This document shows, piece by piece, positions 1 to 56,821 of a stretch of 56,821 bases of DNA. The stretch comes from Bacteroidaceae bacterium (GTDB lineage Bacteria; Bacteroidota; Bacteroidia; Bacteroidales; Bacteroidaceae), in NCBI GenBank assembly GCA_017615125.1, contig JAGAAS010000077.1, positions 1 to 56,821 of the forward strand, in the 5' to 3' direction. The stretch's first letter is position 1. Every line of letters starts with the position of its first letter. The notes beneath the pieces were generated by a model. That model was not told where the DNA came from. It saw only the letters and a list, made by a program, of their open reading frames with translations, and did no database searches. Both the position numbers and the translations under genes were made by a program.

Positions 1-570
1 CTCGACGGCATAGTCGGTGGTGCCTCCTCCGGGGAGGGTGACGTTGGAGATCAGTCCCGGGAAGCGCACCGAGCGGGTGTCGACGCCGTACTTGTGGAAG
101 TAGTAGTCGGAGAGGAGCTCTGTGGCTACCTTCGTGACGCCGTACATGGTCTGCGGGCGCTGGATGGTGTCCTGCGGGGTGTTCTTGTGGGGGGTGTTAT
201 GCCCGAAGGAGCCGATGGAGCTGGGGGTGAACACGGCGCAATGATACTGGCGGGCAACCTCGAGGATGTTGATGAGTCCGTCCATCTGGATGTGCCAGGC
301 AAGGAGGGGCTTGGCTTCGGCAACAGCAGAGAGGAGGGCGGCAAGGTTGTAGATGGTGTCGATATGATAGCGTGAGACGACGTCGGCGATCTGCGGGGCG
401 TTGGTGACATCGACGATCTCGGCAGGGCCGCTCTCGAGCAGGATGCCCTTGGGCTCGGCACCGGGGATGTAGCCGGCGACGACGACAGAGCCCTCGATCT
501 CTCTTCTCAGTTTCATGGTGAGCTCCGAGCCTATCTGCCCGGTAGAGCCAATAACCAGAATATTCTTCAT
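1..570 (-). CDS. L-threonine 3-dehydrogenase, SDR/epimerase type (3' end cut by window edge)
   Basis: The first 190 residues are present and the frame stays open to the window edge, so the C-terminal part is missing. The protein starts MKNILVIGSTGQIGSEL, a Rossmann NAD-binding motif (GSTGQIG). It continues through YNLAALLS and SSIGSFG to the catalytic YGVTK (Tyr-x-x-x-Lys) near residue 148, then RFPGLIS and PGGGTTDYAVE. This run of motifs is typical of the short-chain, epimerase-like L-threonine dehydrogenases of Bacteroidetes, which oxidise threonine to 2-amino-3-ketobutyrate with NAD. The start is the ATG at 568-570, with a TATTTTTG -7 box upstream. A general sugar epimerase is less likely given the TTDYAVE segment. 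Confidence 0.88.
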   Translation of the reverse strand, partial: MKNILVIGSTGQIGSELTMKLRREIEGSVVVAGYIPGAEPKGILLESGPAEIVDVTNAPQIADVVSRYHIDTIYNLAALLSAVAEAKPLLAWHIQMDGLINILEVARQYHCAVFTPSSIGSFGHNTPHKNTPQDTIQRPQTMYGVTKVATELLSDYYFHKYGVDTRSVRFPGLISNVTLPGGGTTDYAVE

Positions 571-597
571 AGATGGCGTGATGTTTTTAAAGTCATG

Positions 598-627
598 CAA
601 AAATACATTTTTTTTGCCAACGCCAAA
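598..627 (-). promoter_or_regulatory. Sigma-ABfr-type promoter for the threonine dehydrogenase gene
   Basis: On the minus strand TTTG (624-627) is followed after 18 bases by TATTTTTG (598-605), about 28 bases before the start codon. An imperfect inverted repeat (about 608-628 against 641-660, cores CCAACG / GGTTGGCG) overlaps the -33 side and could be an operator. Only the boxes are seen directly. Confidence 0.5.
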
Positions 628-694
628 TCCTTTTTCAAAAAAATTTGCGGTTGGCGGAAAAGAGTTTTTCTGCCTGCCCGGATTCGGAAACGAA

Positions 695-727
695 GAAGGG
701 ATGAGAACCTGTCGTCATCATCCCTTC
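695..727 (-). terminator. Rho-independent terminator after glgP
   Basis: Reading leftward, a perfect 10-bp stem GAAGGGATGA / TCATCCCTTC (plus-strand arms 695-704 and 718-727) with a 13-base loop is followed by TTCGTTT. It lies 37 bases past the glgP stop codon and separates glgP from the threonine dehydrogenase gene. Confidence 0.7.
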
Positions 728-763
728 CAACTCATTAACCCATAGGCTTTTGCCGTTGGTTTC

Positions 764-3322
764 CTACATGAACCAGCGTACGTAGCAGAAGTCCTGACGA
801 TGGGCGATGTCGGCGTGACGGGGGAACATGCGGTAGCAGGTCTTGAACATGCCGGCGTTGCTCAGCTCGTGGGTGCCCTCGAAGGTGTAGATGTTGTTCT
901 CGCGGCGCACGAGGTTGAGCGGTTCAACCTTATAGACATGCTCGTTGCCCTCGTTGTCGGAGACGATGGTCACCAGCTCGATGCCGACGGCGTCGTCGAG
1001 GCCTTTCTCGTCGAGGATGACCTGTATCTTCGTGCCCGTGCCGCTGATGTTCTCCTGCATGTCGTCGAACTTGGTGAAGTTGACCACCTCGATGCTGTCC
1101 CAGCGCTCGGCAACGGTCTCCTTCCAGGCAGCCAGCTCGCGGGCCTTCTGGTGGTTGTTGTCGTCGAGGTAGTGGAAGCGGGCTGCCAGAGGCACGTAGA
1201 GACGCGAATAGTAGTCGTCGAGCTGACGCTTCATGGTGTAGTGAGGAGCGATCTGGGCGATGCTGTTCTTGATGACCTTCACCCAGCCCTCGCTGTAGCC
1301 CTGAGCGTTCTTGGCGTAGTAGAGGGGCAGGATCTCGTTCTCGAGGATGCTGTAGATGGTAGCTGCGTCGAGCTGATCCTGATAGTCCTGGTTGGCATAG
1401 GTGCGGTTCTCGGTAAGGGCCCAGCCGGCACCCTCGCGATAGCCTTCGTACCACCAGCCGTCCTTGACGGAGAAGTTGACGACACCGTTCATGAGCGCCT
1501 TCTCGCCGCTGGTGCCGGAAGCCTCCTGCGGGCGCGTGGGCGTGTTGAGCCAGATGTCGACACCGCTGACGAGACGACGTGCGAGCGTCATATCGTAGTT
1601 CTCGAGGAAGATGACCTTTCCGAGGAACTCGGGACGGCGGCTGATCTCGATGATGCGCTTGATGAGCCCCTGCCCTGCTCCGTCGTGCGGGTGAGCCTTG
1701 CCCGTGAAGATGAACTGCACGGGGAACTGCGGATTGTTGACAATCTTCGACAGACGGTCGAGGTCGGTGAAGAGGAGGTGTGCACGCTTGTAGGTAGCGA
1801 AGCGACGTCCGAAGCCGATGAGGAGGGCGTTGGGGTCAATCTTGTTCATGAGGCTGACGACGCGCGAGGGGTCTCCCTGGTTCTTGAGCCAGCTGGCGCG
1901 GAACTCTTCGCGGATGTAGTCGACGAGCTTGCGCTTGAGCGTCATGCGCGTGCTCCACACCTCAGCGTCGGGAACCTGATAGATGGCCTCCCAGATGGAC
2001 TGATTCGACTGGTCGGACATGAAGGAGGCGTTGAAGTACTTCCTGTAGAGCTTGAGCCATTCGCTCGACACCCATGTGGGGAAGTGAACGCCGTTGGTGA
2101 CGTAGCTCACGTGGTTCTCTTCGGGGAAGTAACCCTTCCAGATGCCGTTGAACATCTTCTGCGAGACGCCTCCGTGAATGAGGCTGACGCCGTTCACCTC
2201 GCCGCAGGTGTTGCAGGCGAAGACCGACATGCAGAACCGCTCGCCTGCATCGCCGGGATTGGTGCGTCCCATATCCATGAGCTCACCCCAGGTGATGCCG
2301 AGCTGCTGTGCGTAGCCGCTCATGTACTTGCCGAAGAGGCCTTCGTCGAAGTAGTCGTGTCCTGCGGGAACGGGGGTGTGCACAGTATAGAGTCCGCTGG
2401 CGCGCACCAGCTCGAGGGCTTCGGTGAACGTGAGCCCCTGCTTCACATAGTCGCACAGGCGATAGAGGTTGCAGAGCGCGGCGTGTCCCTCGTTGCAATG
2501 ATAGATGTCCTTCGTGATGCCGAGTGCCTTGAGCGTGAGCATGCCTCCGATGCCGAGCAGGATCTCCTGCTTCAGGCGGTTCTCCCAGTCGCCTCCGTAG
2601 AGCTGATAAGTAATGGAGCGGTCGAACTCGCTGTTCAGGTCGTTGTCGGTGTCGAGCAGGTAGAGGGGAACGCGTCCCACCTGTGCCTTCCACACGTAGG
2701 CGTAGACATGATAGTTGATGTACGGAACGTCGACCACGAGGGGCTGCCCGTTGGCATCGAGCACGCGCTCGATGGGCAGGTGCCCGAAGACGCTTGGCTC
2801 GTAGGTGGCAATCTGCTGGCCGTCCATCGAGAGGCTCTGGGTGAAGTAGCCGAAGCGATAGAGGAATCCCACGCCGCACATGTCGACGTTGCTGTCGCTG
2901 GCTTCCTTCATATAGTCGCCTGCGAGCACGCCGAGGCCTCCGCTGTAGATGCGCAGGCAGGAGTGCAGGCCGTACTCCATGCAGAAGTAGGCGACGCTGG
3001 GGCGGCTCTTGTCGGGCTCTACCGACATGTAGTCACGGAATTTCTTATAGACGCTGTCGATGCGGCTGAGGACCTCCTCGTCGTTCGACAGCTGCTGAAG
3101 CTTCTCGTAGCTGAGACGCTCGAGCAGGTACACGGGGTTCTTGTCGCACGCTTTCCAGAGCACGGGGTCGAGGCTCTTGAACATCTCGCGTGCCTCGTGG
3201 TTCCAAGCCCACCAGAGGTTGCGCGAAAGCTCGTTGAGGTGTTCCAGACGCTCGGGGAGCTGGGATTTCACGTTTATCTCCTTCCAGTTAGGAGTGTTTG
3301 AGTTGCTGGCTTTCAGTTTCAT
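764..3322 (-). CDS. glgP: Alpha-glucan (glycogen/maltodextrin) phosphorylase
   Basis: An 852-residue GT35 phosphorylase that releases glucose-1-phosphate from glycogen or maltodextrin. The N-terminal segment [17 protein letters not shown] is the DUF3417-type leader of the compact bacterial alpha-glucan phosphorylases. [18 protein letters not shown] and GGLGVLAGD follow. The pyridoxal-phosphate site is [14 protein letters not shown], with the Schiff-base lysine at residue 608. After the catalytic core, about 100 C-terminal residues form an extra domain ending [12 protein letters not shown]. The gene begins 13 bases after the GT3 glycogen synthase stop, so synthesis and breakdown of glycogen are co-transcribed. 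A hairpin terminator follows the gene. Confidence 0.95.
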
Positions 3323-3335
3323 ATCTTGTCAGTAA

Positions 3336-4916
3336 TTAAGTTGTTTCCTTTTTGATGCATTTCAAAGTCTTCGCGTTGCGGAGGGCAACGTCGTAGGCTT
3401 CTTGATACCAGACGATGAACTTCGTCCAGAGCGCCTTCTTCGAGAGCGTGGCAGCGCTGTTGCGCATGCGGTTGATACGCTCGGGAGTGCACTCGGCAAA
3501 CTGGCTGATGCAGCGGGTAATCTGCTCGGCAGCCTCGTCGAAGTTGCTGTCGGTACGGTGGATGACCTCCACGCCGAAGTCGTTGTCGGCCAGGAGCTTC
3601 GGGCTCGCCTCACGCTGCGACTTTGCCCAGAGGCCGAAGCCCGCAAGGTCTGTCGTGATGGTGGGCACGTGGAAGGCGATGCTCTCGAGCGGCGTGTAGC
3701 CCCAGGGCTCGTAGTACGAGGGGTAGATGCCTATGTCGTTGCCGATGAGGAGGTCGTAGTAGTTGAGGTTGAAGAGGCCGTCCTGCCCGTCGAGGTAGCA
3801 GGGCACAAAGATGATGTTCACTTTGTCCATCACCTCGGGCCACGCGTGCCAATGGGGGACGTTGATGAAGGCTATCACCTCGCGCTTCAGCTCCCTTCGC
3901 TCGCCCAGACGGCGCAGCGACGCGAGCAGCAGGTCGAAGCCCTTGTTGCGGAACTCGAAGCGCCCGCCCGTGCCGATAATCAGCGTGTCGTCGGGGAACT
4001 CCTTGCCCAGCAGATGCTCGGCCTTGTCGATCATGCACTTGCGCGCCTGCCGGCGACGGGCTGTGAACGCAGCGCCCTTGGGCACGAAGTCATCCTCGAA
4101 GCCGTTCAGCAGCACCACGTCGGCTGCCTTCTCAAGCAGCTGGGCACACTCGCGGTTGGTAATCTCGCTTACTGTCGTGAAGCAGTCGGCACGATGTGCT
4201 GCCTGCTTTTCCACAGAGTGCTTCGACTCCACGTTCAGCTCCCGCGCCATCTGGTCGCCGAAGTAGCCGGGCAAATAGTCGTAGAGTGGCTTGTTGTTGC
4301 CTGCGATGCTGCGCCCAATGCTTGTGGCGTGCGTGGTGAACACGGTGCCGATGGCGGGGATGTGGTGCTTGAGGAACATCATCCCCATCGCCGTCATCCA
4401 CTCGTGGGCATGATAGACGGTAGAGGGGGCGGCGTCCGTGCTTCCCTTGCAGATGACGTGACGGTAGAAACTGCCGGCAGCCATCGCTGCTGCGCACGAG
4501 AACATGCTTGCTTCGTCGTAGTCGCCGTAGCCGTGCAACGAGTCCACACGGAAGAGCTCCCAGGCTCGTGCAAAGATGTCGTTCTTATGGGAGAAGAGGG
4601 GCTTGAAGTCAACCAGGATGGCAACGGGCCTTCCGGGAATCTCCCAACGGCCCACTCGGACGGGCAGGCCCTCGCGGGTGAACCCCGCACGCCAGTCGGC
4701 AAAGAGGGTGGCGTCTTCCGTAAACAAGGCGTTCTTCTTCCCTTCCCATACGTCAGGACCGATGAACACCAGATTGCCGCACACCTGTTCCTGAAGCGTC
4801 TTGGCATGCGTCGAAAGCACGGTGTAGATACCTCCGACCTTGTTGCATACCTCCCAGCTGGCTTCCATCACCCATGCGGGTGACAGCTTATTGTTGTCTG
4901 ATATACTAGTTCTCAT
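3336..4916 (-). CDS. GT3-family glycogen synthase
   Basis: A 526-residue GT-B glycosyltransferase resembling eukaryotic-type glycogen synthases rather than E. coli GlgA. KVGGIYTVL at residues 26-34 is the glycine-rich nucleotide-sugar motif of GT3. Near the C-terminus YEPWGYTPLE gives the E-x7-E pair (E403 and E411), followed by SIAFHVPTITTDLAG. It elongates alpha-1,4-glucan from a nucleotide-activated glucose; the donor cannot be told from sequence. It is the first gene of a two-gene operon with glgP, and a promoter with TACCTTTG lies 14 bases upstream of the ATG. Confidence 0.92.
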   Translation of the reverse strand: MRTSISDNNKLSPAWVMEASWEVCNKVGGIYTVLSTHAKTLQEQVCGNLVFIGPDVWEGKKNALFTEDATLFADWRAGFTREGLPVRVGRWEIPGRPVAILVDFKPLFSHKNDIFARAWELFRVDSLHGYGDYDEASMFSCAAAMAAGSFYRHVICKGSTDAAPSTVYHAHEWMTAMGMMFLKHHIPAIGTVFTTHATSIGRSIAGNNKPLYDYLPGYFGDQMARELNVESKHSVEKQAAHRADCFTTVSEITNRECAQLLEKAADVVLLNGFEDDFVPKGAAFTARRRQARKCMIDKAEHLLGKEFPDDTLIIGTGGRFEFRNKGFDLLLASLRRLGERRELKREVIAFINVPHWHAWPEVMDKVNIIFVPCYLDGQDGLFNLNYYDLLIGNDIGIYPSYYEPWGYTPLESIAFHVPTITTDLAGFGLWAKSQREASPKLLADNDFGVEVIHRTDSNFDEAAEQITRCISQFAECTPERINRMRNSAATLSKKALWTKFIVWYQEAYDVALRNAKTLKCIKKETT

Positions 4917-4929
4917 TTTTTACAGGGCG

Positions 4930-4960
4930 CAAAGGTACTTCAAAATGCTGAAAAATTCAA
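4930..4960 (-). promoter_or_regulatory. Promoter of the glycogen synthase-glgP operon
   Basis: The minus strand shows TACCTTTG (4930-4937) with a TTG -33 element (4958-4960) 20 bases upstream. The leader is very short, as is common for this promoter class. Confidence 0.6.
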
Positions 4961-5028
4961 GAAAAATCGTCTTTTTAAATAAAGGAATTTGCGCGCGCAA
5001 GGGAATCGTCTGAAAAAGCGCCGTCGGC

Positions 5029-5060
5029 TTGCTGCTTTCGCGGAAAAATGCCTACCTTTG
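5029..5060 (+). promoter_or_regulatory. Promoter of the nitroreductase-like gene
   Basis: TTG (5029-5031), 21 bases, then TACCTTTG (5053-5060). The ATG at 5083 lies 22 bases after the -7 box, which argues against the in-frame ATG at 5029 that sits on top of the -33 element. Confidence 0.65.
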
Positions 5061-5082
5061 CTCCGAGAAACAATCTTTTCCT

Positions 5083-5727
5083 ATGGCAGACAACTATCTG
5101 GAGAAACGCTACGAAGAAGTCTTCGGCAACGGAGGAGCGCAGAAGAAGGGCTCGCATCGCCCCACGCCCTCCATCGACAACCTTTTGGCAAAGAACCGCA
5201 GCCACAGGGGCTACGAGAAGAGCCGCGTCGTCACACGCGAGGAACTGGAGCGCATCGTGCGCGTCAACTACTACATCCCCTCGGCCCGCAACCAGCAGGC
5301 GCTGCGCTTCCGACTCGTCACACGCGACACGGGTGCCGATATAGTATTGAAGAACATCCGCCTCGGGGGTGCTCTTCCCGAGCTTCACCTCCCCTTCGAG
5401 GGCACCGAGCCCGAAGCGTTCATCATCGTCTGCAGCAAGGAGCCCGAGTCGAGATACGTCGATATGGATGCCGGCATAAGCATGCAGAGCATGTTGCTGA
5501 AGGCCGTCTCGATGGGCTTGAACGGCATCATCATCTGCGCCTTCAACCGCGAGGCGCTCACCGAAGCCTTCGCCCTCCCCTATCCTCCCATCGCCGTTGT
5601 CGCCATCGGAAAGGGAGCCGAGCGAATACAACTCGTCCCCATCCATGAAGGCGAAAGCCAAACCTACTACCGCGAAGACGGCACCCACTTCGTCCCCAAA
5701 GTCTCCCCCGAAGAGCTTATCATATAG
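5083..5727 (+). CDS. Nitroreductase-family flavoprotein
   Basis: A 214-residue protein with the fold signature of FMN-dependent nitroreductases: RSHRGY (FMN phosphate contact region), then YIPSARNQQALRFRLV, matching the family PSxxNxQPWRF motif. The C-terminal half has a long DMDAGISMQSMLLKAVSMGLNG helix, the usual dimer-interface and FMN-shielding segment. The substrate cannot be named; such enzymes reduce quinones, nitro compounds or enones with NAD(P)H. An upstream in-frame ATG at 5029 would add 18 residues, but it overlaps the promoter and those residues have no family match. The gene stands alone, divergent from the glycogen synthase operon. Confidence 0.85.
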   Translation: MADNYLEKRYEEVFGNGGAQKKGSHRPTPSIDNLLAKNRSHRGYEKSRVVTREELERIVRVNYYIPSARNQQALRFRLVTRDTGADIVLKNIRLGGALPELHLPFEGTEPEAFIIVCSKEPESRYVDMDAGISMQSMLLKAVSMGLNGIIICAFNREALTEAFALPYPPIAVVAIGKGAERIQLVPIHEGESQTYYREDGTHFVPKVSPEELII

Positions 5728-5830
5728 CCCCAGGCAAGGATTCTCCAGAAAGAATCTTTTATACTAAATCTCACGCGCAGAACGAGGAGGCGAGCGAAAG
5801 AGAAGCTTTGCACAAACCGATAAAAACAGC

Positions 5831-5858
5831 AGAGAGCCACCCCACAAGGTTGCTCTCT
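5831..5858 (-). terminator. Terminator of the V-type ATPase operon
   Basis: Leftward, AGAGAGC / GCTCTCT arms (plus 5831-5837 and 5852-5858) with partial pairing inside the loop are followed by GCTGTTTTTAT. It lies about 60 bases past the subunit K stop codon. Confidence 0.6.
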
Positions 5859-5918
5859 ACGTGTTTCCGCGTCTGCTCCTTTCGCTGAAGGGGAATCAGA
5901 CGACACGAAAGGAAGGCA

Positions 5919-6404
<486 letters not shown>

Positions 6405-6424
6405 TTATTGTTTATATTTTGTTA

Positions 6425-6582
6425 TTCCTTCTCCAAAAAAATTTTTTCTTTCTTCATACGGCGAGATTCCTTGAGCATAATTGCTCTTCCTCTTTCGCGA
6501 CTCGGCAAAGCCTGAGCAAGCTCCACTTTGCTCTCGCTGCTCCATCGGTTCTCGAAAAAAATTTTTCCCTTCTTCTCCCTGA
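6425..6582 (-). repeat. Family A interspersed repeat, locus a (two parts)
   Basis: On the minus strand, 6425-6474 reads as GAATCTCGCCGTATGAAG, then GAAAGAAAAAATTTTTTTGG, then AGAAGG, nearly identical to the locus at 34041-34087. A second part, 6548-6582, has the GGGAAAAATTTTTTTCGAGA core. About 70 unrelated bases lie between. The block abuts the stop codon of subunit I within the V-ATPase operon. Confidence 0.8.
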
Positions 6583-6583
6583 A

Positions 6584-8452
6584 TCATGCTTTCTGCACCT
6601 TGCGGAAGGGATGATACTCCTCGCCTCCTCCCGTGTAGCCGGCGTTCTTGAAAAACTCGACGAACGTGAGTCGCATGGGGTGTACGATAGCTCCCAGGAT
6701 GTTCATGAAAATATTGAGCGCATGCCCCACACAGAAGATGAGCGCGGTAACGAGGAATCCGATGACGGGTGTCTTCGGGCTCATGCCCACAGCCATACTG
6801 TTGAACACCTGCCCCAGGATTCCTCCACTCAAGCCCAGCGCAAAGAGGCGGACGTACGAGAGCACGTCGCCCAGCAGGCCTGTAGCCATATTGTAGGTAT
6901 CCCACAGGCCCAGTCCTACGTTGAGCAGCGGATTCTTGCCCGGGCTGTTGAAGAAGAAGATGCCCACAGCAGCCAGCGCCAGCAGGGCTATCACCACAGG
7001 ATGGTGGAAGCCGATGCCCGTGAGGGCAGCTACCCCGACGGTGACAAGCAGCACTATCCACCCTATCGTGCTCAGCGCGTGCTTGATGCCGCATTGGATG
7101 CTGAGGTTCACAGCCTTCAGGATCATTCCGAAGAGAATCTGCACGACACCGATGCCGAGCGAGACGGTAAACATCTTCGAGCTATCGATGTAGAACAGTT
7201 CCTTCATCTTCTGGATGAACGGAATGTCGAGATCATAAATCTGGAATCCGAAGAACGTGCCCGAGAGCGCCCCGCAAAGCATCGTGCTGATGCCGAAGAG
7301 GACGACGAGCCCTTTGCTGAACTCGGGGTTGATGAGCTTGAACAACTTCACGAAAATCGGAAGCGCCACTATCATCAGCAGCCCGTAGCCCATATCGCCC
7401 AGACAGAGGCCGAAGAACAGCATGAAGAACGGCGCGAAGAAAAGCGTGAGGTCGAGCTCGCGGTACGAGGGCAGCATGTAAAGCTTGGTGAGTGGCTCGA
7501 AGAGCTTGGCAAACTTCTTGTTGCTCAGCTCGATGGGGATGTTATCCTCGGGCGTGGGGTCGTCGATCTGATAGAACTGCCCCGACTCGTCGAGCGTCGC
7601 GCGGATGTCGTCGACCTGCTTGGCAGGAACCCAGCCCTGCAGCAGGTAGAGCTTGTCGGCAGCTACGGGCTCACCCGTGAGCCGCACGCGTGTGAAGTCT
7701 ATCGTATCGGAAAGGGTGTCTCTGGCTTCATCGAGCACGGGAACGGCAGCTGCCGCAAAGGCAGAAACCTGCGCGTCGACGGAGCTTATCTCTGCCTGCA
7801 ACGCCTCCACATCGCGGTGAAGGGCTTTCAGCGAGCTGTGGGGCAAGCGGCAGATGTCGGCATCTACGTCGGGCTCCACATCGGGAGGCGTGACGGTGAT
7901 GAAATAGACGTTCTGCTTGTCGTGACGGATGACGATGGCGTTATACTCCTTCTCCCACGCCTCGCAGTATGCCTTCTGGAGGCAGCAGAAGAAGTGCATC
8001 CTATAGCCTGCAGCAGCCAGCTTGTCTATCATCTCGGGGTCGAAGTCGCCCCAGGGCTCCAGCGTCTGGATATCCTTCGTGAGAACAGCCAAACGCTGCT
8101 CGGCAGCACTTCGCTGCGCCTGCAGGTCATCGTAACGGGAAAGGATCTCCTCTGCCGAGAGGCCTTTCAGCGATGCCTCGTGCGAGACAGCATCGGAAGC
8201 CTTATCAGCAACGGCAGCAACCTTCTTGGAAGCTTCGGAAGCCTTTGCTGCAGCAACGAGGGGTTCGAGGGCATTGACGACAGCGTTGCTGCGACTCAGC
8301 AAGGTGACGTCGCGCTGCAGCGCAGTATCCTCAATCTCGCTCTCCTGCTTCACCTCCACGTGGACGACGCCCATATCGCGGAGCTTTTCCAGGAACTCTT
8401 CGTACTCTTTATAGAACACCAGGAAGGTGAGCTTCTTCATTCGCGTAATCAT
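6584..8452 (-). CDS. ntpI: V-type ATP synthase/ATPase subunit I (membrane stator, a-subunit)
   Basis: A 622-residue protein with a cytosolic, largely alpha-helical N-terminal half (two coiled-coil stretches, about residues 85-115 and 205-245) and a C-terminal membrane half starting with LFFAPFFMLFFGLCLGDMGYG, the standard subunit I signature. The essential arginine of the ion path is R535 in SYVRLFALGLSGG. It forms the half-channels next to the K ring and anchors the peripheral stalk. Its start overlaps the end of subunit D by 4 bases (ATGA), so translation is coupled. It is slightly shorter than many family members. Confidence 0.95.
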   Translation of the reverse strand: MITRMKKLTFLVFYKEYEEFLEKLRDMGVVHVEVKQESEIEDTALQRDVTLLSRSNAVVNALEPLVAAAKASEASKKVAAVADKASDAVSHEASLKGLSAEEILSRYDDLQAQRSAAEQRLAVLTKDIQTLEPWGDFDPEMIDKLAAAGYRMHFFCCLQKAYCEAWEKEYNAIVIRHDKQNVYFITVTPPDVEPDVDADICRLPHSSLKALHRDVEALQAEISSVDAQVSAFAAAAVPVLDEARDTLSDTIDFTRVRLTGEPVAADKLYLLQGWVPAKQVDDIRATLDESGQFYQIDDPTPEDNIPIELSNKKFAKLFEPLTKLYMLPSYRELDLTLFFAPFFMLFFGLCLGDMGYGLLMIVALPIFVKLFKLINPEFSKGLVVLFGISTMLCGALSGTFFGFQIYDLDIPFIQKMKELFYIDSSKMFTVSLGIGVVQILFGMILKAVNLSIQCGIKHALSTIGWIVLLVTVGVAALTGIGFHHPVVIALLALAAVGIFFFNSPGKNPLLNVGLGLWDTYNMATGLLGDVLSYVRLFALGLSGGILGQVFNSMAVGMSPKTPVIGFLVTALIFCVGHALNIFMNILGAIVHPMRLTFVEFFKNAGYTGGGEEYHPFRKVQKA

Positions 8453-9075
8453 ACGGCACCCTCCTTTCTTTCATTTTCTTCTTCCTCGCGCTTCTCAAGG
8501 ATCGTCTTGAGGATTTTCTGCGACGACTTGGAGAGGTTCTCCTCGTCCTCGATGAAACGCTTTATCTTGCGGATGGCGTCGGCATAGCCTGGGATCTGCA
8601 CCTTCTCGAAGAGGTTCACCTTCTGTGTCGTCTTCTTGCGTGCATGCTCCAGGAGCCCCAACTTTGCCTGCAGGAACTCGCAGTTGATGGCTGTCGTTGC
8701 CAGCCCTTGCAGCAGCGTGATGCCGTCGTAGTACCATTTAGGGCTGTTGAACAGGCTGAAAGGCTTCACCGAGAAGGAGACGTCGCCGAGCACAGGAACG
8801 CGCACGCCGGCAATCTTCTTCACGTTGAGCTGCACGTCCTCTACGCGCACGAGCGAGTCGTCGAACTCGTTCCACAGCTTGAACATGTACTGGTAAGCCT
8901 GTATCTGCTTCTCCAGCTCGCGCTCGAGCCTGTTCACTTCCACCTTGCAGCGCTTCACCTCCAGCCGCAGGGCACTCTCCTTGTTCTTGATGATAGGGAG
9001 CGTGCGCTGCCTCACCTTGAGTTGTTTCTCGAGGTGCTGCAGGGATGTCTTGTTATACTGAAACTTGATGGCCAT
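8449..9075 (-). CDS. ntpD: V-type ATP synthase/ATPase subunit D (central rotor stalk)
   Basis: A 208-residue protein with long helical heptad-rich segments at both ends (about residues 10-65 and 145-200), as expected of the coiled-coil rotor shaft that passes through the A3B3 head. NKTSLQHLEKQLKVRQRTLPIIKNK at the N-terminus follows the family pattern of Lys/Arg-rich helix starts. Its start lies 3 bases after the subunit B stop codon and its end overlaps subunit I by 4 bases. Confidence 0.92.
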   Translation of the reverse strand: MAIKFQYNKTSLQHLEKQLKVRQRTLPIIKNKESALRLEVKRCKVEVNRLERELEKQIQAYQYMFKLWNEFDDSLVRVEDVQLNVKKIAGVRVPVLGDVSFSVKPFSLFNSPKWYYDGITLLQGLATTAINCEFLQAKLGLLEHARKKTTQKVNLFEKVQIPGYADAIRKIKRFIEDEENLSKSSQKILKTILEKREEEENERKEGAV

Positions 9076-9078
9076 GAA

Positions 9079-10398
9079 TTATTTTCCCCAATAGGTGTCG
9101 ACAAATTCTTTCTTGATGTTCACCTCCTCGGGCTTGAAGTACTTAGAGAAGAGCCCCCAGGTAGTGTCGAGCATCTCGGTAGTGTTGAGGTTCACGTCGA
9201 TGGCGAGCAGCTTGTCGGAATAGTCGCGAGCAAAGTTAAGGGTACGCTCGTCGTAGTCGGTGAGGTCGAAGCCGTTCTCCATCTTCGTCTTGGCGTTGGC
9301 GGCGTCGGCGTAGAGACGCACGGCAGCGTTCATCACCTGCGAGTGGTCCTTGCGCGTCTTCTTCCCTGCCACGAGCTGCTTCAGACGGCTGAGCGAACGG
9401 AACGGGTCGACGATGACCTTACCGATGTCGCTGTCGCGACGGAGGAAGAGCTGTCCCTCGGTGATGTATCCCGTGTTGTCGGGTACGGCGTGCGTGATGT
9501 CGCCTCCCGAGAGCGTGGTAACGGCAATGATGGTAATGGAGCCTCCCGAGGGGAACTGAACGGCCTTCTCGTACACCTTCGCCAAATCGCTGTAGAGCGA
9601 GCCAGGCATGGAGTCCTTCGAAGGAATCTGGTCCATACGGTTGCTCACGATAGCCAGCGCGTCGGCGTAGCTTGTCATATCGGTGAGGAGCACGAGCACC
9701 ATCTCGTTCTTCTCCACAGCGAAGTACTCGGCAGCCGTGAGCGCCATATCGGGCACGAGGAGTCGCTCCACAGGAGGATTCTCGGTGGTGTTCACGAAGG
9801 AGATGATTCGGTCGAGGGCACCGGCGTTGGAGAAGACGTTCTTGAAGTAGAGGTAGTCGTCGTTGGTCATACCCATGCCTCCGAGAATAATCTTATCCGT
9901 CTTGGCACGCAGCGCCACGTTGGCCATCACCTGGTTGAAGGGCTGGTCGGGGTCGGCGAAGAACGGTATCTTCTGTCCCGAAACGAGCGTGTTGTTCAGG
10001 TCGATGCCGGCGATGCCCGTAGCTATCAGCTCGGAGGGCTGCTTGCGGCGCACGGGGTTCACGGAGGGTCCTCCGATCTCCACCTCGCGTCCCTCGATCT
10101 GCGGGCCTCCGTCGATGGGGTTTCCGTAGGCGTCGAAGAAGCGTCCTGCCAGCTGGTCGCTGACCTTCAGCGTAGGAGCCTTGCCGAGGAAGACGACCTC
10201 AGCGTTGGTGGGAATGCCGCCCGTGCCTTCGAACACCTGCAGGGTGACGTTGTCGCCGTCGATCTTAACCACCTGGGCCAGCTTGCCGTTGATGGTTGCC
10301 AGCTCGTCGTAGCCCACGCCCGTAGCCTTTAATGAACACGTTGCCTTTGTTATCTGGCTAATCTTCGTATATATCTTCTGAAAAGCTGTTGTTGCCAT
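9079..10398 (-). CDS. ntpB: V-type ATP synthase/ATPase subunit B (non-catalytic head subunit)
   Basis: A 439-residue non-catalytic nucleotide-binding subunit. The position of a P-loop is taken by FFADPDQPFNQVMAN, without a GxxxxGKT, as expected for B. Family stretches include VLLTDMTSYADAL, NRMDQIPSK, GYITEGQLFLRRD and LDTTWGLFSKY. It alternates with subunit A in the hexameric head. It lies 36 bases downstream of subunit A. Confidence 0.95.
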   Translation of the reverse strand: MATTAFQKIYTKISQITKATCSLKATGVGYDELATINGKLAQVVKIDGDNVTLQVFEGTGGIPTNAEVVFLGKAPTLKVSDQLAGRFFDAYGNPIDGGPQIEGREVEIGGPSVNPVRRKQPSELIATGIAGIDLNNTLVSGQKIPFFADPDQPFNQVMANVALRAKTDKIILGGMGMTNDDYLYFKNVFSNAGALDRIISFVNTTENPPVERLLVPDMALTAAEYFAVEKNEMVLVLLTDMTSYADALAIVSNRMDQIPSKDSMPGSLYSDLAKVYEKAVQFPSGGSITIIAVTTLSGGDITHAVPDNTGYITEGQLFLRRDSDIGKVIVDPFRSLSRLKQLVAGKKTRKDHSQVMNAAVRLYADAANAKTKMENGFDLTDYDERTLNFARDYSDKLLAIDVNLNTTEMLDTTWGLFSKYFKPEEVNIKKEFVDTYWGK

Positions 10399-10434
10399 AC
10401 TTATATATATTCACCTATTGTCGTTGGTTGTCAT

Positions 10435-12183
10435 TTACTTTCTCGTTGCCACGAAGTCGTCCAGTTCCTTGCGGTACTTGTAGTACTCTTCCGACTTGTA
10501 TACACAGTAGTTCACCTGCTTGCAGATGTTGATAACCTTCTTGAAGAAGTCCATTACCTCAAGGAAGTTGTCGAAGACGAAGTCGGTGCGGCAGATGTCC
10601 ATCACCATATTGAGAATCTCCTCCTGGCGCTCCATCGGGCAGAGGGCGTCCACCTCGTCGAAGGCGTCCTGCTGGAGCACGACATAGTCGAGAAGCTCCG
10701 ACTTCCAGAACGTCACGTGGTACTCAACGGGCACGCCGTCGTCGCCCAGAATGTTGATCTGTTCGGCAATCTCCTTGCCGCGCAGCAGGCGGGTCTTCAC
10801 CTCGTTGACCTTATCGAGCCACTCGCCGTTGATGCGCTGAGCGATGTACTCCTGGAACTCAGGATACTCAAGGTATTTCGAGTATGAGTCAATGGGGTTC
10901 ACGGCTGGGTAGCGCTTCCTGTCGGCACGCTCCTGCTCGAGGGCATAGAAGCAGCGGGCCACCTTCTTGGTGTTCTCGGTAACGGGTTCCTTCAGGTTAC
11001 CACCTGCGGGGCTCACGGTACCGATGAACGTGATGGAGCCCTTCTCGCCGTTGCCGAGCGTTACGTAGCCCGCACGGCCGTAGAAGTTCGATATGATGGC
11101 AGAGATGTCCATAGGGAAGGCATCCGGTCCGGGAAGTTCCTCCATACGGTTCGACATCTCGCGCAGAGCCTGTGCCCAGCGGCTTGTGGAGTCAGCCATC
11201 AGCAGCACGCGCAGACCCATAGCGCGATAATATTCGGCCATCGTCATAGCGGTGTACACCGAAGCCTCACGCGCAGCCACAGGCATGTTGCTGGTGTTGG
11301 CGATGATGATGGTGCGCTCCATAAGCTTGCGTCCCGTGTGCGGGTCGGCAAGCTCGGGGTACTCGGTGAAGATTTCCACCACCTCGTTGGCACGCTCTCC
11401 GCAGGCAGCCATGATGACGATATCGGCAGCAGCCTGCTTCGAGATAGCATGCTGGAGCACGGTCTTACCTGTTCCGAAAGGACCAGGGATAAATCCCGTA
11501 CCGCCCTCCACGATGGGGTTCACAGTATCGAAGGTGCGCACGCCTGTCTCCAAGAGCTTGAAGGGGCGAACTTTTTCCTTATAGTGAGTCATAGCCACCT
11601 TCACGGGCCAGTGCTGCACCATATCCACCTTCACGTCGTTGCCCTGCTCGTCGGTGAGCACAGCTATGGTGTCGCGGATGGTGTAGTCGCCTTCGGGAGC
11701 GATACTCTTCACCGTGCAGGTACTCTCCATCTGGAAGGGAGCCATGATCTTCAGCGGCTGGAAGTTCTCCACCACCTTGCCGAGCCAGTCGGCAGCCTTC
11801 ACCTTGTCGCCTGCCTGTACGAGGGGCTCAAAGTGCCACAGACGGTCATCGTCGAGAGGGTCGGTGTATTGTCCACGCTTCAGGAACACGCCCTCCATCT
11901 TGTCGAGGTCGTTCTGCAGGCCGTCGTAGTTCTTCGACAGCATGCCTGGTGCGAGCTGCACCTCCAGCATGTGCCCGGTGAACTCCACGTCGGCGCCTAC
12001 CTTCAGTCCGCGCGTGCTCTCGAACACCTGCACGTACACTTTCACGCCCACCACTTTGATGACCTCCGCCATCAGGCGCTGGCCTCCGAGCAGGATATAG
12101 CATATTTCATTCTGGGCAACGGGGCCGTCCACCGTCAGCGTCACCATGTTGGCAATCACGCCACTAACTTTTCCTTTTGTCAT
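10435..12183 (-). CDS. ntpA: V-type ATP synthase/ATPase subunit A (catalytic head subunit)
   Basis: A 582-residue catalytic subunit with the Walker A motif GPFGTGKT (K240; most relatives have GPFGAGKT) and the following GERANEVVEIFTEYPEL, where the catalytic glutamate lies. LLMADSTSRWAQALREMSNR and SPAGGNLKEPVTENT are conserved contact regions. The non-homologous region typical of V-type A subunits precedes the P-loop. ATP hydrolysis or synthesis at the A/B interface drives the D rotor. It begins 18 bases after the DUF2764 gene stop codon. Confidence 0.97.
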   Translation of the reverse strand: MTKGKVSGVIANMVTLTVDGPVAQNEICYILLGGQRLMAEVIKVVGVKVYVQVFESTRGLKVGADVEFTGHMLEVQLAPGMLSKNYDGLQNDLDKMEGVFLKRGQYTDPLDDDRLWHFEPLVQAGDKVKAADWLGKVVENFQPLKIMAPFQMESTCTVKSIAPEGDYTIRDTIAVLTDEQGNDVKVDMVQHWPVKVAMTHYKEKVRPFKLLETGVRTFDTVNPIVEGGTGFIPGPFGTGKTVLQHAISKQAAADIVIMAACGERANEVVEIFTEYPELADPHTGRKLMERTIIIANTSNMPVAAREASVYTAMTMAEYYRAMGLRVLLMADSTSRWAQALREMSNRMEELPGPDAFPMDISAIISNFYGRAGYVTLGNGEKGSITFIGTVSPAGGNLKEPVTENTKKVARCFYALEQERADRKRYPAVNPIDSYSKYLEYPEFQEYIAQRINGEWLDKVNEVKTRLLRGKEIAEQINILGDDGVPVEYHVTFWKSELLDYVVLQQDAFDEVDALCPMERQEEILNMVMDICRTDFVFDNFLEVMDFFKKVINICKQVNYCVYKSEEYYKYRKELDDFVATRK

Positions 12184-12201
12184 ATAGAGTTATAGAGTTT
12201 T

Positions 12202-13041
12202 TTATTTTGATTTGAATTCGTCGGGAACGTCCACGTCCTTCAGCTCATTGATGAGCCTGCGAAGCAGCTCGGCGCCTTCGTCGGCATCGAGCGTGAGCCA
12301 GCGCTCCACGATGCTTTCCTTGACGAGGAAGGCGAAGATGGGCTCAATGGTGAAGTAGTGGAAGAACGACTCGTCGTCGAGCCACTTCCAGCGCAGCGCG
12401 TCAATCATCCTCTCGCGCTCTACCAGGTTGGTCTGCTCGCTGATGGGCTGCACGGCGTTCCACACGTCGGTGGTGTCGGCAAGCCCGAAGTCGCGGCTAC
12501 CTCCCCGACGGAGGGCGTCGGCCACCTCGTTGTCGCCCACCACGTAGGAAGCGATATCCAATCCGTGCTTGCGTGCGGTAAGGGCGGTGAGGATGTTGTT
12601 CATGTCGAGGTTCATCTCAAACCAGCGGCTCACCAGCTCGTTCTCGGTACTCATAGCGTAGCTGTAATAGCGTGCTGCCAGGCTGTCCGACGGCATCGTC
12701 TCTGGCAACGTTCCTGCCATCCAGTCGCAGATAAAATCGTGCATGTAGCGGGGGTACGCGCTGTCCCACTTGTCGTCGTCGCGGCACACCCGTATCATCT
12801 CCTTCAGCTCGTCGGCGCTGTACACGCCCTCCTGCTCCACTGCGGCATCGCGGTCGCGGAGCAGCGCCAGCAGGTTGCGGTTGTCCTGCTCCATCCAGAG
12901 CAGATCCACCAGCCGCTGGTCCTCCTGAGAGAGCTGCGGGTAGTAGTCCTCGCGGAACTGCGCGCGCGGACAAGGCACACGTGTGCTGTCCATAGCGATG
13001 ACGGGCAGCCCCGCAATCAGGTAGTAGTACTTACGGCTCAT
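12202..13041 (-). CDS. DUF2764 protein of the V-type ATPase operon
   Basis: A 279-residue, mostly helical, acidic soluble protein beginning MSRKYYYLIAGLPVI, the hallmark of the DUF2764 family, which occurs in Bacteroidetes-type V-ATPase operons. No catalytic motif is visible. It lies between E and A, where other V-ATPase operons encode subunit C, and no gene recognisable as C or F is present. The inference is that it takes over the job of subunit C as socket between the central shaft and the K ring, or another stalk role; sequence alone does not prove this. It is spaced 3 bases from subunit E, so the two are probably co-translated. Confidence 0.85.
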   Translation of the reverse strand: MSRKYYYLIAGLPVIAMDSTRVPCPRAQFREDYYPQLSQEDQRLVDLLWMEQDNRNLLALLRDRDAAVEQEGVYSADELKEMIRVCRDDDKWDSAYPRYMHDFICDWMAGTLPETMPSDSLAARYYSYAMSTENELVSRWFEMNLDMNNILTALTARKHGLDIASYVVGDNEVADALRRGGSRDFGLADTTDVWNAVQPISEQTNLVERERMIDALRWKWLDDESFFHYFTIEPIFAFLVKESIVERWLTLDADEGAELLRRLINELKDVDVPDEFKSK

Positions 13042-13044
13042 GAC

Positions 13045-13638
13045 TTATCCGAAGAGCATGTCCACGAGCTGCGGGCGCAGGAACGACTTGAAGAAATTCT
13101 CGAACTCCTCGTCGCCGAACTCCATCTTGTAGGCGCCGTCGGCGGGGCTCACGGTAAAGAGCGCCTGCTGTCCGTTCACCTCGCGGATGGTCACGCCCTT
13201 GTCGAGCAGGTCCTTGACCTTGCTGGCGAAGAGTGCTTTCAGCCCTTCGGCATCCTTCGTGCCGATGGTCACGGGCTCGTTCTGTGCGAAATTCTTGGCG
13301 AGGGCAACGATGAACTGCCCCATCACCTCCTTGTCTGAGGTCACGCCCTTCACGGCGTCCTTCACCACCTTGTCGCTGACCATCGTGGCTACTTCCGACT
13401 TCAGAGCCTCAACGGCCTGACGTGCGAACAGCTTCAGCTCGGCACGCGTGTGGGCATCCAGCTCGTCGGCCTGCTTGCGGGCAGCGGTGCCCACCTCGTC
13501 GGCCTCCTTGCGTGCGGCGCTCACAATCTGAGCAGCCTCTGCGCGGGCTTCCTCCACGATACGCTTAGCTTCGGCCTGACCCTTCTCCACTCCGTCGTGA
13601 AACATTTTCTCAGTAAGTTCCTGAATATTTCTTTCCAT
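13045..13638 (-). CDS. ntpE: V-type ATP synthase/ATPase subunit E (peripheral stalk)
   Basis: A 197-residue protein whose N-terminal half (about residues 1-85) is a charged Ala/Glu/Lys-rich coiled coil, followed by a globular domain ending NFFKSFLRPQLVDMLFG. This layout matches the E subunit of the peripheral stalk. The usual partner G/H, a short coiled-coil protein, is not encoded nearby. It is the first gene of the seven-gene operon, downstream of a TACCTTTG box. Confidence 0.85.
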   Translation of the reverse strand: MERNIQELTEKMFHDGVEKGQAEAKRIVEEARAEAAQIVSAARKEADEVGTAARKQADELDAHTRAELKLFARQAVEALKSEVATMVSDKVVKDAVKGVTSDKEVMGQFIVALAKNFAQNEPVTIGTKDAEGLKALFASKVKDLLDKGVTIREVNGQQALFTVSPADGAYKMEFGDEEFENFFKSFLRPQLVDMLFG

Positions 13639-13680
13639 TTGATATTTAATTGGTTAGGTTTTCCTCGTAATTTTCCGCTG

Positions 13681-13688
13681 CAAAGGTA
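13681..13688 (-). promoter_or_regulatory. -7 box of the V-type ATPase operon promoter
   Basis: TACCTTTG on the minus strand, 42 bases upstream of the subunit E start codon. A convincing TTTG -33 element is not visible at the usual distance. Confidence 0.5.
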
Positions 13689-14013
13689 CAAAATCTTTTC
13701 CACACATCCGCATAATCTTTACCTTTTAAAAAAGATTTTTTAAGGCTCTTTTTTCGCTCCCCGTTTTTGCGATGCTACCCCCTCTTCGCCTGGCTCTCTA
13801 CGGCAAGCCCAAAGGCTCAGGCGATGAACGTAATCTGAAAAGGCAGTCAAAAGATCCCTTTATGAAGAAAGTTACAATTTGATAGTTAAGTGATTTGACA
13901 ATCCGGCTATCCATCTCTCCATTTTTCGTCTCCCGCAAAGAAGAAATACCATTTCCATTACTTCATGAAAAACAGGCAGTTTCGTTGATGTACGAATATA
14001 GGAAGAAAAGATT
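13689..14013. other. Gene-free stretch between the V-ATPase operon and the inverted repeat
   Basis: No coding signal is seen on either strand. An imperfect hairpin (TCGCCTG about 13784-13790 against CAGGCGA about 13819-13825) is the only structure noticed. A 65-codon open frame starting at 13895 has no family match and runs into the inverted repeat. Confidence 0.4.
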
Positions 14014-14204
14014 GTTACATCTGTTACGCGTTACACGTTATTTCTTTAAGGGGGTATATGCAGCAAAAAAGGGGGTTTTTGGAAAAAGGTAGAGTAGTAG
14101 AGAAGTATAATACTTATAATATATAATTAGCATTTACTCTCACTATTTACTGCGCTACGATATACCCCTTAAAGAAATAACGTGTAACGCGTAACAAATG
14201 TAAC
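14014..14204. repeat. Long inverted repeat with about 44-bp arms
   Basis: The left arm, 14014-14058, begins GTTACATCTGTTACGCG and ends GGGGGTATA. The right arm, 14161-14204, is its reverse complement except for one mismatch (C/T) and one extra G in the left arm. The roughly 100-base AT-rich spacer has no gene. Each arm contains a heptad-like direct repeat (GTTACGC, GTTACAC, GTTATTT). The layout resembles a small non-autonomous element or a strong cruciform; no target-site duplication is evident. Confidence 0.75.
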
Positions 14205-14287
14205 TAAATTAACGTAAAATCGCCAATGAGGTCGGATGGGACAGGCGTCTTTTCCCTGATGAAAAGCCTTCTTCTCCCCGAAGGATT

Positions 14288-14367
14288 ATGGAGAAGGGAA
14301 AATAATTTATGGAGAAGGGAAAAAAATTTTTTCTTTCTACATACGGCCGTATGAAGAAGGGAAAAAT
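14288..14367 (+). repeat. Family A interspersed repeat, locus b
   Basis: Two tandem GGAGAAGGGAAAA units are followed by AAAAATTTTTTCTTTCT and the perfect palindrome ATACGGCCGTAT, then GAAGAAGGGAAAAAT. The palindrome replaces the one-sided CGCCGTATGAAG of other loci. It lies upstream of the YdeI-like gene. Confidence 0.7.
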
Positions 14368-14377
14368 GACATATCTC

Positions 14378-14410
14378 TTTTCTTTTCGCTCGCTTTACCC
14401 TATCTTTGCA
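14378..14410 (+). repeat. Short form of the family P promoter repeat
   Basis: TTTTCGCTCGC followed by CCCTATCTTTGCA matches the right end of the promoter-bearing repeats upstream of pyrB (42434-42470) and aspS, but without the internal decayed boxes. Confidence 0.5.
14401..14408 (+). promoter_or_regulatory. -7 box of the YdeI-GNAT promoter
   Basis: TATCTTTG lies 32 bases upstream of the ATG at 14441, inside the short family P repeat. Confidence 0.55.
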
Positions 14411-14440
14411 CAAAGAAAGAGAAACAAGCGCAGCAACATT

Positions 14441-14791
14441 ATGGAGATAGCGAATTTGCTGGACTTTGCACGGAGGGAGCAGCTCTACGACTGGCTGAAA
14501 GCGAACCACGCGACGGCGAAAGAGTGCTGGGTAACTACAAACCGCACGAAAAGCCCTCGCAACGATGCCATTCCCTACGTGGAGGTGGTAGAGACGGCTC
14601 TGTGCTTCGGGTGGATAGACTCCACGTACAAGAGACTGCCCGACGGCAGAGGAGCTCAGCGACTATCACCCCGACGGAAAGGCAGCCACTGGACAGAGCT
14701 GAACATCGAGCGCTGCCACAAGATGATAGCCGCCGGGCTGATGACCGAAGCCGGACTGAAGGCAATGCCTATTAACACGAAAGGACAATGA
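14441..14791 (+). CDS. YdeI/OmpD-associated-family protein, C-terminally truncated
   Basis: A 116-residue protein matching the N-terminal part of the YdeI family: CWVTTNRTKSPRNDAIPYVEVVETALCFGWIDS, then QRLSPRRKGSHWTELNIERCHKMI. Family members usually run to about 180-200 residues, with a conserved C-terminal segment after the point where this one ends (AGLKAMPINTKGQ). The last codon overlaps the ATG of the next gene (ATGA). Either this is a functional short form or a deletion has fused the 5' part of ydeI to the GNAT gene. The in-frame ATG at 14309 was rejected because it reads through the repeat and promoter. The role of the family is unclear. Confidence 0.7.
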   Translation: MEIANLLDFARREQLYDWLKANHATAKECWVTTNRTKSPRNDAIPYVEVVETALCFGWIDSTYKRLPDGRGAQRLSPRRKGSHWTELNIERCHKMIAAGLMTEAGLKAMPINTKGQ

Positions 14792-15282
14792 TTAGAAGTG
14801 CAAACGAAGAGGACATCCCGCGTATCATCGAACTGCTGCATCAGGTGAATATGGTGCATCACGTGATACGCCCGGACTTGTTTAAGCCCCACACCACCAA
14901 GTATAACGAGCAGGAGCTGAGATCCTTGCTCCTCGACAGCAGCAAGCCTATCTTTGTCTACGTCAATGGGGAGGAGCAGCTTGAGGGCGAACAAGACAAG
15001 GGGAAGGTGCTGGGCTACGCCTTTTGCCAGATTTCCGAGGTAAAAGACGACCTGCTGCTTGAGGATATCAAGACGCTGTACGTGGATGACATCTGCGTGG
15101 ATGAGAACGCGCGCGGCAAGCATATCGGGAAGGCTTTATACGAATTCGTCCGCAACTATGCCAAAACCATAGACTGCAACAACATAACCTTGAATGTGTG
15201 GGAAGGCAACAATGCGGCATTACGTTTCTACCAAAGTATGGGAATGCACGTGCAGAAGACAACAATGGAAGAGGTTCTGTAG
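14788..15282 (+). CDS. GNAT-family N-acetyltransferase
   Basis: A 164-residue GNAT fold protein starting MIRSANEEDIPRIIELL. The acetyl-CoA pyrophosphate-binding loop is VDENARGKHIGKALYEF (the R/Q-x-x-G-x-G/A position), followed by ITLNVWEGNNAALRFYQSMG, the typical beta5 and alpha4 region. The substrate is unknown. It overlaps the truncated YdeI-like gene by 4 bases and is probably translated in a coupled way. A strong bidirectional hairpin follows. Confidence 0.88.
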   Translation: MIRSANEEDIPRIIELLHQVNMVHHVIRPDLFKPHTTKYNEQELRSLLLDSSKPIFVYVNGEEQLEGEQDKGKVLGYAFCQISEVKDDLLLEDIKTLYVDDICVDENARGKHIGKALYEFVRNYAKTIDCNNITLNVWEGNNAALRFYQSMGMHVQKTTMEEVL

Positions 15283-15348
15283 ATAATCAAATAATCAGAT
15301 ATTCAGGGAATCAAACAATTAAATTAGGGTTATAGGCGAAAAGGCTGA

Positions 15349-15381
15349 AAAAAGGAGCAGGGTTCTTCCCTACTCCTTTTT
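15349..15381. terminator. Bidirectional terminator between GNAT and GH57 genes
   Basis: AAAAAGGAGCAGGG (15349-15362) pairs with CCCTACTCCTTTTT (15368-15381) with one mismatch and a 5-base loop. The A/T-rich ends serve convergent transcription from both sides. Confidence 0.8.
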
Positions 15382-15416
15382 CAATATACTCCTAACGATG
15401 TGCCGAGAAGTCAGTC

Positions 15417-16850
15417 TCAACTCTTCTTTGCCGGTTTCTTGGCGGCTGCCTTCTTAGGAACTGCTTTCTTGACAGCAGGCTTGTCGGCTTTCTTAGGGGC
15501 GGGCTTCTTTTCAGCAGGCTTCGCGGGAGCCTTCTTTGGAGCTGGAGCTTTCTTTGGTTTAGCAGGCTCTTCGGCTTCCTTCTCCTCGAGCTGTGCATGA
15601 AGGGCGGCTATCTCCTGATCCTGATTGCGGATGGTGGTGAGAAGGGCATTGAGCTGGTCATTGTCAATCTCGGAGGGATAGAGGTTCTTCACGCGGCTGA
15701 TGAAGTCACCGAGGATATTCATGTAGTTGGTAAACGCATCGTAGGGTCCGTCGTAGATGCTGCGGTTCATGCCAACGCTGTTGTGCTTGGTGGTCATGAA
15801 ACGGAAGTTGTTGGATGCCTGCAGGTAATCCCAATCCTGCTTGAGACCTGCATCGTTGCCTATCATCACACGTTCGGCTACACTATAGAGTTTGTCAAAT
15901 GCCTCGCGCTGCATGACGTTGCCGAGCCAGCAGGAGCAGTCGCGTTCTTCGTCGACCCAGCTCATCGGATAGGGAACCTCAACTGGGCCTACGGAAGTGT
16001 GGTTCTTTATAACCTCAGAAGGCGTGCTGAAGGTGATGCCACGCTCGCGGGCGCACTCGGGCAACGCTTTGAGGAAACCGAGGATGCCGGAGCTGAGAGG
16101 CTGGTAGATGCCGAGGGCAGAGAGTTCCATGAAGATGTTGATGATGTCCTCGCCCTCGGGCGTGTTGGCAATCCAGTCCACGTAGGTATCGGCCATAAGG
16201 GGGTACGACTCCCACGAGGTGTTGGAGAAGCGGAGGGAGATGTCGTCGCTAAGCTTGAAGTCGCGCAGGAGCACCTTGAGGGAAGGTGCTGTGACAGCGT
16301 GGTAGAGGTAGTGAGGACTCTTCCATCCGAGCACGTGCTTAGCGCCTTCGGTAAGCACGCCCTTGAAGCCCATAGCTGCTACCTGCGCTGCGATGTCGTC
16401 GCTGTAGATGAGTGAGCTGTTGCGGAACACCTTGGGTGTCTTGCCGAACATCTCCTTCACCTTCTGCTGCATGCGCTGGACATCGTAGCGGAAGAACTCC
16501 TCGTTGGCAAGCGACGAGAGGCCGTGACTGTAGGGCTCGGCGAGGAACTCGACGCAGCCAGTCTTGTTGAGTTCCTTGAGAAGGTCTACAACCTGTGGAG
16601 CATAGAGCTCAAGCTGCTCGAGGCCCACGCCGGAGAGCGAGAAGGCAACGCGGAAGTAACCCTTTCCCTCGCGCACCATCTCGAGGAGAGCGGTAAGCGC
16701 AGGGATGTACGAGCGGTTGGCAATGTCAGTGATACTCTGCTCATTGGCATAGTCATCGTAATAGTAATGATCGGTGCCGATGTCAAAGAAGCGGTAGCGG
16801 CGGAGATGCACTATCTGATGTATCTCGAAATAGAGACAGATGGTTTTCAT
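15417..16850 (-). CDS. GH57 alpha-amylase-like protein with altered catalytic residues and Lys/Ala/Pro-rich tail
   Basis: A 477-residue GH57-type protein (MKTICLYFEIHQIVHLRRYRF, AFSLSGVGLEQLE, LAEPYSHGLSSL). In active bacterial relatives the nucleophile lies in RNTELIY and the acid/base in a DYETFGEH block. Here these read RNSSLIYSD (Ser146) and FMELSALGIYQ (Glu242), so both expected residues appear replaced. GH57 amylase-like homologues with such substitutions are known in Bacteroidetes. It may bind glucan without cleaving it, which is inference. Residues about 425-477 form a basic tail of KKAPAP-like units after a short coiled coil. It is the third gene of the operon with the debranching enzyme and GT4. 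Confidence 0.88.
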   Translation of the reverse strand: MKTICLYFEIHQIVHLRRYRFFDIGTDHYYYDDYANEQSITDIANRSYIPALTALLEMVREGKGYFRVAFSLSGVGLEQLELYAPQVVDLLKELNKTGCVEFLAEPYSHGLSSLANEEFFRYDVQRMQQKVKEMFGKTPKVFRNSSLIYSDDIAAQVAAMGFKGVLTEGAKHVLGWKSPHYLYHAVTAPSLKVLLRDFKLSDDISLRFSNTSWESYPLMADTYVDWIANTPEGEDIINIFMELSALGIYQPLSSGILGFLKALPECARERGITFSTPSEVIKNHTSVGPVEVPYPMSWVDEERDCSCWLGNVMQREAFDKLYSVAERVMIGNDAGLKQDWDYLQASNNFRFMTTKHNSVGMNRSIYDGPYDAFTNYMNILGDFISRVKNLYPSEIDNDQLNALLTTIRNQDQEIAALHAQLEEKEAEEPAKPKKAPAPKKAPAKPAEKKPAPKKADKPAVKKAVPKKAAAKKPAKKS

Positions 16851-16937
16851 AGGGCGTGTATTTTTAGTTGTTTATAGTATCAATTCGGTTTGTTCCATAA
16901 AAAGCGGAAACATTATGGTTAACGAGGTGTGAATGCA

Positions 16938-18197
16938 TCAACGTACGTACTGATCATAGATGGCACGTATGCGGTGTCCCACCTTCTCCCAAGTGATGCT
17001 GTCAACCTCCTTTTTTCCTTCCTCACGCAGGTAAGTGTAGAGGGCGTTGTTGGTACAAATGGAGTAGATGGCATCGGCAAGGGCATGGGTGTCCCAGTAG
17101 TCGACCTTGATGCACTTGTCGAGAATCTCGGCGCAGCCCGACTGCTTGCTGATAATGGAAGGACAATTGCACTGCATAGCTTCGAGGGGGCTGATACCGA
17201 AGGGCTCGGAGACGGAAGGCATTACGTAGACGTCGCTGGACTTGAGACATTCATATACCTGTGCTCCACGCATGAACCCCGGGAAGTGGAATCGGTCGGC
17301 GATGCCGCGCTGAGCAGCCAGGCGTATCATTGCGTTCATCATATCGCCCGAGCCAGCCATACAGAAACGTACGTTGTGGGTACGCTTAAGCACAAGAGCC
17401 GCAGCCTCAACGAAATACTCGGGGCCTTTCTGCATAGTGATGCGTCCGAGGAAGGTGACGATTTTCTCGCCCTCGTGCTTGATGGGCTCGATGGCCTCAT
17501 ATTCAGGAGCGAGCGGCTCGACGGCATTGTGCATAGTGCTCACCTTAGCGGGGTCCTGATAGTACTTGTTGATGACTGTCTGGCGCGTAAGCTCGGAGAC
17601 GCACATGATGTGATCGGCGTGGTCCATACCGTTCTTCTCAATAGCGTAGACGGTGGGGTTCACGTTGCCGCGCGAACGGTCGAAGTCGGTAGCATGGACG
17701 TGGATGACGAGAGGCTTACCGCTGACCTGCTTGGCGTGGATGCCAGCGGGATAGGTGAGCCAGTCGTGACTGTGAATGATGTCGAACTGCTCCTTGCGTG
17801 CAACGACGCCGGCAACGATGCTATAGTTATTGATTTCCTCCTGCAGGTTATCGGGATAACGTCCCGAGAATTCAATGCAGCCAAGGTCGTCGGTATGCAT
17901 ATAGTTGAAGTCGGCATAGATATGGTCGCGGAAGTCGAAGTAGTCCTGCGGATTCATGTAGTGCCCCACACGGCTGTTGACGTGGTCCCATGTGACGTTG
18001 CGCCAGGCGATGGGCACGCTGTTCATGCCAACGATGCGCATGAAGCTCTGGTCCTCGTCGCCCCAGGGCTTGGGGATGCAGAAGATGATATCCATATCGG
18101 GCTGCTTGGCGAGACCTTTTGTCAAGCCGTAGCTGGCTGTCCCCAGTCCTCCGCTGATGTGAGGGGGAAACTCCCATCCAAACATTAAAACTTTCAT
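16938..18197 (-). CDS. GT4-family glycosyltransferase (glycogen-synthase-like)
   Basis: A 419-residue GT-B enzyme. The N-terminal domain starts MKVLMFGWEFPPHISGGLG, the acceptor-side glycine loop, and contains IIHSHDWLTYPAG. The C-terminal domain has FLGRITMQKGPEYF and the retaining GT4 signature SEPFGISPLEAM with E331 and E339 (E-x7-E). Between a debranching enzyme and a GH57 protein, it is likely to act on alpha-glucan or maltooligosaccharide, perhaps as a second glycogen synthase beside the GT3 enzyme at 3336-4916. It starts 19 bases after the debranching enzyme. Confidence 0.88.
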   Translation of the reverse strand: MKVLMFGWEFPPHISGGLGTASYGLTKGLAKQPDMDIIFCIPKPWGDEDQSFMRIVGMNSVPIAWRNVTWDHVNSRVGHYMNPQDYFDFRDHIYADFNYMHTDDLGCIEFSGRYPDNLQEEINNYSIVAGVVARKEQFDIIHSHDWLTYPAGIHAKQVSGKPLVIHVHATDFDRSRGNVNPTVYAIEKNGMDHADHIMCVSELTRQTVINKYYQDPAKVSTMHNAVEPLAPEYEAIEPIKHEGEKIVTFLGRITMQKGPEYFVEAAALVLKRTHNVRFCMAGSGDMMNAMIRLAAQRGIADRFHFPGFMRGAQVYECLKSSDVYVMPSVSEPFGISPLEAMQCNCPSIISKQSGCAEILDKCIKVDYWDTHALADAIYSICTNNALYTYLREEGKKEVDSITWEKVGHRIRAIYDQYVR

Positions 18198-18216
18198 GGT
18201 ACGTATAACGTTTTTA

Positions 18217-20157
18217 TCAGTGTTCGTATTCTTTCAGGAGGTCAAGCGTGCGCAGGATCTCTGCCACATTCATAGCGAAAGCGATGGCTCCCCTTCCGCG
18301 GAAAGGCGGGTTGCCGTCGAACATCTCGGCGATGGTTCCCAGGCAGTGAGTAGTCATCTCCTCTTCGAAGCCCACAAGCTGCCGCTCGCAGAAGCTGAGC
18401 CCGCTGCGCTTGTAAATCCTCAGGTAGGCCTCCAGATAGAAGCCCTCGAGCCAGGGCCACGCGGTACCCTGATGGTAGGCGTAGTCGCGCATCGTCTGCA
18501 CGCCCTGATAGATGGGGTTGTATCCGAAACTCTTGGGGCTGAGCGAACGCAGTCCACGAGGCGTGAGGAGCTCACGCGTAACGAGGTCGAGCACGCTCTT
18601 GCGCTGCGAGGGCGACAGAGGACTGTACTCAAGCGCGGAAGCAAGAATCATGTTGGGACGCACGGAAAGCTCGGAGGTGTCGCCGTCGACATAGTCGTAG
18701 AGATAGCCGAACTCATTAAAGAATACGCGCGCGAAGGAGCTTCCGCACTGAAGGGCGATATGCTCGAGCTTGGCAGCACGCTCCTTCTCGCCTACCTCGC
18801 GATAGAGGGAGGAAGCGAACTTGAGAGCGTTGTACCAAAGGGCGTTGAACTCAACGATATATCCCGAGCGAGGAATAACGGGCTTGCCGTCGACAGTACT
18901 GTTCATCCAGGTGACAGCTCGTTCACGTCCGTCGGAGTAGACGAGTCCGTTCTCATGAAGGAACAGGTTGGGATGCTTGCTCTGCCGCAGGTAGTCCATG
19001 ATGTGTGTCATGAGCGTGCCGTAGCGCTGCCAGCACTCGGAAGGCGAGGTGTAGCGGGCATACTGCTGCAAGGTCCACATAGCCCAGAGCATGACATCGG
19101 GCTGCTCTATCTCGTAAATCTTGCACTCCGAGGGGCGCTTCTGCATGAAGTCCTCAAGAGCCAGCGCAGCGGTGTCCATAGCGCTGTGGAACTCGTCGAG
19201 CTCATGGGTTGCCAACGTCAATCCGGGCAGGGAGACAAACATATCCCTTGCACGACATTTGAACCAGGGGTAGCCTGCGAGCACATAGTGCTTGTCGCCC
19301 TGCAGGTTGTGGAACTGATGCGCTGCAACGATGAGGCTATGATGGAAGTTATCGCGCGGGGTGCGGATGTCGTACTCGTGCTGGAACGACTGGCGGAGCT
19401 TGTTGGTGGGAGCTTCGGAGATGCCGCCCGAGAAGACGACAACGTCGCCCTTCTTCATGGTTACCTCGAAGTAGCCGGGCACGTAGAGGTCCTCGGTGAA
19501 CTCGTAGCCGCGCTCGCGCTCCTTCGGGTACTCCATGCGGCGATACCAGTCGGGGTGATAGATGAACTCGTTCTTCTTGTTGAGCTGCATGAACAGCTCG
19601 GGATAGCCCGGGTACATGCAGGTCTTGATGCCGTTCTCCACATACTGGAAGCTCTTGTCGGCCTGCCAGTTCTCGTGCGTGTACTGCCTCACGCTGCGAA
19701 AAGCAAGGAAGGGACGCAGACGCAACTGAATGGGCGAGCCGGCGTCGACGAGGGTATAGCGAATGAGGATGCGGTTTTCGTGATGAACGAAGACTTTCTC
19801 CTTGCGGAGCATGACGCCTCCCACACGATAGAGCGTCGTCGGTACCTTTTCCCACGTGAACTCACGGATATACTTGTGCCCCTGAGGAGCGAAATTGTCG
19901 CCCTGATACTTGTGGAGGCCCATGTTGAACTCGGCGCCGTGCTGCACTACTGTCTCGTCGAGCGAGCTGAGGAGCACGTGGTTCTCGTCGTCCATCTCGG
20001 GGATGGGGATGACGAGCAGGCCATGATACTTGCGCGTGTTGCAGTCGACAATCGTCGAGCAATGATACGCTCCTGAGCGGTTGGTGCGCAGTATCTCGCG
20101 GGGCAACGATTCTTCAAGGTTGATCATCAACGGTTTTTCGAATCTCAGATATCCCAT
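18217..20157 (-). CDS. Glycogen debranching enzyme (amylo-alpha-1,6-glucosidase type, GH133)
   Basis: A 646-residue protein with a GDE N-terminal domain (LRTNRSGAYHCSTIVDCNTRKYHGLL) and a C-terminal alpha/alpha toroid (IVEFNALWYNALKFASSLY, DYAYHQGTAWPWLEGFY). In archaeal and bacterial relatives the toroid hydrolyses the alpha-1,6 branch points left after phosphorylase action. It is the first gene of the leftward operon that continues with GT4 and GH57, with a good promoter 44 bases upstream. Together with glgP it gives a complete degradation pair. Confidence 0.93.
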   Translation of the reverse strand: MGYLRFEKPLMINLEESLPREILRTNRSGAYHCSTIVDCNTRKYHGLLVIPIPEMDDENHVLLSSLDETVVQHGAEFNMGLHKYQGDNFAPQGHKYIREFTWEKVPTTLYRVGGVMLRKEKVFVHHENRILIRYTLVDAGSPIQLRLRPFLAFRSVRQYTHENWQADKSFQYVENGIKTCMYPGYPELFMQLNKKNEFIYHPDWYRRMEYPKERERGYEFTEDLYVPGYFEVTMKKGDVVVFSGGISEAPTNKLRQSFQHEYDIRTPRDNFHHSLIVAAHQFHNLQGDKHYVLAGYPWFKCRARDMFVSLPGLTLATHELDEFHSAMDTAALALEDFMQKRPSECKIYEIEQPDVMLWAMWTLQQYARYTSPSECWQRYGTLMTHIMDYLRQSKHPNLFLHENGLVYSDGRERAVTWMNSTVDGKPVIPRSGYIVEFNALWYNALKFASSLYREVGEKERAAKLEHIALQCGSSFARVFFNEFGYLYDYVDGDTSELSVRPNMILASALEYSPLSPSQRKSVLDLVTRELLTPRGLRSLSPKSFGYNPIYQGVQTMRDYAYHQGTAWPWLEGFYLEAYLRIYKRSGLSFCERQLVGFEEEMTTHCLGTIAEMFDGNPPFRGRGAIAFAMNVAEILRTLDLLKEYEH

Positions 20158-20200
20158 ATAGCGATAGGTTTAATGGATTGTAAAACGATTAGATTTTTGC

Positions 20201-20231
20201 CAAAGATAGTATCTTTATACCATCAAACAAA
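20201..20231 (-). promoter_or_regulatory. Promoter of the debranching enzyme operon
   Basis: Minus-strand TTTG (20228-20231), 19 bases, TATCTTTG (20201-20208): a textbook spacing. Confidence 0.7.
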
Positions 20232-20302
20232 TTTTTGCCCCTTCTTTTTCACAAGTATGCGCTTTTTTATTCAAAAAAATGCAGAAATCGCATTTTTATT
20301 TG

Positions 20303-20310
20303 TACTTTTG
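20303..20310 (+). promoter_or_regulatory. -7 box of the NfnAB-like gene
   Basis: TACTTTTG, 33 bases before the ATG at 20343. The 5'-extended frame from 20235 runs over this box and was rejected as the coding start. Confidence 0.55.
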
Positions 20311-20342
20311 CAACCAATCAATCACAAAACACCCTACGAACT

Positions 20343-22787
20343 ATGTTTAAAATAGTAGCCAAAGAGGCTTTTTCCGAGAAAGTTTTCAAACTTGAAATAG
20401 AGGCTCCCCTCATTGCCAAATCGCGCAAGGCTGGACACTTCGTCATCGTGCGCACTCACGCCAAAGGCGAGCGCATCCCCCTCACGATAGCCGCTGCCGA
20501 CACCACGCGCGGCACCATCACCCTTGTGGTACAGAAAATCGGCGTGAGCAGCACGATGCTCTGCGATATGAACGTGGGCGACGAGCTGAAGGACGTTGTT
20601 GGCCCCCTCGGGCAGGCAACCCACATCGAGAACTTCGGCACCGTGCTCTGCGCGGGAGGAGGCGTGGGGGTGGCTCCCATGCTTCCTATCATTCAGGCAT
20701 TGAAAGCTGCTGGAAACAAGGTCATTGCCGTCCTCGCTGGGCGAAGCAAGGACCTCATCATCCTTGAGGAAGAAGTCAGATCCTCAGCCGACGACGTCAT
20801 CATCATGACCGACGACGGCTCGTATGGGCAGAAGGGCGTCGTCACCGTCGGAATGGAGCAGGTCATCCAGCGCGAGAAGGTGGACAAGTGCTTTGCTATC
20901 GGCCCAGCCATCATGATGAAGTTCTGCTGCCTCCTCACGCAGAAGTACAACATCTCTACCGACGTGTCGCTCAACACCATCATGGTTGACGGCACAGGAA
21001 TGTGCGGAGCCTGCCGCGTGGAGGTGGACGGACGGACGCGCTTCGTCTGCGTCGACGGCCCTGAGTTCGACGGGCACAAGGTTGACTGGGACGGCATGAT
21101 GCGCCGCATGGGCTCCTTCAAGACAGAGGAAATCGCTGCCTTCGAGAAGTATCTCTCGGAGGCACAGAAGGGGCATGAAATTTTCGAGAAGGAAAAAAAT
21201 TTTTTCGAGAAGGAATCTCGCGAGATGAAGAAAGAAAAAATCGCGCTCGAAGGCTCAAATTCTGCACAAGAAAAAACATCCTCTCAAAAGGAGCATTTTT
21301 CCGACGGAAAAACTCCCCTTTCCGAGCTGCTTGACAGAAAAGCCATCTGGCGCGAGGAACTGCGCAAATCCATGAAGCCGAAGGAGCGCACAGCCATCGA
21401 GCGATGCCCGATGAACGAACTTGATCCCGTGTACCGCGCAACAACTCGTACGGAGGAAGTCAATCAAGGATATACACCCGAGCAGGCTGTAATGGAGGCA
21501 CACCGCTGTCTCGACTGCGTCAACCCCACCTGTATGGAGGGATGCCCTGTAGCCATCGAGATACCTTCGTTCATCAAGAGCATTGAGCGAGGAGCCTTCC
21601 TCGACGCTGCTCGCGTGCTGAAGCACACCTCTGCCCTACCCGCTGTCTGCGGACGAGTATGCCCGCAGGAGAAGCAATGCGAGAGCCGCTGCATACATCT
21701 GAAGATGGGCGGAAAGGCCGTAGCTATCGGAAACCTCGAGCGCTTCGCTGCCGACTACGAGCGCGAAAGCGGACACATGTCGCTGCCCGAGAAAGAAGAA
21801 GCCAACGGCATCCGCATCGCCGTCGTCGGCTCGGGCCCTGCAGGGCTGAGCTTTGCAGGCGATATGGTGAAACACGGATACGACGTCACCGTCTTCGAGG
21901 CTCTTCACGAGATGGGCGGCGTGCTGAAATACGGCATTCCAGAGTTCCGTCTGCCCAACAGCATCGTTGACGTAGAAATCGGAAACCTTGAGAAACTGGG
22001 CGTACGCTTCGTGAAAGACTGCATCATCGGAAAGACCATTACCGTTGACGAGCTTCAGAAGCAAGGCTTCAAGGCCATCTTCGTTGCCACAGGCGCAGGC
22101 CTTCCCAACTTCATGAACATCCCCGGGGAGAACAGCATCGGCGTGATGTCGTCGAACGAATACCTCACCCGCGTCAACCTCATGGACGCTTCCAATCCCG
22201 AAACCGACACGCCCATCAGCCCTGCTGAGAACGTGATGGTTGTCGGCGGAGGAAACACGGCTATGGACTCGTGCCGCACGGCAAAGCGTCTGGGAGCCAA
22301 GCATGTCTTCATCGCCTACCGTCGCAGCGAGGCAGAGATGCCCGCTCGTCTGGAGGAAGTGAAACACGCCAAAGAGGAAGGAATCGAGTTCCTCACCCTT
22401 CACAACCCTCTCGAATACATCGCCGACGAAAAGGGACACGTCCGCCAGGTTGTGCTCCAGAAGATGGAGCTGGGCGAGCCCGACGCAAGCGGCAGACGCA
22501 GCCCCATTCCCATGATGAAGGAGGACGGAACGCCTGACACCATCACGCGGGACATTGACCTCGCAGTAGTAGCAGTTGGCGTAAGCCCCAATCCCATTGT
22601 GCCGAAGAGCGTGAGCGGGCTGGAGCTGGGAAGAAAGAACACGATTGCCGTCAACGACAGCATGCAGTCAAGCATACCCACGCTCTTTGCCGGAGGAGAT
22701 ATCGTACGCGGAGGAGCAACCGTAATCCTTGCTATGGGCGACGGAAGGCGCGCTGCGGCAGCTATGCACGAAATGCTTTCCCGCTAA
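20343..22787 (+). CDS. Fused NfnAB/SudAB-like protein: ferredoxin-NADP reductase subunit plus GltD-type subunit
   Basis: An 814-residue fusion. Residues 1-270 are an FNR/DHODB-type FAD and NAD(P) module (GHFVIVRTH, LCAGGGVGVAPMLPII) with a [2Fe-2S] site of D216, C221, C224 and C236, as in NfnA. From about residue 345 comes a GltD/NfnB-type module with N-terminal [4Fe-4S] cysteines (CLDCVNPTCMEGCP, CGRVCPQEKQCESRC), an FAD motif VVGSGPAGLSFAGD and an NADP motif VVGGGNTAMDSCRTAKR. The likely role is electron-bifurcating transhydrogenation between NADPH, NADH and ferredoxin, or a glutamate synthase small-subunit role. The linker, residues 280-300, is encoded by a family A repeat. The gene stands alone and converges on the lipoprotein gene 12 bases away. 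Confidence 0.9.
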   Translation: MFKIVAKEAFSEKVFKLEIEAPLIAKSRKAGHFVIVRTHAKGERIPLTIAAADTTRGTITLVVQKIGVSSTMLCDMNVGDELKDVVGPLGQATHIENFGTVLCAGGGVGVAPMLPIIQALKAAGNKVIAVLAGRSKDLIILEEEVRSSADDVIIMTDDGSYGQKGVVTVGMEQVIQREKVDKCFAIGPAIMMKFCCLLTQKYNISTDVSLNTIMVDGTGMCGACRVEVDGRTRFVCVDGPEFDGHKVDWDGMMRRMGSFKTEEIAAFEKYLSEAQKGHEIFEKEKNFFEKESREMKKEKIALEGSNSAQEKTSSQKEHFSDGKTPLSELLDRKAIWREELRKSMKPKERTAIERCPMNELDPVYRATTRTEEVNQGYTPEQAVMEAHRCLDCVNPTCMEGCPVAIEIPSFIKSIERGAFLDAARVLKHTSALPAVCGRVCPQEKQCESRCIHLKMGGKAVAIGNLERFAADYERESGHMSLPEKEEANGIRIAVVGSGPAGLSFAGDMVKHGYDVTVFEALHEMGGVLKYGIPEFRLPNSIVDVEIGNLEKLGVRFVKDCIIGKTITVDELQKQGFKAIFVATGAGLPNFMNIPGENSIGVMSSNEYLTRVNLMDASNPETDTPISPAENVMVVGGGNTAMDSCRTAKRLGAKHVFIAYRRSEAEMPARLEEVKHAKEEGIEFLTLHNPLEYIADEKGHVRQVVLQKMELGEPDASGRRSPIPMMKEDGTPDTITRDIDLAVVAVGVSPNPIVPKSVSGLELGRKNTIAVNDSMQSSIPTLFAGGDIVRGGATVILAMGDGRRAAAAMHEMLSR
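21181..21240 (+). repeat. Family A interspersed repeat, locus c, inside a coding sequence
   Basis: TTTTCGAGAAGGAAAAAAAT, then TTTTTCGAGAAGGAATCTCG, then CGAGATGAAGAAAGAAAAAA. The same units occur between genes at seven other places. Here they are read in frame as the Glu/Lys/Phe-rich linker (IFEKEKNFFEKESREMKKEK) between the two halves of the NfnAB-like protein. 60 bases equal 20 codons. Confidence 0.8.
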
Positions 22788-22799
22788 ACAAAAAAAAGC

Positions 22800-23444
22800 T
22801 TATTTCCTGACGGGGCGGATGGTATGTCCTGCGGAACGTTCCCAAGTATAGACGCGGATTCCGCCGTCGGAGTAGAATATCATCCCCTGAGCCTGATCGG
22901 GTTTCTCTTCGCTGCTTGACGAAGACCAATAGTCGCCGTAGGTATCGATGCCGTAGTGCGTTGTCCCGTCGATGTCGCCCGCAGCAGGGATGAAGATGTG
23001 CTGCCCGTTAGGGCCGGTGATAAAGTAACCGTTCACCTTTCCCGTCTCGCCCCACATGGGAAGCCATCGCCACGAACAGGCATTTATAAGCTCCGTCCAT
23101 TCATCAGCAGTTGGCATGCGCCAGCGTCCTTTCCATCGCCGTCGGGCAACATCATTCCGGCGTCTCAACGTCTGTTGACGAGTCTTGAAGCGGTAGTTAT
23201 CCTTGGTGTAGGCCCGTTTAGTCCTTGTCTCACCCCAAGCGTAATAGTTGCCGAATTGCTCTGGACTCTGGGCTCCGACATTGCAAGTGGCCCAGAGCGT
23301 TCCGCTGGGAAGCCCTAAATCAACGTACTGATGTACTTTGCACGAAGAGAGAAGGAAGAAGAAAGGCATAAAAAGGCAAAGATAGCTGACATATCGTCGG
23401 CTATCTTTTACCTTTATAAATGCTTGTCTGATGTTTCGGCTCAC
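22800..23444 (-). CDS. Fib_succ_major-domain lipoprotein, function unknown
   Basis: A 214-residue protein with a lipoprotein signal (hydrophobic LCLFMPFFFLLSSC, lipobox cysteine at residue 35). The rest is the Fib_succ_major domain common in Bacteroidetes: VDLGLPSGTLWATCNVGA, FGNYYAWGET, WRMPTADEWTEL and IFIPAAGDIDGTTHYG. It is rich in Trp and Tyr. The start is taken as the GTG at 23444, which overlaps the aldo/keto reductase stop by 4 bases and gives a basic n-region. The ATG at 23369 would leave only nine residues before the cysteine. A hairpin and a TATCTTTG box inside the 5' end leave the start uncertain. Function not known. Confidence 0.72.
   Translation of the reverse strand: MSRNIRQAFIKVKDSRRYVSYLCLFMPFFFLLSSCKVHQYVDLGLPSGTLWATCNVGAQSPEQFGNYYAWGETRTKRAYTKDNYRFKTRQQTLRRRNDVARRRWKGRWRMPTADEWTELINACSWRWLPMWGETGKVNGYFITGPNGQHIFIPAAGDIDGTTHYGIDTYGDYWSSSSSEEKPDQAQGMIFYSDGGIRVYTWERSAGHTIRPVRK
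23377..23408 (-). promoter_or_regulatory. Hairpin plus -7-like box at the 5' end of the lipoprotein gene
   Basis: AAAGATAGC (23378-23386) pairs with GCTATCTTT (23400-23408), loop 13 bases. On the minus strand TATCTTTG (23377-23384) forms the 3' arm and is followed by CCTTTTTATG. It could be an internal terminator of the reductase transcript, a start for a separate lipoprotein mRNA, or chance within the coding sequence. Confidence 0.3.
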
Positions 23445-24787
23445 AGCGTGTTTTGCTTCAGCTTTTCCACATATTCATCTATGCGACGCAACTGACGCGG
23501 AATGTCAATATCTTGCGGGCAATGCTCTACACACTGACGGCAACCGATACAATGGTCAGCCTGACGAAGGGCAGGAACAGCCTTGTCGTAAGCATCAAGG
23601 AACGATTTGCGAAGCTTTCGGTAATTCTTGTTCTCACGGTCAGTGGGTATCGTCACCTCATTGACCCGCTTGTTGTAATAGACGAAAACGGAAGGGATGT
23701 CTATTCCGTAAGGACAAGGCATGCAATACTTGCAGTCGTTGCACGGGATGGTCGGATACTGCTGCATTAGTATGGCTGTCTCAAAAAGGAAATCACACTC
23801 CTCGTCAGTTAGAGGTACCAGCGGGCTGTATGACTTGATGTTGTCTTCAAGATGTTCCATATATGTCATTCCGCTGAGTGCTGTGAGCACACCTTCGGGA
23901 GTGCCGGCAAAACGGAAAGCCCACGATGCCACACTCTTCTCTGGCTCACGCGCCTTGAGTCGAGCCACAATATTATCAGGTACCTTCGAAAGACGTCCTC
24001 CTTGCAGGGGCTCCATGATAACGGCAGGGATGCCGCGCTTGTGAAGCTCCTCGTAAAGGTATTCGGCACGAGTGTTTCGCCCGCTTGCCAAACGCCAATC
24101 AGAGTAGTTGAGCTGTATCTGTACGAAGTCCCAATGATATTTGTCGTGCAGAGCCATCAATTCATCAAATCCCTCTTGCGGGCCATGAAATGAGAAGCCA
24201 AGATTTCTCACACGCCCTGCTTTTCGCTCCTCAAGCAGGAAATCCATCATTCCGTTATCCACAAATCGACGGTTGAAATTGTTAGTACCATCGTTGAGCG
24301 AATGAAGGAGATAGTAATCAATGTAGTCGGTCTGCAACTGCTCAAGAGAGTTATAGTACATACGCTTCGCTTCCTCCTGACTGGGATCGCCGAAATTGGA
24401 TAGCTTGGTAGCGATATAATACGATGCGCGAGGATGACGCTTCAGAGCCGTTCCTGTCGTATATTCGCATTGTCCCTGCAGGTACACAGGCGCACAATCG
24501 AAATAATTTACTCCGTGCTCCAGCGCATAGTCGACGAGAGTGTTTACCTGCTCTTGGTCAACAACGTCGCGCCCGTTCTCATCTTTCTTCATTGGCCAAC
24601 GCATACAGCCATAACCCAAGATAGATACTTTGTCGCCCGTATTCGGATTGATGCGGTATGTCATCGTGCCCTCTCCTGGAACGGATGAGGAAGAAGCGGA
24701 AGCGCCTGTCTTCTTATCTCCACAGGATGCAGCAAGCAGTGTTGTAGCGCCAGCTGCCGTCTTTGTCAGAAATTCTCTTCGATCCAT
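23441..24787 (-). CDS. Aldo/keto reductase with C-terminal ferredoxin domain, exported
   Basis: A 448-residue protein. The N-terminus MDRREFLTKTAAGATTLLAASCG combines a twin-arginine-like RREFL with a lipobox (AASC), suggesting a Tat-exported lipoprotein. An aldo/keto reductase barrel follows, with the tetrad Asp and Tyr in NYFDCAPVY, Lys in YIATKLS and His in YYLLHS. The C-terminal 100 residues carry two [4Fe-4S] motifs, CNDCKYCMPCPYG and CIGCRQCVEHCPQ. The ATG at 24785-24787 is preferred over one 48 bases upstream because it follows the polyferredoxin stop by 4 bases and gives a clean signal. The substrate is unknown; electrons probably come from the neighbouring polyferredoxin. Confidence 0.85.
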   Translation of the reverse strand: MDRREFLTKTAAGATTLLAASCGDKKTGASASSSSVPGEGTMTYRINPNTGDKVSILGYGCMRWPMKKDENGRDVVDQEQVNTLVDYALEHGVNYFDCAPVYLQGQCEYTTGTALKRHPRASYYIATKLSNFGDPSQEEAKRMYYNSLEQLQTDYIDYYLLHSLNDGTNNFNRRFVDNGMMDFLLEERKAGRVRNLGFSFHGPQEGFDELMALHDKYHWDFVQIQLNYSDWRLASGRNTRAEYLYEELHKRGIPAVIMEPLQGGRLSKVPDNIVARLKAREPEKSVASWAFRFAGTPEGVLTALSGMTYMEHLEDNIKSYSPLVPLTDEECDFLFETAILMQQYPTIPCNDCKYCMPCPYGIDIPSVFVYYNKRVNEVTIPTDRENKNYRKLRKSFLDAYDKAVPALRQADHCIGCRQCVEHCPQDIDIPRQLRRIDEYVEKLKQNTL

Positions 24788-24791
24788 AGTA

Positions 24792-26363
24792 TTAAATCGT
24801 TTTATGTACCTGATGGCCTTCAACATAGATGGCACTGAAGGGACGTGCCGGACATAGATTCTCGCAAGCGCCGCATCCTATGCAACGCTCTTCGTCAATG
24901 ACGGGTATCAGTCGCTCATTGTTGTTACCCGAGTCGCCCCAACGGCGATTCTCATTTCGACGTCTTTCGGGCTTCGTACCATCAAGGCGTACCATCTGAA
25001 TGGCTCCTGTAGGACAGTGACGCTCGCAGTTGCCGCAAGTCACCTCATCTGTAAGCACCACGCAGTTCTCTCGTATCCACACGGCGTGCCCTACTTGCGT
25101 AGATGCTTTCTCCTCCACGCTAATAGGCTTGATAGCACCTACGGGACAAACCTCCGAGCAAATCGTGCACTCAGGACGACAGTAGCCCTTCTCGAAGGAC
25201 GATTCGGGCTGCATGAAGTGAGCCAAATCAGTAGAGGGGCGCAACACGTGATTGGGGCAGTTCGACACACATAGCTGACAAGCCGTGCAATGCTGATACA
25301 TATTGCGTGCACTTCCCGATCCAGGAGGAGTGATACGCGTCTGACGCTTGGGAACCTCCTTGTCGATAATCTCAGCCAAACCTCCGTCAACTTTCATCTC
25401 CTGTGCTTTGACGATACCAGCACCGACAGCCAACGCGGCGCCAACGACAAAAGCTCTGCGGCTGGCATCTACGCCAGCATCATTCGCTGGAGCTTCAGCA
25501 GGAACTGGCTGATTTTCAGCAGGAGTTGCATTACTCTCAGCCAGGACTGATTTCTTCTCGGCTGATGCAGGACTGCTCTTTACTGGAGCAGGTTTGTTCT
25601 TCCCCACAAGGGCAAGTTTATAGCTGATAGCATGCTGATTGCATTGGTCGATGCAATCCATACAATCCACGCAGCGACTATAATCAATCGTATGCGTTTC
25701 GTAATTGATGCAGGCAGCTTTACAGTTTCTGCTGCATTTGCGACAGCCGTTGCACTTCGAAGTATCAATCACCGGCTTGAATACGGAGAACCGGCTCAAC
25801 AAGCCCAGCAGGGAACCGACGGGACAGATAGTGTTGCACCAAGTGCGCCCGTTGCGCCAAGCCAGCACGGCAATCACAGCCAACGTGACAACAGACACTA
25901 CGGCTGGTATCCAGCTTTTCGGGTGCGAAACGCTGCTGACCATACGCCCGTAGGCGCTGTATGGCTCAATGAGAGAAGCCAACGCAGAAGCGCCGGCAAC
26001 GAGGGCGATGATGAATAGCAACAAGACGCCATAGCGGAGCCAGTTCTTCGCTGGGCTGTAGCTGTAGCGGTTTTTCTTCTGCTTGCGTCCCAGCCACGAG
26101 ATGCTGTCCTGCAGCACGCCCAGAGGACATATCACCGAGCAATAGACTCGCCCGAGAAGAACGGTAAGGAGCAACACAACAATGAAGGCTCCTACGTTGA
26201 GGGCAAGCACTGCCGGCATGAACTGCAGGCGCGCCGTCCAGCCCAGATAGTGCGGAAGGACATCGCTCACTCCGAGCATCAGCAGCGTGATAGCAAGGAA
26301 GAAGAGCGTTGCCAGCACGATGCGCGCCACCCGTAGAGGGTTGGATTTCTTTTTCTTCGACAT
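24792..26363 (-). CDS. Membrane polyferredoxin, NapH-like domain fused to NapG-like domain
   Basis: A 523-residue protein. The N-terminal half resembles NapH/NosR: four membrane helices (about residues 14-32, 51-71, 110-132, 150-168) with two cytosolic CxxxCP motifs (YCSVICPLG, WCNTICPVG), then two [4Fe-4S] motifs (CNGCRKCSRNC, CVDCMDCIDQC). A Pro/Ala-rich linker follows, then SRRAFVVGAALAVGAGI near residue 302, which looks like an internal Tat signal. The C-terminal half carries four more ferredoxin motifs, as in NapG. It probably passes electrons across the membrane to the exported reductase encoded 4 bases downstream. The ATG at 26363 is preferred over the GTG three codons earlier. Confidence 0.85.
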   Translation of the reverse strand: MSKKKKSNPLRVARIVLATLFFLAITLLMLGVSDVLPHYLGWTARLQFMPAVLALNVGAFIVVLLLTVLLGRVYCSVICPLGVLQDSISWLGRKQKKNRYSYSPAKNWLRYGVLLLFIIALVAGASALASLIEPYSAYGRMVSSVSHPKSWIPAVVSVVTLAVIAVLAWRNGRTWCNTICPVGSLLGLLSRFSVFKPVIDTSKCNGCRKCSRNCKAACINYETHTIDYSRCVDCMDCIDQCNQHAISYKLALVGKNKPAPVKSSPASAEKKSVLAESNATPAENQPVPAEAPANDAGVDASRRAFVVGAALAVGAGIVKAQEMKVDGGLAEIIDKEVPKRQTRITPPGSGSARNMYQHCTACQLCVSNCPNHVLRPSTDLAHFMQPESSFEKGYCRPECTICSEVCPVGAIKPISVEEKASTQVGHAVWIRENCVVLTDEVTCGNCERHCPTGAIQMVRLDGTKPERRRNENRRWGDSGNNNERLIPVIDEERCIGCGACENLCPARPFSAIYVEGHQVHKTI

Positions 26364-26450
26364 ACGATTCACTTTTTGGTGTTTTTACTTTTGAAACCTT
26401 CCTCAGCGCAGAGCCGGAAGGTTCTCAGATATCAGAACTCATAGGTTCTC

Positions 26451-27119
26451 TCAGGAACGGGCTTCGGCAATGTAGCCGAGAGCCTCTTTACATTTTGCAG
26501 TTACTGCAGCCCAGTCGCCGGCAGCAACAACCTCCTTCGGGAAGAGCTTGCTGCCCATACCCACGCAGAACACCCCAGCCTTGAACCAAGACGTCAGGTT
26601 CTCCTTCGTTGGCTCCACGCCTCCCGTGACCATCAGCTTCGACCAAGGCATAGGCGCCATCATCCCCTTCACAAGCTTCGGCCCCAGCACATCGCCCGGG
26701 AACACCTTGCAGAGGTCACAGCCTGCTTCCTGCGCAAAACCTACCTCGCTCACGCTGCCGCATCCGGGCGTGTAAGGAATGAGGCGACGGTTGCACACCT
26801 TTGCCACATCGGGGTTGAAGAGCGGGCCCACCACGAAGCAGGCGCCCAGCTGGATGTAGAGGGATGCCGTTGCGGCATCGACTACCGAGCCCACGCCCAT
26901 TGCCATCTCGGGGCACTCCTTGACAGCATATTTGACGACTTCGGCAAACACTTCGTGTGCGAAATCGCCCCGATTGGTAAACTCGAAGGCGCGCACGCCT
27001 CCCTCGTAGCATGCCTTCACCACCTGCTTGGCAGTCTCGGCATCCTTGTTGTAGAACACGGGCACCATTCCTGTCTGCCCCATCTTGGCCAGAACGGCCT
27101 GTTTATCAAATTTTGCCAC
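26451..27119 (-). CDS. eda: 2-keto-3-deoxy-6-phosphogluconate aldolase
   Basis: A 222-residue class I aldolase (KDPG/KHG family) that splits KDPG into pyruvate and glyceraldehyde-3-phosphate. The Schiff-base lysine is K138 in CKVFPGD and the general base is E46 in [29 protein letters not shown] and [12 protein letters not shown] are family blocks. The start is GTG. It lies 166 bases downstream of kdgK, with a family A repeat between them, and completes the galacturonate/glucuronate route with uxaA and kdgK. Confidence 0.95.
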
Positions 27120-27145
27120 GTTAGAAATATGTTTTTGTCTGATGA

Positions 27146-27231
27146 ATTTTTCGAGAAGGGAAAAATTTTTTTTCTTTCTTCATACGGCGAGATTCTTTCT
27201 TCATAATTTTTTCTTGAAGGAGAAAAAATCG
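27146..27231 (-). repeat. Family A interspersed repeat, locus d
   Basis: TTTTTCGAGAAGGGAAAAAT, then TTTTTTTCTTTCTTCATACG and GCGAGATTC, then a second CTTTCTTCAT and TTGAAGGAG. It sits between kdgK and eda, so it would be transcribed within that operon. Confidence 0.8.
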
Positions 27232-27285
27232 AGAGCCCTTGAACGGGATGTTTTTTTCTCAAGCAAATTGCCGTTTTTCCTTTTC

Positions 27286-28308
27286 TCAGCGTTGCACTCG
27301 TCCGTTGGCGCTGCCTCCTGCCAGAGCCTCCACTTCTTCGGCCGAAACCATATTGAAGTCTCCGGGAATGGTGTGCTTGAGGGCACTTGCTGCGACAGCG
27401 AATTCAAGCGCCTCGCCTTGCGTGGGCTTTGTGAGCAAGCCGTGAATGATGCCTCCCGAGAAGCTGTCGCCTCCTCCCACACGGTCGATGATGGGGTTGA
27501 TGTCGTAGCGCTTTGACTCGTAGAACTCCTCGCCGTTGTATATCATTGCCTTCCAGCCGTTGTGCGTTGCGCTGAACGACTCGCGGAGGGTGCTGATGAC
27601 ATACTTGAATCCGAACTCCTGGGCCATAGCGCGGAAGATTCCCTTGTAGCCCTCGGCATCGGTATTGCCCGACTCCACATCAGCATCCGGCTTGAAGCCG
27701 AGACAAAGCTCAGCATCCTCTTCGTTTCCGATGCAGACGTCGACGTACTGCATCAAAGGGCGCATAATGCTCTGGGCTTTCTCCTTCGTCCACAGCTTCT
27801 TACGGAAGTTAAGGTCCACGCTCACGGTAACTCCGTGCCGCTTGGCAGCCTCGCAGGCGAGACGGGTAAGTTCTGCCGCCTTGTCGCTGATAGCTGGCGT
27901 GATGCCGCTCCAATGGAACCAGTCGGCGCCTTCCATGATGGCGTCGAAGTCGAAGTCCTCGGGCACAGCCTCAGCAATAGCGCTGTGTGCTCGGTCGTAG
28001 ATAACCTTGCTTGGGCGCATCGAGGCACCCGTCTCGCAGTAATAAATACCCACACGGTCACCTCCCCGGGCAATGTAATCCGTCTTCACCCCATAGCGGC
28101 GCAAAGCATTCACTACGCTCTGCCCTATCTCGTGCTTGGGAAGTTTCGAAACAAAGTAGGCATCGTGCCCATAGTTGGCACAGCTAACAGCCACATTAGC
28201 TTCGCCTCCGCCGAAAATAACGTCAAACTGCTCAACCTGTACAAACCGGTAGTTGCCGGCTGGAGACAGGCGAAGCATTATCTCACCTAAAGTAACAATC
28301 TTTGCCAT
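27286..28308 (-). CDS. kdgK: 2-keto-3-deoxygluconate kinase (PfkB family)
   Basis: A 340-residue sugar kinase that phosphorylates KDG to KDPG. The N-terminal glycine-rich patch is IFGGGEANVAVSCANYG. The C-terminal PfkB signature is DRVGGGDSFSGGIIHGLL, with catalytic D281. It is divergent from uxaA, which makes its substrate, and followed by eda, which cleaves its product; this context separates it from fructokinase-like relatives. Confidence 0.93.
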   Translation of the reverse strand: MAKIVTLGEIMLRLSPAGNYRFVQVEQFDVIFGGGEANVAVSCANYGHDAYFVSKLPKHEIGQSVVNALRRYGVKTDYIARGGDRVGIYYCETGASMRPSKVIYDRAHSAIAEAVPEDFDFDAIMEGADWFHWSGITPAISDKAAELTRLACEAAKRHGVTVSVDLNFRKKLWTKEKAQSIMRPLMQYVDVCIGNEEDAELCLGFKPDADVESGNTDAEGYKGIFRAMAQEFGFKYVISTLRESFSATHNGWKAMIYNGEEFYESKRYDINPIIDRVGGGDSFSGGIIHGLLTKPTQGEALEFAVAASALKHTIPGDFNMVSAEEVEALAGGSANGRVQR

Positions 28309-28387
28309 TGAATATGTCTTGTAAATTAAACTGTTCCGTTTCTGCTAATAGGCAGGATGAAAAGTGTCTTCCATCCCAATTACCGCA

Positions 28388-28395
28388 CAAAGATA
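28388..28395 (-). promoter_or_regulatory. -7 box of the kdgK-eda promoter
   Basis: TATCTTTG on the minus strand, 79 bases upstream of the kdgK start. The divergent uxaA has only a weaker TAATTTCG (about 28465-28472), so the two could share a regulator binding in the 195-base gap. Confidence 0.5.
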
Positions 28396-28503
28396 TATCA
28401 ATAAACGAGAAAAAGAAGACTTTTTCCAACATTTTATTTCAAGAATGCAAAAAAAGTTGTAATTTCGTGCACGAAAAGAAAAAACAAGCCAACGAGCATC
28501 ACG

Positions 28504-29994
28504 ATGAAAACGAAGTATTTGAGAATCAACCCCGCGGACAACGTTGCCGTTGCCATCGAGCCGCTGAAGAAGGGAGAATCCCTCCTTGTCGACGGTATCG
28601 TTATCAACGTCATCGAAGACATCCCCGCAGGACATAAGATAGCCCTGAAAAACTTCATTCAGGGCGAGAACGTCATCAAGTACGGATATCCTATCGGGCA
28701 CGTCGTCACCGACAAGGCAAAGGGAAGCTGGATCAACGAGAACCACCTCAAGACGAACCTTGCGGGATTGCTCGAATACACCTATAGCCCTAAAACCGTC
28801 ACCCTCGACATTCCCGACAAAGGACTCACTTTCAAGGGCTACCGTCGCAAGAACGGTGACGTGGGAATACGCAACGAGATTTGGATTATCCCTACTGTGG
28901 GTTGCGTCAACGGCATCGCCAACCAGCTTGCCGAGAAGCTGCGCAAGGAAACCGACAGAAAGGGTGTGGATGCTATCGTTGCCTTCCCTCACAACTACGG
29001 GTGCTCGCAGCTCGGCGACGATCACGAGAACACAAAGAAGATTCTCCGCAATATGGTGCTTCACCCCAATGCAGGAGGCGTCCTGGTGGTAGGACTTGGC
29101 TGCGAGAACAATCAGCCAGCCGTCTTCCGCGAGTTCGTAGGCGAAGTGGATGAAAGCCGCGTGAAGTTCCTTGTAGCACAGGAAAGCGACGATGAGATAG
29201 GAGACGGAATGAAACTCTTGCGCGACATATATAAAGAGGTAAGGAAAGACCAACGTACCGATATCCCCCTGAGCGAATTGCGCGTGGGGCTGAAGTGCGG
29301 AGGAAGCGACGGCTTCTCGGGAATTACCGCCAATCCGCTGCTCGGCATGTTCAGCGACTTCCTCGTAGCTCAGGGGGGCACAAGCGTTCTCACCGAAGTG
29401 CCCGAGATGTTCGGCGCCGAGACAATCCTTATGAACCGCTGCGCCGATCATGCCCTCTTCCAGCAGACGGTTAAGCTCATCAACGACTTCAAGGACTATT
29501 TCCTCTCGCACGGAGAGCCCGTGGGCGAGAATCCTTCTCCCGGCAACAAGGCAGGAGGTATTTCCACGCTCGAGGAGAAGGCGCTCGGCTGCACGCAGAA
29601 GTGCGGCAAGAGCCTCGTCAGAGGAGTAATGGCGTATGGAGAACGACTGACGGTGAAAGGGTTGAGCTTGCTTAGCGCTCCCGGTAACGACTTGGTGGCT
29701 TCCACAGCGCTGGCAGCATGCGGATGCCACATCGTGCTCTTCACCACAGGGCGCGGAACGCCCTTCGGCACCTTCGTGCCTACGATGAAGATAAGTACCA
29801 ACAGCACCCTTGCCAAGAACAAGCCCACATGGATTGACTTCAACGCGGGAGTCATCGTCGAGGACGAGCCGAAGGAAGCGGTGCTCGAGCGCTTTGTCGA
29901 CTACGTCATCGGCGTAGCCTCAGGCGAGCGCGTCAACAACGAAAAGAAAGACTACCGCGAGATAGCTATCTTCAAGAACGGAGTAACGCTCTAG
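28504..29994 (+). CDS. uxaA: Altronate dehydratase
   Basis: A 496-residue protein with an N-terminal SAF domain (residues about 1-80, NPADNVAVAIEPLKKGE) and the large GD_AH_C domain (GYRRKNGDVGIRNEIWIIP, FPHNYGCSQLGDDHE, GLKCGGSDGFSGITANPLLG). It dehydrates D-altronate to 2-keto-3-deoxygluconate. Galactarate dehydratase is a close relative, but the neighbouring KDG kinase and KDPG aldolase favour altronate. uxaB/uxaC are not in the window. Confidence 0.93.
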   Translation: MKTKYLRINPADNVAVAIEPLKKGESLLVDGIVINVIEDIPAGHKIALKNFIQGENVIKYGYPIGHVVTDKAKGSWINENHLKTNLAGLLEYTYSPKTVTLDIPDKGLTFKGYRRKNGDVGIRNEIWIIPTVGCVNGIANQLAEKLRKETDRKGVDAIVAFPHNYGCSQLGDDHENTKKILRNMVLHPNAGGVLVVGLGCENNQPAVFREFVGEVDESRVKFLVAQESDDEIGDGMKLLRDIYKEVRKDQRTDIPLSELRVGLKCGGSDGFSGITANPLLGMFSDFLVAQGGTSVLTEVPEMFGAETILMNRCADHALFQQTVKLINDFKDYFLSHGEPVGENPSPGNKAGGISTLEEKALGCTQKCGKSLVRGVMAYGERLTVKGLSLLSAPGNDLVASTALAACGCHIVLFTTGRGTPFGTFVPTMKISTNSTLAKNKPTWIDFNAGVIVEDEPKEAVLERFVDYVIGVASGERVNNEKKDYREIAIFKNGVTL

Positions 29995-29996
29995 CT

Positions 29997-30090
29997 GGAG
30001 AAAGTATCTCACGATATGAAGAAAGAATCTCGCCGTATTCTTTCTTCATACGGCGAGATGTAGAAAGAAAAAATTTTCAAGGAGAAAAAA
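29997..30090 (+). repeat. Family A interspersed repeat, locus e, with perfect hairpin
   Basis: ATGAAGAAAGAATCTCGCCG is followed by the inverted copy CTTTCTTCATACGGCGAGAT. The arms ATCTCGCCGTAT (30027-30038) and ATACGGCGAGAT (30048-30059) form a perfect 12-bp stem with a 9-base loop. It begins 3 bases after the uxaA stop and could serve as a 3'-end structure, though no U-tract follows. Confidence 0.8.
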
Positions 30091-30105
30091 GCGCAGAATA
30101 AAACG

Positions 30106-30135
30106 GGTTGACACTCCGGGGAAAACGGAGCAACC
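30106..30135 (+). promoter_or_regulatory. Hairpin upstream of rsmG
   Basis: GGTTG-aca-CTCCG pairs with CGGAG-CAACC around a GGGAAAA loop, 38 bases before the rsmG ATG. Without a T-run it is not a classical terminator; it might be a leader structure. Confidence 0.3.
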
Positions 30136-30172
30136 GACGACATGAAAGTATTAAACTTATCAACACAGAAAG

Positions 30173-30799
30173 ATGGATCTCATCAGTAAATACTTCCCCA
30201 ACCTGACACAGGAGCAAGAACAGCAGTTTGAGATGCTGGGTCCTCTCTACACCGACTGGAATGCGAAAATCAACGTCATCTCGCGCAAGGACATCGGCAA
30301 TCTCTACGAGCACCACGTGCTCCACTCGCTGGCGATTGCAAAGGTTATCCGCTTCCGCGCCGACACCACCGTGATGGACCTCGGCACAGGAGGGGGATTT
30401 CCCGGCATTCCGCTTGCCATTCTCTTCCCAGATGTAAGGTTTCATCTCGTCGACAGCATCGGTAAGAAAATACGCGTAGCGACTGAGGTGTCGCAAGCGC
30501 TGGGGCTGCAGAACGTCACCCTCAGCCACACTCGCGCTGAGGAGGAGAAGCAGATGTTTGACTTCGTTGTCAGCCGTGCTGTGATGCCTCTCGCCGACAT
30601 CGTGAAGATTGTGCGAAAGAACATCAACAAGGAGTCGCACAACGCCTACCCCAACGGGCTCATCTGTCTGAAGGGGGGCGAACTGCAGAACGAGATTTTC
30701 AGCTTCCGCAACGTTGCCGACATTGTGCCCATCGACGACTTCTTCGAGGGCGATTACTTCAAGGGGAAGAAAGTCGTCTTCGTCCCCATCAAGAAATAG
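30173..30799 (+). CDS. rsmG: 16S rRNA (guanine527-N7)-methyltransferase
   Basis: A 208-residue SAM-dependent methyltransferase of the GidB/RsmG family. Motif I is VMDLGTGGGFPGIPLAILFP, preceded by the N-terminal YTDWNAKINVISRKD typical of the family. VSRAVMPL and LICLKGGEL are the later conserved strands. It methylates G527 of 16S rRNA. A metallo-beta-lactamase-fold gene follows 53 bases later and may be co-transcribed. Confidence 0.95.
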   Translation: MDLISKYFPNLTQEQEQQFEMLGPLYTDWNAKINVISRKDIGNLYEHHVLHSLAIAKVIRFRADTTVMDLGTGGGFPGIPLAILFPDVRFHLVDSIGKKIRVATEVSQALGLQNVTLSHTRAEEEKQMFDFVVSRAVMPLADIVKIVRKNINKESHNAYPNGLICLKGGELQNEIFSFRNVADIVPIDDFFEGDYFKGKKVVFVPIKK

Positions 30800-30852
30800 A
30801 AAAAGCCGGATAGCTCAAGCCAGACGCGACTAACAACGAGAAACAAGCCCAG

Positions 30853-31491
30853 ATGGAACTTCAATGTTTTGAATTCAATCCCATAGCGGAAAACACATAT
30901 ATCCTTTGGGACGACAGCAAGGAGTGCGTCATCATCGACGCAGGCTGCTTTTTCCCTGATGAATACGAAACATTGCGCCGATTTGTCGAAGCGAAGGAGC
31001 TCACAGTCAAGCATCTCCTTTGCACGCACTTCCACTTCGACCACGTTTTCGGAGCACGCTTCGTCAAAGAGGAGTGGAACGTGCCCGTTGAAGGGCATTC
31101 GGGCGATGCTTGGTGGGAGACAAACAACGCTTCGGTTTGCGCCTCGTTCGGCATCCGCTTCCGCGGAGAGCCTCCTACAATAGATAAGTATCTCGCTGAT
31201 GGGGATACGATTACCTTCGGTAACGGAACGTCGCTCCAATGCATCCACCTTCCCGGGCACTCAAAGGGAGGAATGGTCTTCTACGACAAAGAGGATGGGG
31301 TTGTCTTCGTTGGCGACAGCCTCTTTGCGGGCGGAGGAATGGGACGCACCGACTTGCACGGGGGCGACTACGAGGAGCTGATGACATCGCTTCGTTCGCG
31401 CCTTTTCTCTCTCCCCGACTCCACCATCATCTACCCCGGGCACGGGCCAACAAGCACCCTGCGCACCGAGCGCTGGTACCATAATCTGTAG
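30853..31491 (+). CDS. Metallo-beta-lactamase-fold hydrolase (glyoxalase II-like)
   Basis: A 212-residue protein with the zinc motif THFHFDH (HxHxDH) near residue 60, HLPGHSKGGMVFYD, then VFVGDSLFAGGMGRTDL with the bridging Asp, and the final IYPGHGPTSTLRTE. These match the small YcbL/glyoxalase II-like hydrolases. The substrate is probably a thioester such as S-lactoylglutathione or an analogue, but Bacteroidetes generally lack glutathione, so this is open. Confidence 0.88.
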   Translation: MELQCFEFNPIAENTYILWDDSKECVIIDAGCFFPDEYETLRRFVEAKELTVKHLLCTHFHFDHVFGARFVKEEWNVPVEGHSGDAWWETNNASVCASFGIRFRGEPPTIDKYLADGDTITFGNGTSLQCIHLPGHSKGGMVFYDKEDGVVFVGDSLFAGGGMGRTDLHGGDYEELMTSLRSRLFSLPDSTIIYPGHGPTSTLRTERWYHNL

Positions 31492-31583
31492 CGTATTTAC
31501 TTTTGGGTAAAATTACTTAATCGTAAAATCGCTTAATCGATTCCACTATTCCACAGTTCCACAATTCAACATCTGAAAAAAGC

Positions 31584-31994
31584 ATGACACTCCAAGAGTT
31601 TCTCAACGAAGGCGATAAGTTTGCGCTGACTTCCGGCATACAGATTACAGAACTACGCCCGGGCTACTGCCGGGCAGAGATGACTGTCGAAGAACGACAT
31701 CTCAACGGCGGAGGCGTTTGTCAGGGAGGAGCTCTATTCACGTTAGGAGACTTGGCTGTTGCCGGATGCGCCAACGCCTACGGGAAGCTATGCCTCAGCA
31801 TCAGCAGCCAAATCCACTTCGTCCGTTCAGCCAAGCTCGGAGAACACCTGAAAGCAGAATGCACCGAGCAACACATTGGAAAAATTCCCCTAGTAGAGAC
31901 TCGCATCACCAACGACGAAGGCACACTCATCGCCCTCATGACAAGCGAGTGCTTCCAAAAAGACACACCCCTCCCCACCGACGAACTCATGTAG
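31584..31994 (+). CDS. PaaI-type hotdog thioesterase
   Basis: A 136-residue hotdog-fold protein. The block HLNGGGVCQGGALFTLGDLA matches the PaaI motif HxNxxGxxHGGxxFxLAD, with the usual HGG read as CQGG. ISSQIHFVRSAKLGEHLKAE is the second conserved strand. The reaction is probably hydrolysis of an acyl-CoA thioester. The Cys-Gln replacement of the canonical His is notable but may be common in this subfamily. Confidence 0.85.
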   Translation: MTLQEFLNEGDKFALTSGIQITELRPGYCRAEMTVEERHLNGGGVCQGGALFTLGDLAVAGCANAYGKLCLSISSQIHFVRSAKLGEHLKAECTEQHIGKIPLVETRITNDEGTLIALMTSECFQKDTPLPTDELM

Positions 31995-32077
31995 CATTTT
32001 TCAGAACAAGGAACAGAGTTTTAATGCAACATACTGGCGTTAAACGACAGTATCTTGGCATCAAAGAATAATTCCTT

Positions 32078-32111
32078 AAAGTTTAACAATAATTCCGCGA
32101 AGTTAAACTTT
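32078..32111. repeat. Small inverted repeat in the thioesterase-pectate lyase gap
   Basis: AAAGTTTAAC (32078-32087) and GTTAAACTTT (32102-32111) form a perfect 10-bp stem with a 14-base loop. AATTCC occurs on both sides of the left arm. No T-run follows on either strand; it may be a weak transcript end for these convergent genes. Confidence 0.45.
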
Positions 32112-32224
32112 AACGTTTAATTGCAGGAAACAAAAAAAATTGGACTAGGAACTGTAGAATCGACAAAAACGATTAACCGATTTTACAATTAAGCGATTAA
32201 ACACAAAGGAAACACTTATCCGAA

Positions 32225-33985
32225 TCAGCGAGCTATCACCTTTTGGGTAAGGACTCCTTCGGACGAGGAGAGGGCTACCAGATAAATGCCCTTTGAGAGG
32301 ACGATGTGGGAGGTGCCTTGAATGGCAGCTCGCAGCACGGGCTCTCCTGTCAACGTATAGACGGAGAGCTCGGAACCTAACGGGGCGTCAACAACGCTAA
32401 GGTTATTGCCCTGCATGCCGATGCGCTGCGATTGCTCAAGATATACCGACGTAAAATCGGGAACGCGCTTCTGCGCCTGGGTAATGTCCTTCACAAGGTA
32501 GTTGAGGTACAGCTCCAGATTGGTGTACCCCTCTGAATTGACTTCATTGATGTCGGAAGCATCGGTAGGGTCCATATCGAGGCGATACTCGTAGTAGTCG
32601 GGCACGCCGTCGCCGTCGGAATCCTTCTTTATCCGCGTCAGCATCTCCTCGTCGTAAGGGATGTTCACCCAAGGGGACGACTCCCCGTCGAGAACTGCAT
32701 CGCGTTGCGAGTTGATGATTCCCGGCTCGGTCCATCCTGCAGGATGCGAAACGCTATACTGCTTGCCCTCGTACTCTCCGCTCCACGAATAGGCTGCGGT
32801 GTATGACTTGAAGGAACCCTTGCGGTTCACCACATCGTCGATGATAACCGAGTCGTATTTGTCACGATAGTCGCAGGCTCCGCTGTAGGCGAGCACCTGC
32901 TGATAGGCATCCTCGGCGCTGAAGGTGACGATATCACCGCAGTCAAAAGGCTCCGACATACGCGCTGCTTCCTTCTGCGCTGCTGTTGCAGACATCTGGG
33001 CGGCAACGCCCTTAGGCCAGTTGTCGGCAGAGACATCTGCGTGCCCTTCCACCACGTTGCCGTCGACATACGCTTGCACGTCGGCATCGGCAGCGAAGAT
33101 GCGATAATGCTGCTGCTTTCCCGCATAGTGTTGATCTGTGGCTGGGCCTGGCTTAATATAGTTGTTCACCATATTGATTTTCATCTGGGAGCCTCCATAA
33201 CACCCTACTCCACACCAATTATACACTACGCAGTTGCGCATATCAGTAAGGTCCTCCAATCCTCGCTCCTGCATCGTATATCGGCTGCCGAAGCGCGGTG
33301 TGCGGCTCACAGCATGCGCGATGAGGTTGTGATGGAACGTTGCATGATCTCCTCCCCACACTCCTCCGTAGCAATGAGGCTTTCCATCCGTATAAAGCGT
33401 TTTCGGATGGACGGAATAGTTGAGAGGCTGGCTTACCAGACACCATTGAACTGTCGTATAGTCGTTTGCATAAGCCGTAAGGCATTCGTCCACACTCCAG
33501 CTCACGGAACAATGATCGATAATGAAATGCCCGTGATCGAAACCTCCGAAGCCATCAACTTCCGTTCCGCACACATCTCCGGGACGAATGCGCAGGAAGC
33601 GCACGATGACATTCTCGGCACGAATGCCGAAGCCATAATCCGCGATACAGATTCCGCCGGGAGACGTCTGCCCAGCTATCGTCAAATCTCCGTTTCGCAC
33701 ATAAAGGTCCGACTTGAGATGAATGGTTCCCGCTACATCGAAGATAATGGTGCGGGCTTCTTTCTGGTTCACAGCATAGCGGAACGAGCCCTCCTTGCCT
33801 GTATCCTCCAACGTTGTCACGCGATAGACCTTTCCTCCTCGTCCACCCGATACGTACATGCCGAAGCCTTCGGCTCCTGGGAAAGCGGGAGTTTGGGCTG
33901 CCATTTCCGCAGGAACAAACACTAGAAGGAGGAGTATGAAACTCAGCAAAAATGGGGTATTTCTTTCGATTTGTAATCTCTTCAT
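32225..33985 (-). CDS. Secreted pectate lyase (PL1-type) with type IX secretion sorting domain
   Basis: A 586-residue secreted protein with a signal peptide ending near AEMAAQ. The parallel beta-helix starts AFPGAEGFGMYVSGGRGGK and includes FIIDHCSVSWSVDECLT and GDHATFHHNLIAHAVSRTPRFG, typical of Bacteroidetes PL1 pectate lyases. DSDGDGVPDYYEYRL is a calcium-binding-like motif. The C-terminal 80 residues (LSVYTLTGEPVL to GVLTQKVIAR) are a T9SS type A sorting domain. It should cleave polygalacturonate outside the cell and feed the uxaA-kdgK-eda route. The start at 33985 is chosen because the 56 codons upstream are repeat DNA. Confidence 0.9.
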   Translation of the reverse strand: MKRLQIERNTPFLLSFILLLLVFVPAEMAAQTPAFPGAEGFGMYVSGGRGGKVYRVTTLEDTGKEGSFRYAVNQKEARTIIFDVAGTIHLKSDLYVRNGDLTIAGQTSPGGICIADYGFGIRAENVIVRFLRIRPGDVCGTEVDGFGGFDHGHFIIDHCSVSWSVDECLTAYANDYTTVQWCLVSQPLNYSVHPKTLYTDGKPHCYGGVWGGDHATFHHNLIAHAVSRTPRFGSRYTMQERGLEDLTDMRNCVVYNWCGVGCYGGSQMKINMVNNYIKPGPATDQHYAGKQQHYRIFAADADVQAYVDGNVVEGHADVSADNWPKGVAAQMSATAAQKEAARMSEPFDCGDIVTFSAEDAYQQVLAYSGACDYRDKYDSVIIDDVVNRKGSFKSYTAAYSWSGEYEGKQYSVSHPAGWTEPGIINSQRDAVLDGESSPWVNIPYDEEMLTRIKKDSDGDGVPDYYEYRLDMDPTDASDINEVNSEGYTNLELYLNYLVKDITQAQKRVPDFTSVYLEQSQRIGMQGNNLSVVDAPLGSELSVYTLTGEPVLRAAIQGTSHIVLSKGIYLVALSSSEGVLTQKVIAR

Positions 33986-34010
33986 TTTCAAGGGGGAAAA
34001 GGAACGTGAT

Positions 34011-34097
34011 TTTTGGAGAAGGAAAAAAATATTTTCGAGAAGGAATCTCGCCGTATGAAGAAAGAATAAATTTTTTTGGAGAAGGGAAAATTTCCGT
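34011..34097 (+). repeat. Family A interspersed repeat, locus f (clearest copy)
   Basis: TTTTGGAGAAGGAAAAAAAT, then ATTTTCGAGAAGGAATCTCG, CCGTATGAAGAAAGAATAAA, TTTTTTTGGAGAAGGGAAAA. It shows the unit order GAGAAGG / TCTCGCCGTATGAAG / poly A-T / GAGAAGG. It lies just upstream of the pectate lyase start. Confidence 0.85.
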
Positions 34098-34187
34098 TTC
34101 CTTCTTCTCTTGATCTTTTTCGAGTTAAATCCGCTATTTTTCTCTTCGTTCATTAATTAAAAAAACTCTTCTCGCAGATATGAAAAG

Positions 34188-34230
34188 AGCAGAGAATTCC
34201 TCTTGCTTCCGCCGACAGGAATCCTCTGCT
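34188..34230 (-). terminator. Terminator of aspS
   Basis: A leftward 14-bp stem AGCAGAGGATTCCT / AGGAATTCTCTGCT with one G-U pair and a 15-base loop, followed by CTTTTCAT. It starts 11 bases after the aspS stop codon. Confidence 0.75.
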
Positions 34231-34240
34231 TCTCGTGTGA

Positions 34241-35998
34241 CTATTTCTCCTTGAGATCGACTTTTATCTGCAATTCATCAAGTTGCACATCGTCGATGAC
34301 GCCAGGAGCTCCCAGCATCACGTCGCGTCCCTGATTGTTCTTCGGGAAGGCGATGCAGTCGCGGATGCTGTCAAGCTCAGCAAACAGGCTCACGAAACGG
34401 TCCAAGCCGTAGGCAAGACCTCCGTGAGGGGGTGCTCCGTACTTAAAGGCGTTCATGAGGAAGCCGAATTTCTTCTGTGCCTGCTCGGGCGTGAAGCCGA
34501 GGATTTCAAATATCTTCTGCTGGAGCTGGGCATCGTGAATACGGATGCTTCCTCCGCCGACTTCCACTCCGTTGATAACCATATCGTAGGCATTTGCGCG
34601 CACCGAAGCAGGATCGGTGTCAAGCAAAGGAATATCTTCGGGCTTGGGACTTGTAAACGGATGATGCATAGCCATCAGGCGCTGCTCCTCGTCGCTCCAT
34701 TCGTACATAGGGAAGTCGATGACCCACAGGCAGCTATAAGTGCTCTTGTCGCGCAGCCCGAGCTGGCTACCCATCTCAAGGCGCAGCTCGCTCAGCTGCT
34801 TGCGCGTCTTCATAGCGTCGTCGCCGCTGAGGATGAGAATCAAGTCGCCCGGCTCAGCGCCAAAGGCTCCCTTCATCTGCTGAAGAACCTCTTGCGAATA
34901 GAACTTGTCAACACTCGACTTGACGGTGCCGTCTGCCTCCACGCGGGCATATACCAATCCCTTGGCGCCAATCTGAGGCTTTTTCACAAACTCGGTGAGC
35001 TGATCAATCTGCTTACGGCTGTAATGGGCGGCACCCTTCGCACAGATTCCCCCAATGTAGGCAGCGTTGTCAAACACGCTGAAGCCGTAGCCCTTCAACA
35101 CATCCATCAGTTCCACGAAACGCATACCGAAGCGGGTGTCGGGCTTGTCGCTGCCGTAGTACTTCATAGCGTCGGCCCACGTCATGCGCGGAAGCTTGGG
35201 AAGGTCGATGCCCTTGATAACCTTGAAGAGATGACGGCTCATGCCCTCGAACATCTCGAGGATATCCTCCTGCTCCACGAACGACATCTCGCAGTCGATC
35301 TGAGTGAACTCGGGCTGACGGTCAGCACGCAAGTCCTCGTCGCGGAAGCACTTCACAATCTGGAAGTAACGGTCGAAGCCGCTCACCATAAGCAGCTGCT
35401 TCAGCGTCTGAGGGCTCTGAGGCAGAGCATAGAATTGTCCCGGGTTCATACGCGAAGGCACGACGAAATCACGTGCACCCTCGGGCGTACTATTTACAAG
35501 AACAGGCGTTTCAACCTCGAGGAAGCCTTGCTCGCTCAGATAGCGCCTTACCTCGAAAGCCATCTTATGCCTCAGCTCAAGATTCTTACGAACGGCAGCG
35601 CGGCGAAGGTCGAGATAACGGTACTTCATACGGAGGTCGTCGCCCCCGTCGGTATTATCCTCGATGGTGAAAGGAGGTGTCAATGCGGTGTTGAGCACGT
35701 TGAGCTTCGTTACCACGATTTCAACATCGCCCGTATCCATCTTGGCGTTCTTGCTTGAGCGCTCCTCAACCTTACCTGTCACCTGAATGACGTACTCGCG
35801 CCCGAGACGATTTGCCTGCTCGCACAAGTCGGCGTCTTTCTCTTCGTTGAACACCAACTGTGTGATGCCATATCTGTCGCGCAAGTCGACGAACGTCATT
35901 CCTCCCATCTTCCGGCTGCGCTGTACCCAGCCAGCAAGCGTCACTTCTTCTCCCACATTGGCAAGCCGTAGCTCACCGCAGGTCTTACTTCTATACAT
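34241..35998 (-). CDS. aspS: Aspartyl-tRNA synthetase
   Basis: A 585-residue class II synthetase of the bacterial (GAD-containing) type. The N-terminal OB fold has [18 protein letters not shown]. Motif 2 is [24 protein letters not shown] and motif 3 is [11 protein letters not shown]. The central GAD domain lies around residues 290-415. It charges tRNA-Asp. It is a single-gene unit with a family P promoter repeat upstream and a clear terminator. Confidence 0.97.
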
Positions 35999-36063
35999 GA
36001 TTCTGTCGTTATGTTAAATTAGACTATTCTTATTATTCCCGTTGACGGACTTCTTTCAATCCG

Positions 36064-36241
36064 TTGCAAAGATAGGGTGAGCTGAGAGAAAAACCAAATT
36101 TATTTGAATTTTTCCGAGGCGATCCCTATCTAAAACCAGAGGTTAAAGATAGTGCGAGGCGAGCGAAGAACAAAATAAATGGTATTTATTTTTTCGTCCG
36201 AGCCGATGCCTATCTAAAACCGTAAGCTACAGATAGTGCAA
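36064..36241 (-). repeat. Family P promoter-bearing repeat upstream of aspS
   Basis: Read on the minus strand it contains three box-like sites: TATCTGTA (36228-36235), TATCTTTA (36144-36151) and the intact TATCTTTG (36067-36074). They are separated by CGGTTTTAGATAGG, GAAAAAATAAA, TTTATTTTGTTC and TTCGCTCGCCTCGC segments. The same series, in the same order, lies upstream of pyrB on the other strand. The decayed boxes pair with the downstream AGATAG to make hairpins. Confidence 0.75.
36067..36098 (-). promoter_or_regulatory. Promoter of aspS
   Basis: TTTG (36095-36098), 20 bases, TATCTTTG (36067-36074), minus strand, inside the family P repeat; leader of about 60 bases. Confidence 0.65.
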
Positions 36242-36319
36242 AAATACGCAATTAAACTGAGAAAAAGAATTATTCATAAAAAAACATGAAGGTATACGCT
36301 TACATATCAAAAAAACCTG

Positions 36320-36327
36320 TATCTTTG
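36320..36327 (+). promoter_or_regulatory. -7 box of the tRNA-Pro promoter
   Basis: TATCTTTG 31 bases upstream of the tRNA 5' end. No good -33 element is visible. Confidence 0.55.
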
Positions 36328-36357
36328 CACCCGCTTTCCAATAAGAGAGGGAGCTTT

Positions 36358-36430
<73 letters not shown>

Positions 36431-36435
36431 CGAAA

Positions 36436-36470
36436 AAAAGAGGTGCAAATGAATAGTTTGCACCTCTTTT
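36436..36470 (+). terminator. Terminator of tRNA-Pro
   Basis: AAAAGAGGTGCAAA (36436-36449) and TTTGCACCTCTTTT (36457-36470) form a perfect 14-bp stem with a 7-base loop, ending in a T-run. Confidence 0.9.
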
Positions 36471-36570
36471 TATTCCGTTCTATTTCGTTTTTTCTTCTTA
36501 AAAGAAATGAAGATAGAGCTGTTTCAGCACTACTGATTTGTAGTACAAGTTCTTATATTTAGAGAAAAAC

Positions 36571-37794
36571 CTATTCTGTTCTTCCCGTATAGGCATCAAC
36601 TCCAGATTTGTTCAAAGGCTGCGAGAAGAACTTCTCAGCTGCCTTATCCACATCTGCGCTCCAAGGTTGTCCTCCTCCTGCACATTGAACAACCCACAAT
36701 TTGAGTTCTTTCTTATGCCAGTTGACGGAACAATTGGTTCCCCAAGCTCCTCCGTGCCCAAACCAAGCATCTTCACTATCCTCTTCGGGTGCTGACAGGC
36801 CGAGGGAATAGCCGCCCAAGCCTTTGGGGCGAGTGGAAACCGCAAGAAGGTTCTTCACCGTCTCCTCTTTTAATATACGCACGCCATTCTCTCCCACTCC
36901 GAGATTCATCAACATCTTATAGAACTTCAGCTGATCATTTGCCGTTGTCCAAAGACCTGCACCCGCTGAAGCAAACACATGGGAATCGTTATAAGGACGT
37001 TGCTCCATATCCATTTCCTCGCGCCATTCAGCTGGTGCATCTTTTTTGGTTGCATAAAGCTCTATTTTTTTCTTGAGTTGCTTGTCGGTAGGCCAGAACC
37101 ACGTTGATTTCATACCCAATGGATCCAGCACCTCCTGCTTGAGGTATTTTTCCCACTTCATCCCAGTAATCGTTTCAACGATAGCAGCACCAATGTCTAT
37201 GCCCGTGTTGGAATACGTCTCGCGTGTACCAGGCTCAAAAAGAATCGGAGAAGCGGCAGCAATAGAGGCTGTCTGCCGGATGGGAGCTCCTCCCGACCAT
37301 CCTCCGCCGCGCACATCGCCTCGCTTGGCACTTATCTCAAAAGGAAAACCTCCCGTATGGTTGAGCACCATTCGTACAGTAAGCACATTCTTTGCTTTAT
37401 GAAAAGTCCTCACGCTATCGTTTTGCCCATCCTGCACCCAGAGCTCCTTGAATTCGGGAAGATACTTAGAGACAGGATCGTCAAGTGAAAGTTTCCCTTC
37501 TTCTACTAGCTTAGCGATTGTCACACCGCAAAAGCCTTTCGTCTGAGAACATTGCATGAATACATTGTCCATTTTGATAGGGCGCTTTTTTGCAACATCA
37601 GCATAACCGATGCAGCAGGTCTCCTGCACACCATCCTTATAAAACACGCTGATAGCACCAGCCAGCTGGCCACTATCCACATAGGGTTGTAGCGCTTCTT
37701 TAGCAAACGTTGTCTTGGAGTCTTTAGGCCCCGTTTTAGCTGTCATCGTCAAACAGAACGATGCAACCAGCAAGATAATAACTTTTTTCATCAT
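36571..37794 (-). CDS. Exported serine hydrolase, class C beta-lactamase/esterase fold
   Basis: A 407-residue protein with a signal peptide (MMKKVIILLVASFCLTMTAK). The serine hydrolase motifs are SxxK as S83-QT-K86 in MQCSQTKGF, YSN in TYSNTGIDIG, and HGG in WFGHGGAWGTN, which replaces the KTG triad. LNHTGGFPFE is also typical. This pattern fits the EstB/PBP4*-like family of esterases, D-aminopeptidases and carboxypeptidases rather than true beta-lactamases. It is the last gene of a porin-symporter-hydrolase set, 71 bases after the symporter, so it may process the imported solute. Confidence 0.88.
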   Translation of the reverse strand: MMKKVIILLVASFCLTMTAKTGPKDSKTTFAKEALQPYVDSGQLAGAISVFYKDGVQETCCIGYADVAKKRPIKMDNVFMQCSQTKGFCGVTIAKLVEEGKLSLDDPVSKYLPEFKELWVQDGQNDSVRTFHKAKNVLTVRMVLNHTGGFPFEISAKRGDVRGGGWSGGAPIRQTASIAAASPILFEPGTRETYSNTGIDIGAAIVETITGMKWEKYLKQEVLDPLGMKSTWFWPTDKQLKKKIELYATKKDAPAEWREEMDMEQRPYNDSHVFASAGAGLWTTANDQLKFYKMLMNLGVGENGVRILKEETVKNLLAVSTRPKGLGGYSLGLSAPEEDSEDAWFGHGGAWGTNCSVNWHKKELKLWVVQCAGGGQPWSADVDKAAEKFFSQPLNKSGVDAYTGRTE

Positions 37795-37865
37795 ATTAAA
37801 CTTTTAAATAATCATGCTTTCTTCAGAAAGAGGAAGAAACAGCTTCCTCTACGCAATATCTTCTA

Positions 37866-39398
37866 CTATTTTTTGTAACACTCAAATATCTGATTCACCT
37901 TTTCCTTCGGCATTTTCTTCGTGAATAGGCTTGTCAGCGCTACAACAACAAAACCTCCCACCATAGCGATAGCGCCGCAGTTGATAGGGTTGATAGGATT
38001 GCCTAGCAACATATTTATAACTGTAAGCCCAACGCCCCATACGAAACAAGCCCAGACGGAAGCTGTGGTTACGCCGCGCCAGTAGAGCCCCAACATAAAC
38101 GGAGCAAGAAACGCACCAGCCAAAGCGCCCCACGAGATACCCATCAGCTGGGCAATGAACGTGGGAGGATTGAGGGCTATCATCAGCGAAATGACGATAA
38201 AGAAGACAATAAGCACACGCATGACGACAACTTTGCGCCGCTCGATCTTTTCTGCCACAAGATCGTCGATGCTACCCTCTTCCACTTCGCCTGGTTCGGA
38301 TTTCTTATCGCGATAGATAAGGTCGAGCGTCATTGTCGACGAGGAAGTGAGAACCAGAGAGGCCAACGTAGACATAGATGCCGAGAGCACCAGCAGAACC
38401 ACAAGAGCAATGAGTATATCGGGCAAGGTGACGAGCATTGACGGAACGATGCTATCGAAGTCGAGTTTTCCGCTGGGTAGCATTGGAGGGGTGCCGAAAA
38501 GGCGTCCGAAGCCCCCGAGGAAATAGCATCCGCCAGCTACGACAAAGGCAAAGATGGTAGAGATTATCGTGCCGCGATGAATCGCCTTCTCGTCGGTAAT
38601 GCTATAGAACTTACCCACCATCTGCGGAAGGCCCCAAGTGCCGAGCGAAGTGAGGACTACTACCCCAAGCAGGTTCCAAGGATCAGGCCCAAAGAGCGAA
38701 GTATAGCCTCCCGAACCTTCTACCGTAGGCGTTGAGTCGGCAGGAAGAGCCGCTAACTTGTCAACAGCAGCCACAAGTCCCCCTTGCGAGTTAAGAACGG
38801 CTGCAATGACGGTGATAATGCCGAAGAGCATGATGACTCCCTGCACGAAATCGTTCATAGCCGTTGCCTTATAGCCTCCAAGGATTACATATACGGCTGT
38901 TAGGATAGCCATGATGATGACACAGTATTCGTATGGAATGCCAAAGCCCATCTCGAAGAGTGTTGAGATGCCTTTGTAGACGCCTGCCGTGTAGGGGATA
39001 AGGAAGACGAAGGCTATGACGGAAGCAACGACGCGAAGCCCCTGATTATCATATCGGGTACCGAAGAAGTCGGGCATCGTGCGGCTTCCAATGTGCTGTG
39101 TCATGAGTTTTGTACGTTTTCCCAGCAACACCCAAGCCAAGAGAGAGCCTATTACGGCGTTGCCGATACCAATCCACGCGGAAGAAAGGCCGTATTTCCA
39201 TCCGAACTGCCCCGCATATCCCACGAAGACGACTGCTGAGAAATACGAGGTGCCGAAGGCAAAAGCTGTCAGCCAAGGACCGACGTTTCGTCCACCGAGA
39301 ACAAAACCATCCACACTCCTTGCCTGCTTGCGCGACTTGATTCCAATCAGCACCGTAACAGCCAGGAACACAATTGTCAAAAGAATCTTGATTAACAT
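37866..39398 (-). CDS. Sodium:solute symporter (SSS family)
   Basis: A 510-residue membrane protein with about 13 helices. Family regions include FVLGGRNVGPWLTAFAFG near the N-terminus, LGGYKATAMNDFVQGVIM, GTWGLPQMVGKFYSI and LVLSASMSTLASLVLTSS, which carries the sodium-site serines. Substrates of the family include sugars, amino acids, sialic acid and proline; sequence alone does not decide. It is located between a porin and a serine hydrolase gene. Confidence 0.92.
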   Translation of the reverse strand: MLIKILLTIVFLAVTVLIGIKSRKQARSVDGFVLGGRNVGPWLTAFAFGTSYFSAVVFVGYAGQFGWKYGLSSAWIGIGNAVIGSLLAWVLLGKRTKLMTQHIGSRTMPDFFGTRYDNQGLRVVASVIAFVFLIPYTAGVYKGISTLFEMGFGIPYEYCVIIMAILTAVYVILGGYKATAMNDFVQGVIMLFGIITVIAAVLNSQGGLVAAVDKLAALPADSTPTVEGSGGYTSLFGPDPWNLLGVVVLTSLGTWGLPQMVGKFYSITDEKAIHRGTIISTIFAFVVAGGCYFLGGFGRLFGTPPMLPSGKLDFDSIVPSMLVTLPDILIALVVLLVLSASMSTLASLVLTSSSTMTLDLIYRDKKSEPGEVEEGSIDDLVAEKIERRKVVVMRVLIVFFIVISLMIALNPPTFIAQLMGISWGALAGAFLAPFMLGLYWRGVTTASVWACFVWGVGLTVINMLLGNPINPINCGAIAMVGGFVVVALTSLFTKKMPKEKVNQIFECYKK

Positions 39399-39530
39399 GT
39401 TTACTTATTTTCGAATTTGTTTTCTTCTTTCGCGTACCAAAGCACGCATACCTGAGGTTTTTCCTTATTATAATTAGGCGGAAGTGGAGAAAGCACTCAA
39501 TGACTTCCTTCTATTATCGCTACCCGTCTA

Positions 39531-40628
39531 CTAGAATGCCATTTGTATCTGCGACTGGAACCAGTTTCTGTCGCTGCCTAGATGACTGCCGCAGAGACAA
39601 TACGTGTATTGCAGTTGCCAACGACATTTCTTGTAGAACCAATACTGCACGCCTGCCGTAAAGTTGCTCTGCTGCCAACCCTCGACACTCGTGTTTCGGT
39701 TGTAAACATCGGCACTTGCTATCATGTCGAAGCCGTTTTGGACAGGCACGCAAACGGTTACGTAACCTCCCTGACTGTCAACTCTTCCGTCTCTTCCGCC
39801 CAGCCATTCGGCACGGATGCTTGCAGGACGAGCCTCCTTGTATTTGCCTGGGGCATACTGTCCTGATTTATATTCTACGCCGAAGCTATAACGATCTCGT
39901 GTGTAATCTTCGCCAAGAGCTATCTCGGGATTCCACGCAGCTCTTCCTACAGCATGTCCCTTGCCCTTTTGCCCGCTGACAACCAAGCGAAGGCCATCCA
40001 TCGGGCGCATTTCCAGCTTGCCGAGAAAGTCTTTGTCGTTGTTACCGTCACGACGGTTGATTCCCTGCCCGTTCATCACAGCAAGCTCGTAGTGAAGCTT
40101 GCCTTGCGCCAAGTCTCCATAAAACATCGCACCCAAATCGCGCCCGTAGTTGACGCCGTGAAGAGGATCAGGCCCTTCTCCAGCCAAGTAAAGCACGGCT
40201 TGCGAATAGACGTCAATCAGCTCGAGCATCGTGGGAGAAAGCGGATTCTCCATCGAATAGGAGTGCTTGAACTGTCCCAGACGGAAAGTGAGGGCCTTGT
40301 CGTCGGTAATACGATAATCGGTATAATACTCTTGCACGACGCTCGAAAAGTCGTGCATGAACAAGAATGACCAACGATCCGTGATGCGGGCTTTTGCCCA
40401 CAGCAACGTACGTTTCAGGTTGAAGTCGTTTCGGATATTCCCGTCGGTACTTTCCCAGGAATAGCCTGCCTGCGCATAGCCGTTAAAGGTGATGCGGCTT
40501 GTGAAATCTTTCGCCCAGTCAACGTCCTCTCCCGAAGCCTGCTGCGCAAAGGCGTTACCCCAACTCAGCACGCTCAGCACGAAAGCCAGCGCGACAACAA
40601 CCTGTTTCCTTTTCTTCATTTTTACCAT
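39531..40628 (-). CDS. Outer-membrane porin, phosphate-selective porin O/P-like
   Basis: A 365-residue protein with a signal peptide (cleavage near NAFAQ), then alternating beta-strand patterns ending in WFQSQIQMAF, with a C-terminal aromatic residue as expected of an outer-membrane barrel. ITFNGYAQAGYSWESTDG, NLKRTLLWAKARITDRWSF and LRLGQFKHSYSMENPLSP match the OprP/OprO-like porin family of Bacteroidetes. The ATG at 40619 (MKKRKQVVV) is an alternative start. It is the first gene of a leftward set with the SSS symporter (132-base gap), suggesting passage of the same solute through both membranes. Confidence 0.83.
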   Translation of the reverse strand: MVKMKKRKQVVVALAFVLSVLSWGNAFAQQASGEDVDWAKDFTSRITFNGYAQAGYSWESTDGNIRNDFNLKRTLLWAKARITDRWSFLFMHDFSSVVQEYYTDYRITDDKALTFRLGQFKHSYSMENPLSPTMLELIDVYSQAVLYLAGEGPDPLHGVNYGRDLGAMFYGDLAQGKLHYELAVMNGQGINRRDGNNDKDFLGKLEMRPMDGLRLVVSGQKGKGHAVGRAAWNPEIALGEDYTRDRYSFGVEYKSGQYAPGKYKEARPASIRAEWLGGRDGRVDSQGGYVTVCVPVQNGFDMIASADVYNRNTSVEGWQQSNFTAGVQYWFYKKCRWQLQYTYCLCGSHLGSDRNWFQSQIQMAF

Positions 40629-40669
40629 TGTTTATAATGATTGCTCAGTTTTTGCGCGACAAAAGTACT

Positions 40670-40677
40670 ATTTTATC
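40670..40677 (-). promoter_or_regulatory. -7 box of the porin gene promoter
   Basis: TACTTTTG on the minus strand, 41 bases upstream of the porin start; a TTTG (40701-40704) lies 23 bases further, slightly too far. Confidence 0.5.
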
Positions 40678-40782
40678 ATCAAAACCCCTACTTTTTTCGA
40701 CAAAAATGCAATGAGCAACAAAAAAACAACAGTAATTCCCGCGTATCCTGACGTCTTCCTTTTGCGGAGTACCCCAAAGGCT

Positions 40783-41334
40783 CTATTTTGTCAGAGTATC
40801 CAACAGCGTCTGCACCCTAATGCTGTAGCTGAGAGAGAATTCCATGAAGGAATCCTTCGAGGGAATGTAATTATATCCCAAGCCCACACGCACATGATTG
40901 CAGATGTTTATTCCTGCCCTACACGTAAGGACGGGACAAAGCTGATATTCCACATGACGCCAAACGGAAAGCGTATGATAATCACCCGCGCCAACTCCTG
41001 CTCCCACGAAGAAAGAGCATTTCTTTCCCTGCCGGAAATTGTAGTCAGCATACGCCTTCACATACGAAAAAAGATGAGCATAAACCGTTCCTTCGGGGAA
41101 ATCATCCGTATCCTTTGTATCACAAATGGTAGCCATTCTCCATCGGACGCCGAAGTCAACAGGCTTTTCCTTCATGCAGTAACGCAGTTCTATATCGTAG
41201 CCGCCGCCGTCTTCTGTCGTTACCTGAGCCAGTTCCCCTTCCAGATGCTCCAGCACCTGAGCCTTCAGCCCCAACGTGTTAAATAAGGTAAGGAACGAAA
41301 AGGTGAAGAAGAAAAATGCAATATTCCGTTTCAT
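40783..41334 (-). CDS. Outer-membrane beta-barrel-like protein, unknown function (paralogue 1)
   Basis: A 183-residue protein with a signal peptide (cleavage near LKAQ). The mature part alternates hydrophobic and polar residues as in a small barrel: YVKAYADYNFRQGKK, FFVGAGVGAGDY, HVRVGLGYNYIP, MEFSLSYSI. Four cysteines are present, unusual for a barrel. It is related to the next gene upstream: YADYNFRQ/YVDYNFHQ, FFVGAGVGAGDY/FFAGVGVGVADF and the positions of PVL-x4-G agree. Two genes in a row (18-base gap) suggest an old tandem duplication. No function recognised. Confidence 0.65.
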   Translation of the reverse strand: MKRNIAFFFFTFSFLTLFNTLGLKAQVLEHLEGELAQVTTEDGGGYDIELRYCMKEKPVDFGVRWRMATICDTKDTDDFPEGTVYAHLFSYVKAYADYNFRQGKKCSFFVGAGVGAGDYHTLSVWRHVEYQLCPVLTCRAGINICNHVRVGLGYNYIPSKDSFMEFSLSYSIRVQTLLDTLTK

Positions 41335-41352
41335 AGTCGTAGTCTTTTAGAT

Positions 41353-41886
41353 TCAGTTTTTCTTCAAGCCTCCGCCTAAGACAACTCCCACGCTGATCAA
41401 GAAGAAGTTGGGAGCCGAAGGAAGAAGCTGACACTCCATCGTGAAGCGCAAATGGTGATAGAACTCGCCTCCTACGCGCGGCGCAAGAACGGGCCTCAGC
41501 GTATGCTTTCGTGTATCCGGGTAATAGTCCTGCATGAAGTCGGCAACCCCTACTCCCACTCCGGCAAAGAAGGCATCGTCGTGCTGCTGATGAAAGTTGT
41601 AATCCACATACACTCTCGACGAGACAAGGCCTCCCCAGATAAGCGCTCCAGGCTCATAGCCGAACGTCTCCCCGATTGTCCCAGCAGCTGATACCTGAAG
41701 ACCTACATCCACAGGACTTTTCTGGCTGTTGAGCCGAGCCTCACATCCCATCGAAAAACCGATGAAATCATTTAATGCATTTCCTGTCATCCCGAAGGGG
41801 AATTCCACCTCGAAGCGCTTCACATCCTGCGCCCAGCTGGAGGAAAGGCAGAGAAAACTGACAGATAATAAAAGGAGTTTCTTCAT
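41353..41886 (-). CDS. Outer-membrane beta-barrel-like protein, unknown function (paralogue 2)
   Basis: About 177 residues from the ATG at 41886 (MKKLLLLSVSFLCLSSSWAQ is a good signal peptide; a second ATG lies two codons upstream). Strand-like runs include VYVDYNFHQ, AFFAGVGVGVADF, LRPVLAPRVGGEFYHHLRF and FFLISVGVVLGGG. It is the first of the two related genes. I do not recognise a named family; the pattern fits small outer-membrane proteins of Bacteroidetes. Confidence 0.65.
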   Translation of the reverse strand: MKKLLLLSVSFLCLSSSWAQDVKRFEVEFPFGMTGNALNDFIGFSMGCEARLNSQKSPVDVGLQVSAAGTIGETFGYEPGALIWGGLVSSRVYVDYNFHQQHDDAFFAGVGVGVADFMQDYYPDTRKHTLRPVLAPRVGGEFYHHLRFTMECQLLPSAPNFFLISVGVVLGGGLKKN

Positions 41887-42107
41887 AAGCATTAGTATTT
41901 TTTGCAAATTAACGACTTTTCGTAGAAAAAAAAAAAAAAACGGGATTTTAACATTTCGGGAAACCCTTTTTTGGAAAAATGCATACTATCCCGAAATACT
42001 GCATATATGCACAACATTTTTTCGCGGTTCTGCTCACGTTTTCGCCCTTTTCAGCACCTTTGCGGAGCCCTCAAAAAGCGGTGCGAGAAGGCATTCTGAG
42101 AGGGGCA
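41887..42107. other. Gene-free stretch with a 15-A tract
   Basis: A run of 15 A (41926-41940) lies 40 bases upstream of the barrel gene and could vary in length and tune expression. No other clear signal or coding region is seen before the family A repeat begins at 42108. Confidence 0.35.
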
Positions 42108-42192
42108 AATTTTCGAGAAGGAAAAAAGAATTTTCGAGAAGGGAAAAATTTTTTTGAAGAAAGAAAAAATCTTTTTGGAGAAGGAAAAAATT
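42108..42192 (+). repeat. Family A interspersed repeat, locus g
   Basis: ATTTTCGAGAAGGAAAAAAG, then AATTTTCGAGAAGGGAAAAA, TTTTTTTGAAGAAAGAAAAA, ATCTTTTTGGAGAAGGAAAA. Three GAGAAGG units are present but the TCTCGCCGTATG core is missing, so this is a partial or decayed copy. Confidence 0.75.
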
Positions 42193-42326
42193 CGGCTTCT
42201 TTCTCTTCCTCTGCGGCGCGGGATAAAAACTGTTGAAATTCCGGCTTCGAAAATGCATAAAAAAGGAATGTTTTGGGTGTGAGAATTTAGATAGGAAAAG
42301 GCTTGAAAAGGAAAAAATAGTTTTAA

Positions 42327-42470
42327 GCGCCTCGCACTATCTTTAACCTTCGGTTTGTGCAGCTCACCCTATCTTTAACCTTCGGTTTTAGATAGGCTTC
42401 GGCTCGAAAGAAAAAATAAAACTTCGTTTTTATTTTGTTCTTCGCTCGCCTAGCACTATCTTTGCAGAGT
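42327..42470 (+). repeat. Family P promoter-bearing repeat upstream of pyrB
   Basis: Boxes TATCTTTA (42338-42345), TATCTTTA (42370-42377) and TATCTTTG (42457-42464) occur in order. Each A-type box begins a hairpin, CTATCTTTAACC-ttc-GGTTTTAGATAG in the complete case. AAAAAATAAAA and TTTTTATTTT flank CTTCG in a second hairpin. The segments match those upstream of aspS almost base for base. Confidence 0.8.
42434..42464 (+). promoter_or_regulatory. Promoter of the pyrB-pyrI operon
   Basis: TTTG (42434-42437), exactly 19 bases, TATCTTTG (42457-42464). It forms the right end of the family P repeat; leader of about 55 bases to the pyrB ATG. Confidence 0.75.
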
Positions 42471-42525
42471 GAACCGACAGAAAATGCCAGACAATAGAAA
42501 AACAAGCCATAACTCCTAATCTGAT

Positions 42526-43437
42526 ATGCCGCACAGTTTAGTTACAATCGCCAATCTTTCAAAAGAAAAGATTCTCTCCCTGCTCGACAACGCAGCCCGC
42601 TTTGAGGCCCAGCCAAACAGGAGGCTCCTCGAAGGGCACGTCGTTGCAACCCTCTTCTTCGAGCCTTCCACCCGCACGCGCCTCAGCTTCGAGACAGCCG
42701 TCAACCGCCTCGCGGGACGTGTCATCGGCTTCAGCGATGCTGCCAACACCAGCACCTCGAAGGGCGAAACGCTCAAGGACACCATCATGATGGTGAGCAA
42801 CTACGCCGACCTTATCGTCATGCGCCATCACCTTGAAGGCGCCGCGCGCTACGCCAGCGAAGTGTCGCCCGTGCCTATCATCAACGCCGGCGACGGAGCC
42901 AACCAGCACCCCTCGCAGACGATGCTCGACCTCTACTCCATCCAGAAGACGCAGGGCACCCTCGAGGGACTCGACATCTGCCTCGTGGGCGACTTGAAGT
43001 ACGGACGCACGGTCCACTCCCTCATCATGGCCATGAGGCACTTCCGCCCCCACTTCCACTTCGTTGCCCCGCCCGAGCTGGCGATGCCCGAGGAATACAA
43101 GCTCTACTGCCGCCAGAACGGCATCAGCTACGAGGAGCACACCGAGTTTGACGCCTCCGTCATCAACAACACCGACATCCTCTATATGACTCGCGTGCAG
43201 CGCGAGCGGTTTACCGACCTGATGGAGTACGAGCGCGTGAAGAACGTCTACATTCTGCGCGCCAGCATGCTGACAAGCACCCGCCCCACGATGAAAATCC
43301 TCCATCCCCTGCCCCGCGTCAACGAAATCGCCAACGACGTCGACGCCTGCCCGCAGGCATACTATTTCCAACAAGCCAAAAACGGGCTCTTCGTCCGCGA
43401 GGCACTTATCTGCGACTGTTTAGACATCCAAGTATGA
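42526..43437 (+). CDS. pyrB: Aspartate carbamoyltransferase, catalytic subunit
   Basis: A 303-residue transcarbamoylase for the second step of pyrimidine synthesis. The carbamoyl-phosphate motif is [12 protein letters not shown] (S48-T-R-T-R52), and [10 protein letters not shown] supplies the second loop with its lysine. The [12 protein letters not shown] block and the aspartate-binding HPLPRVNEI segment are present. Its stop overlaps the start of pyrI by 4 bases (ATGA), so the two chains are made in a coupled way. Confidence 0.97.
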
Positions 43438-43868
43438 AAGACAAACTACAAGTAGCCGCCCTTGAGAACGGCACCGTCATCGACCATATCCCCTCGAAGC
43501 TGGTTTTCAAAATCGTCGACCTGCTCGGACTTCAGAACCAGGAGTCGAGCGTAACCATCGGCTACAACCTGCAAAGCAAGAAAATCGGCAAGAAAGGCAT
43601 CATCAAGGTTGCCGACAAGTTCTTCACCGACGAAGAGATAAGCCGGCTTTCCGTCGTCGCCCCGAATGTTGTCCTGAACATCATCCGCGGATACGAAGTG
43701 GTGGAGAAGAAAACCGTCGTTATGCCCGACGAACTGCACGGAATCGTGCGCTGCCCCAATCCGAAGTGCATCTGCAACAACGAGCCGATGCCTACCTTCT
43801 TCCACGCCGTTGACAAAGAGGCACGCATCCTCAAGTGTCACTACTGCGAAAAAGAGCTGCACGTATAA
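43434..43868 (+). CDS. pyrI: Aspartate carbamoyltransferase, regulatory subunit
   Basis: A 144-residue protein with an N-terminal allosteric domain ([17 protein letters not shown], which binds ATP/CTP) and a C-terminal zinc domain. The zinc cysteines are CPNPKCIC and CHYCEKEL (C-x4-C and C-x2-C), which join it to PyrB. With pyrB it forms the allosteric holoenzyme. Confidence 0.96.
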
Positions 43869-43930
43869 ACGGATACGCCTTCCTCTGACGTCAAGCATTC
43901 ACGACAAAGAACCCCTAACCGAGAATCCAG

Positions 43931-44503
43931 ATGAAACACAGCTTCAAGCCCGGTACGATGATCTACCCCCTGCCTGCCGTTATGGTAAGCGTGGGAAGCA
44001 CGCCCGAGGAGTATAACATCCTCACTATCTCCTGGACGGGAACGCTCTGCACAAACCCGCCCATGTGCTACATCTCCGTCCGTCCCGAAAGGCATTCCTA
44101 CGAGTTGCTGAAGAAGAATATGGAGTTTGTCATCAACCTGACTTCTGCCGAGCTTGCAAAGGAAACCGACTGGTGCGGGGTTCGCTCGGGAAGGGAATAC
44201 AACAAATTCTCCGAGATGCACCTCACTCCCGCGCCTGCCGAGATAGTCAACGCGCCCATCATCAAGGAATCGCCGCTGAGCATAGAGTGCCGCGTGAAGG
44301 AAATCATTCCGCTCGGCTCGCATCATATGTTTGTTGCCGATGTGGTAAACGTATTGGCTGACGACCGTTTCTACAATCACGAAACCGAGAAGTTTGAGCT
44401 TGCTGGATGTGACCCTCTCGTCTACGTTCACGGAGGATACTACCATCTGGGAGAGGAAATAGGCAAGTTCGGCTGGTCGGTAGAGAAAAAGAAGAACCAA
44501 TAG
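43931..44503 (+). CDS. Flavin reductase-like, FMN-binding split-barrel protein
   Basis: A 190-residue flavoredoxin/flavin reductase-type protein. MIYPLPAVMVSVGS, LTISWTGTLCTNPPM and ISVRPERHSYELLKK are the FMN-binding strands and loop; NLTSAELAKETDWCGVRSGREYNKF follows the family pattern. It probably reduces FMN with NAD(P)H or transfers electrons. It lies 62 bases after pyrI, with no obvious functional link to pyrimidine synthesis. Confidence 0.9.
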   Translation: MKHSFKPGTMIYPLPAVMVSVGSTPEEYNILTISWTGTLCTNPPMCYISVRPERHSYELLKKNMEFVINLTSAELAKETDWCGVRSGREYNKFSEMHLTPAPAEIVNAPIIKESPLSIECRVKEIIPLGSHHMFVADVVNVLADDRFYNHETEKFELAGCDPLVYVHGGYYHLGEEIGKFGWSVEKKKNQ

Positions 44504-44522
44504 CCGACAATTCCTCGTCCCC

Positions 44523-45218
44523 ATGAAGCGATTCCTGCTCTTCCTCCTCAGCACGCTGCTCCTGACAAGTGCTTTCGCACAGTCGGAGCGAGTGGTGAAC
44601 GTGGGTGTGAAGGCAGGCTTCAGCTCCGCTACCTACAACGTGCTTGCGCTGCGTGTGAACGGGAAAGAGATACGCGACTTCACAACGAAATCGGAAGTGA
44701 GCAGCTACTATACGCTCTTCCTCCGCCTCAACAAAGGGCGCCACTACCTGCAGACGGAAGCCTCGTACGACATCAACCACTACTCTGTTGTGTTCCCCAC
44801 GCAACAGTGGTACGAGCTGGCGAAGTCGACAGACAGGACTGTAATCGGCACCAACCTCACCAGCATAGGTGTTCCGCTCCTTTACGGCTACCACACGCGG
44901 AAGGAGAACTTCTACGGGATGTCGTTCTATATCGGGCCTAAAATCAACTTTATCCTTCCCGCGCTCAGCAGCAACAGCTACGAGAACTTCACGCAGGAAA
45001 CCATCGTCGAGCACATCTCTCCCGTATTGCTCAGCACTGTGCTGGGATACGGAATAAACATCAAGAACCTCTTCTTCGACTTCTCCTTCCAGATAGGGCT
45101 GAACCAAGTGAGCAACGGATTCATTACCCATCATGACCAAATCAAAAATGACGCTAACGACATCACCTTCCAACGGAGGAGGAACGACATCTGCTTCTCG
45201 GCAGGATTTATCTTCTAA
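44523..45218 (+). CDS. PorT-like outer-membrane beta-barrel protein
   Basis: A 231-residue protein with a signal peptide (MKRFLLFLLSTLLLTSAFAQ). The mature part has VNVGVKAGFSSATYN, RHYLQTEASYDI, TSIGVPLLYGY and FDFSFQIGLNQVSNG, ending DICFSAGFIF with a terminal Phe. This fits the PorT/outer-membrane beta-barrel family (PF13568) found throughout Bacteroidetes. It starts 19 bases after the flavin reductase and may share its transcript. A specific role, such as in type IX secretion, cannot be assigned. Confidence 0.75.
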   Translation: MKRFLLFLLSTLLLTSAFAQSERVVNVGVKAGFSSATYNVLALRVNGKEIRDFTTKSEVSSYYTLFLRLNKGRHYLQTEASYDINHYSVVFPTQQWYELAKSTDRTVIGTNLTSIGVPLLYGYHTRKENFYGMSFYIGPKINFILPALSSNSYENFTQETIVEHISPVLLSTVLGYGINIKNLFFDFSFQIGLNQVSNGFITHHDQIKNDANDITFQRRRNDICFSAGFIF

Positions 45219-45294
45219 ACCCTTTTCATATCCATCCACAGCCTCTATAGCATAACTTTTTCACACTTTTCTTTCGAATTAACATTTTTCTGCC

Positions 45295-45302
45295 TATTTT
45301 TG
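45295..45302 (+). promoter_or_regulatory. -7 box upstream of the His-rich membrane protein
   Basis: TATTTTTG 44 bases before the ATG; a TTCG at 45273-45276 could be a weak -33 element. Confidence 0.45.
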
Positions 45303-45346
45303 CAGCATCAATAACACTTCATCACATTTTAATACTAAGAAAAACA

Positions 45347-45763
45347 ATGAGTACAAAGATAAAATGGGAGAATCTGATATTCCGCATCATTGCAGCTTTG
45401 GGAATCATCATGTTTGTCGCAACTCTTGTCTTTTTCAATGAAGCACTCACAAAAAAGGACACGATTCTCATCTTTGCCGGAATAGTGATTCTGATTGTTC
45501 TTTTCTTCTTCTGCGGAGGATCAGTCTTCCGGAGGAAGCGCCATCGTCATCATCATCACCACAGTTCTTCCTCTTCGTCTTCTGGGAATGGAAGCCATCA
45601 CCATCATAGTTCCTCCCATTCGGATACCTCATCCTCTGAATATCATCATCGTCATCACCACCACTCGTCTTTCTCCACGCAAGAAGGAGAATCCAAGTCT
45701 GACGAAAAGGCTTCTTCCGCTCCCGAGATAGTTACCATCTCTTCAGAGGGACAAGAAGAATAG
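45347..45763 (+). CDS. Small two-TM membrane protein with histidine-rich tail
   Basis: A 138-residue protein with two hydrophobic helices (about residues 10-29 and 38-58), a basic stop-transfer segment RRKRHRHHHHH, and a Ser/His tail. Within about 45 residues there are 17 histidines in blocks of 5, 4, 2 and 4 plus two singles, interleaved with serine runs. An acidic end (EGESKSDEKASSAPE) follows. By the positive-inside rule the tail is cytoplasmic. Such tails bind Zn, Ni, Cu or Co in other proteins, so metal storage or sensing is possible, but no family is recognised. It is followed 36 bases later by udk. Confidence 0.72.
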   Translation: MSTKIKWENLIFRIIAALGIIMFVATLVFFNEALTKKDTILIFAGIVILIVLFFFCGGSVFRRKRHRHHHHHSSSSSSSGNGSHHHHSSSHSDTSSSEYHHRHHHHSSFSTQEGESKSDEKASSAPEIVTISSEGQEE

Positions 45764-45799
45764 GTACAGGATAATTAGTGCACTAAAAAATATCATAAC

Positions 45800-46417
45800 A
45801 TGATTATCATAGGCATCGCAGGGGGAACGGGCTCAGGAAAAACAACTGTAGTCCGCAGAATTCAGGAATATTTCAAGCCGGGAGAAGTAGTCATCATTCC
45901 GCAGGATTCCTATTACAAGGACAGCAGTCACGTGCCTGTGGAAGAGAGGCAGAACATCAACTTCGACCATCCGAATGCGTTCGACTGGGATCTCCTTTCC
46001 GAGCACATCGCTATGCTGAAAGACGGGAAAGCAGTCGAACAGCCCACCTACTCCTATCTCACATGCACACGCCAAAAAGAGACAATTCATGTTGAGCCGC
46101 GCGAGGTAATCATCATTGAAGGAATCCTTGCTCTTTGCGACGAAACATTGCGCGACTTGATGGACCTGAAGATCTTTGTTGACGCCGATCCTGACGACAG
46201 GCTTATCCGCGTTATCCGACGTGATGTAGTAGAGCGCGGGAGAACTGCCGAAGCTGTCATCGACCGATACGAGAGAGTACTCAAGCCGATGCATATGGAG
46301 TTCATTGAACCCACAAAGCGCTACGCCGATGTCATCATCCCACAAGGAGGACACAACCGACGCGCTATAAATATGCTCCGAATATTTATCCGCAAAATCC
46401 TGGATCAAAAAGGCTGA
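45800..46417 (+). CDS. udk: Uridine kinase
   Basis: A 205-residue P-loop kinase: GGTGSGKT at residues 8-15, IIPQDSYYKDSSH, INFDHPNAFDWDLL and VIIIEGILALCDE are the uridine kinase signatures. RLIRVIRRDVVERGR forms the lid. It salvages uridine and cytidine to the monophosphates. Confidence 0.96.
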   Translation: MIIIGIAGGTGSGKTTVVRRIQEYFKPGEVVIIPQDSYYKDSSHVPVEERQNINFDHPNAFDWDLLSEHIAMLKDGKAVEQPTYSYLTCTRQKETIHVEPREVIIIEGILALCDETLRDLMDLKIFVDADPDDRLIRVIRRDVVERGRTAEAVIDRYERVLKPMHMEFIEPTKRYADVIIPQGGHNRRAINMLRIFIRKILDQKG

Positions 46418-46454
46418 CATATCTCCCCCGGAGCACGGAGAGTCGGCCCTTCAT

Positions 46455-47363
46455 ATGAAAAAGGCACACACGATAATCATCTCCATCGTTGCTGGCGTAT
46501 CGTCGTTAGCTGCCTGCTACTTATGGGACAGAAAGACGGTGACCATTGAAACGATTCCTCCTGTCTTTGATACCATCATTACGCAAAGGCCCTATCCGCA
46601 ATACAGCATCAGCGCCTACGATAACCTTTTCCGCGAATACGGAGACACCATCGGATGGGACTGGAAATGGTTAGCAGCTATTGCCTTTGTTGAATCGCAC
46701 TTCAATCCTGACGCCGAGAACGAATCAGGAGCGTCGGGTCTGATGCAACTGATGCCGAAGACTGCAGAAGCGGTGGGTATTGATTCACTACACCGCAACG
46801 ATCCTCGCGCAAGCGTAAAGGGAGCCTCTATTCTCTTCAAACGTCTGAGCGATAGATTTCAGTCAGTCCCTATGCCTGATCGTGTCTGCTTTGTACTTGC
46901 CTCATACAATGCCGGGCACGGGCATGTGCTTGATGCTATGCGCCTCGCTGATAAATACGGAAGTGATAAACATCTATGGTACGGGAGTGTTGATAAGTTC
47001 CTACGACTGAAAAACGAACCGCAATACTACAACGACACCATCTGTCACAATGGGAAATTCACAGGAATTGAGACGACGCTTTTTGTGGAAAAGGTGCAGA
47101 CAAAATACGATGAGTATTCGCAACTGGAAAACTTAGACAAGAGAATCCACCATCCTGACACGATACTCGTTCCGCTTAATGAATCAGCACGTCACGAACT
47201 TCACTTGAAAGCTAAAGAGACTATTCTTCGCCAACAACGCCTTCAGGAGGAACAAGACAACAAAAAGAAACGGAAAGCCAGTATGCTTTTCCTTCGGGAA
47301 GACAGCGTTTCTCAACAAGCACAAACAGAAGTTACGTTATCTCCGCAAGGAAACAATCCCTGA
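46455..47363 (+). CDS. Lytic transglycosylase, MltF-like, probable lipoprotein
   Basis: A 302-residue protein with an N-terminal signal and a lipobox-like LAAC (Cys21). The SLT domain has the catalytic glutamate E80 in IAFVESHFNPDAENESGASG, followed by LMQLMPKTA and VLASYNAGHGHV. It cleaves peptidoglycan between MurNAc and GlcNAc with anhydro-ring formation. MltF from enterobacteria also has a solute-binding domain, which is absent here; the Lys/Gln-rich C-terminus (after about residue 255) is probably disordered. It is 37 bases after udk. Confidence 0.88.
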   Translation: MKKAHTIIISIVAGVSSLAACYLWDRKTVTIETIPPVFDTIITQRPYPQYSISAYDNLFREYGDTIGWDWKWLAAIAFVESHFNPDAENESGASGLMQLMPKTAEAVGIDSLHRNDPRASVKGASILFKRLSDRFQSVPMPDRVCFVLASYNAGHGHVLDAMRLADKYGSDKHLWYGSVDKFLRLKNEPQYYNDTICHNGKFTGIETTLFVEKVQTKYDEYSQLENLDKRIHHPDTILVPLNESARHELHLKAKETILRQQRLQEEQDNKKKRKASMLFLREDSVSQQAQTEVTLSPQGNNP

Positions 47364-47382
47364 GAGTCTTATATTTTTTCGG

Positions 47383-48276
47383 TTACAGACACAGCGTTTC
47401 CAGCTCACTGTACTTTTCAAGCGCATACTCCAGAAGAATCTGCGTCTCAGCATCCATAGGAGGAACTTCCACACAATGGTAGTTGACATTAGCAGGATGA
47501 AGTACCACTAAATACATATGCGCCAGCTCAATATCATAATGACGTTTCAGAATATATCTATATAGATTTTGCTGCAAGCAATAGTGCATATAGGCTGTAT
47601 CTCCTAAATGGCTTAGCCTCCCTAAAGCTTGCCGTCCAAATTTGTTATCACGCTGAACGACAAACTCTCTAACGCCCTCATATCCTATCTTATTACTCCG
47701 CTTCCAGTCATACATAATGAAATTTCCTTCCGCATCCGTTGCCAAATAGTCAATGGTTCCAGCAACTCCGTGTTCCTCGTCACAAATACGCCATTCCGTA
47801 CGATACGACAAAGGGCATTCTCCCTGCAGAAACTCATCAAACAAAGATAACTCATGCGAAATGCCTATCTCCTTCTGACATTTCACGTAAGCTCCGTTAT
47901 ATTGGAAAGAAAAAGACCTTTCCACCTGTAAGCCTAACAGTTTCCGCTCGATTTGCTGGTGCATGAACGTGCCCGTATCACGTGCCTCCTTTCCCTGGGA
48001 TTCCCACTCCTCCAGAATTTGCTCTTTCGGATGAGAAGGGGAAGACAGTCTTTCGGCCTTTCTTTCGCAGTCAAACACAGGAAAGCACTCGGAAATAAGT
48101 GAGCTGACAGATATCTGCAGCTGATTGTCAAATGTGTAAATATGTTTTTCAGGAAAGAAATGAACATGACTGTCACGCTCGTTTGCATGCTCCAAGTTAA
48201 ATGCTATAGGCTCGCTACACTCCTCTTTTCCTAATGTCTCCAACTCAAGGTTCATCGTTTTCTTCCTTCTAATCAT
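47383..48276 (-). CDS. Stand-alone RecB-type PD-(D/E)XK nuclease-like protein
   Basis: A 297-residue protein carrying the full RecB-family motif set: GTFMH (G102-x3-H106), a glutamate in RTEWRI (E161), GTIDYL (D176), YDWKRS (D190-x-K192) and Q-x3-Y in QQNLY (Q235, Y239). These are the metal-binding and catalytic residues of Cas4/AddB/RecB-like nucleases. No helicase domain or Fe-S cysteine cluster is visible. The ATG overlaps the thrA stop codon by one base (TGATG), so it is translationally coupled to thrA. It could be a DNA end-processing or repair nuclease; its partner is unknown. Confidence 0.75.
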   Translation of the reverse strand: MIRRKKTMNLELETLGKEECSEPIAFNLEHANERDSHVHFFPEKHIYTFDNQLQISVSSLISECFPVFDCERKAERLSSPSHPKEQILEEWESQGKEARDTGTFMHQQIERKLLGLQVERSFSFQYNGAYVKCQKEIGISHELSLFDEFLQGECPLSYRTEWRICDEEHGVAGTIDYLATDAEGNFIMYDWKRSNKIGYEGVREFVVQRDNKFGRQALGRLSHLGDTAYMHYCLQQNLYRYILKRHYDIELAHMYLVVLHPANVNYHCVEVPPMDAETQILLEYALEKYSELETLCL

Positions 48277-50732
48277 CAAATATTAGCAATGCTCATGATA
48301 TCGGCAAAGACGCCTGCAGCCGTTACTGCAGCGCCTGCGCCATAACCTTGTATCATCATAGGATACTCCTTATATCTTTCCGTAGTCAATAGGATAATAT
48401 TATTGGAACCCTCTAAGTTATAGAGCGGATGCCAACGATTCACTTCTTTTAATCCTACGCTTGCATGCCCTTGATCCAACGTAGCCACGAAGCGCCATCG
48501 TTTGTTCTCACGCACCAAGCGCTGACGTTCCTTCTCAAATGGCTCGTCAAGCTCTTCCACTCTCTCCCAGAAATCATCCATACTGCCTTCGAACATCTCC
48601 TGCGGAATAAAGAGGTTCCTTTCCACATCGTCCTGCTCAAGCGCATACCCAGCCTCACGCGCCAAAATGACCAATTTACGTATCACGTCTTTTCCACTCA
48701 AGTCGATGCGAGGATCTGGCTCGCTGAATCCCTTCTCCTTAGCCAGATGAATGGTATCTGAAAGAAGGCAGTCGGCGCTGATAGTGTTGAAGATAAAATT
48801 AAGCGTACCACTCAAAACAGCCTCTATCTTCAAGATGCGATCGCCAGAGTTGATGAGGTCGTTTATTGTGTTTATGATAGGTAAGCCTGCTCCTACGTTC
48901 GTCTCGAAAAGGAATTTCACGCCTTTGCTTCGCGCCATATCTTTCAGATAGCGATAATTCGCATAATCTGAAGAAGCCGCAATCTTGTTTGCCGCAACGA
49001 CACTAATATTATGTTCAAGGAAATCGCCATATAAAGAAGCAACTTCATTGCTGGCAGTACAGTCGACAAACACGCTATTGAAGATATTCATCCCTATAAC
49101 CTCGTCACGCAAACGTTGGATATTCGAAGGTCCGCCTTCCTTCAAACAAGTGCGATAGTTGTCAAGCGGAATCCCCGCACGGTCAAACACGCCATAATGT
49201 CCCGTAGCAATACCAACCACATTCAGTTGCAAGCCACGTTCCTTCATCAGTTTCTCGCGCTGGGCACGAATTTGCTCGAGGAGGCTGCTTCCTACTGTCC
49301 CTACGCCACAAACAAATAGGTTAAGTACGTTATACTCCGAGAGGAAGAACGAATCGTGAATGACATTCAGCGTCTTGCGCAGCCATGTTTTTTCTACGAC
49401 AAACGATATATTCGTCTCGCTAGCCCCCTGAGCCGTTGCCATCACGTTGATACCGTTACGCCCCAGCACGCCAAACAGTTTGCCAGCAATTCCTGTATTG
49501 CCCCGCATATTCTCTCCGACGATAGCTACGGTAGCAAGGTCACGAACAATCTGCATGCGATTCATCTCTCCTAACGCTATCTCCTTAGCAAACTCCGTAT
49601 CCAGTACTTGAGCAGCTGCTTCGGCATCGACAGCACGCACACCTATTGACGTACTGCTCTCTGAAGAAGGCTGAGCCACAAGGAACACGCTGATACCCGC
49701 AGCTGCCAGCGAGCCAAAGATGCGCTGGTTGATTCCGATGATGCCTACCATTCCAAGCCCCGTCACATTGATAAGGTTCGTATCACCAATGCTCGAGATT
49801 CCCTTAATCGGACGGCTGTTATCCTGCAGTTTGTCGCGAATGATAGTACCGGGAGCTGAGGCGTTGAACGTATTCTTAATAAGGATAGGAATATTCTTGT
49901 GGAATGCAGGGTAAATGGTTGGCGGATATACGACTTTCGCACCGAAGTTGCACAATTCCATCGCCTCCACATAGGATAGTTCCTCTATCACATAAGCTGT
50001 GGAAATGACTCTCGGGTCGGCAGTCATGAAGCCGTCCACATCCGTCCAGATCTCAAGGACGCTTGCATTCAGCACGGCAGCAAGGATAGCAGCCGTATAG
50101 TCAGAACCTCCGCGCCCAAGATTTGTTATACGCCCCGTTGCTACATCCGTTGAGATAAATCCAGGAACAAGGGCTATGCGTCGCATTCCGTCTGACTCTT
50201 CGTTCTTCATCTTGTCGAAATGCTGCGACACCAGTTCTTCGGTCTGTTCTTTGTTTACCAGATGTTTGCCGCCCTTGTCCTCCGTCTTCATAAACTGCCG
50301 CGAATCGTATAGTTCAGCGCCATCAATAAGCGTAGAGGCAATCAGGCTTGACAGACGTTCTCCGTAACTCACTACTGTATCCATCGTATGAGCCGAGATA
50401 TCGCGCAGCAGATAGAGTCCGCGATAGATATTCTGCAATTCGGAAAGCAGCGCGCGCACTCTCTTGTAGAGCGTAGCTTTCCGGCTGGTACCCGCGGGGA
50501 TCACCGCGCGAATCATCTGCTCGTGACGCTTCACCAGCGCCTCGAACTCCAGCTCGTAGCCGCTGTCGCCTGCCGACGCCATCTTAGCCATCAGGATAAG
50601 CTTGTCGGTGACGCCTCCCAGCGCCGAGACTACCACGATGACCGATTCCGTCTGTGCCTCCACGATCCTCTTCACTTGCAGGATGCTCTCCACAGAGCCT
50701 ACCGACGTTCCGCCGAATTTCAATACTTTCAT
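48276..50732 (-). CDS. thrA: Bifunctional aspartokinase / homoserine dehydrogenase
   Basis: An 818-residue fusion. Residues 1 to about 290 are aspartokinase (MKVLKFGGTSVGSVESI, GRGGSDYTAAILAA). About 310-455 are two ACT domains (IGINQRIFGSLAAAGISVF, VLGRNGINVMATAQG). From about 465 comes homoserine dehydrogenase (LFVCGVGTVGSSLLEQI, then GAGLPIINTINDLINSGD and the catalytic Asp/Lys region FSEPDPRIDLSGKDV). It commits aspartate to threonine and methionine synthesis and is probably threonine-inhibited through the ACT domains. thrB and thrC do not follow; a RecB-like nuclease gene does. Confidence 0.97.
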   Translation of the reverse strand: MKVLKFGGTSVGSVESILQVKRIVEAQTESVIVVVSALGGVTDKLILMAKMASAGDSGYELEFEALVKRHEQMIRAVIPAGTSRKATLYKRVRALLSELQNIYRGLYLLRDISAHTMDTVVSYGERLSSLIASTLIDGAELYDSRQFMKTEDKGGKHLVNKEQTEELVSQHFDKMKNEESDGMRRIALVPGFISTDVATGRITNLGRGGSDYTAAILAAVLNASVLEIWTDVDGFMTADPRVISTAYVIEELSYVEAMELCNFGAKVVYPPTIYPAFHKNIPILIKNTFNASAPGTIIRDKLQDNSRPIKGISSIGDTNLINVTGLGMVGIIGINQRIFGSLAAAGISVFLVAQPSSESSTSIGVRAVDAEAAAQVLDTEFAKEIALGEMNRMQIVRDLATVAIVGENMRGNTGIAGKLFGVLGRNGINVMATAQGASETNISFVVEKTWLRKTLNVIHDSFFLSEYNVLNLFVCGVGTVGSSLLEQIRAQREKLMKERGLQLNVVGIATGHYGVFDRAGIPLDNYRTCLKEGGPSNIQRLRDEVIGMNIFNSVFVDCTASNEVASLYGDFLEHNISVVAANKIAASSDYANYRYLKDMARSKGVKFLFETNVGAGLPIINTINDLINSGDRILKIEAVLSGTLNFIFNTISADCLLSDTIHLAKEKGFSEPDPRIDLSGKDVIRKLVILAREAGYALEQDDVERNLFIPQEMFEGSMDDFWERVEELDEPFEKERQRLVRENKRWRFVATLDQGHASVGLKEVNRWHPLYNLEGSNNIILLTTERYKEYPMMIQGYGAGAAVTAAGVFADIMSIANI

Positions 50733-50819
50733 CTTCCGAACAGTTTATTACGGTTCCTTTGTCAAGGGTTCTGGCACCTTCAGCAAAGGCTTTTTCCACT
50801 TTGTTTGATAATTTGCGAG

Positions 50820-50827
50820 CAAAAATA
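50820..50827 (-). promoter_or_regulatory. -7 box of the thrA promoter
   Basis: TATTTTTG on the minus strand, 88 bases upstream of the thrA start. The divergent radA box is only 22 bases away, so the two promoters overlap in their -33 regions. The 88-base leader has no obvious threonine-rich leader peptide. Confidence 0.45.
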
Positions 50828-50849
50828 CGAATTATTTGATAAAAATCCT

Positions 50850-50857
50850 TACTTTTG
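50850..50857 (+). promoter_or_regulatory. -7 box of the radA promoter
   Basis: TACTTTTG 22 bases upstream of the radA ATG. Confidence 0.55.
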
Positions 50858-50879
50858 TGCATAAAAACGATGAAATAAA

Positions 50880-52295
50880 ATGGCAAAGGGAGTCAACAAG
50901 ATAGTTTACATGTGCAGCAACTGCGGCAACGATCAGCCCAAGTGGTTCGGACGTTGCCCTTACTGCGGTGAATGGAACACTTGCGTCGAGAAGAGCATTC
51001 CCCTCGCATCGAAGGGAGGCCCGACAAAAGCATTCTCTTCTGGCAGTTTACAAGGAGAATCTGTTCCTCTCGCTTTGGCAGAGATAGAGACCGACAGCGA
51101 AGCGCGTCTTGATATGTGCGACGAGGAGCTCAATCGCGTCTTGGGAGGCGGACTTGTACAAGGCTCGCTGGTGCTTCTGGGTGGAGAGCCGGGTATAGGC
51201 AAGTCGACGCTCGTGCTGCAGACAGTCCTGCGCCTGAAGGGGAAAACAGTGCTCTATGTATCGGGCGAGGAGTCTGCCTCGCAGCTGAAGATGCGTGCCG
51301 AAAGGCTTGGCGCCGGGCAAAAAAACTCCGACGGCCTGCGCATTCTCTGCGAGACGCACCTGCAGCAGGTGCTTGAGCAATGTACGGCGCTTCGTCCCGA
51401 CTTGCTCGTCATTGACTCCATTCAGACAATGTGGACCGACCTTGCCGAGTCGTCTCCCGGCAGCATCACGCAGGTGCGCGAATGTGCCGCAGCTATTCTC
51501 AACTACGTGAAGGAGCAGAACATTCCAGCCGTCCTCATCGGACATATTAATAAGGAAGGAACCATCGCCGGGCCGAAGATTCTCGAGCACATCGTCGATG
51601 CCGTTCTTCAGTTCGAGGGCGACAGGCACTACATGTACCGCATCCTTCGCGCGCAGAAGAATCGTTTCGGAAGCACCGCCGAGCTTGGAATCTACGAGAT
51701 GCGGCAGGATGGGCTGCGTCAGGTAAGCAACCCAAGCGAGCTGCTCCTTACTGAAAGACACGATGCTATGAGCGGAATATCCATCGCGGCAGCAGTCGAA
51801 GGCATCCGCCCCTTCCTCATCGAGGTGCAGTCGTTAGTGAGCACAGCTGCCTACGGCGTTCCGCAGCGAAGTGCCACAGGCTTCGACATCCGGCGCATGA
51901 ATATGCTGCTTGCTGTTTTGGAGAAACGCGTGGGCTTCAAGCTTGCCACAAAAGATGTGTATCTCAACATCGCAGGAGGCTTGCGCGTCAGCGATCCAGC
52001 TATTGACCTTGCTGTCATCAGCGCTGTTCTCTCGAGCAATCTTGATGTCGACATCAACCCGACGGTTTGTATGGCAGGCGAAGTGGGGCTCTCGGGGGAG
52101 ATACGCCCTGTGAGCCGCATCGAGCAGCGCATCCAGGAGGCTGCCAAGCTGGGTTTCCACGATATGCTCATTCCGCAGCACAACTACGCGCAGCTCCAGT
52201 CTCTCTCCTCCTCTTCCCGCGTCGAAGGCAGCTCCTCCATTCAGCTTCATCCCGTTCGAAAAGTGGAAGAGGCGTTCCGTTTCCTCTTCGGCTGA
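50880..52295 (+). CDS. radA: DNA repair protein RadA (Sms)
   Basis: A 471-residue protein with an N-terminal zinc finger (C12-x2-C15 ... C26-x2-C29 in CSNCG and CPYCGEW), a RecA-like ATPase core with Walker A GGEPGIGKST (K108), the RadA-specific KNRFG motif in AQKNRFGSTAELG, and a C-terminal Lon-like domain. It drives branch migration of recombination intermediates. Confidence 0.97.
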   Translation: MAKGVNKIVYMCSNCGNDQPKWFGRCPYCGEWNTCVEKSIPLASKGGPTKAFSSGSLQGESVPLALAEIETDSEARLDMCDEELNRVLGGGLVQGSLVLLGGEPGIGKSTLVLQTVLRLKGKTVLYVSGEESASQLKMRAERLGAGQKNSDGLRILCETHLQQVLEQCTALRPDLLVIDSIQTMWTDLAESSPGSITQVRECAAAILNYVKEQNIPAVLIGHINKEGTIAGPKILEHIVDAVLQFEGDRHYMYRILRAQKNRFGSTAELGIYEMRQDGLRQVSNPSELLLTERHDAMSGISIAAAVEGIRPFLIEVQSLVSTAAYGVPQRSATGFDIRRMNMLLAVLEKRVGFKLATKDVYLNIAGGLRVSDPAIDLAVISAVLSSNLDVDINPTVCMAGEVGLSGEIRPVSRIEQRIQEAAKLGFHDMLIPQHNYAQLQSLSSSSRVEGSSSIQLHPVRKVEEAFRFLFG

Positions 52296-52331
52296 CGGGA
52301 GGCCCCAGAGAGGTTTCTCAATGGGCCAAAA

Positions 52332-52435
52332 TTATGAAGAAAGAAAAAGAATTTTTCGAGAAGGAATCTCGCCGTATGAAGAAAGAAAAAAAATTTATCC
52401 CTTCTCGAAAATTTTATTTGGAAAAAGAAAAAATT
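52332..52435 (+). repeat. Family A interspersed repeat, locus h
   Basis: ATGAAGAAAGAAAAAGAATT, then TTTCGAGAAGGAATCTCGCC, GTATGAAGAAAGAAAAAAAA, and the inverted CCCTTCTCGAAAATTTT. Both orientations of the GAGAAGG unit are present, so the whole can fold on itself. It lies between radA and relA. Confidence 0.8.
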
Positions 52436-52535
52436 CGCATTGAGAGCTGAACCTTTCAAAAACCCGAAATTTTTCTTCTCCTTGCGAAGAAAATCGTCTT
52501 TTTCACAAAAAAAAGAAAAATAGGAGGATTTTTAT

Positions 52536-52566
52536 TTTGACTTACAAAAGGTAGTTCCTATCTTTG
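52536..52566 (+). promoter_or_regulatory. Promoter of the relA-type gene
   Basis: TTTG (52536-52539), 19 bases, TATCTTTG (52559-52566); the ATG follows 27 bases after the -7 box. Confidence 0.75.
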
Positions 52567-52592
52567 CCAAAAAGGATAACACACCCCAACGA

Positions 52593-54851
52593 ATGACAGC
52601 AGAGCTTTTCTATACGCCCGATGAGCAACTTCAACTGCAAGCACTCACAGCCCAGCTGAAGGCGCTGACGCACGACTTCCTGAGCGAGAGCGATGTGCAA
52701 AGCATCGCTGCCCATCGCCAGAAGGCCGTCGAGTCGGGAGAGCTGAAGCGCGACGTTTTCGGGCTGAACACTATGCTCAACGAGCTCCGCACCGCCATCA
52801 TCGTCTGCGAGGAGATGGGCATGAAGCGCACCGCTGTCATCAGCATTCTCCTGCGCAGCACCATCGAAGCTGGCATCCTGAGCCAGGAAGCAGCCGCAAG
52901 CCAGTATGGGGAAGATGTGGCACGCATCGTGGGGGGCATCATCAAGACAGAAAAACTCTACGAGAAAACCCCAGCTATCGGCACCGAGAACTTCCGCAAC
53001 CTGCTCCTCTCGTTTGCCGACGACATGAGGGTGATACTCATCATGATAGCCGAGCGAGTAAATCTGATGCGGCAGATCGGCTCCATCGACAACGACGAGG
53101 AAAAAACGCAGGCCCGCATCGCCACAGCTCACGAGGCAGCAAACCTCTACGCCCCTCTCGCCCACAAATTGGGACTCTACTCCCTGAAATCGGAACTGGA
53201 AGACCTGGCAATGAAGTACACCGAGACGGATGTCTACTATCAGATAAAGGAAAAGCTCAACCAGACGAAAGCCTCGCGCGACAAATACATTGCGGAATTC
53301 ATCAAGCCTATCGAAAAGAAAATGGCTGAGGCAGGACTCAAGTGTCACGTCAAAGGGCGCACGAAGAGCATTCACTCCATCTGGCAGAAGATGAAGAAAC
53401 AGCGCTGCCCCTTCGAAGGCGTCTACGATCTGTTTGCCATCCGAATCATCCTCGATAGCGCGCCTGAACGGGAAAAGCAGGAATGCTGGCTCGCCTATTC
53501 GCTCGTGACAGATATGTACCAGCCTAACCCGAAGCGCCTGCGCGACTGGCTGAGCATCCCCAAGAGCAACGGCTACGAGTCGCTTCACACGACTGTGATG
53601 GGCCCCGAAGGCAAATGGGTGGAAGTGCAGATTCGCACGGAGCGTATGGACGAAATCGCAGAGCGCGGATTAGCTGCCCATTGGCGATACAAAGGAATCA
53701 AGAGCGAGTCGGGACTTGACGATTGGCTCACGAGAATTCGTGAAGCGCTGGAGAATGCCGACGACGACAAGGACTTGATGGATCGTTTCAAGATGGAACT
53801 CTACAAGGATGAAGTTTTTGTCTTCACTCCCAAGGGGGACCTCTACCGTCTGCCGCACGGGGCAACGGTTCTTGACTTCGCCTACAGCATTCACACGAAC
53901 CTGGGCTATCATTGCACGGGAGCAAAAGTCAACGACAGGCACGTACAACTGAAATACGTGCTTTGCAACGGAGACCAAGTGGAGATTCTCTCTTCAAACA
54001 CGCAGACTCCCAAACAGGGCTGGCTGAATATGGTGACAACGACCCGAGCACGCACCAAGATACGCCAGGCATTGAAGGAAATCTCTTCTGCACAAGCACG
54101 CACAGCACGCGAAGAGATAGAGCGGAGGCTGAAAAACAGGAAGATAGAGCTCAACGAAGGAACGATGCTTCATCTAATCAAGAAGCTGGGATACAAAGAC
54201 GTTATCGAGTTCTATCAATCGGTAAGCGAGGGACGCCTGAAGACAGACGAAGTGATTGAGCATTACGCTTCGCTCTACAACGTGGAGCACGGATTAGCCT
54301 CAGATGCAGGCTCAAGCGAAACGCATAGTGCTGCCAGCTACCAGATGAATCTTGACACAGGAAGCCAGACAGCTGTCGGCGCCGATGAGGGAGCAAACTC
54401 CAGAAGTCTCTTCTTTGTCGACCCGAATATGGTAGGCATCGAGTACAAACTGGCACGCTGCTGCAATCCTGTCTATGGGGATAACATCTTCGGATTCGTT
54501 ACTGTGAGTAACGGCATCAAAATACATCGTCAGGAATGTCCTAATGCGCGTGACTTACGGAAAAAGTATCCCTACAGGCAGGTAGAAGCCCGTTGGTCGG
54601 GCAAGCCTGCCAGCTCCTTCTCGCCTGTCACGCTTTCTATCGTTGGAATGGACGACATCGGCATCGTTAACAACATCACTTCCGTCATTTCCTCCGACGA
54701 GCACATGCAAATGCGCAGCATCAGCATCGACACGCACGACAAGCTCTTCTCAGGGCGCATCACCATTATGATTGACGATACAAGCCGTCTGGAGTCACTC
54801 ATTAAGAAGTTATCTCGCGTGCGAGGCGTAAAACAAGTGAAGAGAACATAA
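52593..54851 (+). CDS. relA: RelA/SpoT-family (p)ppGpp synthetase with degenerate hydrolase domain
   Basis: A 752-residue long RSH protein. The N-terminal HD region (residues about 35-170) lacks the catalytic pair: where SpoT has LLHD this has LLRS (R88, S89). The synthetase domain is intact (HVKGRTKSIHSIWQKM, FEGVYDLFAIRII, IPKSNGYESLHTTVMG, AHWRYK). A TGS domain (about residues 405-465), a CC/H/C zinc-finger-like segment (LARCCNPVYGD, HRQECPNA) and a C-terminal ACT domain follow. It probably makes but does not degrade ppGpp, like RelA; a second RSH elsewhere would be needed for hydrolysis. Confidence 0.92.
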   Translation: MTAELFYTPDEQLQLQALTAQLKALTHDFLSESDVQSIAAHRQKAVESGELKRDVFGLNTMLNELRTAIIVCEEMGMKRTAVISILLRSTIEAGILSQEAAASQYGEDVARIVGGIIKTEKLYEKTPAIGTENFRNLLLSFADDMRVILIMIAERVNLMRQIGSIDNDEEKTQARIATAHEAANLYAPLAHKLGLYSLKSELEDLAMKYTETDVYYQIKEKLNQTKASRDKYIAEFIKPIEKKMAEAGLKCHVKGRTKSIHSIWQKMKKQRCPFEGVYDLFAIRIILDSAPEREKQECWLAYSLVTDMYQPNPKRLRDWLSIPKSNGYESLHTTVMGPEGKWVEVQIRTERMDEIAERGLAAHWRYKGIKSESGLDDWLTRIREALENADDDKDLMDRFKMELYKDEVFVFTPKGDLYRLPHGATVLDFAYSIHTNLGYHCTGAKVNDRHVQLKYVLCNGDQVEILSSNTQTPKQGWLNMVTTTRARTKIRQALKEISSAQARTAREEIERRLKNRKIELNEGTMLHLIKKLGYKDVIEFYQSVSEGRLKTDEVIEHYASLYNVEHGLASDAGSSETHSAASYQMNLDTGSQTAVGADEGANSRSLFFVDPNMVGIEYKLARCCNPVYGDNIFGFVTVSNGIKIHRQECPNARDLRKKYPYRQVEARWSGKPASSFSPVTLSIVGMDDIGIVNNITSVISSDEHMQMRSISIDTHDKLFSGRITIMIDDTSRLESLIKKLSRVRGVKQVKRT

Positions 54852-54920
54852 GAAAGCCTTCTTTCCGCGCCTCTCGTTGGCGTTAGGAATCCTTTCCTTA
54901 TTTTATAATGCAGGGAACAG

Positions 54921-55853
54921 CTAATAAATGGTGCGGGGAGCCGCGCCAAGTTCTTTTACCCACTGGAGCACAAGAGATGCAGGGACCGTAATGCGCTGAT
55001 TGTCGAAGTTATACACCATATCAGCTCCCTGCGAGGCTGCATTAGTAAGATAGGCGTATTCCCAAGAACGCAAGCCGTGATGAAACTCATTGTAAAGCCA
55101 ACGAGCATCACGTCCCGAGAGGGTTACTATCTGCCCGTCAAACGAATAAACGACGTTCTGATCTTTTTCCGCCTTTTCCGCAAGCAGCTTCTTGACGAAG
55201 TACTTCAGTTCCGAAGCATAAGCCGTATTATATCTGTCGATACGGAAGCTATGCGTCATTCCCACAAGCTGCTCAAAAGAAATCTCGCTCGATGATGTAG
55301 GCCCTCCAGAAGCAAGCACCGTTGCCAAGCCCAAGCTATTGTCGTAGATATGCCATTTGTCAACGACAGGAATATATACGTTGACGAGATTGTCGATTCC
55401 AGCAATATAACGTCTACGCACATCACGTTCAGGCACAAAATGTCCTCCTTCCTGCACTCGCTGCTGCACACGCGCCACAGCCTGATCGGCATTCGGAAGC
55501 CAGAAGAAAAAGAGCTCCACGCGGAATCCGTGCTCGTGGGCACGCTCGGCAAGGTTGTGGCGCGCATTCCCCGAGAGCGTCGTCTCGATACAAAAGCTCT
55601 TGTGCCCGCGCAGATGCACCTCGAACGACTCGCTGTTGACGCGCCCTGCCTGGAAGCGCACGCTATAGGGGTCCTCAGGGCGCAAGGCGTAGGCGACGTC
55701 ATCGGCATTCAGATAGTCGGGATTGCCCAGTTGCTTGCCCAAAAGCGTGCGGAAGGCAGTTGTCTTGCCCGCACCGTTACAGCCTGCCACGATGTAGAGA
55801 GTACGGTGCCGGAAAAGATGGACTATCTTGCGCTGGAAAGCGGACTTCTTCAT
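54921..55853 (-). CDS. Zeta-toxin-like P-loop kinase with duplicated C-terminal motif
   Basis: A 310-residue protein. The N-terminal 190 residues match zeta-toxin/PezT-type kinases: Walker A GCNGAGKT (24-31), LNADDVA (D51, D52), FCIETTLSG, and RVQEGGHFVPERDVRRRY with the arginines that position ATP. True zeta toxins phosphorylate UDP-GlcNAc. Here no epsilon-like antitoxin gene is adjacent. The C-terminal region contains two copies of a short motif, VYSFDGQIVTLSGRDARWLY and VYNFDNQRITVPASLVLQWV, about 45 residues apart, not known to me. The divergent neighbour is the methionine sulfoxide reductase gene. Confidence 0.8.
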   Translation of the reverse strand: MKKSAFQRKIVHLFRHRTLYIVAGCNGAGKTTAFRTLLGKQLGNPDYLNADDVAYALRPEDPYSVRFQAGRVNSESFEVHLRGHKSFCIETTLSGNARHNLAERAHEHGFRVELFFFWLPNADQAVARVQQRVQEGGHFVPERDVRRRYIAGIDNLVNVYIPVVDKWHIYDNSLGLATVLASGGPTSSSEISFEQLVGMTHSFRIDRYNTAYASELKYFVKKLLAEKAEKDQNVVYSFDGQIVTLSGRDARWLYNEFHHGLRSWEYAYLTNAASQGADMVYNFDNQRITVPASLVLQWVKELGAAPRTIY

Positions 55854-55949
55854 AACGGGATGCGCTTTTTACGATGCGAAGATAAGAAAAAATCGGCACA
55901 CGCCAACAATCTGCCCCATAAACTTGGCATTTTCTCCTATTTTTATGCT

Positions 55950-55957
55950 TATCTTTG
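55950..55957 (+). promoter_or_regulatory. -7 box of the fRMsr gene promoter
   Basis: TATCTTTG, 78 bases upstream of the ATG at 56036. It overlaps an upstream in-frame ATG at 55955, which was therefore rejected as the start. Confidence 0.5.
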
Positions 55958-56035
55958 CCGGGCAGACGAAAAGGAACCATCCGTACTGGAGCTATTTCCC
56001 CTTTCCGAAAAGAAACATTCAACCCACATCGCCCT

Positions 56036-56482
56036 ATGAAATCCAAATCTGAAACCTACGCGCTTCTCTACCAACAAGCATGCTCCCTCGCTGAAGGCGA
56101 AAACGACTCCATCGCCCTTATGGCCAACATTGCCGCCCTTCTCCACGAAGGCATGCACTTCTGGTGGACAGGTTGGTATCGTGTGAAGGAGAGCATGCTG
56201 GTGCTCGGCCCCTTCCAAGGTCCTCTCGCCTGCACGCGCATCCCCTTTGGAAAAGGTGTATGCGGAACAGCCTGGAAGGAGCGGAAAACACAGGTGGTTC
56301 CCGACGTTGAGCAGTTCCCCGGGCACATTGCCTGCAGCAGCGCCTCAAAGAGCGAGATTGTCGTACCAGTAATGAAGGAAGGAGAAGTCATTGCCGTCCT
56401 AGACATCGACAGCGAGTTCCTCAACACCTTCGACGACACCGACCGTGAATGGCTTGAGCAAATAGCAGGGCTGCTGAAATAG
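56036..56482 (+). CDS. msrC: Free methionine-R-sulfoxide reductase (GAF domain)
   Basis: A 148-residue GAF-domain enzyme. The three redox cysteines C66 (GPLACTRI), C76 (GKGVCGTAW) and C100 (GHIACSSAS) have exactly the 10- and 24-residue spacing of E. coli fRMsr (C84, C94, C118). WWTGWYR, FQGPLACTRIPFGKGVCG and VAVLDID-like VIAVLDIDSEF are family blocks. It reduces free L-methionine-(R)-S-oxide in the cytoplasm. Confidence 0.93.
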   Translation: MKSKSETYALLYQQACSLAEGENDSIALMANIAALLHEGMHFWWTGWYRVKESMLVLGPFQGPLACTRIPFGKGVCGTAWKERKTQVVPDVEQFPGHIACSSASKSEIVVPVMKEGEVIAVLDIDSEFLNTFDDTDREWLEQIAGLLK

Positions 56483-56506
56483 CTCCTCGGGCGCGTCTGA
56501 AAGAGG

Positions 56507-56526
56507 ATGCCGAGCGTTTTCGGCAT
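56507..56526 (+). terminator. Weak terminator after the fRMsr gene
   Basis: ATGCCGA (56507-56513) pairs with TCGGCAT (56520-56526), 6-base loop, followed by TTTAAT. It lies 25 bases past the stop codon. Confidence 0.5.
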
Positions 56527-56579
56527 TTTAATCTGGGAAAACCCACCTGCTGCATAATCGCCCTTCCCGACTTGGATTA

Positions 56580-56677
56580 CAGCAAAGAAACGGGAGAAGA
56601 AATCACTTCTTCCCCCGTTCCAACCTTAAAAACTCACCTTAGCTTGAATTACTACATTCCGTTATGAAAAAACTTTA
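56580..56677 (-). ncRNA. Possible small RNA, leftward, about 95 nt
   Basis: On the minus strand a TATCTTTG -7 box (56684-56691) is followed by about 60 non-coding bases and then a strong hairpin: ACGGGGGAAGAA (plus 56607-56618) pairs with TTCTTCTCCCGT (plus 56590-56601), complete when one G-U pair is allowed, followed by TTCTTTG. No gene on the minus strand follows for 700 bases. A promoter and terminator about 90 bases apart with no reading frame between suggest a small RNA. I do not recognise the family, and a leader cannot be excluded. Confidence 0.4.
56590..56618 (-). terminator. Hairpin terminator of the possible small RNA
   Basis: Twelve paired positions around a 5-base loop (GTGAT in RNA sense). 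The single A/C mismatch on the plus strand becomes G-U on the minus strand, which points to function in the leftward transcript. Confidence 0.55.
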
Positions 56678-56821
56678 CCGATGCAAAGATATTTCATACG
56701 GAAGACACCAAGAGGGACTTTTTTGCGCAAAAGGAGGATTTTTTCACTTTTTGGTGCCAACCAACCGAAAATTGCAGAAAATGCACAAGAATAGAGAAAT
56801 ACATCCTATAGACAAGACAAG

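What the first reader, a model, noticed from the sequence alone, without database searches (positions are those of the whole stretch)
6425..52435. Family A: an interspersed repeat at eight loci in 57 kb
Near-identical blocks built from GAGAAGG, a poly A/T run, and TCTCGCCGTATGAAGAAAG occur at about 6425, 14288, 21181, 27146, 29997, 34011, 42108 and 52332, in both orientations. Seven sit between genes, several touching stop codons or lying inside operons; several copies fold into hairpins (perfect 12 bp at 30027-30059; palindrome ATACGGCCGTAT at locus b). That is about one per 7 kb, a density like REP/BIME or MITE elements. No matching transposase is in the window. They could be a non-autonomous mobile repeat, an mRNA 3'-end stabiliser, or a nucleoid-protein binding site.
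Basis: seen in the sequence. Interest (0 to 1): 0.78.

Follow-up and report, generated by a model that had tools for sequence, protein, structure and literature searches.

The report
Genome-wide 21-bp tile mosaic repeat
Hundreds of short DNA patches, built by placing 21-base-pair tiles in varying order and direction, are scattered mostly between the genes of one rumen bacterium and a close relative; they look like a freely tolerated, fast-changing repeat whose copying mechanism is unknown.

Summary
All eight loci are real, and the core motif occurs 258 times in the 3.03-Mb genome (reversed control 3). The "blocks" are arrays on an exact 21-bp lattice: an 11-bp directional purine core, then a 10-bp joint of two 5-bp halves, tiles in either direction. 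Of 18 sampled congeners only G005 also has the family; the other 17 have 0-1 hits. Common words and occupied sites differ between the two species. Joints are mostly like-ended (AT with AT, GC with GC): 119/129 and 347/381, against about 50% expected. Tiles within an array are no more alike than tiles of different arrays, so local slippage does not explain most of them. Arrays are mostly intergenic, without preference for convergent, divergent or tandem spacers. No REP-type (Y1) transposase match in either carrier draft; no terminal inverted repeat seen. Best reading: a non-autonomous, neutrally tolerated interspersed mosaic repeat, similar in style to BIME or BrickBuilt but a member of neither. 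How it spreads is not shown.

The parts
6425..6472 (-). array a, main piece (two detected cores plus a degenerate cell)
6555..6602 (-). array a, second lattice fragment on the far side of a hairpin element
   Evidence: (family D4)
14289..14362 (.). array b, tile orientations > > < >, with the TACGGCCGTA joint
21184..21236 (+). array c, three tiles, in frame in the inter-domain linker of a PRK12778-type fused oxidoreductase gene (20343-22787)
27151..27225 (.). array d, > < < >; G005 has a differently composed array in the same spacer
29996..30069 (.). array e, starts 1 bp after the stop of the upstream gene; absent from G005
34014..34108 (+). array f, > > > > <; G005 has an array in the same spacer
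42113..42207 (+). array g, > > > > <, AT-type joints; lacks the TCTCGCCGTA joint
52335..52429 (+). array h, > > > < >

Best explanation
Family A is a non-autonomous, neutrally tolerated interspersed mosaic repeat. SHOWN: each array (mostly 2-7 tiles; the longest seen has 10 detected cores over 242 bp, in G005) sits on an exact 21-bp lattice. A tile is half-joint + 11-bp directional core + half-joint. Tiles can lie in either direction. Neighbouring tiles meet at a 10-bp joint whose halves are, in about nine of ten cases, both A/T-type or both G/C-type, like dominoes. The common words and many occupied sites differ between the two carrier species found in the genus. Arrays occupy about a quarter of eligible spacers of every gene orientation, and one coding linker in the window. 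INFERRED: arrays spread and are rebuilt by copying short stretches between existing dispersed arrays. The common joint centres (G|C, or A/T runs) act as exchange and inversion points, which keeps the 21-bp register. Cells tolerate them where they break neither promoters nor frames (21 bp is two helical turns and seven codons). The enzyme or repair route that moves them is unknown.
For: 258 motif copies in G000 and 135 in G005; 0-1 in the other 17 congeners. Order-wide unit-pair pattern: 508 in G000, 0-4 in the other 392 genomes, controls 0-7 (no other congener was in that draw). Histogram of core spacings up to 130 bp: 124 pairs at 21 bp in G000 and 110 in G005; listed spacings that are not multiples of 21 reach at most 4. 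Like-ended joints 119/129 and 347/381 against 0.52 and 0.50 expected. Half-core mutual information excess 0.26-0.58 bits, core-core across the joint 0.09 and 0.12 bits. Tiles within arrays no more alike than permuted: G000 8.24 vs 7.67 mismatches, G005 7.92 vs 7.87 (43 of 50 and 141 of 165 arrays, weaker ones dropped). Positive control: the 22-bp family shows local duplication in G000, 2.17 vs 5.04, 0/1000 permutations, 7 arrays; in G005 the control is weaker, 3.00 vs 4.05, 51/1000, 6 arrays. Exact 32-bp words are shared between arrays in 31 of 43 (G000) and 88 of 141 (G005). No gene-orientation preference, p = 0.73. Array presence in 30-39 orthologous spacers is not significantly associated between the species, p = 0.13 to 0.74 by spacer-length cut. 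Array c is read in frame, and G005 carries an oppositely oriented array in the same linker.
Against: No copying event was seen directly: one genome per species was available, and G000-G005 spacers align poorly at about 80% identity, so no clean insertion boundary or target duplication was found. Exact spacing despite A/T tracts could mean selection on phasing, i.e. a function. The like-end rule is not explained by copying alone. Modules are not perfectly free: core-core linkage across the joint is small but significant in G005 (0 of 500 permutations), and within a class the halves are not independent: different halves are favoured and identical ones under-represented (GC-type 7 vs 19 expected in G000 and 23 vs 32 in G005; AT-type 14 vs 15.7 and 28 vs 46.5). 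In G005, 10 of 60 arrays fell in called genes, against 3 of 50 in G000 (my own gene calls, weak arrays included). Tandem-spacer arrays lie nearer the upstream stop (40 of 53), which avoidance of promoters would explain but so might a 3'-end role. The site-sharing test has little power.
Confidence: 0.58

Rival explanations
1. A helically phased binding lattice for a nucleoid or regulatory protein: cores on the same face of DNA every two turns, kept by selection.
For: Exact 21-bp spacing even across A/T tracts; wide spread through intergenic DNA; 21-22-bp periods are also common among unrelated minisatellites in several relatives; arrays dephased by 5 bp in a script are straighter in the curvature model, 0.9459 vs 0.9265.
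Against: Missing from 17 of 18 congeners; common core words differ between the two carriers; array curvature equals that of shuffles, 0.9265 vs 0.9276; no context preference.
Confidence: 0.17
2. A MITE or other transposase-driven element whose ends have decayed.
For: Expansion in two of 19 genus genomes; sites present in one species and absent in the other, e.g. locus e and G005 C26:58548; BrickBuilt in Porphyromonas gingivalis is a precedent.
Against: Outward alignment of 82 (G000) and 86 (G005) array ends shows only the fading lattice, no terminal inverted repeat; lengths and compositions vary from copy to copy; target duplications could not be assessed.
Confidence: 0.1
3. A REP/BIME family moved by a RAYT (Y1 transposase).
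For: Copy number, density and mosaic build resemble BIMEs.
Against: No Y1_Tnp match in G000 or G005, while 7 of the 19 genus genomes have one, several of them near the cut-off; tiles are not self-complementary hairpins; tile orientation does not regularly alternate, 88 of 124 neighbouring pairs are co-oriented in G000. G000 is 87% complete.
Confidence: 0.05
4. An ordinary minisatellite grown by replication slippage at each locus.
For: Constant period; a few G005 arrays, such as C3:43024, hold near-identical neighbours.
Against: Tiles within arrays are not more alike than tiles of different arrays, while the 22-bp family of G000 passes that test; tiles flip in register; the same words recur at many loci.
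Confidence: 0.05
5. Transcription terminators or mRNA 3'-end stabilisers.
For: Some arrays form hairpins; mean RNA-fold z is -1.16 in G000 (26% of 86 folds below -2) and -2.17 in G005 (50% of 90 folds below -2); in tandem spacers 40 of 53 lie nearer the upstream stop.
Against: Divergent spacers carry them as often as convergent ones, 17/64 vs 14/53; sense and antisense are mixed, 30 vs 20 with 3 equal.
Confidence: 0.05

Closest known systems
BrickBuilt (23-nt minisatellite inside a MITE, Porphyromonas gingivalis; PMC4596501: abstract, section 5 and part 1 of section 7 read)
   Same: Bacteroidales, dispersed, intergenic arrays of a two-helical-turn-sized imperfect unit with no spacers between units.
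   Different: Period 21 not 23; 50 arrays in 457 kb rather than 19 per genome; no leader, tail or IS5-like terminal inverted repeats found; tiles flip and reassort; no transposase partner identified.
BIME/REP of enterobacteria (PMC2817692 and PMC3116915: search listing with start of abstract only; details recalled)
   Same: High-copy extragenic mosaic of short oriented modules.
   Different: Units are not hairpins, orientation does not alternate, exact 21-bp lattice with half-joints, no RAYT match in the carriers.
Mosaic intergenic repeats such as pneumococcal BOX (PMC3049150, listing only), neisserial NIME/dRS3 and rickettsial RPE (recalled)
   Same: Combinatorial modules between genes; RPE-like in-frame presence inside a coding gene (locus c).
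   Different: Much shorter modules and a domino-like like-end rule.
Short tandem heptamer repeats, e.g. TAACTGA in Beggiatoaceae (PMC4679880, passages read)
   Same: Lineage-patchy intergenic direct repeats, also in a few Bacteroidetes.
   Different: Single 7-bp word; most of those in the Maribeggiatoa genome lie just upstream of putative start codons.

Membership tests
REP/BIME | high-copy, dispersed, mostly extragenic | tested here: met
   258 motif hits; 44 of 50 sampled G000 arrays and 47 of 60 sampled G005 arrays intergenic
REP/BIME | unit is an imperfect palindrome (hairpin) | tested here: not met
   two halves of one tile are less complementary than shuffled in G000 (3.35 vs 2.84 mismatches) and equal to shuffled in G005 (2.76 vs 2.77)
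REP/BIME | associated RAYT (Y1_Tnp) | tested here: not met
   no match in G000 or G005; 7 of 19 genus genomes match; drafts are 87% and 91% complete
REP/BIME | regularly alternating orientation | tested here: not met
   88 of 124 (G000) and 78 of 110 (G005) neighbouring tiles are co-oriented
BrickBuilt | 23-nt tandem unit | tested here: not met
   21 bp in 124 and 110 core pairs; 23 bp is not among the listed spacings
BrickBuilt | leader and tail with IS5-like terminal inverted repeats | tested here: not met
   outward end alignment, 82 and 86 ends
MITE | terminal inverted repeats | tested here: not met
   outward end alignment shows only the fading lattice
MITE | target-site duplication | tested here: inconclusive
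   eight one-sided sites inspected; flanks too diverged
slippage-born minisatellite | neighbouring units more alike than units of other loci | tested here: not met
   with the 22-bp family as positive control (clear in G000, weaker in G005)
intrinsic terminator / 3'-end element | enriched at 3' ends, depleted between divergent genes | tested here: not met
   14/53 convergent, 17/64 divergent, 53/234 tandem; but 40 of 53 tandem arrays lie nearer the upstream stop

The most novel reading that the evidence does not exclude
A domino-type repeat: 21-bp tiles with two kinds of compatible ends (G|C-centred and A/T) that a dedicated enzyme joins, flips and reassorts at the joint centre. It would behave like a site-specific recombination system with non-polar crossover sites, or like hairpin-ended tile ligation. 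Each species evolves its own tile vocabulary on the same 21-bp ruler.
Probability: 0.12. Interest if true: 0.88.

Novelty: new variant of a known kind. Interest (0 to 1): 0.62.

Why it matters
Known interspersed bacterial repeats are often either hairpin REPs tied to a transposase or slippage-grown minisatellites (recalled). This one is neither by the tests made here. It has an exact two-turn lattice, reassorting tiles with a like-end rule, no transposase identified, and a vocabulary and set of sites that differ between two related species. That makes the question of how such repeats are copied and kept in register testable in one rumen genus with draft genomes, and it bears on how intergenic DNA and disordered protein linkers are filled.

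Tried and rejected
RAYT search: none in the carriers. Viral contigs: no exact 18-mer match. RNA folding: moderate; all 43 stronger G000 arrays but only 45 of 141 G005 arrays were folded. Ancestral sharing of sites: 8 of 17 G000 arrays with an orthologous spacer looked shared (33 of 50 had no orthologous anchor in the G005 sample). One of these (C91:84635) fell into neighbouring spacers, and the spacer-level association is not significant. An early idea that halves across a GC joint are fully independent (G005) did not survive a finer, symmetrised grouping. A working note said the linker insertion was unique to G000; some searches showed an array there in G005 too. The exact 22-mer also lies on a Paludibacteraceae MAG contig, a genome with 3 hits in all. 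A 6.9-kb piece of that contig had no DNA match in 19 genus genomes, in a search without a positive control, so transfer or a misbinned third carrier stays open. Literature: searches listed no title or abstract start describing this family. One search, for three motif strings, found 24 papers holding at least one; in the 10 listed only CAACGCGTTG occurs, in unrelated work.
Full report
OBSERVATION. The window is contig C41 of a 3.03-Mb, 107-contig draft genome, 87% complete and 4% contaminated. In a 457-kb sample I found 50 arrays, one per 9 kb.

ANATOMY. Reading the arrays in register shows an exact 21-bp lattice. A histogram of spacings between core matches gave 124 pairs at 21 bp in G000 and 110 in the congener G005. 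The next peaks are multiples of 21, and other listed spacings are at 4 or fewer. Each cell is an 11-bp directional core, then a 10-bp joint. The commonest cores in G000 are TGAAGAAAGAA, TCGAGAAGGAA, TGTAGAAAGAA and TGAAGAAGGGA; in G005 TGGAGAACAAA and TGAAGAAGGAA are also common, which are rare in G000. The joint is two 5-bp halves drawn from a short list read outward from each core: AAAAA, AAAAT, TAATT, TCTCG, TACGG, TATCG, GCGCG. Tiles may be flipped without loss of register.

GRAMMAR. Joints are like-ended in 119 of 129 cases (G000) and 347 of 381 (G005), against 52% and 50% expected. Each half is statistically tied to its own core (0.26-0.58 bits excess). Cores across a joint are only weakly linked (0.09 and 0.12 bits; the latter, in G005, beyond all 500 permutations). 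Within a class, different halves are favoured over identical ones, so perfect palindromes are under-represented: GC-type 7 vs 19 expected (G000) and 23 vs 32 (G005), AT-type 14 vs 15.7 and 28 vs 46.5. Tiles within an array are no more alike than tiles of different arrays (43 of 50 and 141 of 165 arrays, weaker ones dropped). The same kind of test on the joints of a 22-bp family detects local duplication clearly in G000 (2.17 vs 5.04; 0 of 1000 permutations; 7 arrays) and more weakly in G005 (3.00 vs 4.05; 51 of 1000; 6 arrays), while 21-bp joints show none (6.19 vs 5.40 and 5.77 vs 5.55).

DISTRIBUTION. Of 19 genomes of the genus, G000 has 258 and G005 135 hits; the other 17 have 0-1. Eighty-two further relatives have 0-3, about the level of their controls. 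A unit-pair pattern over 393 genomes of the order gave 508 in G000 and 0-4 elsewhere, controls 0-7 (no other congener was drawn). One further exact match lies on a contig of a Paludibacteraceae MAG, which has 3 hits in all.

CONTEXT. By my own scripted gene calls, 44 of 50 G000 arrays are intergenic, with 3 in a called gene, 2 at a gene edge and 1 at a stretch end; in a 400-kb sample of G005, 47 of 60 are intergenic and 10 lie in called genes (some weak in-gene arrays may be chance). Occupancy of spacers with at least 60 bp left after removing the array is 14/53 convergent, 17/64 divergent and 53/234 tandem, p = 0.73. In tandem spacers 40 of 53 lie nearer the upstream stop, and orientation is 30 sense, 20 antisense, 3 equal (both species pooled, arrays scoring 30 or more). 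Locus c lies in frame in the linker between the two halves of a PRK12778-type protein. Of the 15 congener proteins aligned, 14 have other linker sequence, and G005 carries an array in opposite orientation at that place.

TURNOVER. Seventeen of 50 G000 arrays have an orthologous spacer in the 1.19-Mb G005 sample; 8 looked shared and 9 specific, and 33 had no anchor. At spacer level the association is not significant (7 both, 7 G000 only, 6 G005 only, 15 neither at a 40-bp cut, p = 0.29; other cuts p = 0.13 and 0.74). Orientation and composition at shared sites often differ. Spacers are too diverged to see insertion boundaries.

MECHANISM. Shown: lattice, flips, like-end rule, species-specific common words, site differences, neutral-looking placement. 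Inferred: copying of short stretches between dispersed arrays with exchange at joint centres. Exact 32-bp words are shared between arrays in 31 of 43 (G000) and 88 of 141 (G005), while exact 53-bp words link only 8 and 4 arrays, which fits short-tract copying. No mover is identified. Y1_Tnp has no match in either carrier, and array ends show no inverted repeats.

COMPARISON. BrickBuilt of P. gingivalis (PMC4596501; abstract, section 5 and part of section 7 read) is the nearest described relative in style that I found, with a 23-nt unit, 19 copies, and leader and tail with terminal inverted repeats. Family A fails its period and end features. It fails the hairpin, alternation and RAYT features of REP/BIME. 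It is therefore filed as a new variant of the broad kind 'bacterial interspersed mosaic repeat', a member of neither family.

WIDER NOTE. Among tandem repeats of period 14-35, periods 21 and 22 make up 44 of 65 arrays in G000, 108 of 165 in G005, 9 of 19 in G009, 9 of 19 in G012, 4 of 9 in G001, 1 of 4 in G007, 1 of 2 in G011, 8 of 10 in G026 and 6 of 7 in G060, with other sequences in the relatives. They do not stand out in G023 (2 of 6), G045 (0 of 2) or G075 (1 of 5). A shared two-turn ruler is possible, but samples are small.

Noticed in passing
window 6495-6543 (minus strand); L264-L283: A separate hairpin element, GGAGCAGCGAG...CCGAGTCGCGA with a variable, apparently compensating stem (consensus fold -14.1 kcal/mol over 20 distinct copies). 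Found in 7 of 19 genus genomes, 76 copies in G017, reversed control 0. At least 6 of its 9 G000 copies lie inside or within about 120 bp of family A arrays (two of the nine were not looked at); in other species several copies sit in other tandem filler. No Rfam match at the element in the two loci searched.
   Followed up: partly
G000 C91:135872-135974 and elsewhere (22-bp arrays of CAACGCGTTG): A second dispersed lattice, 22-bp period with palindromic core CAACGCGTTG and variable 12-bp joints: forward counts 80 in G000, 33 in G005, 29 in G009, 22 in G003, 21 in G016, 5 in G012, 3 in G017, none in the other 12 genus genomes; controls 0-10, the 10 being G000.
   Followed up: partly
L112-L131, L244-L263: 21-22 bp is a common minisatellite period in several relatives with unrelated sequences, suggesting a common two-helical-turn ruler; not in all relatives sampled.
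   Followed up: partly
window 36090-36240 and 42328-42470: Another inverted pair of repeats, up to 97% over 35 bp, holding CTATCTTTAACC...GGTTTTAGATAG palindromes and a CTATCTTTGCA promoter-like word.
   Followed up: no
window 14014-14053 and 14165-14204: 40-bp inverted repeat, 98% complementary, around a 111-bp centre, MITE-like in shape.
   Followed up: no
L011 about 7268-7330: A family A array on a Paludibacteraceae MAG contig (water buffalo omasum) whose 6.9-kb neighbourhood gave no DNA match in the genus, in a search without positive control: transfer, or a misbinned third carrier.
   Followed up: partly
G004, G013 and G015 PRK12778-type linker proteins; G011 C77:3999-4179: The same protein linker, and spacers in other congeners, seem by eye to be filled by other species-specific short repeats, e.g. 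10-bp TTTATCTCCA arrays in G011.
   Followed up: no
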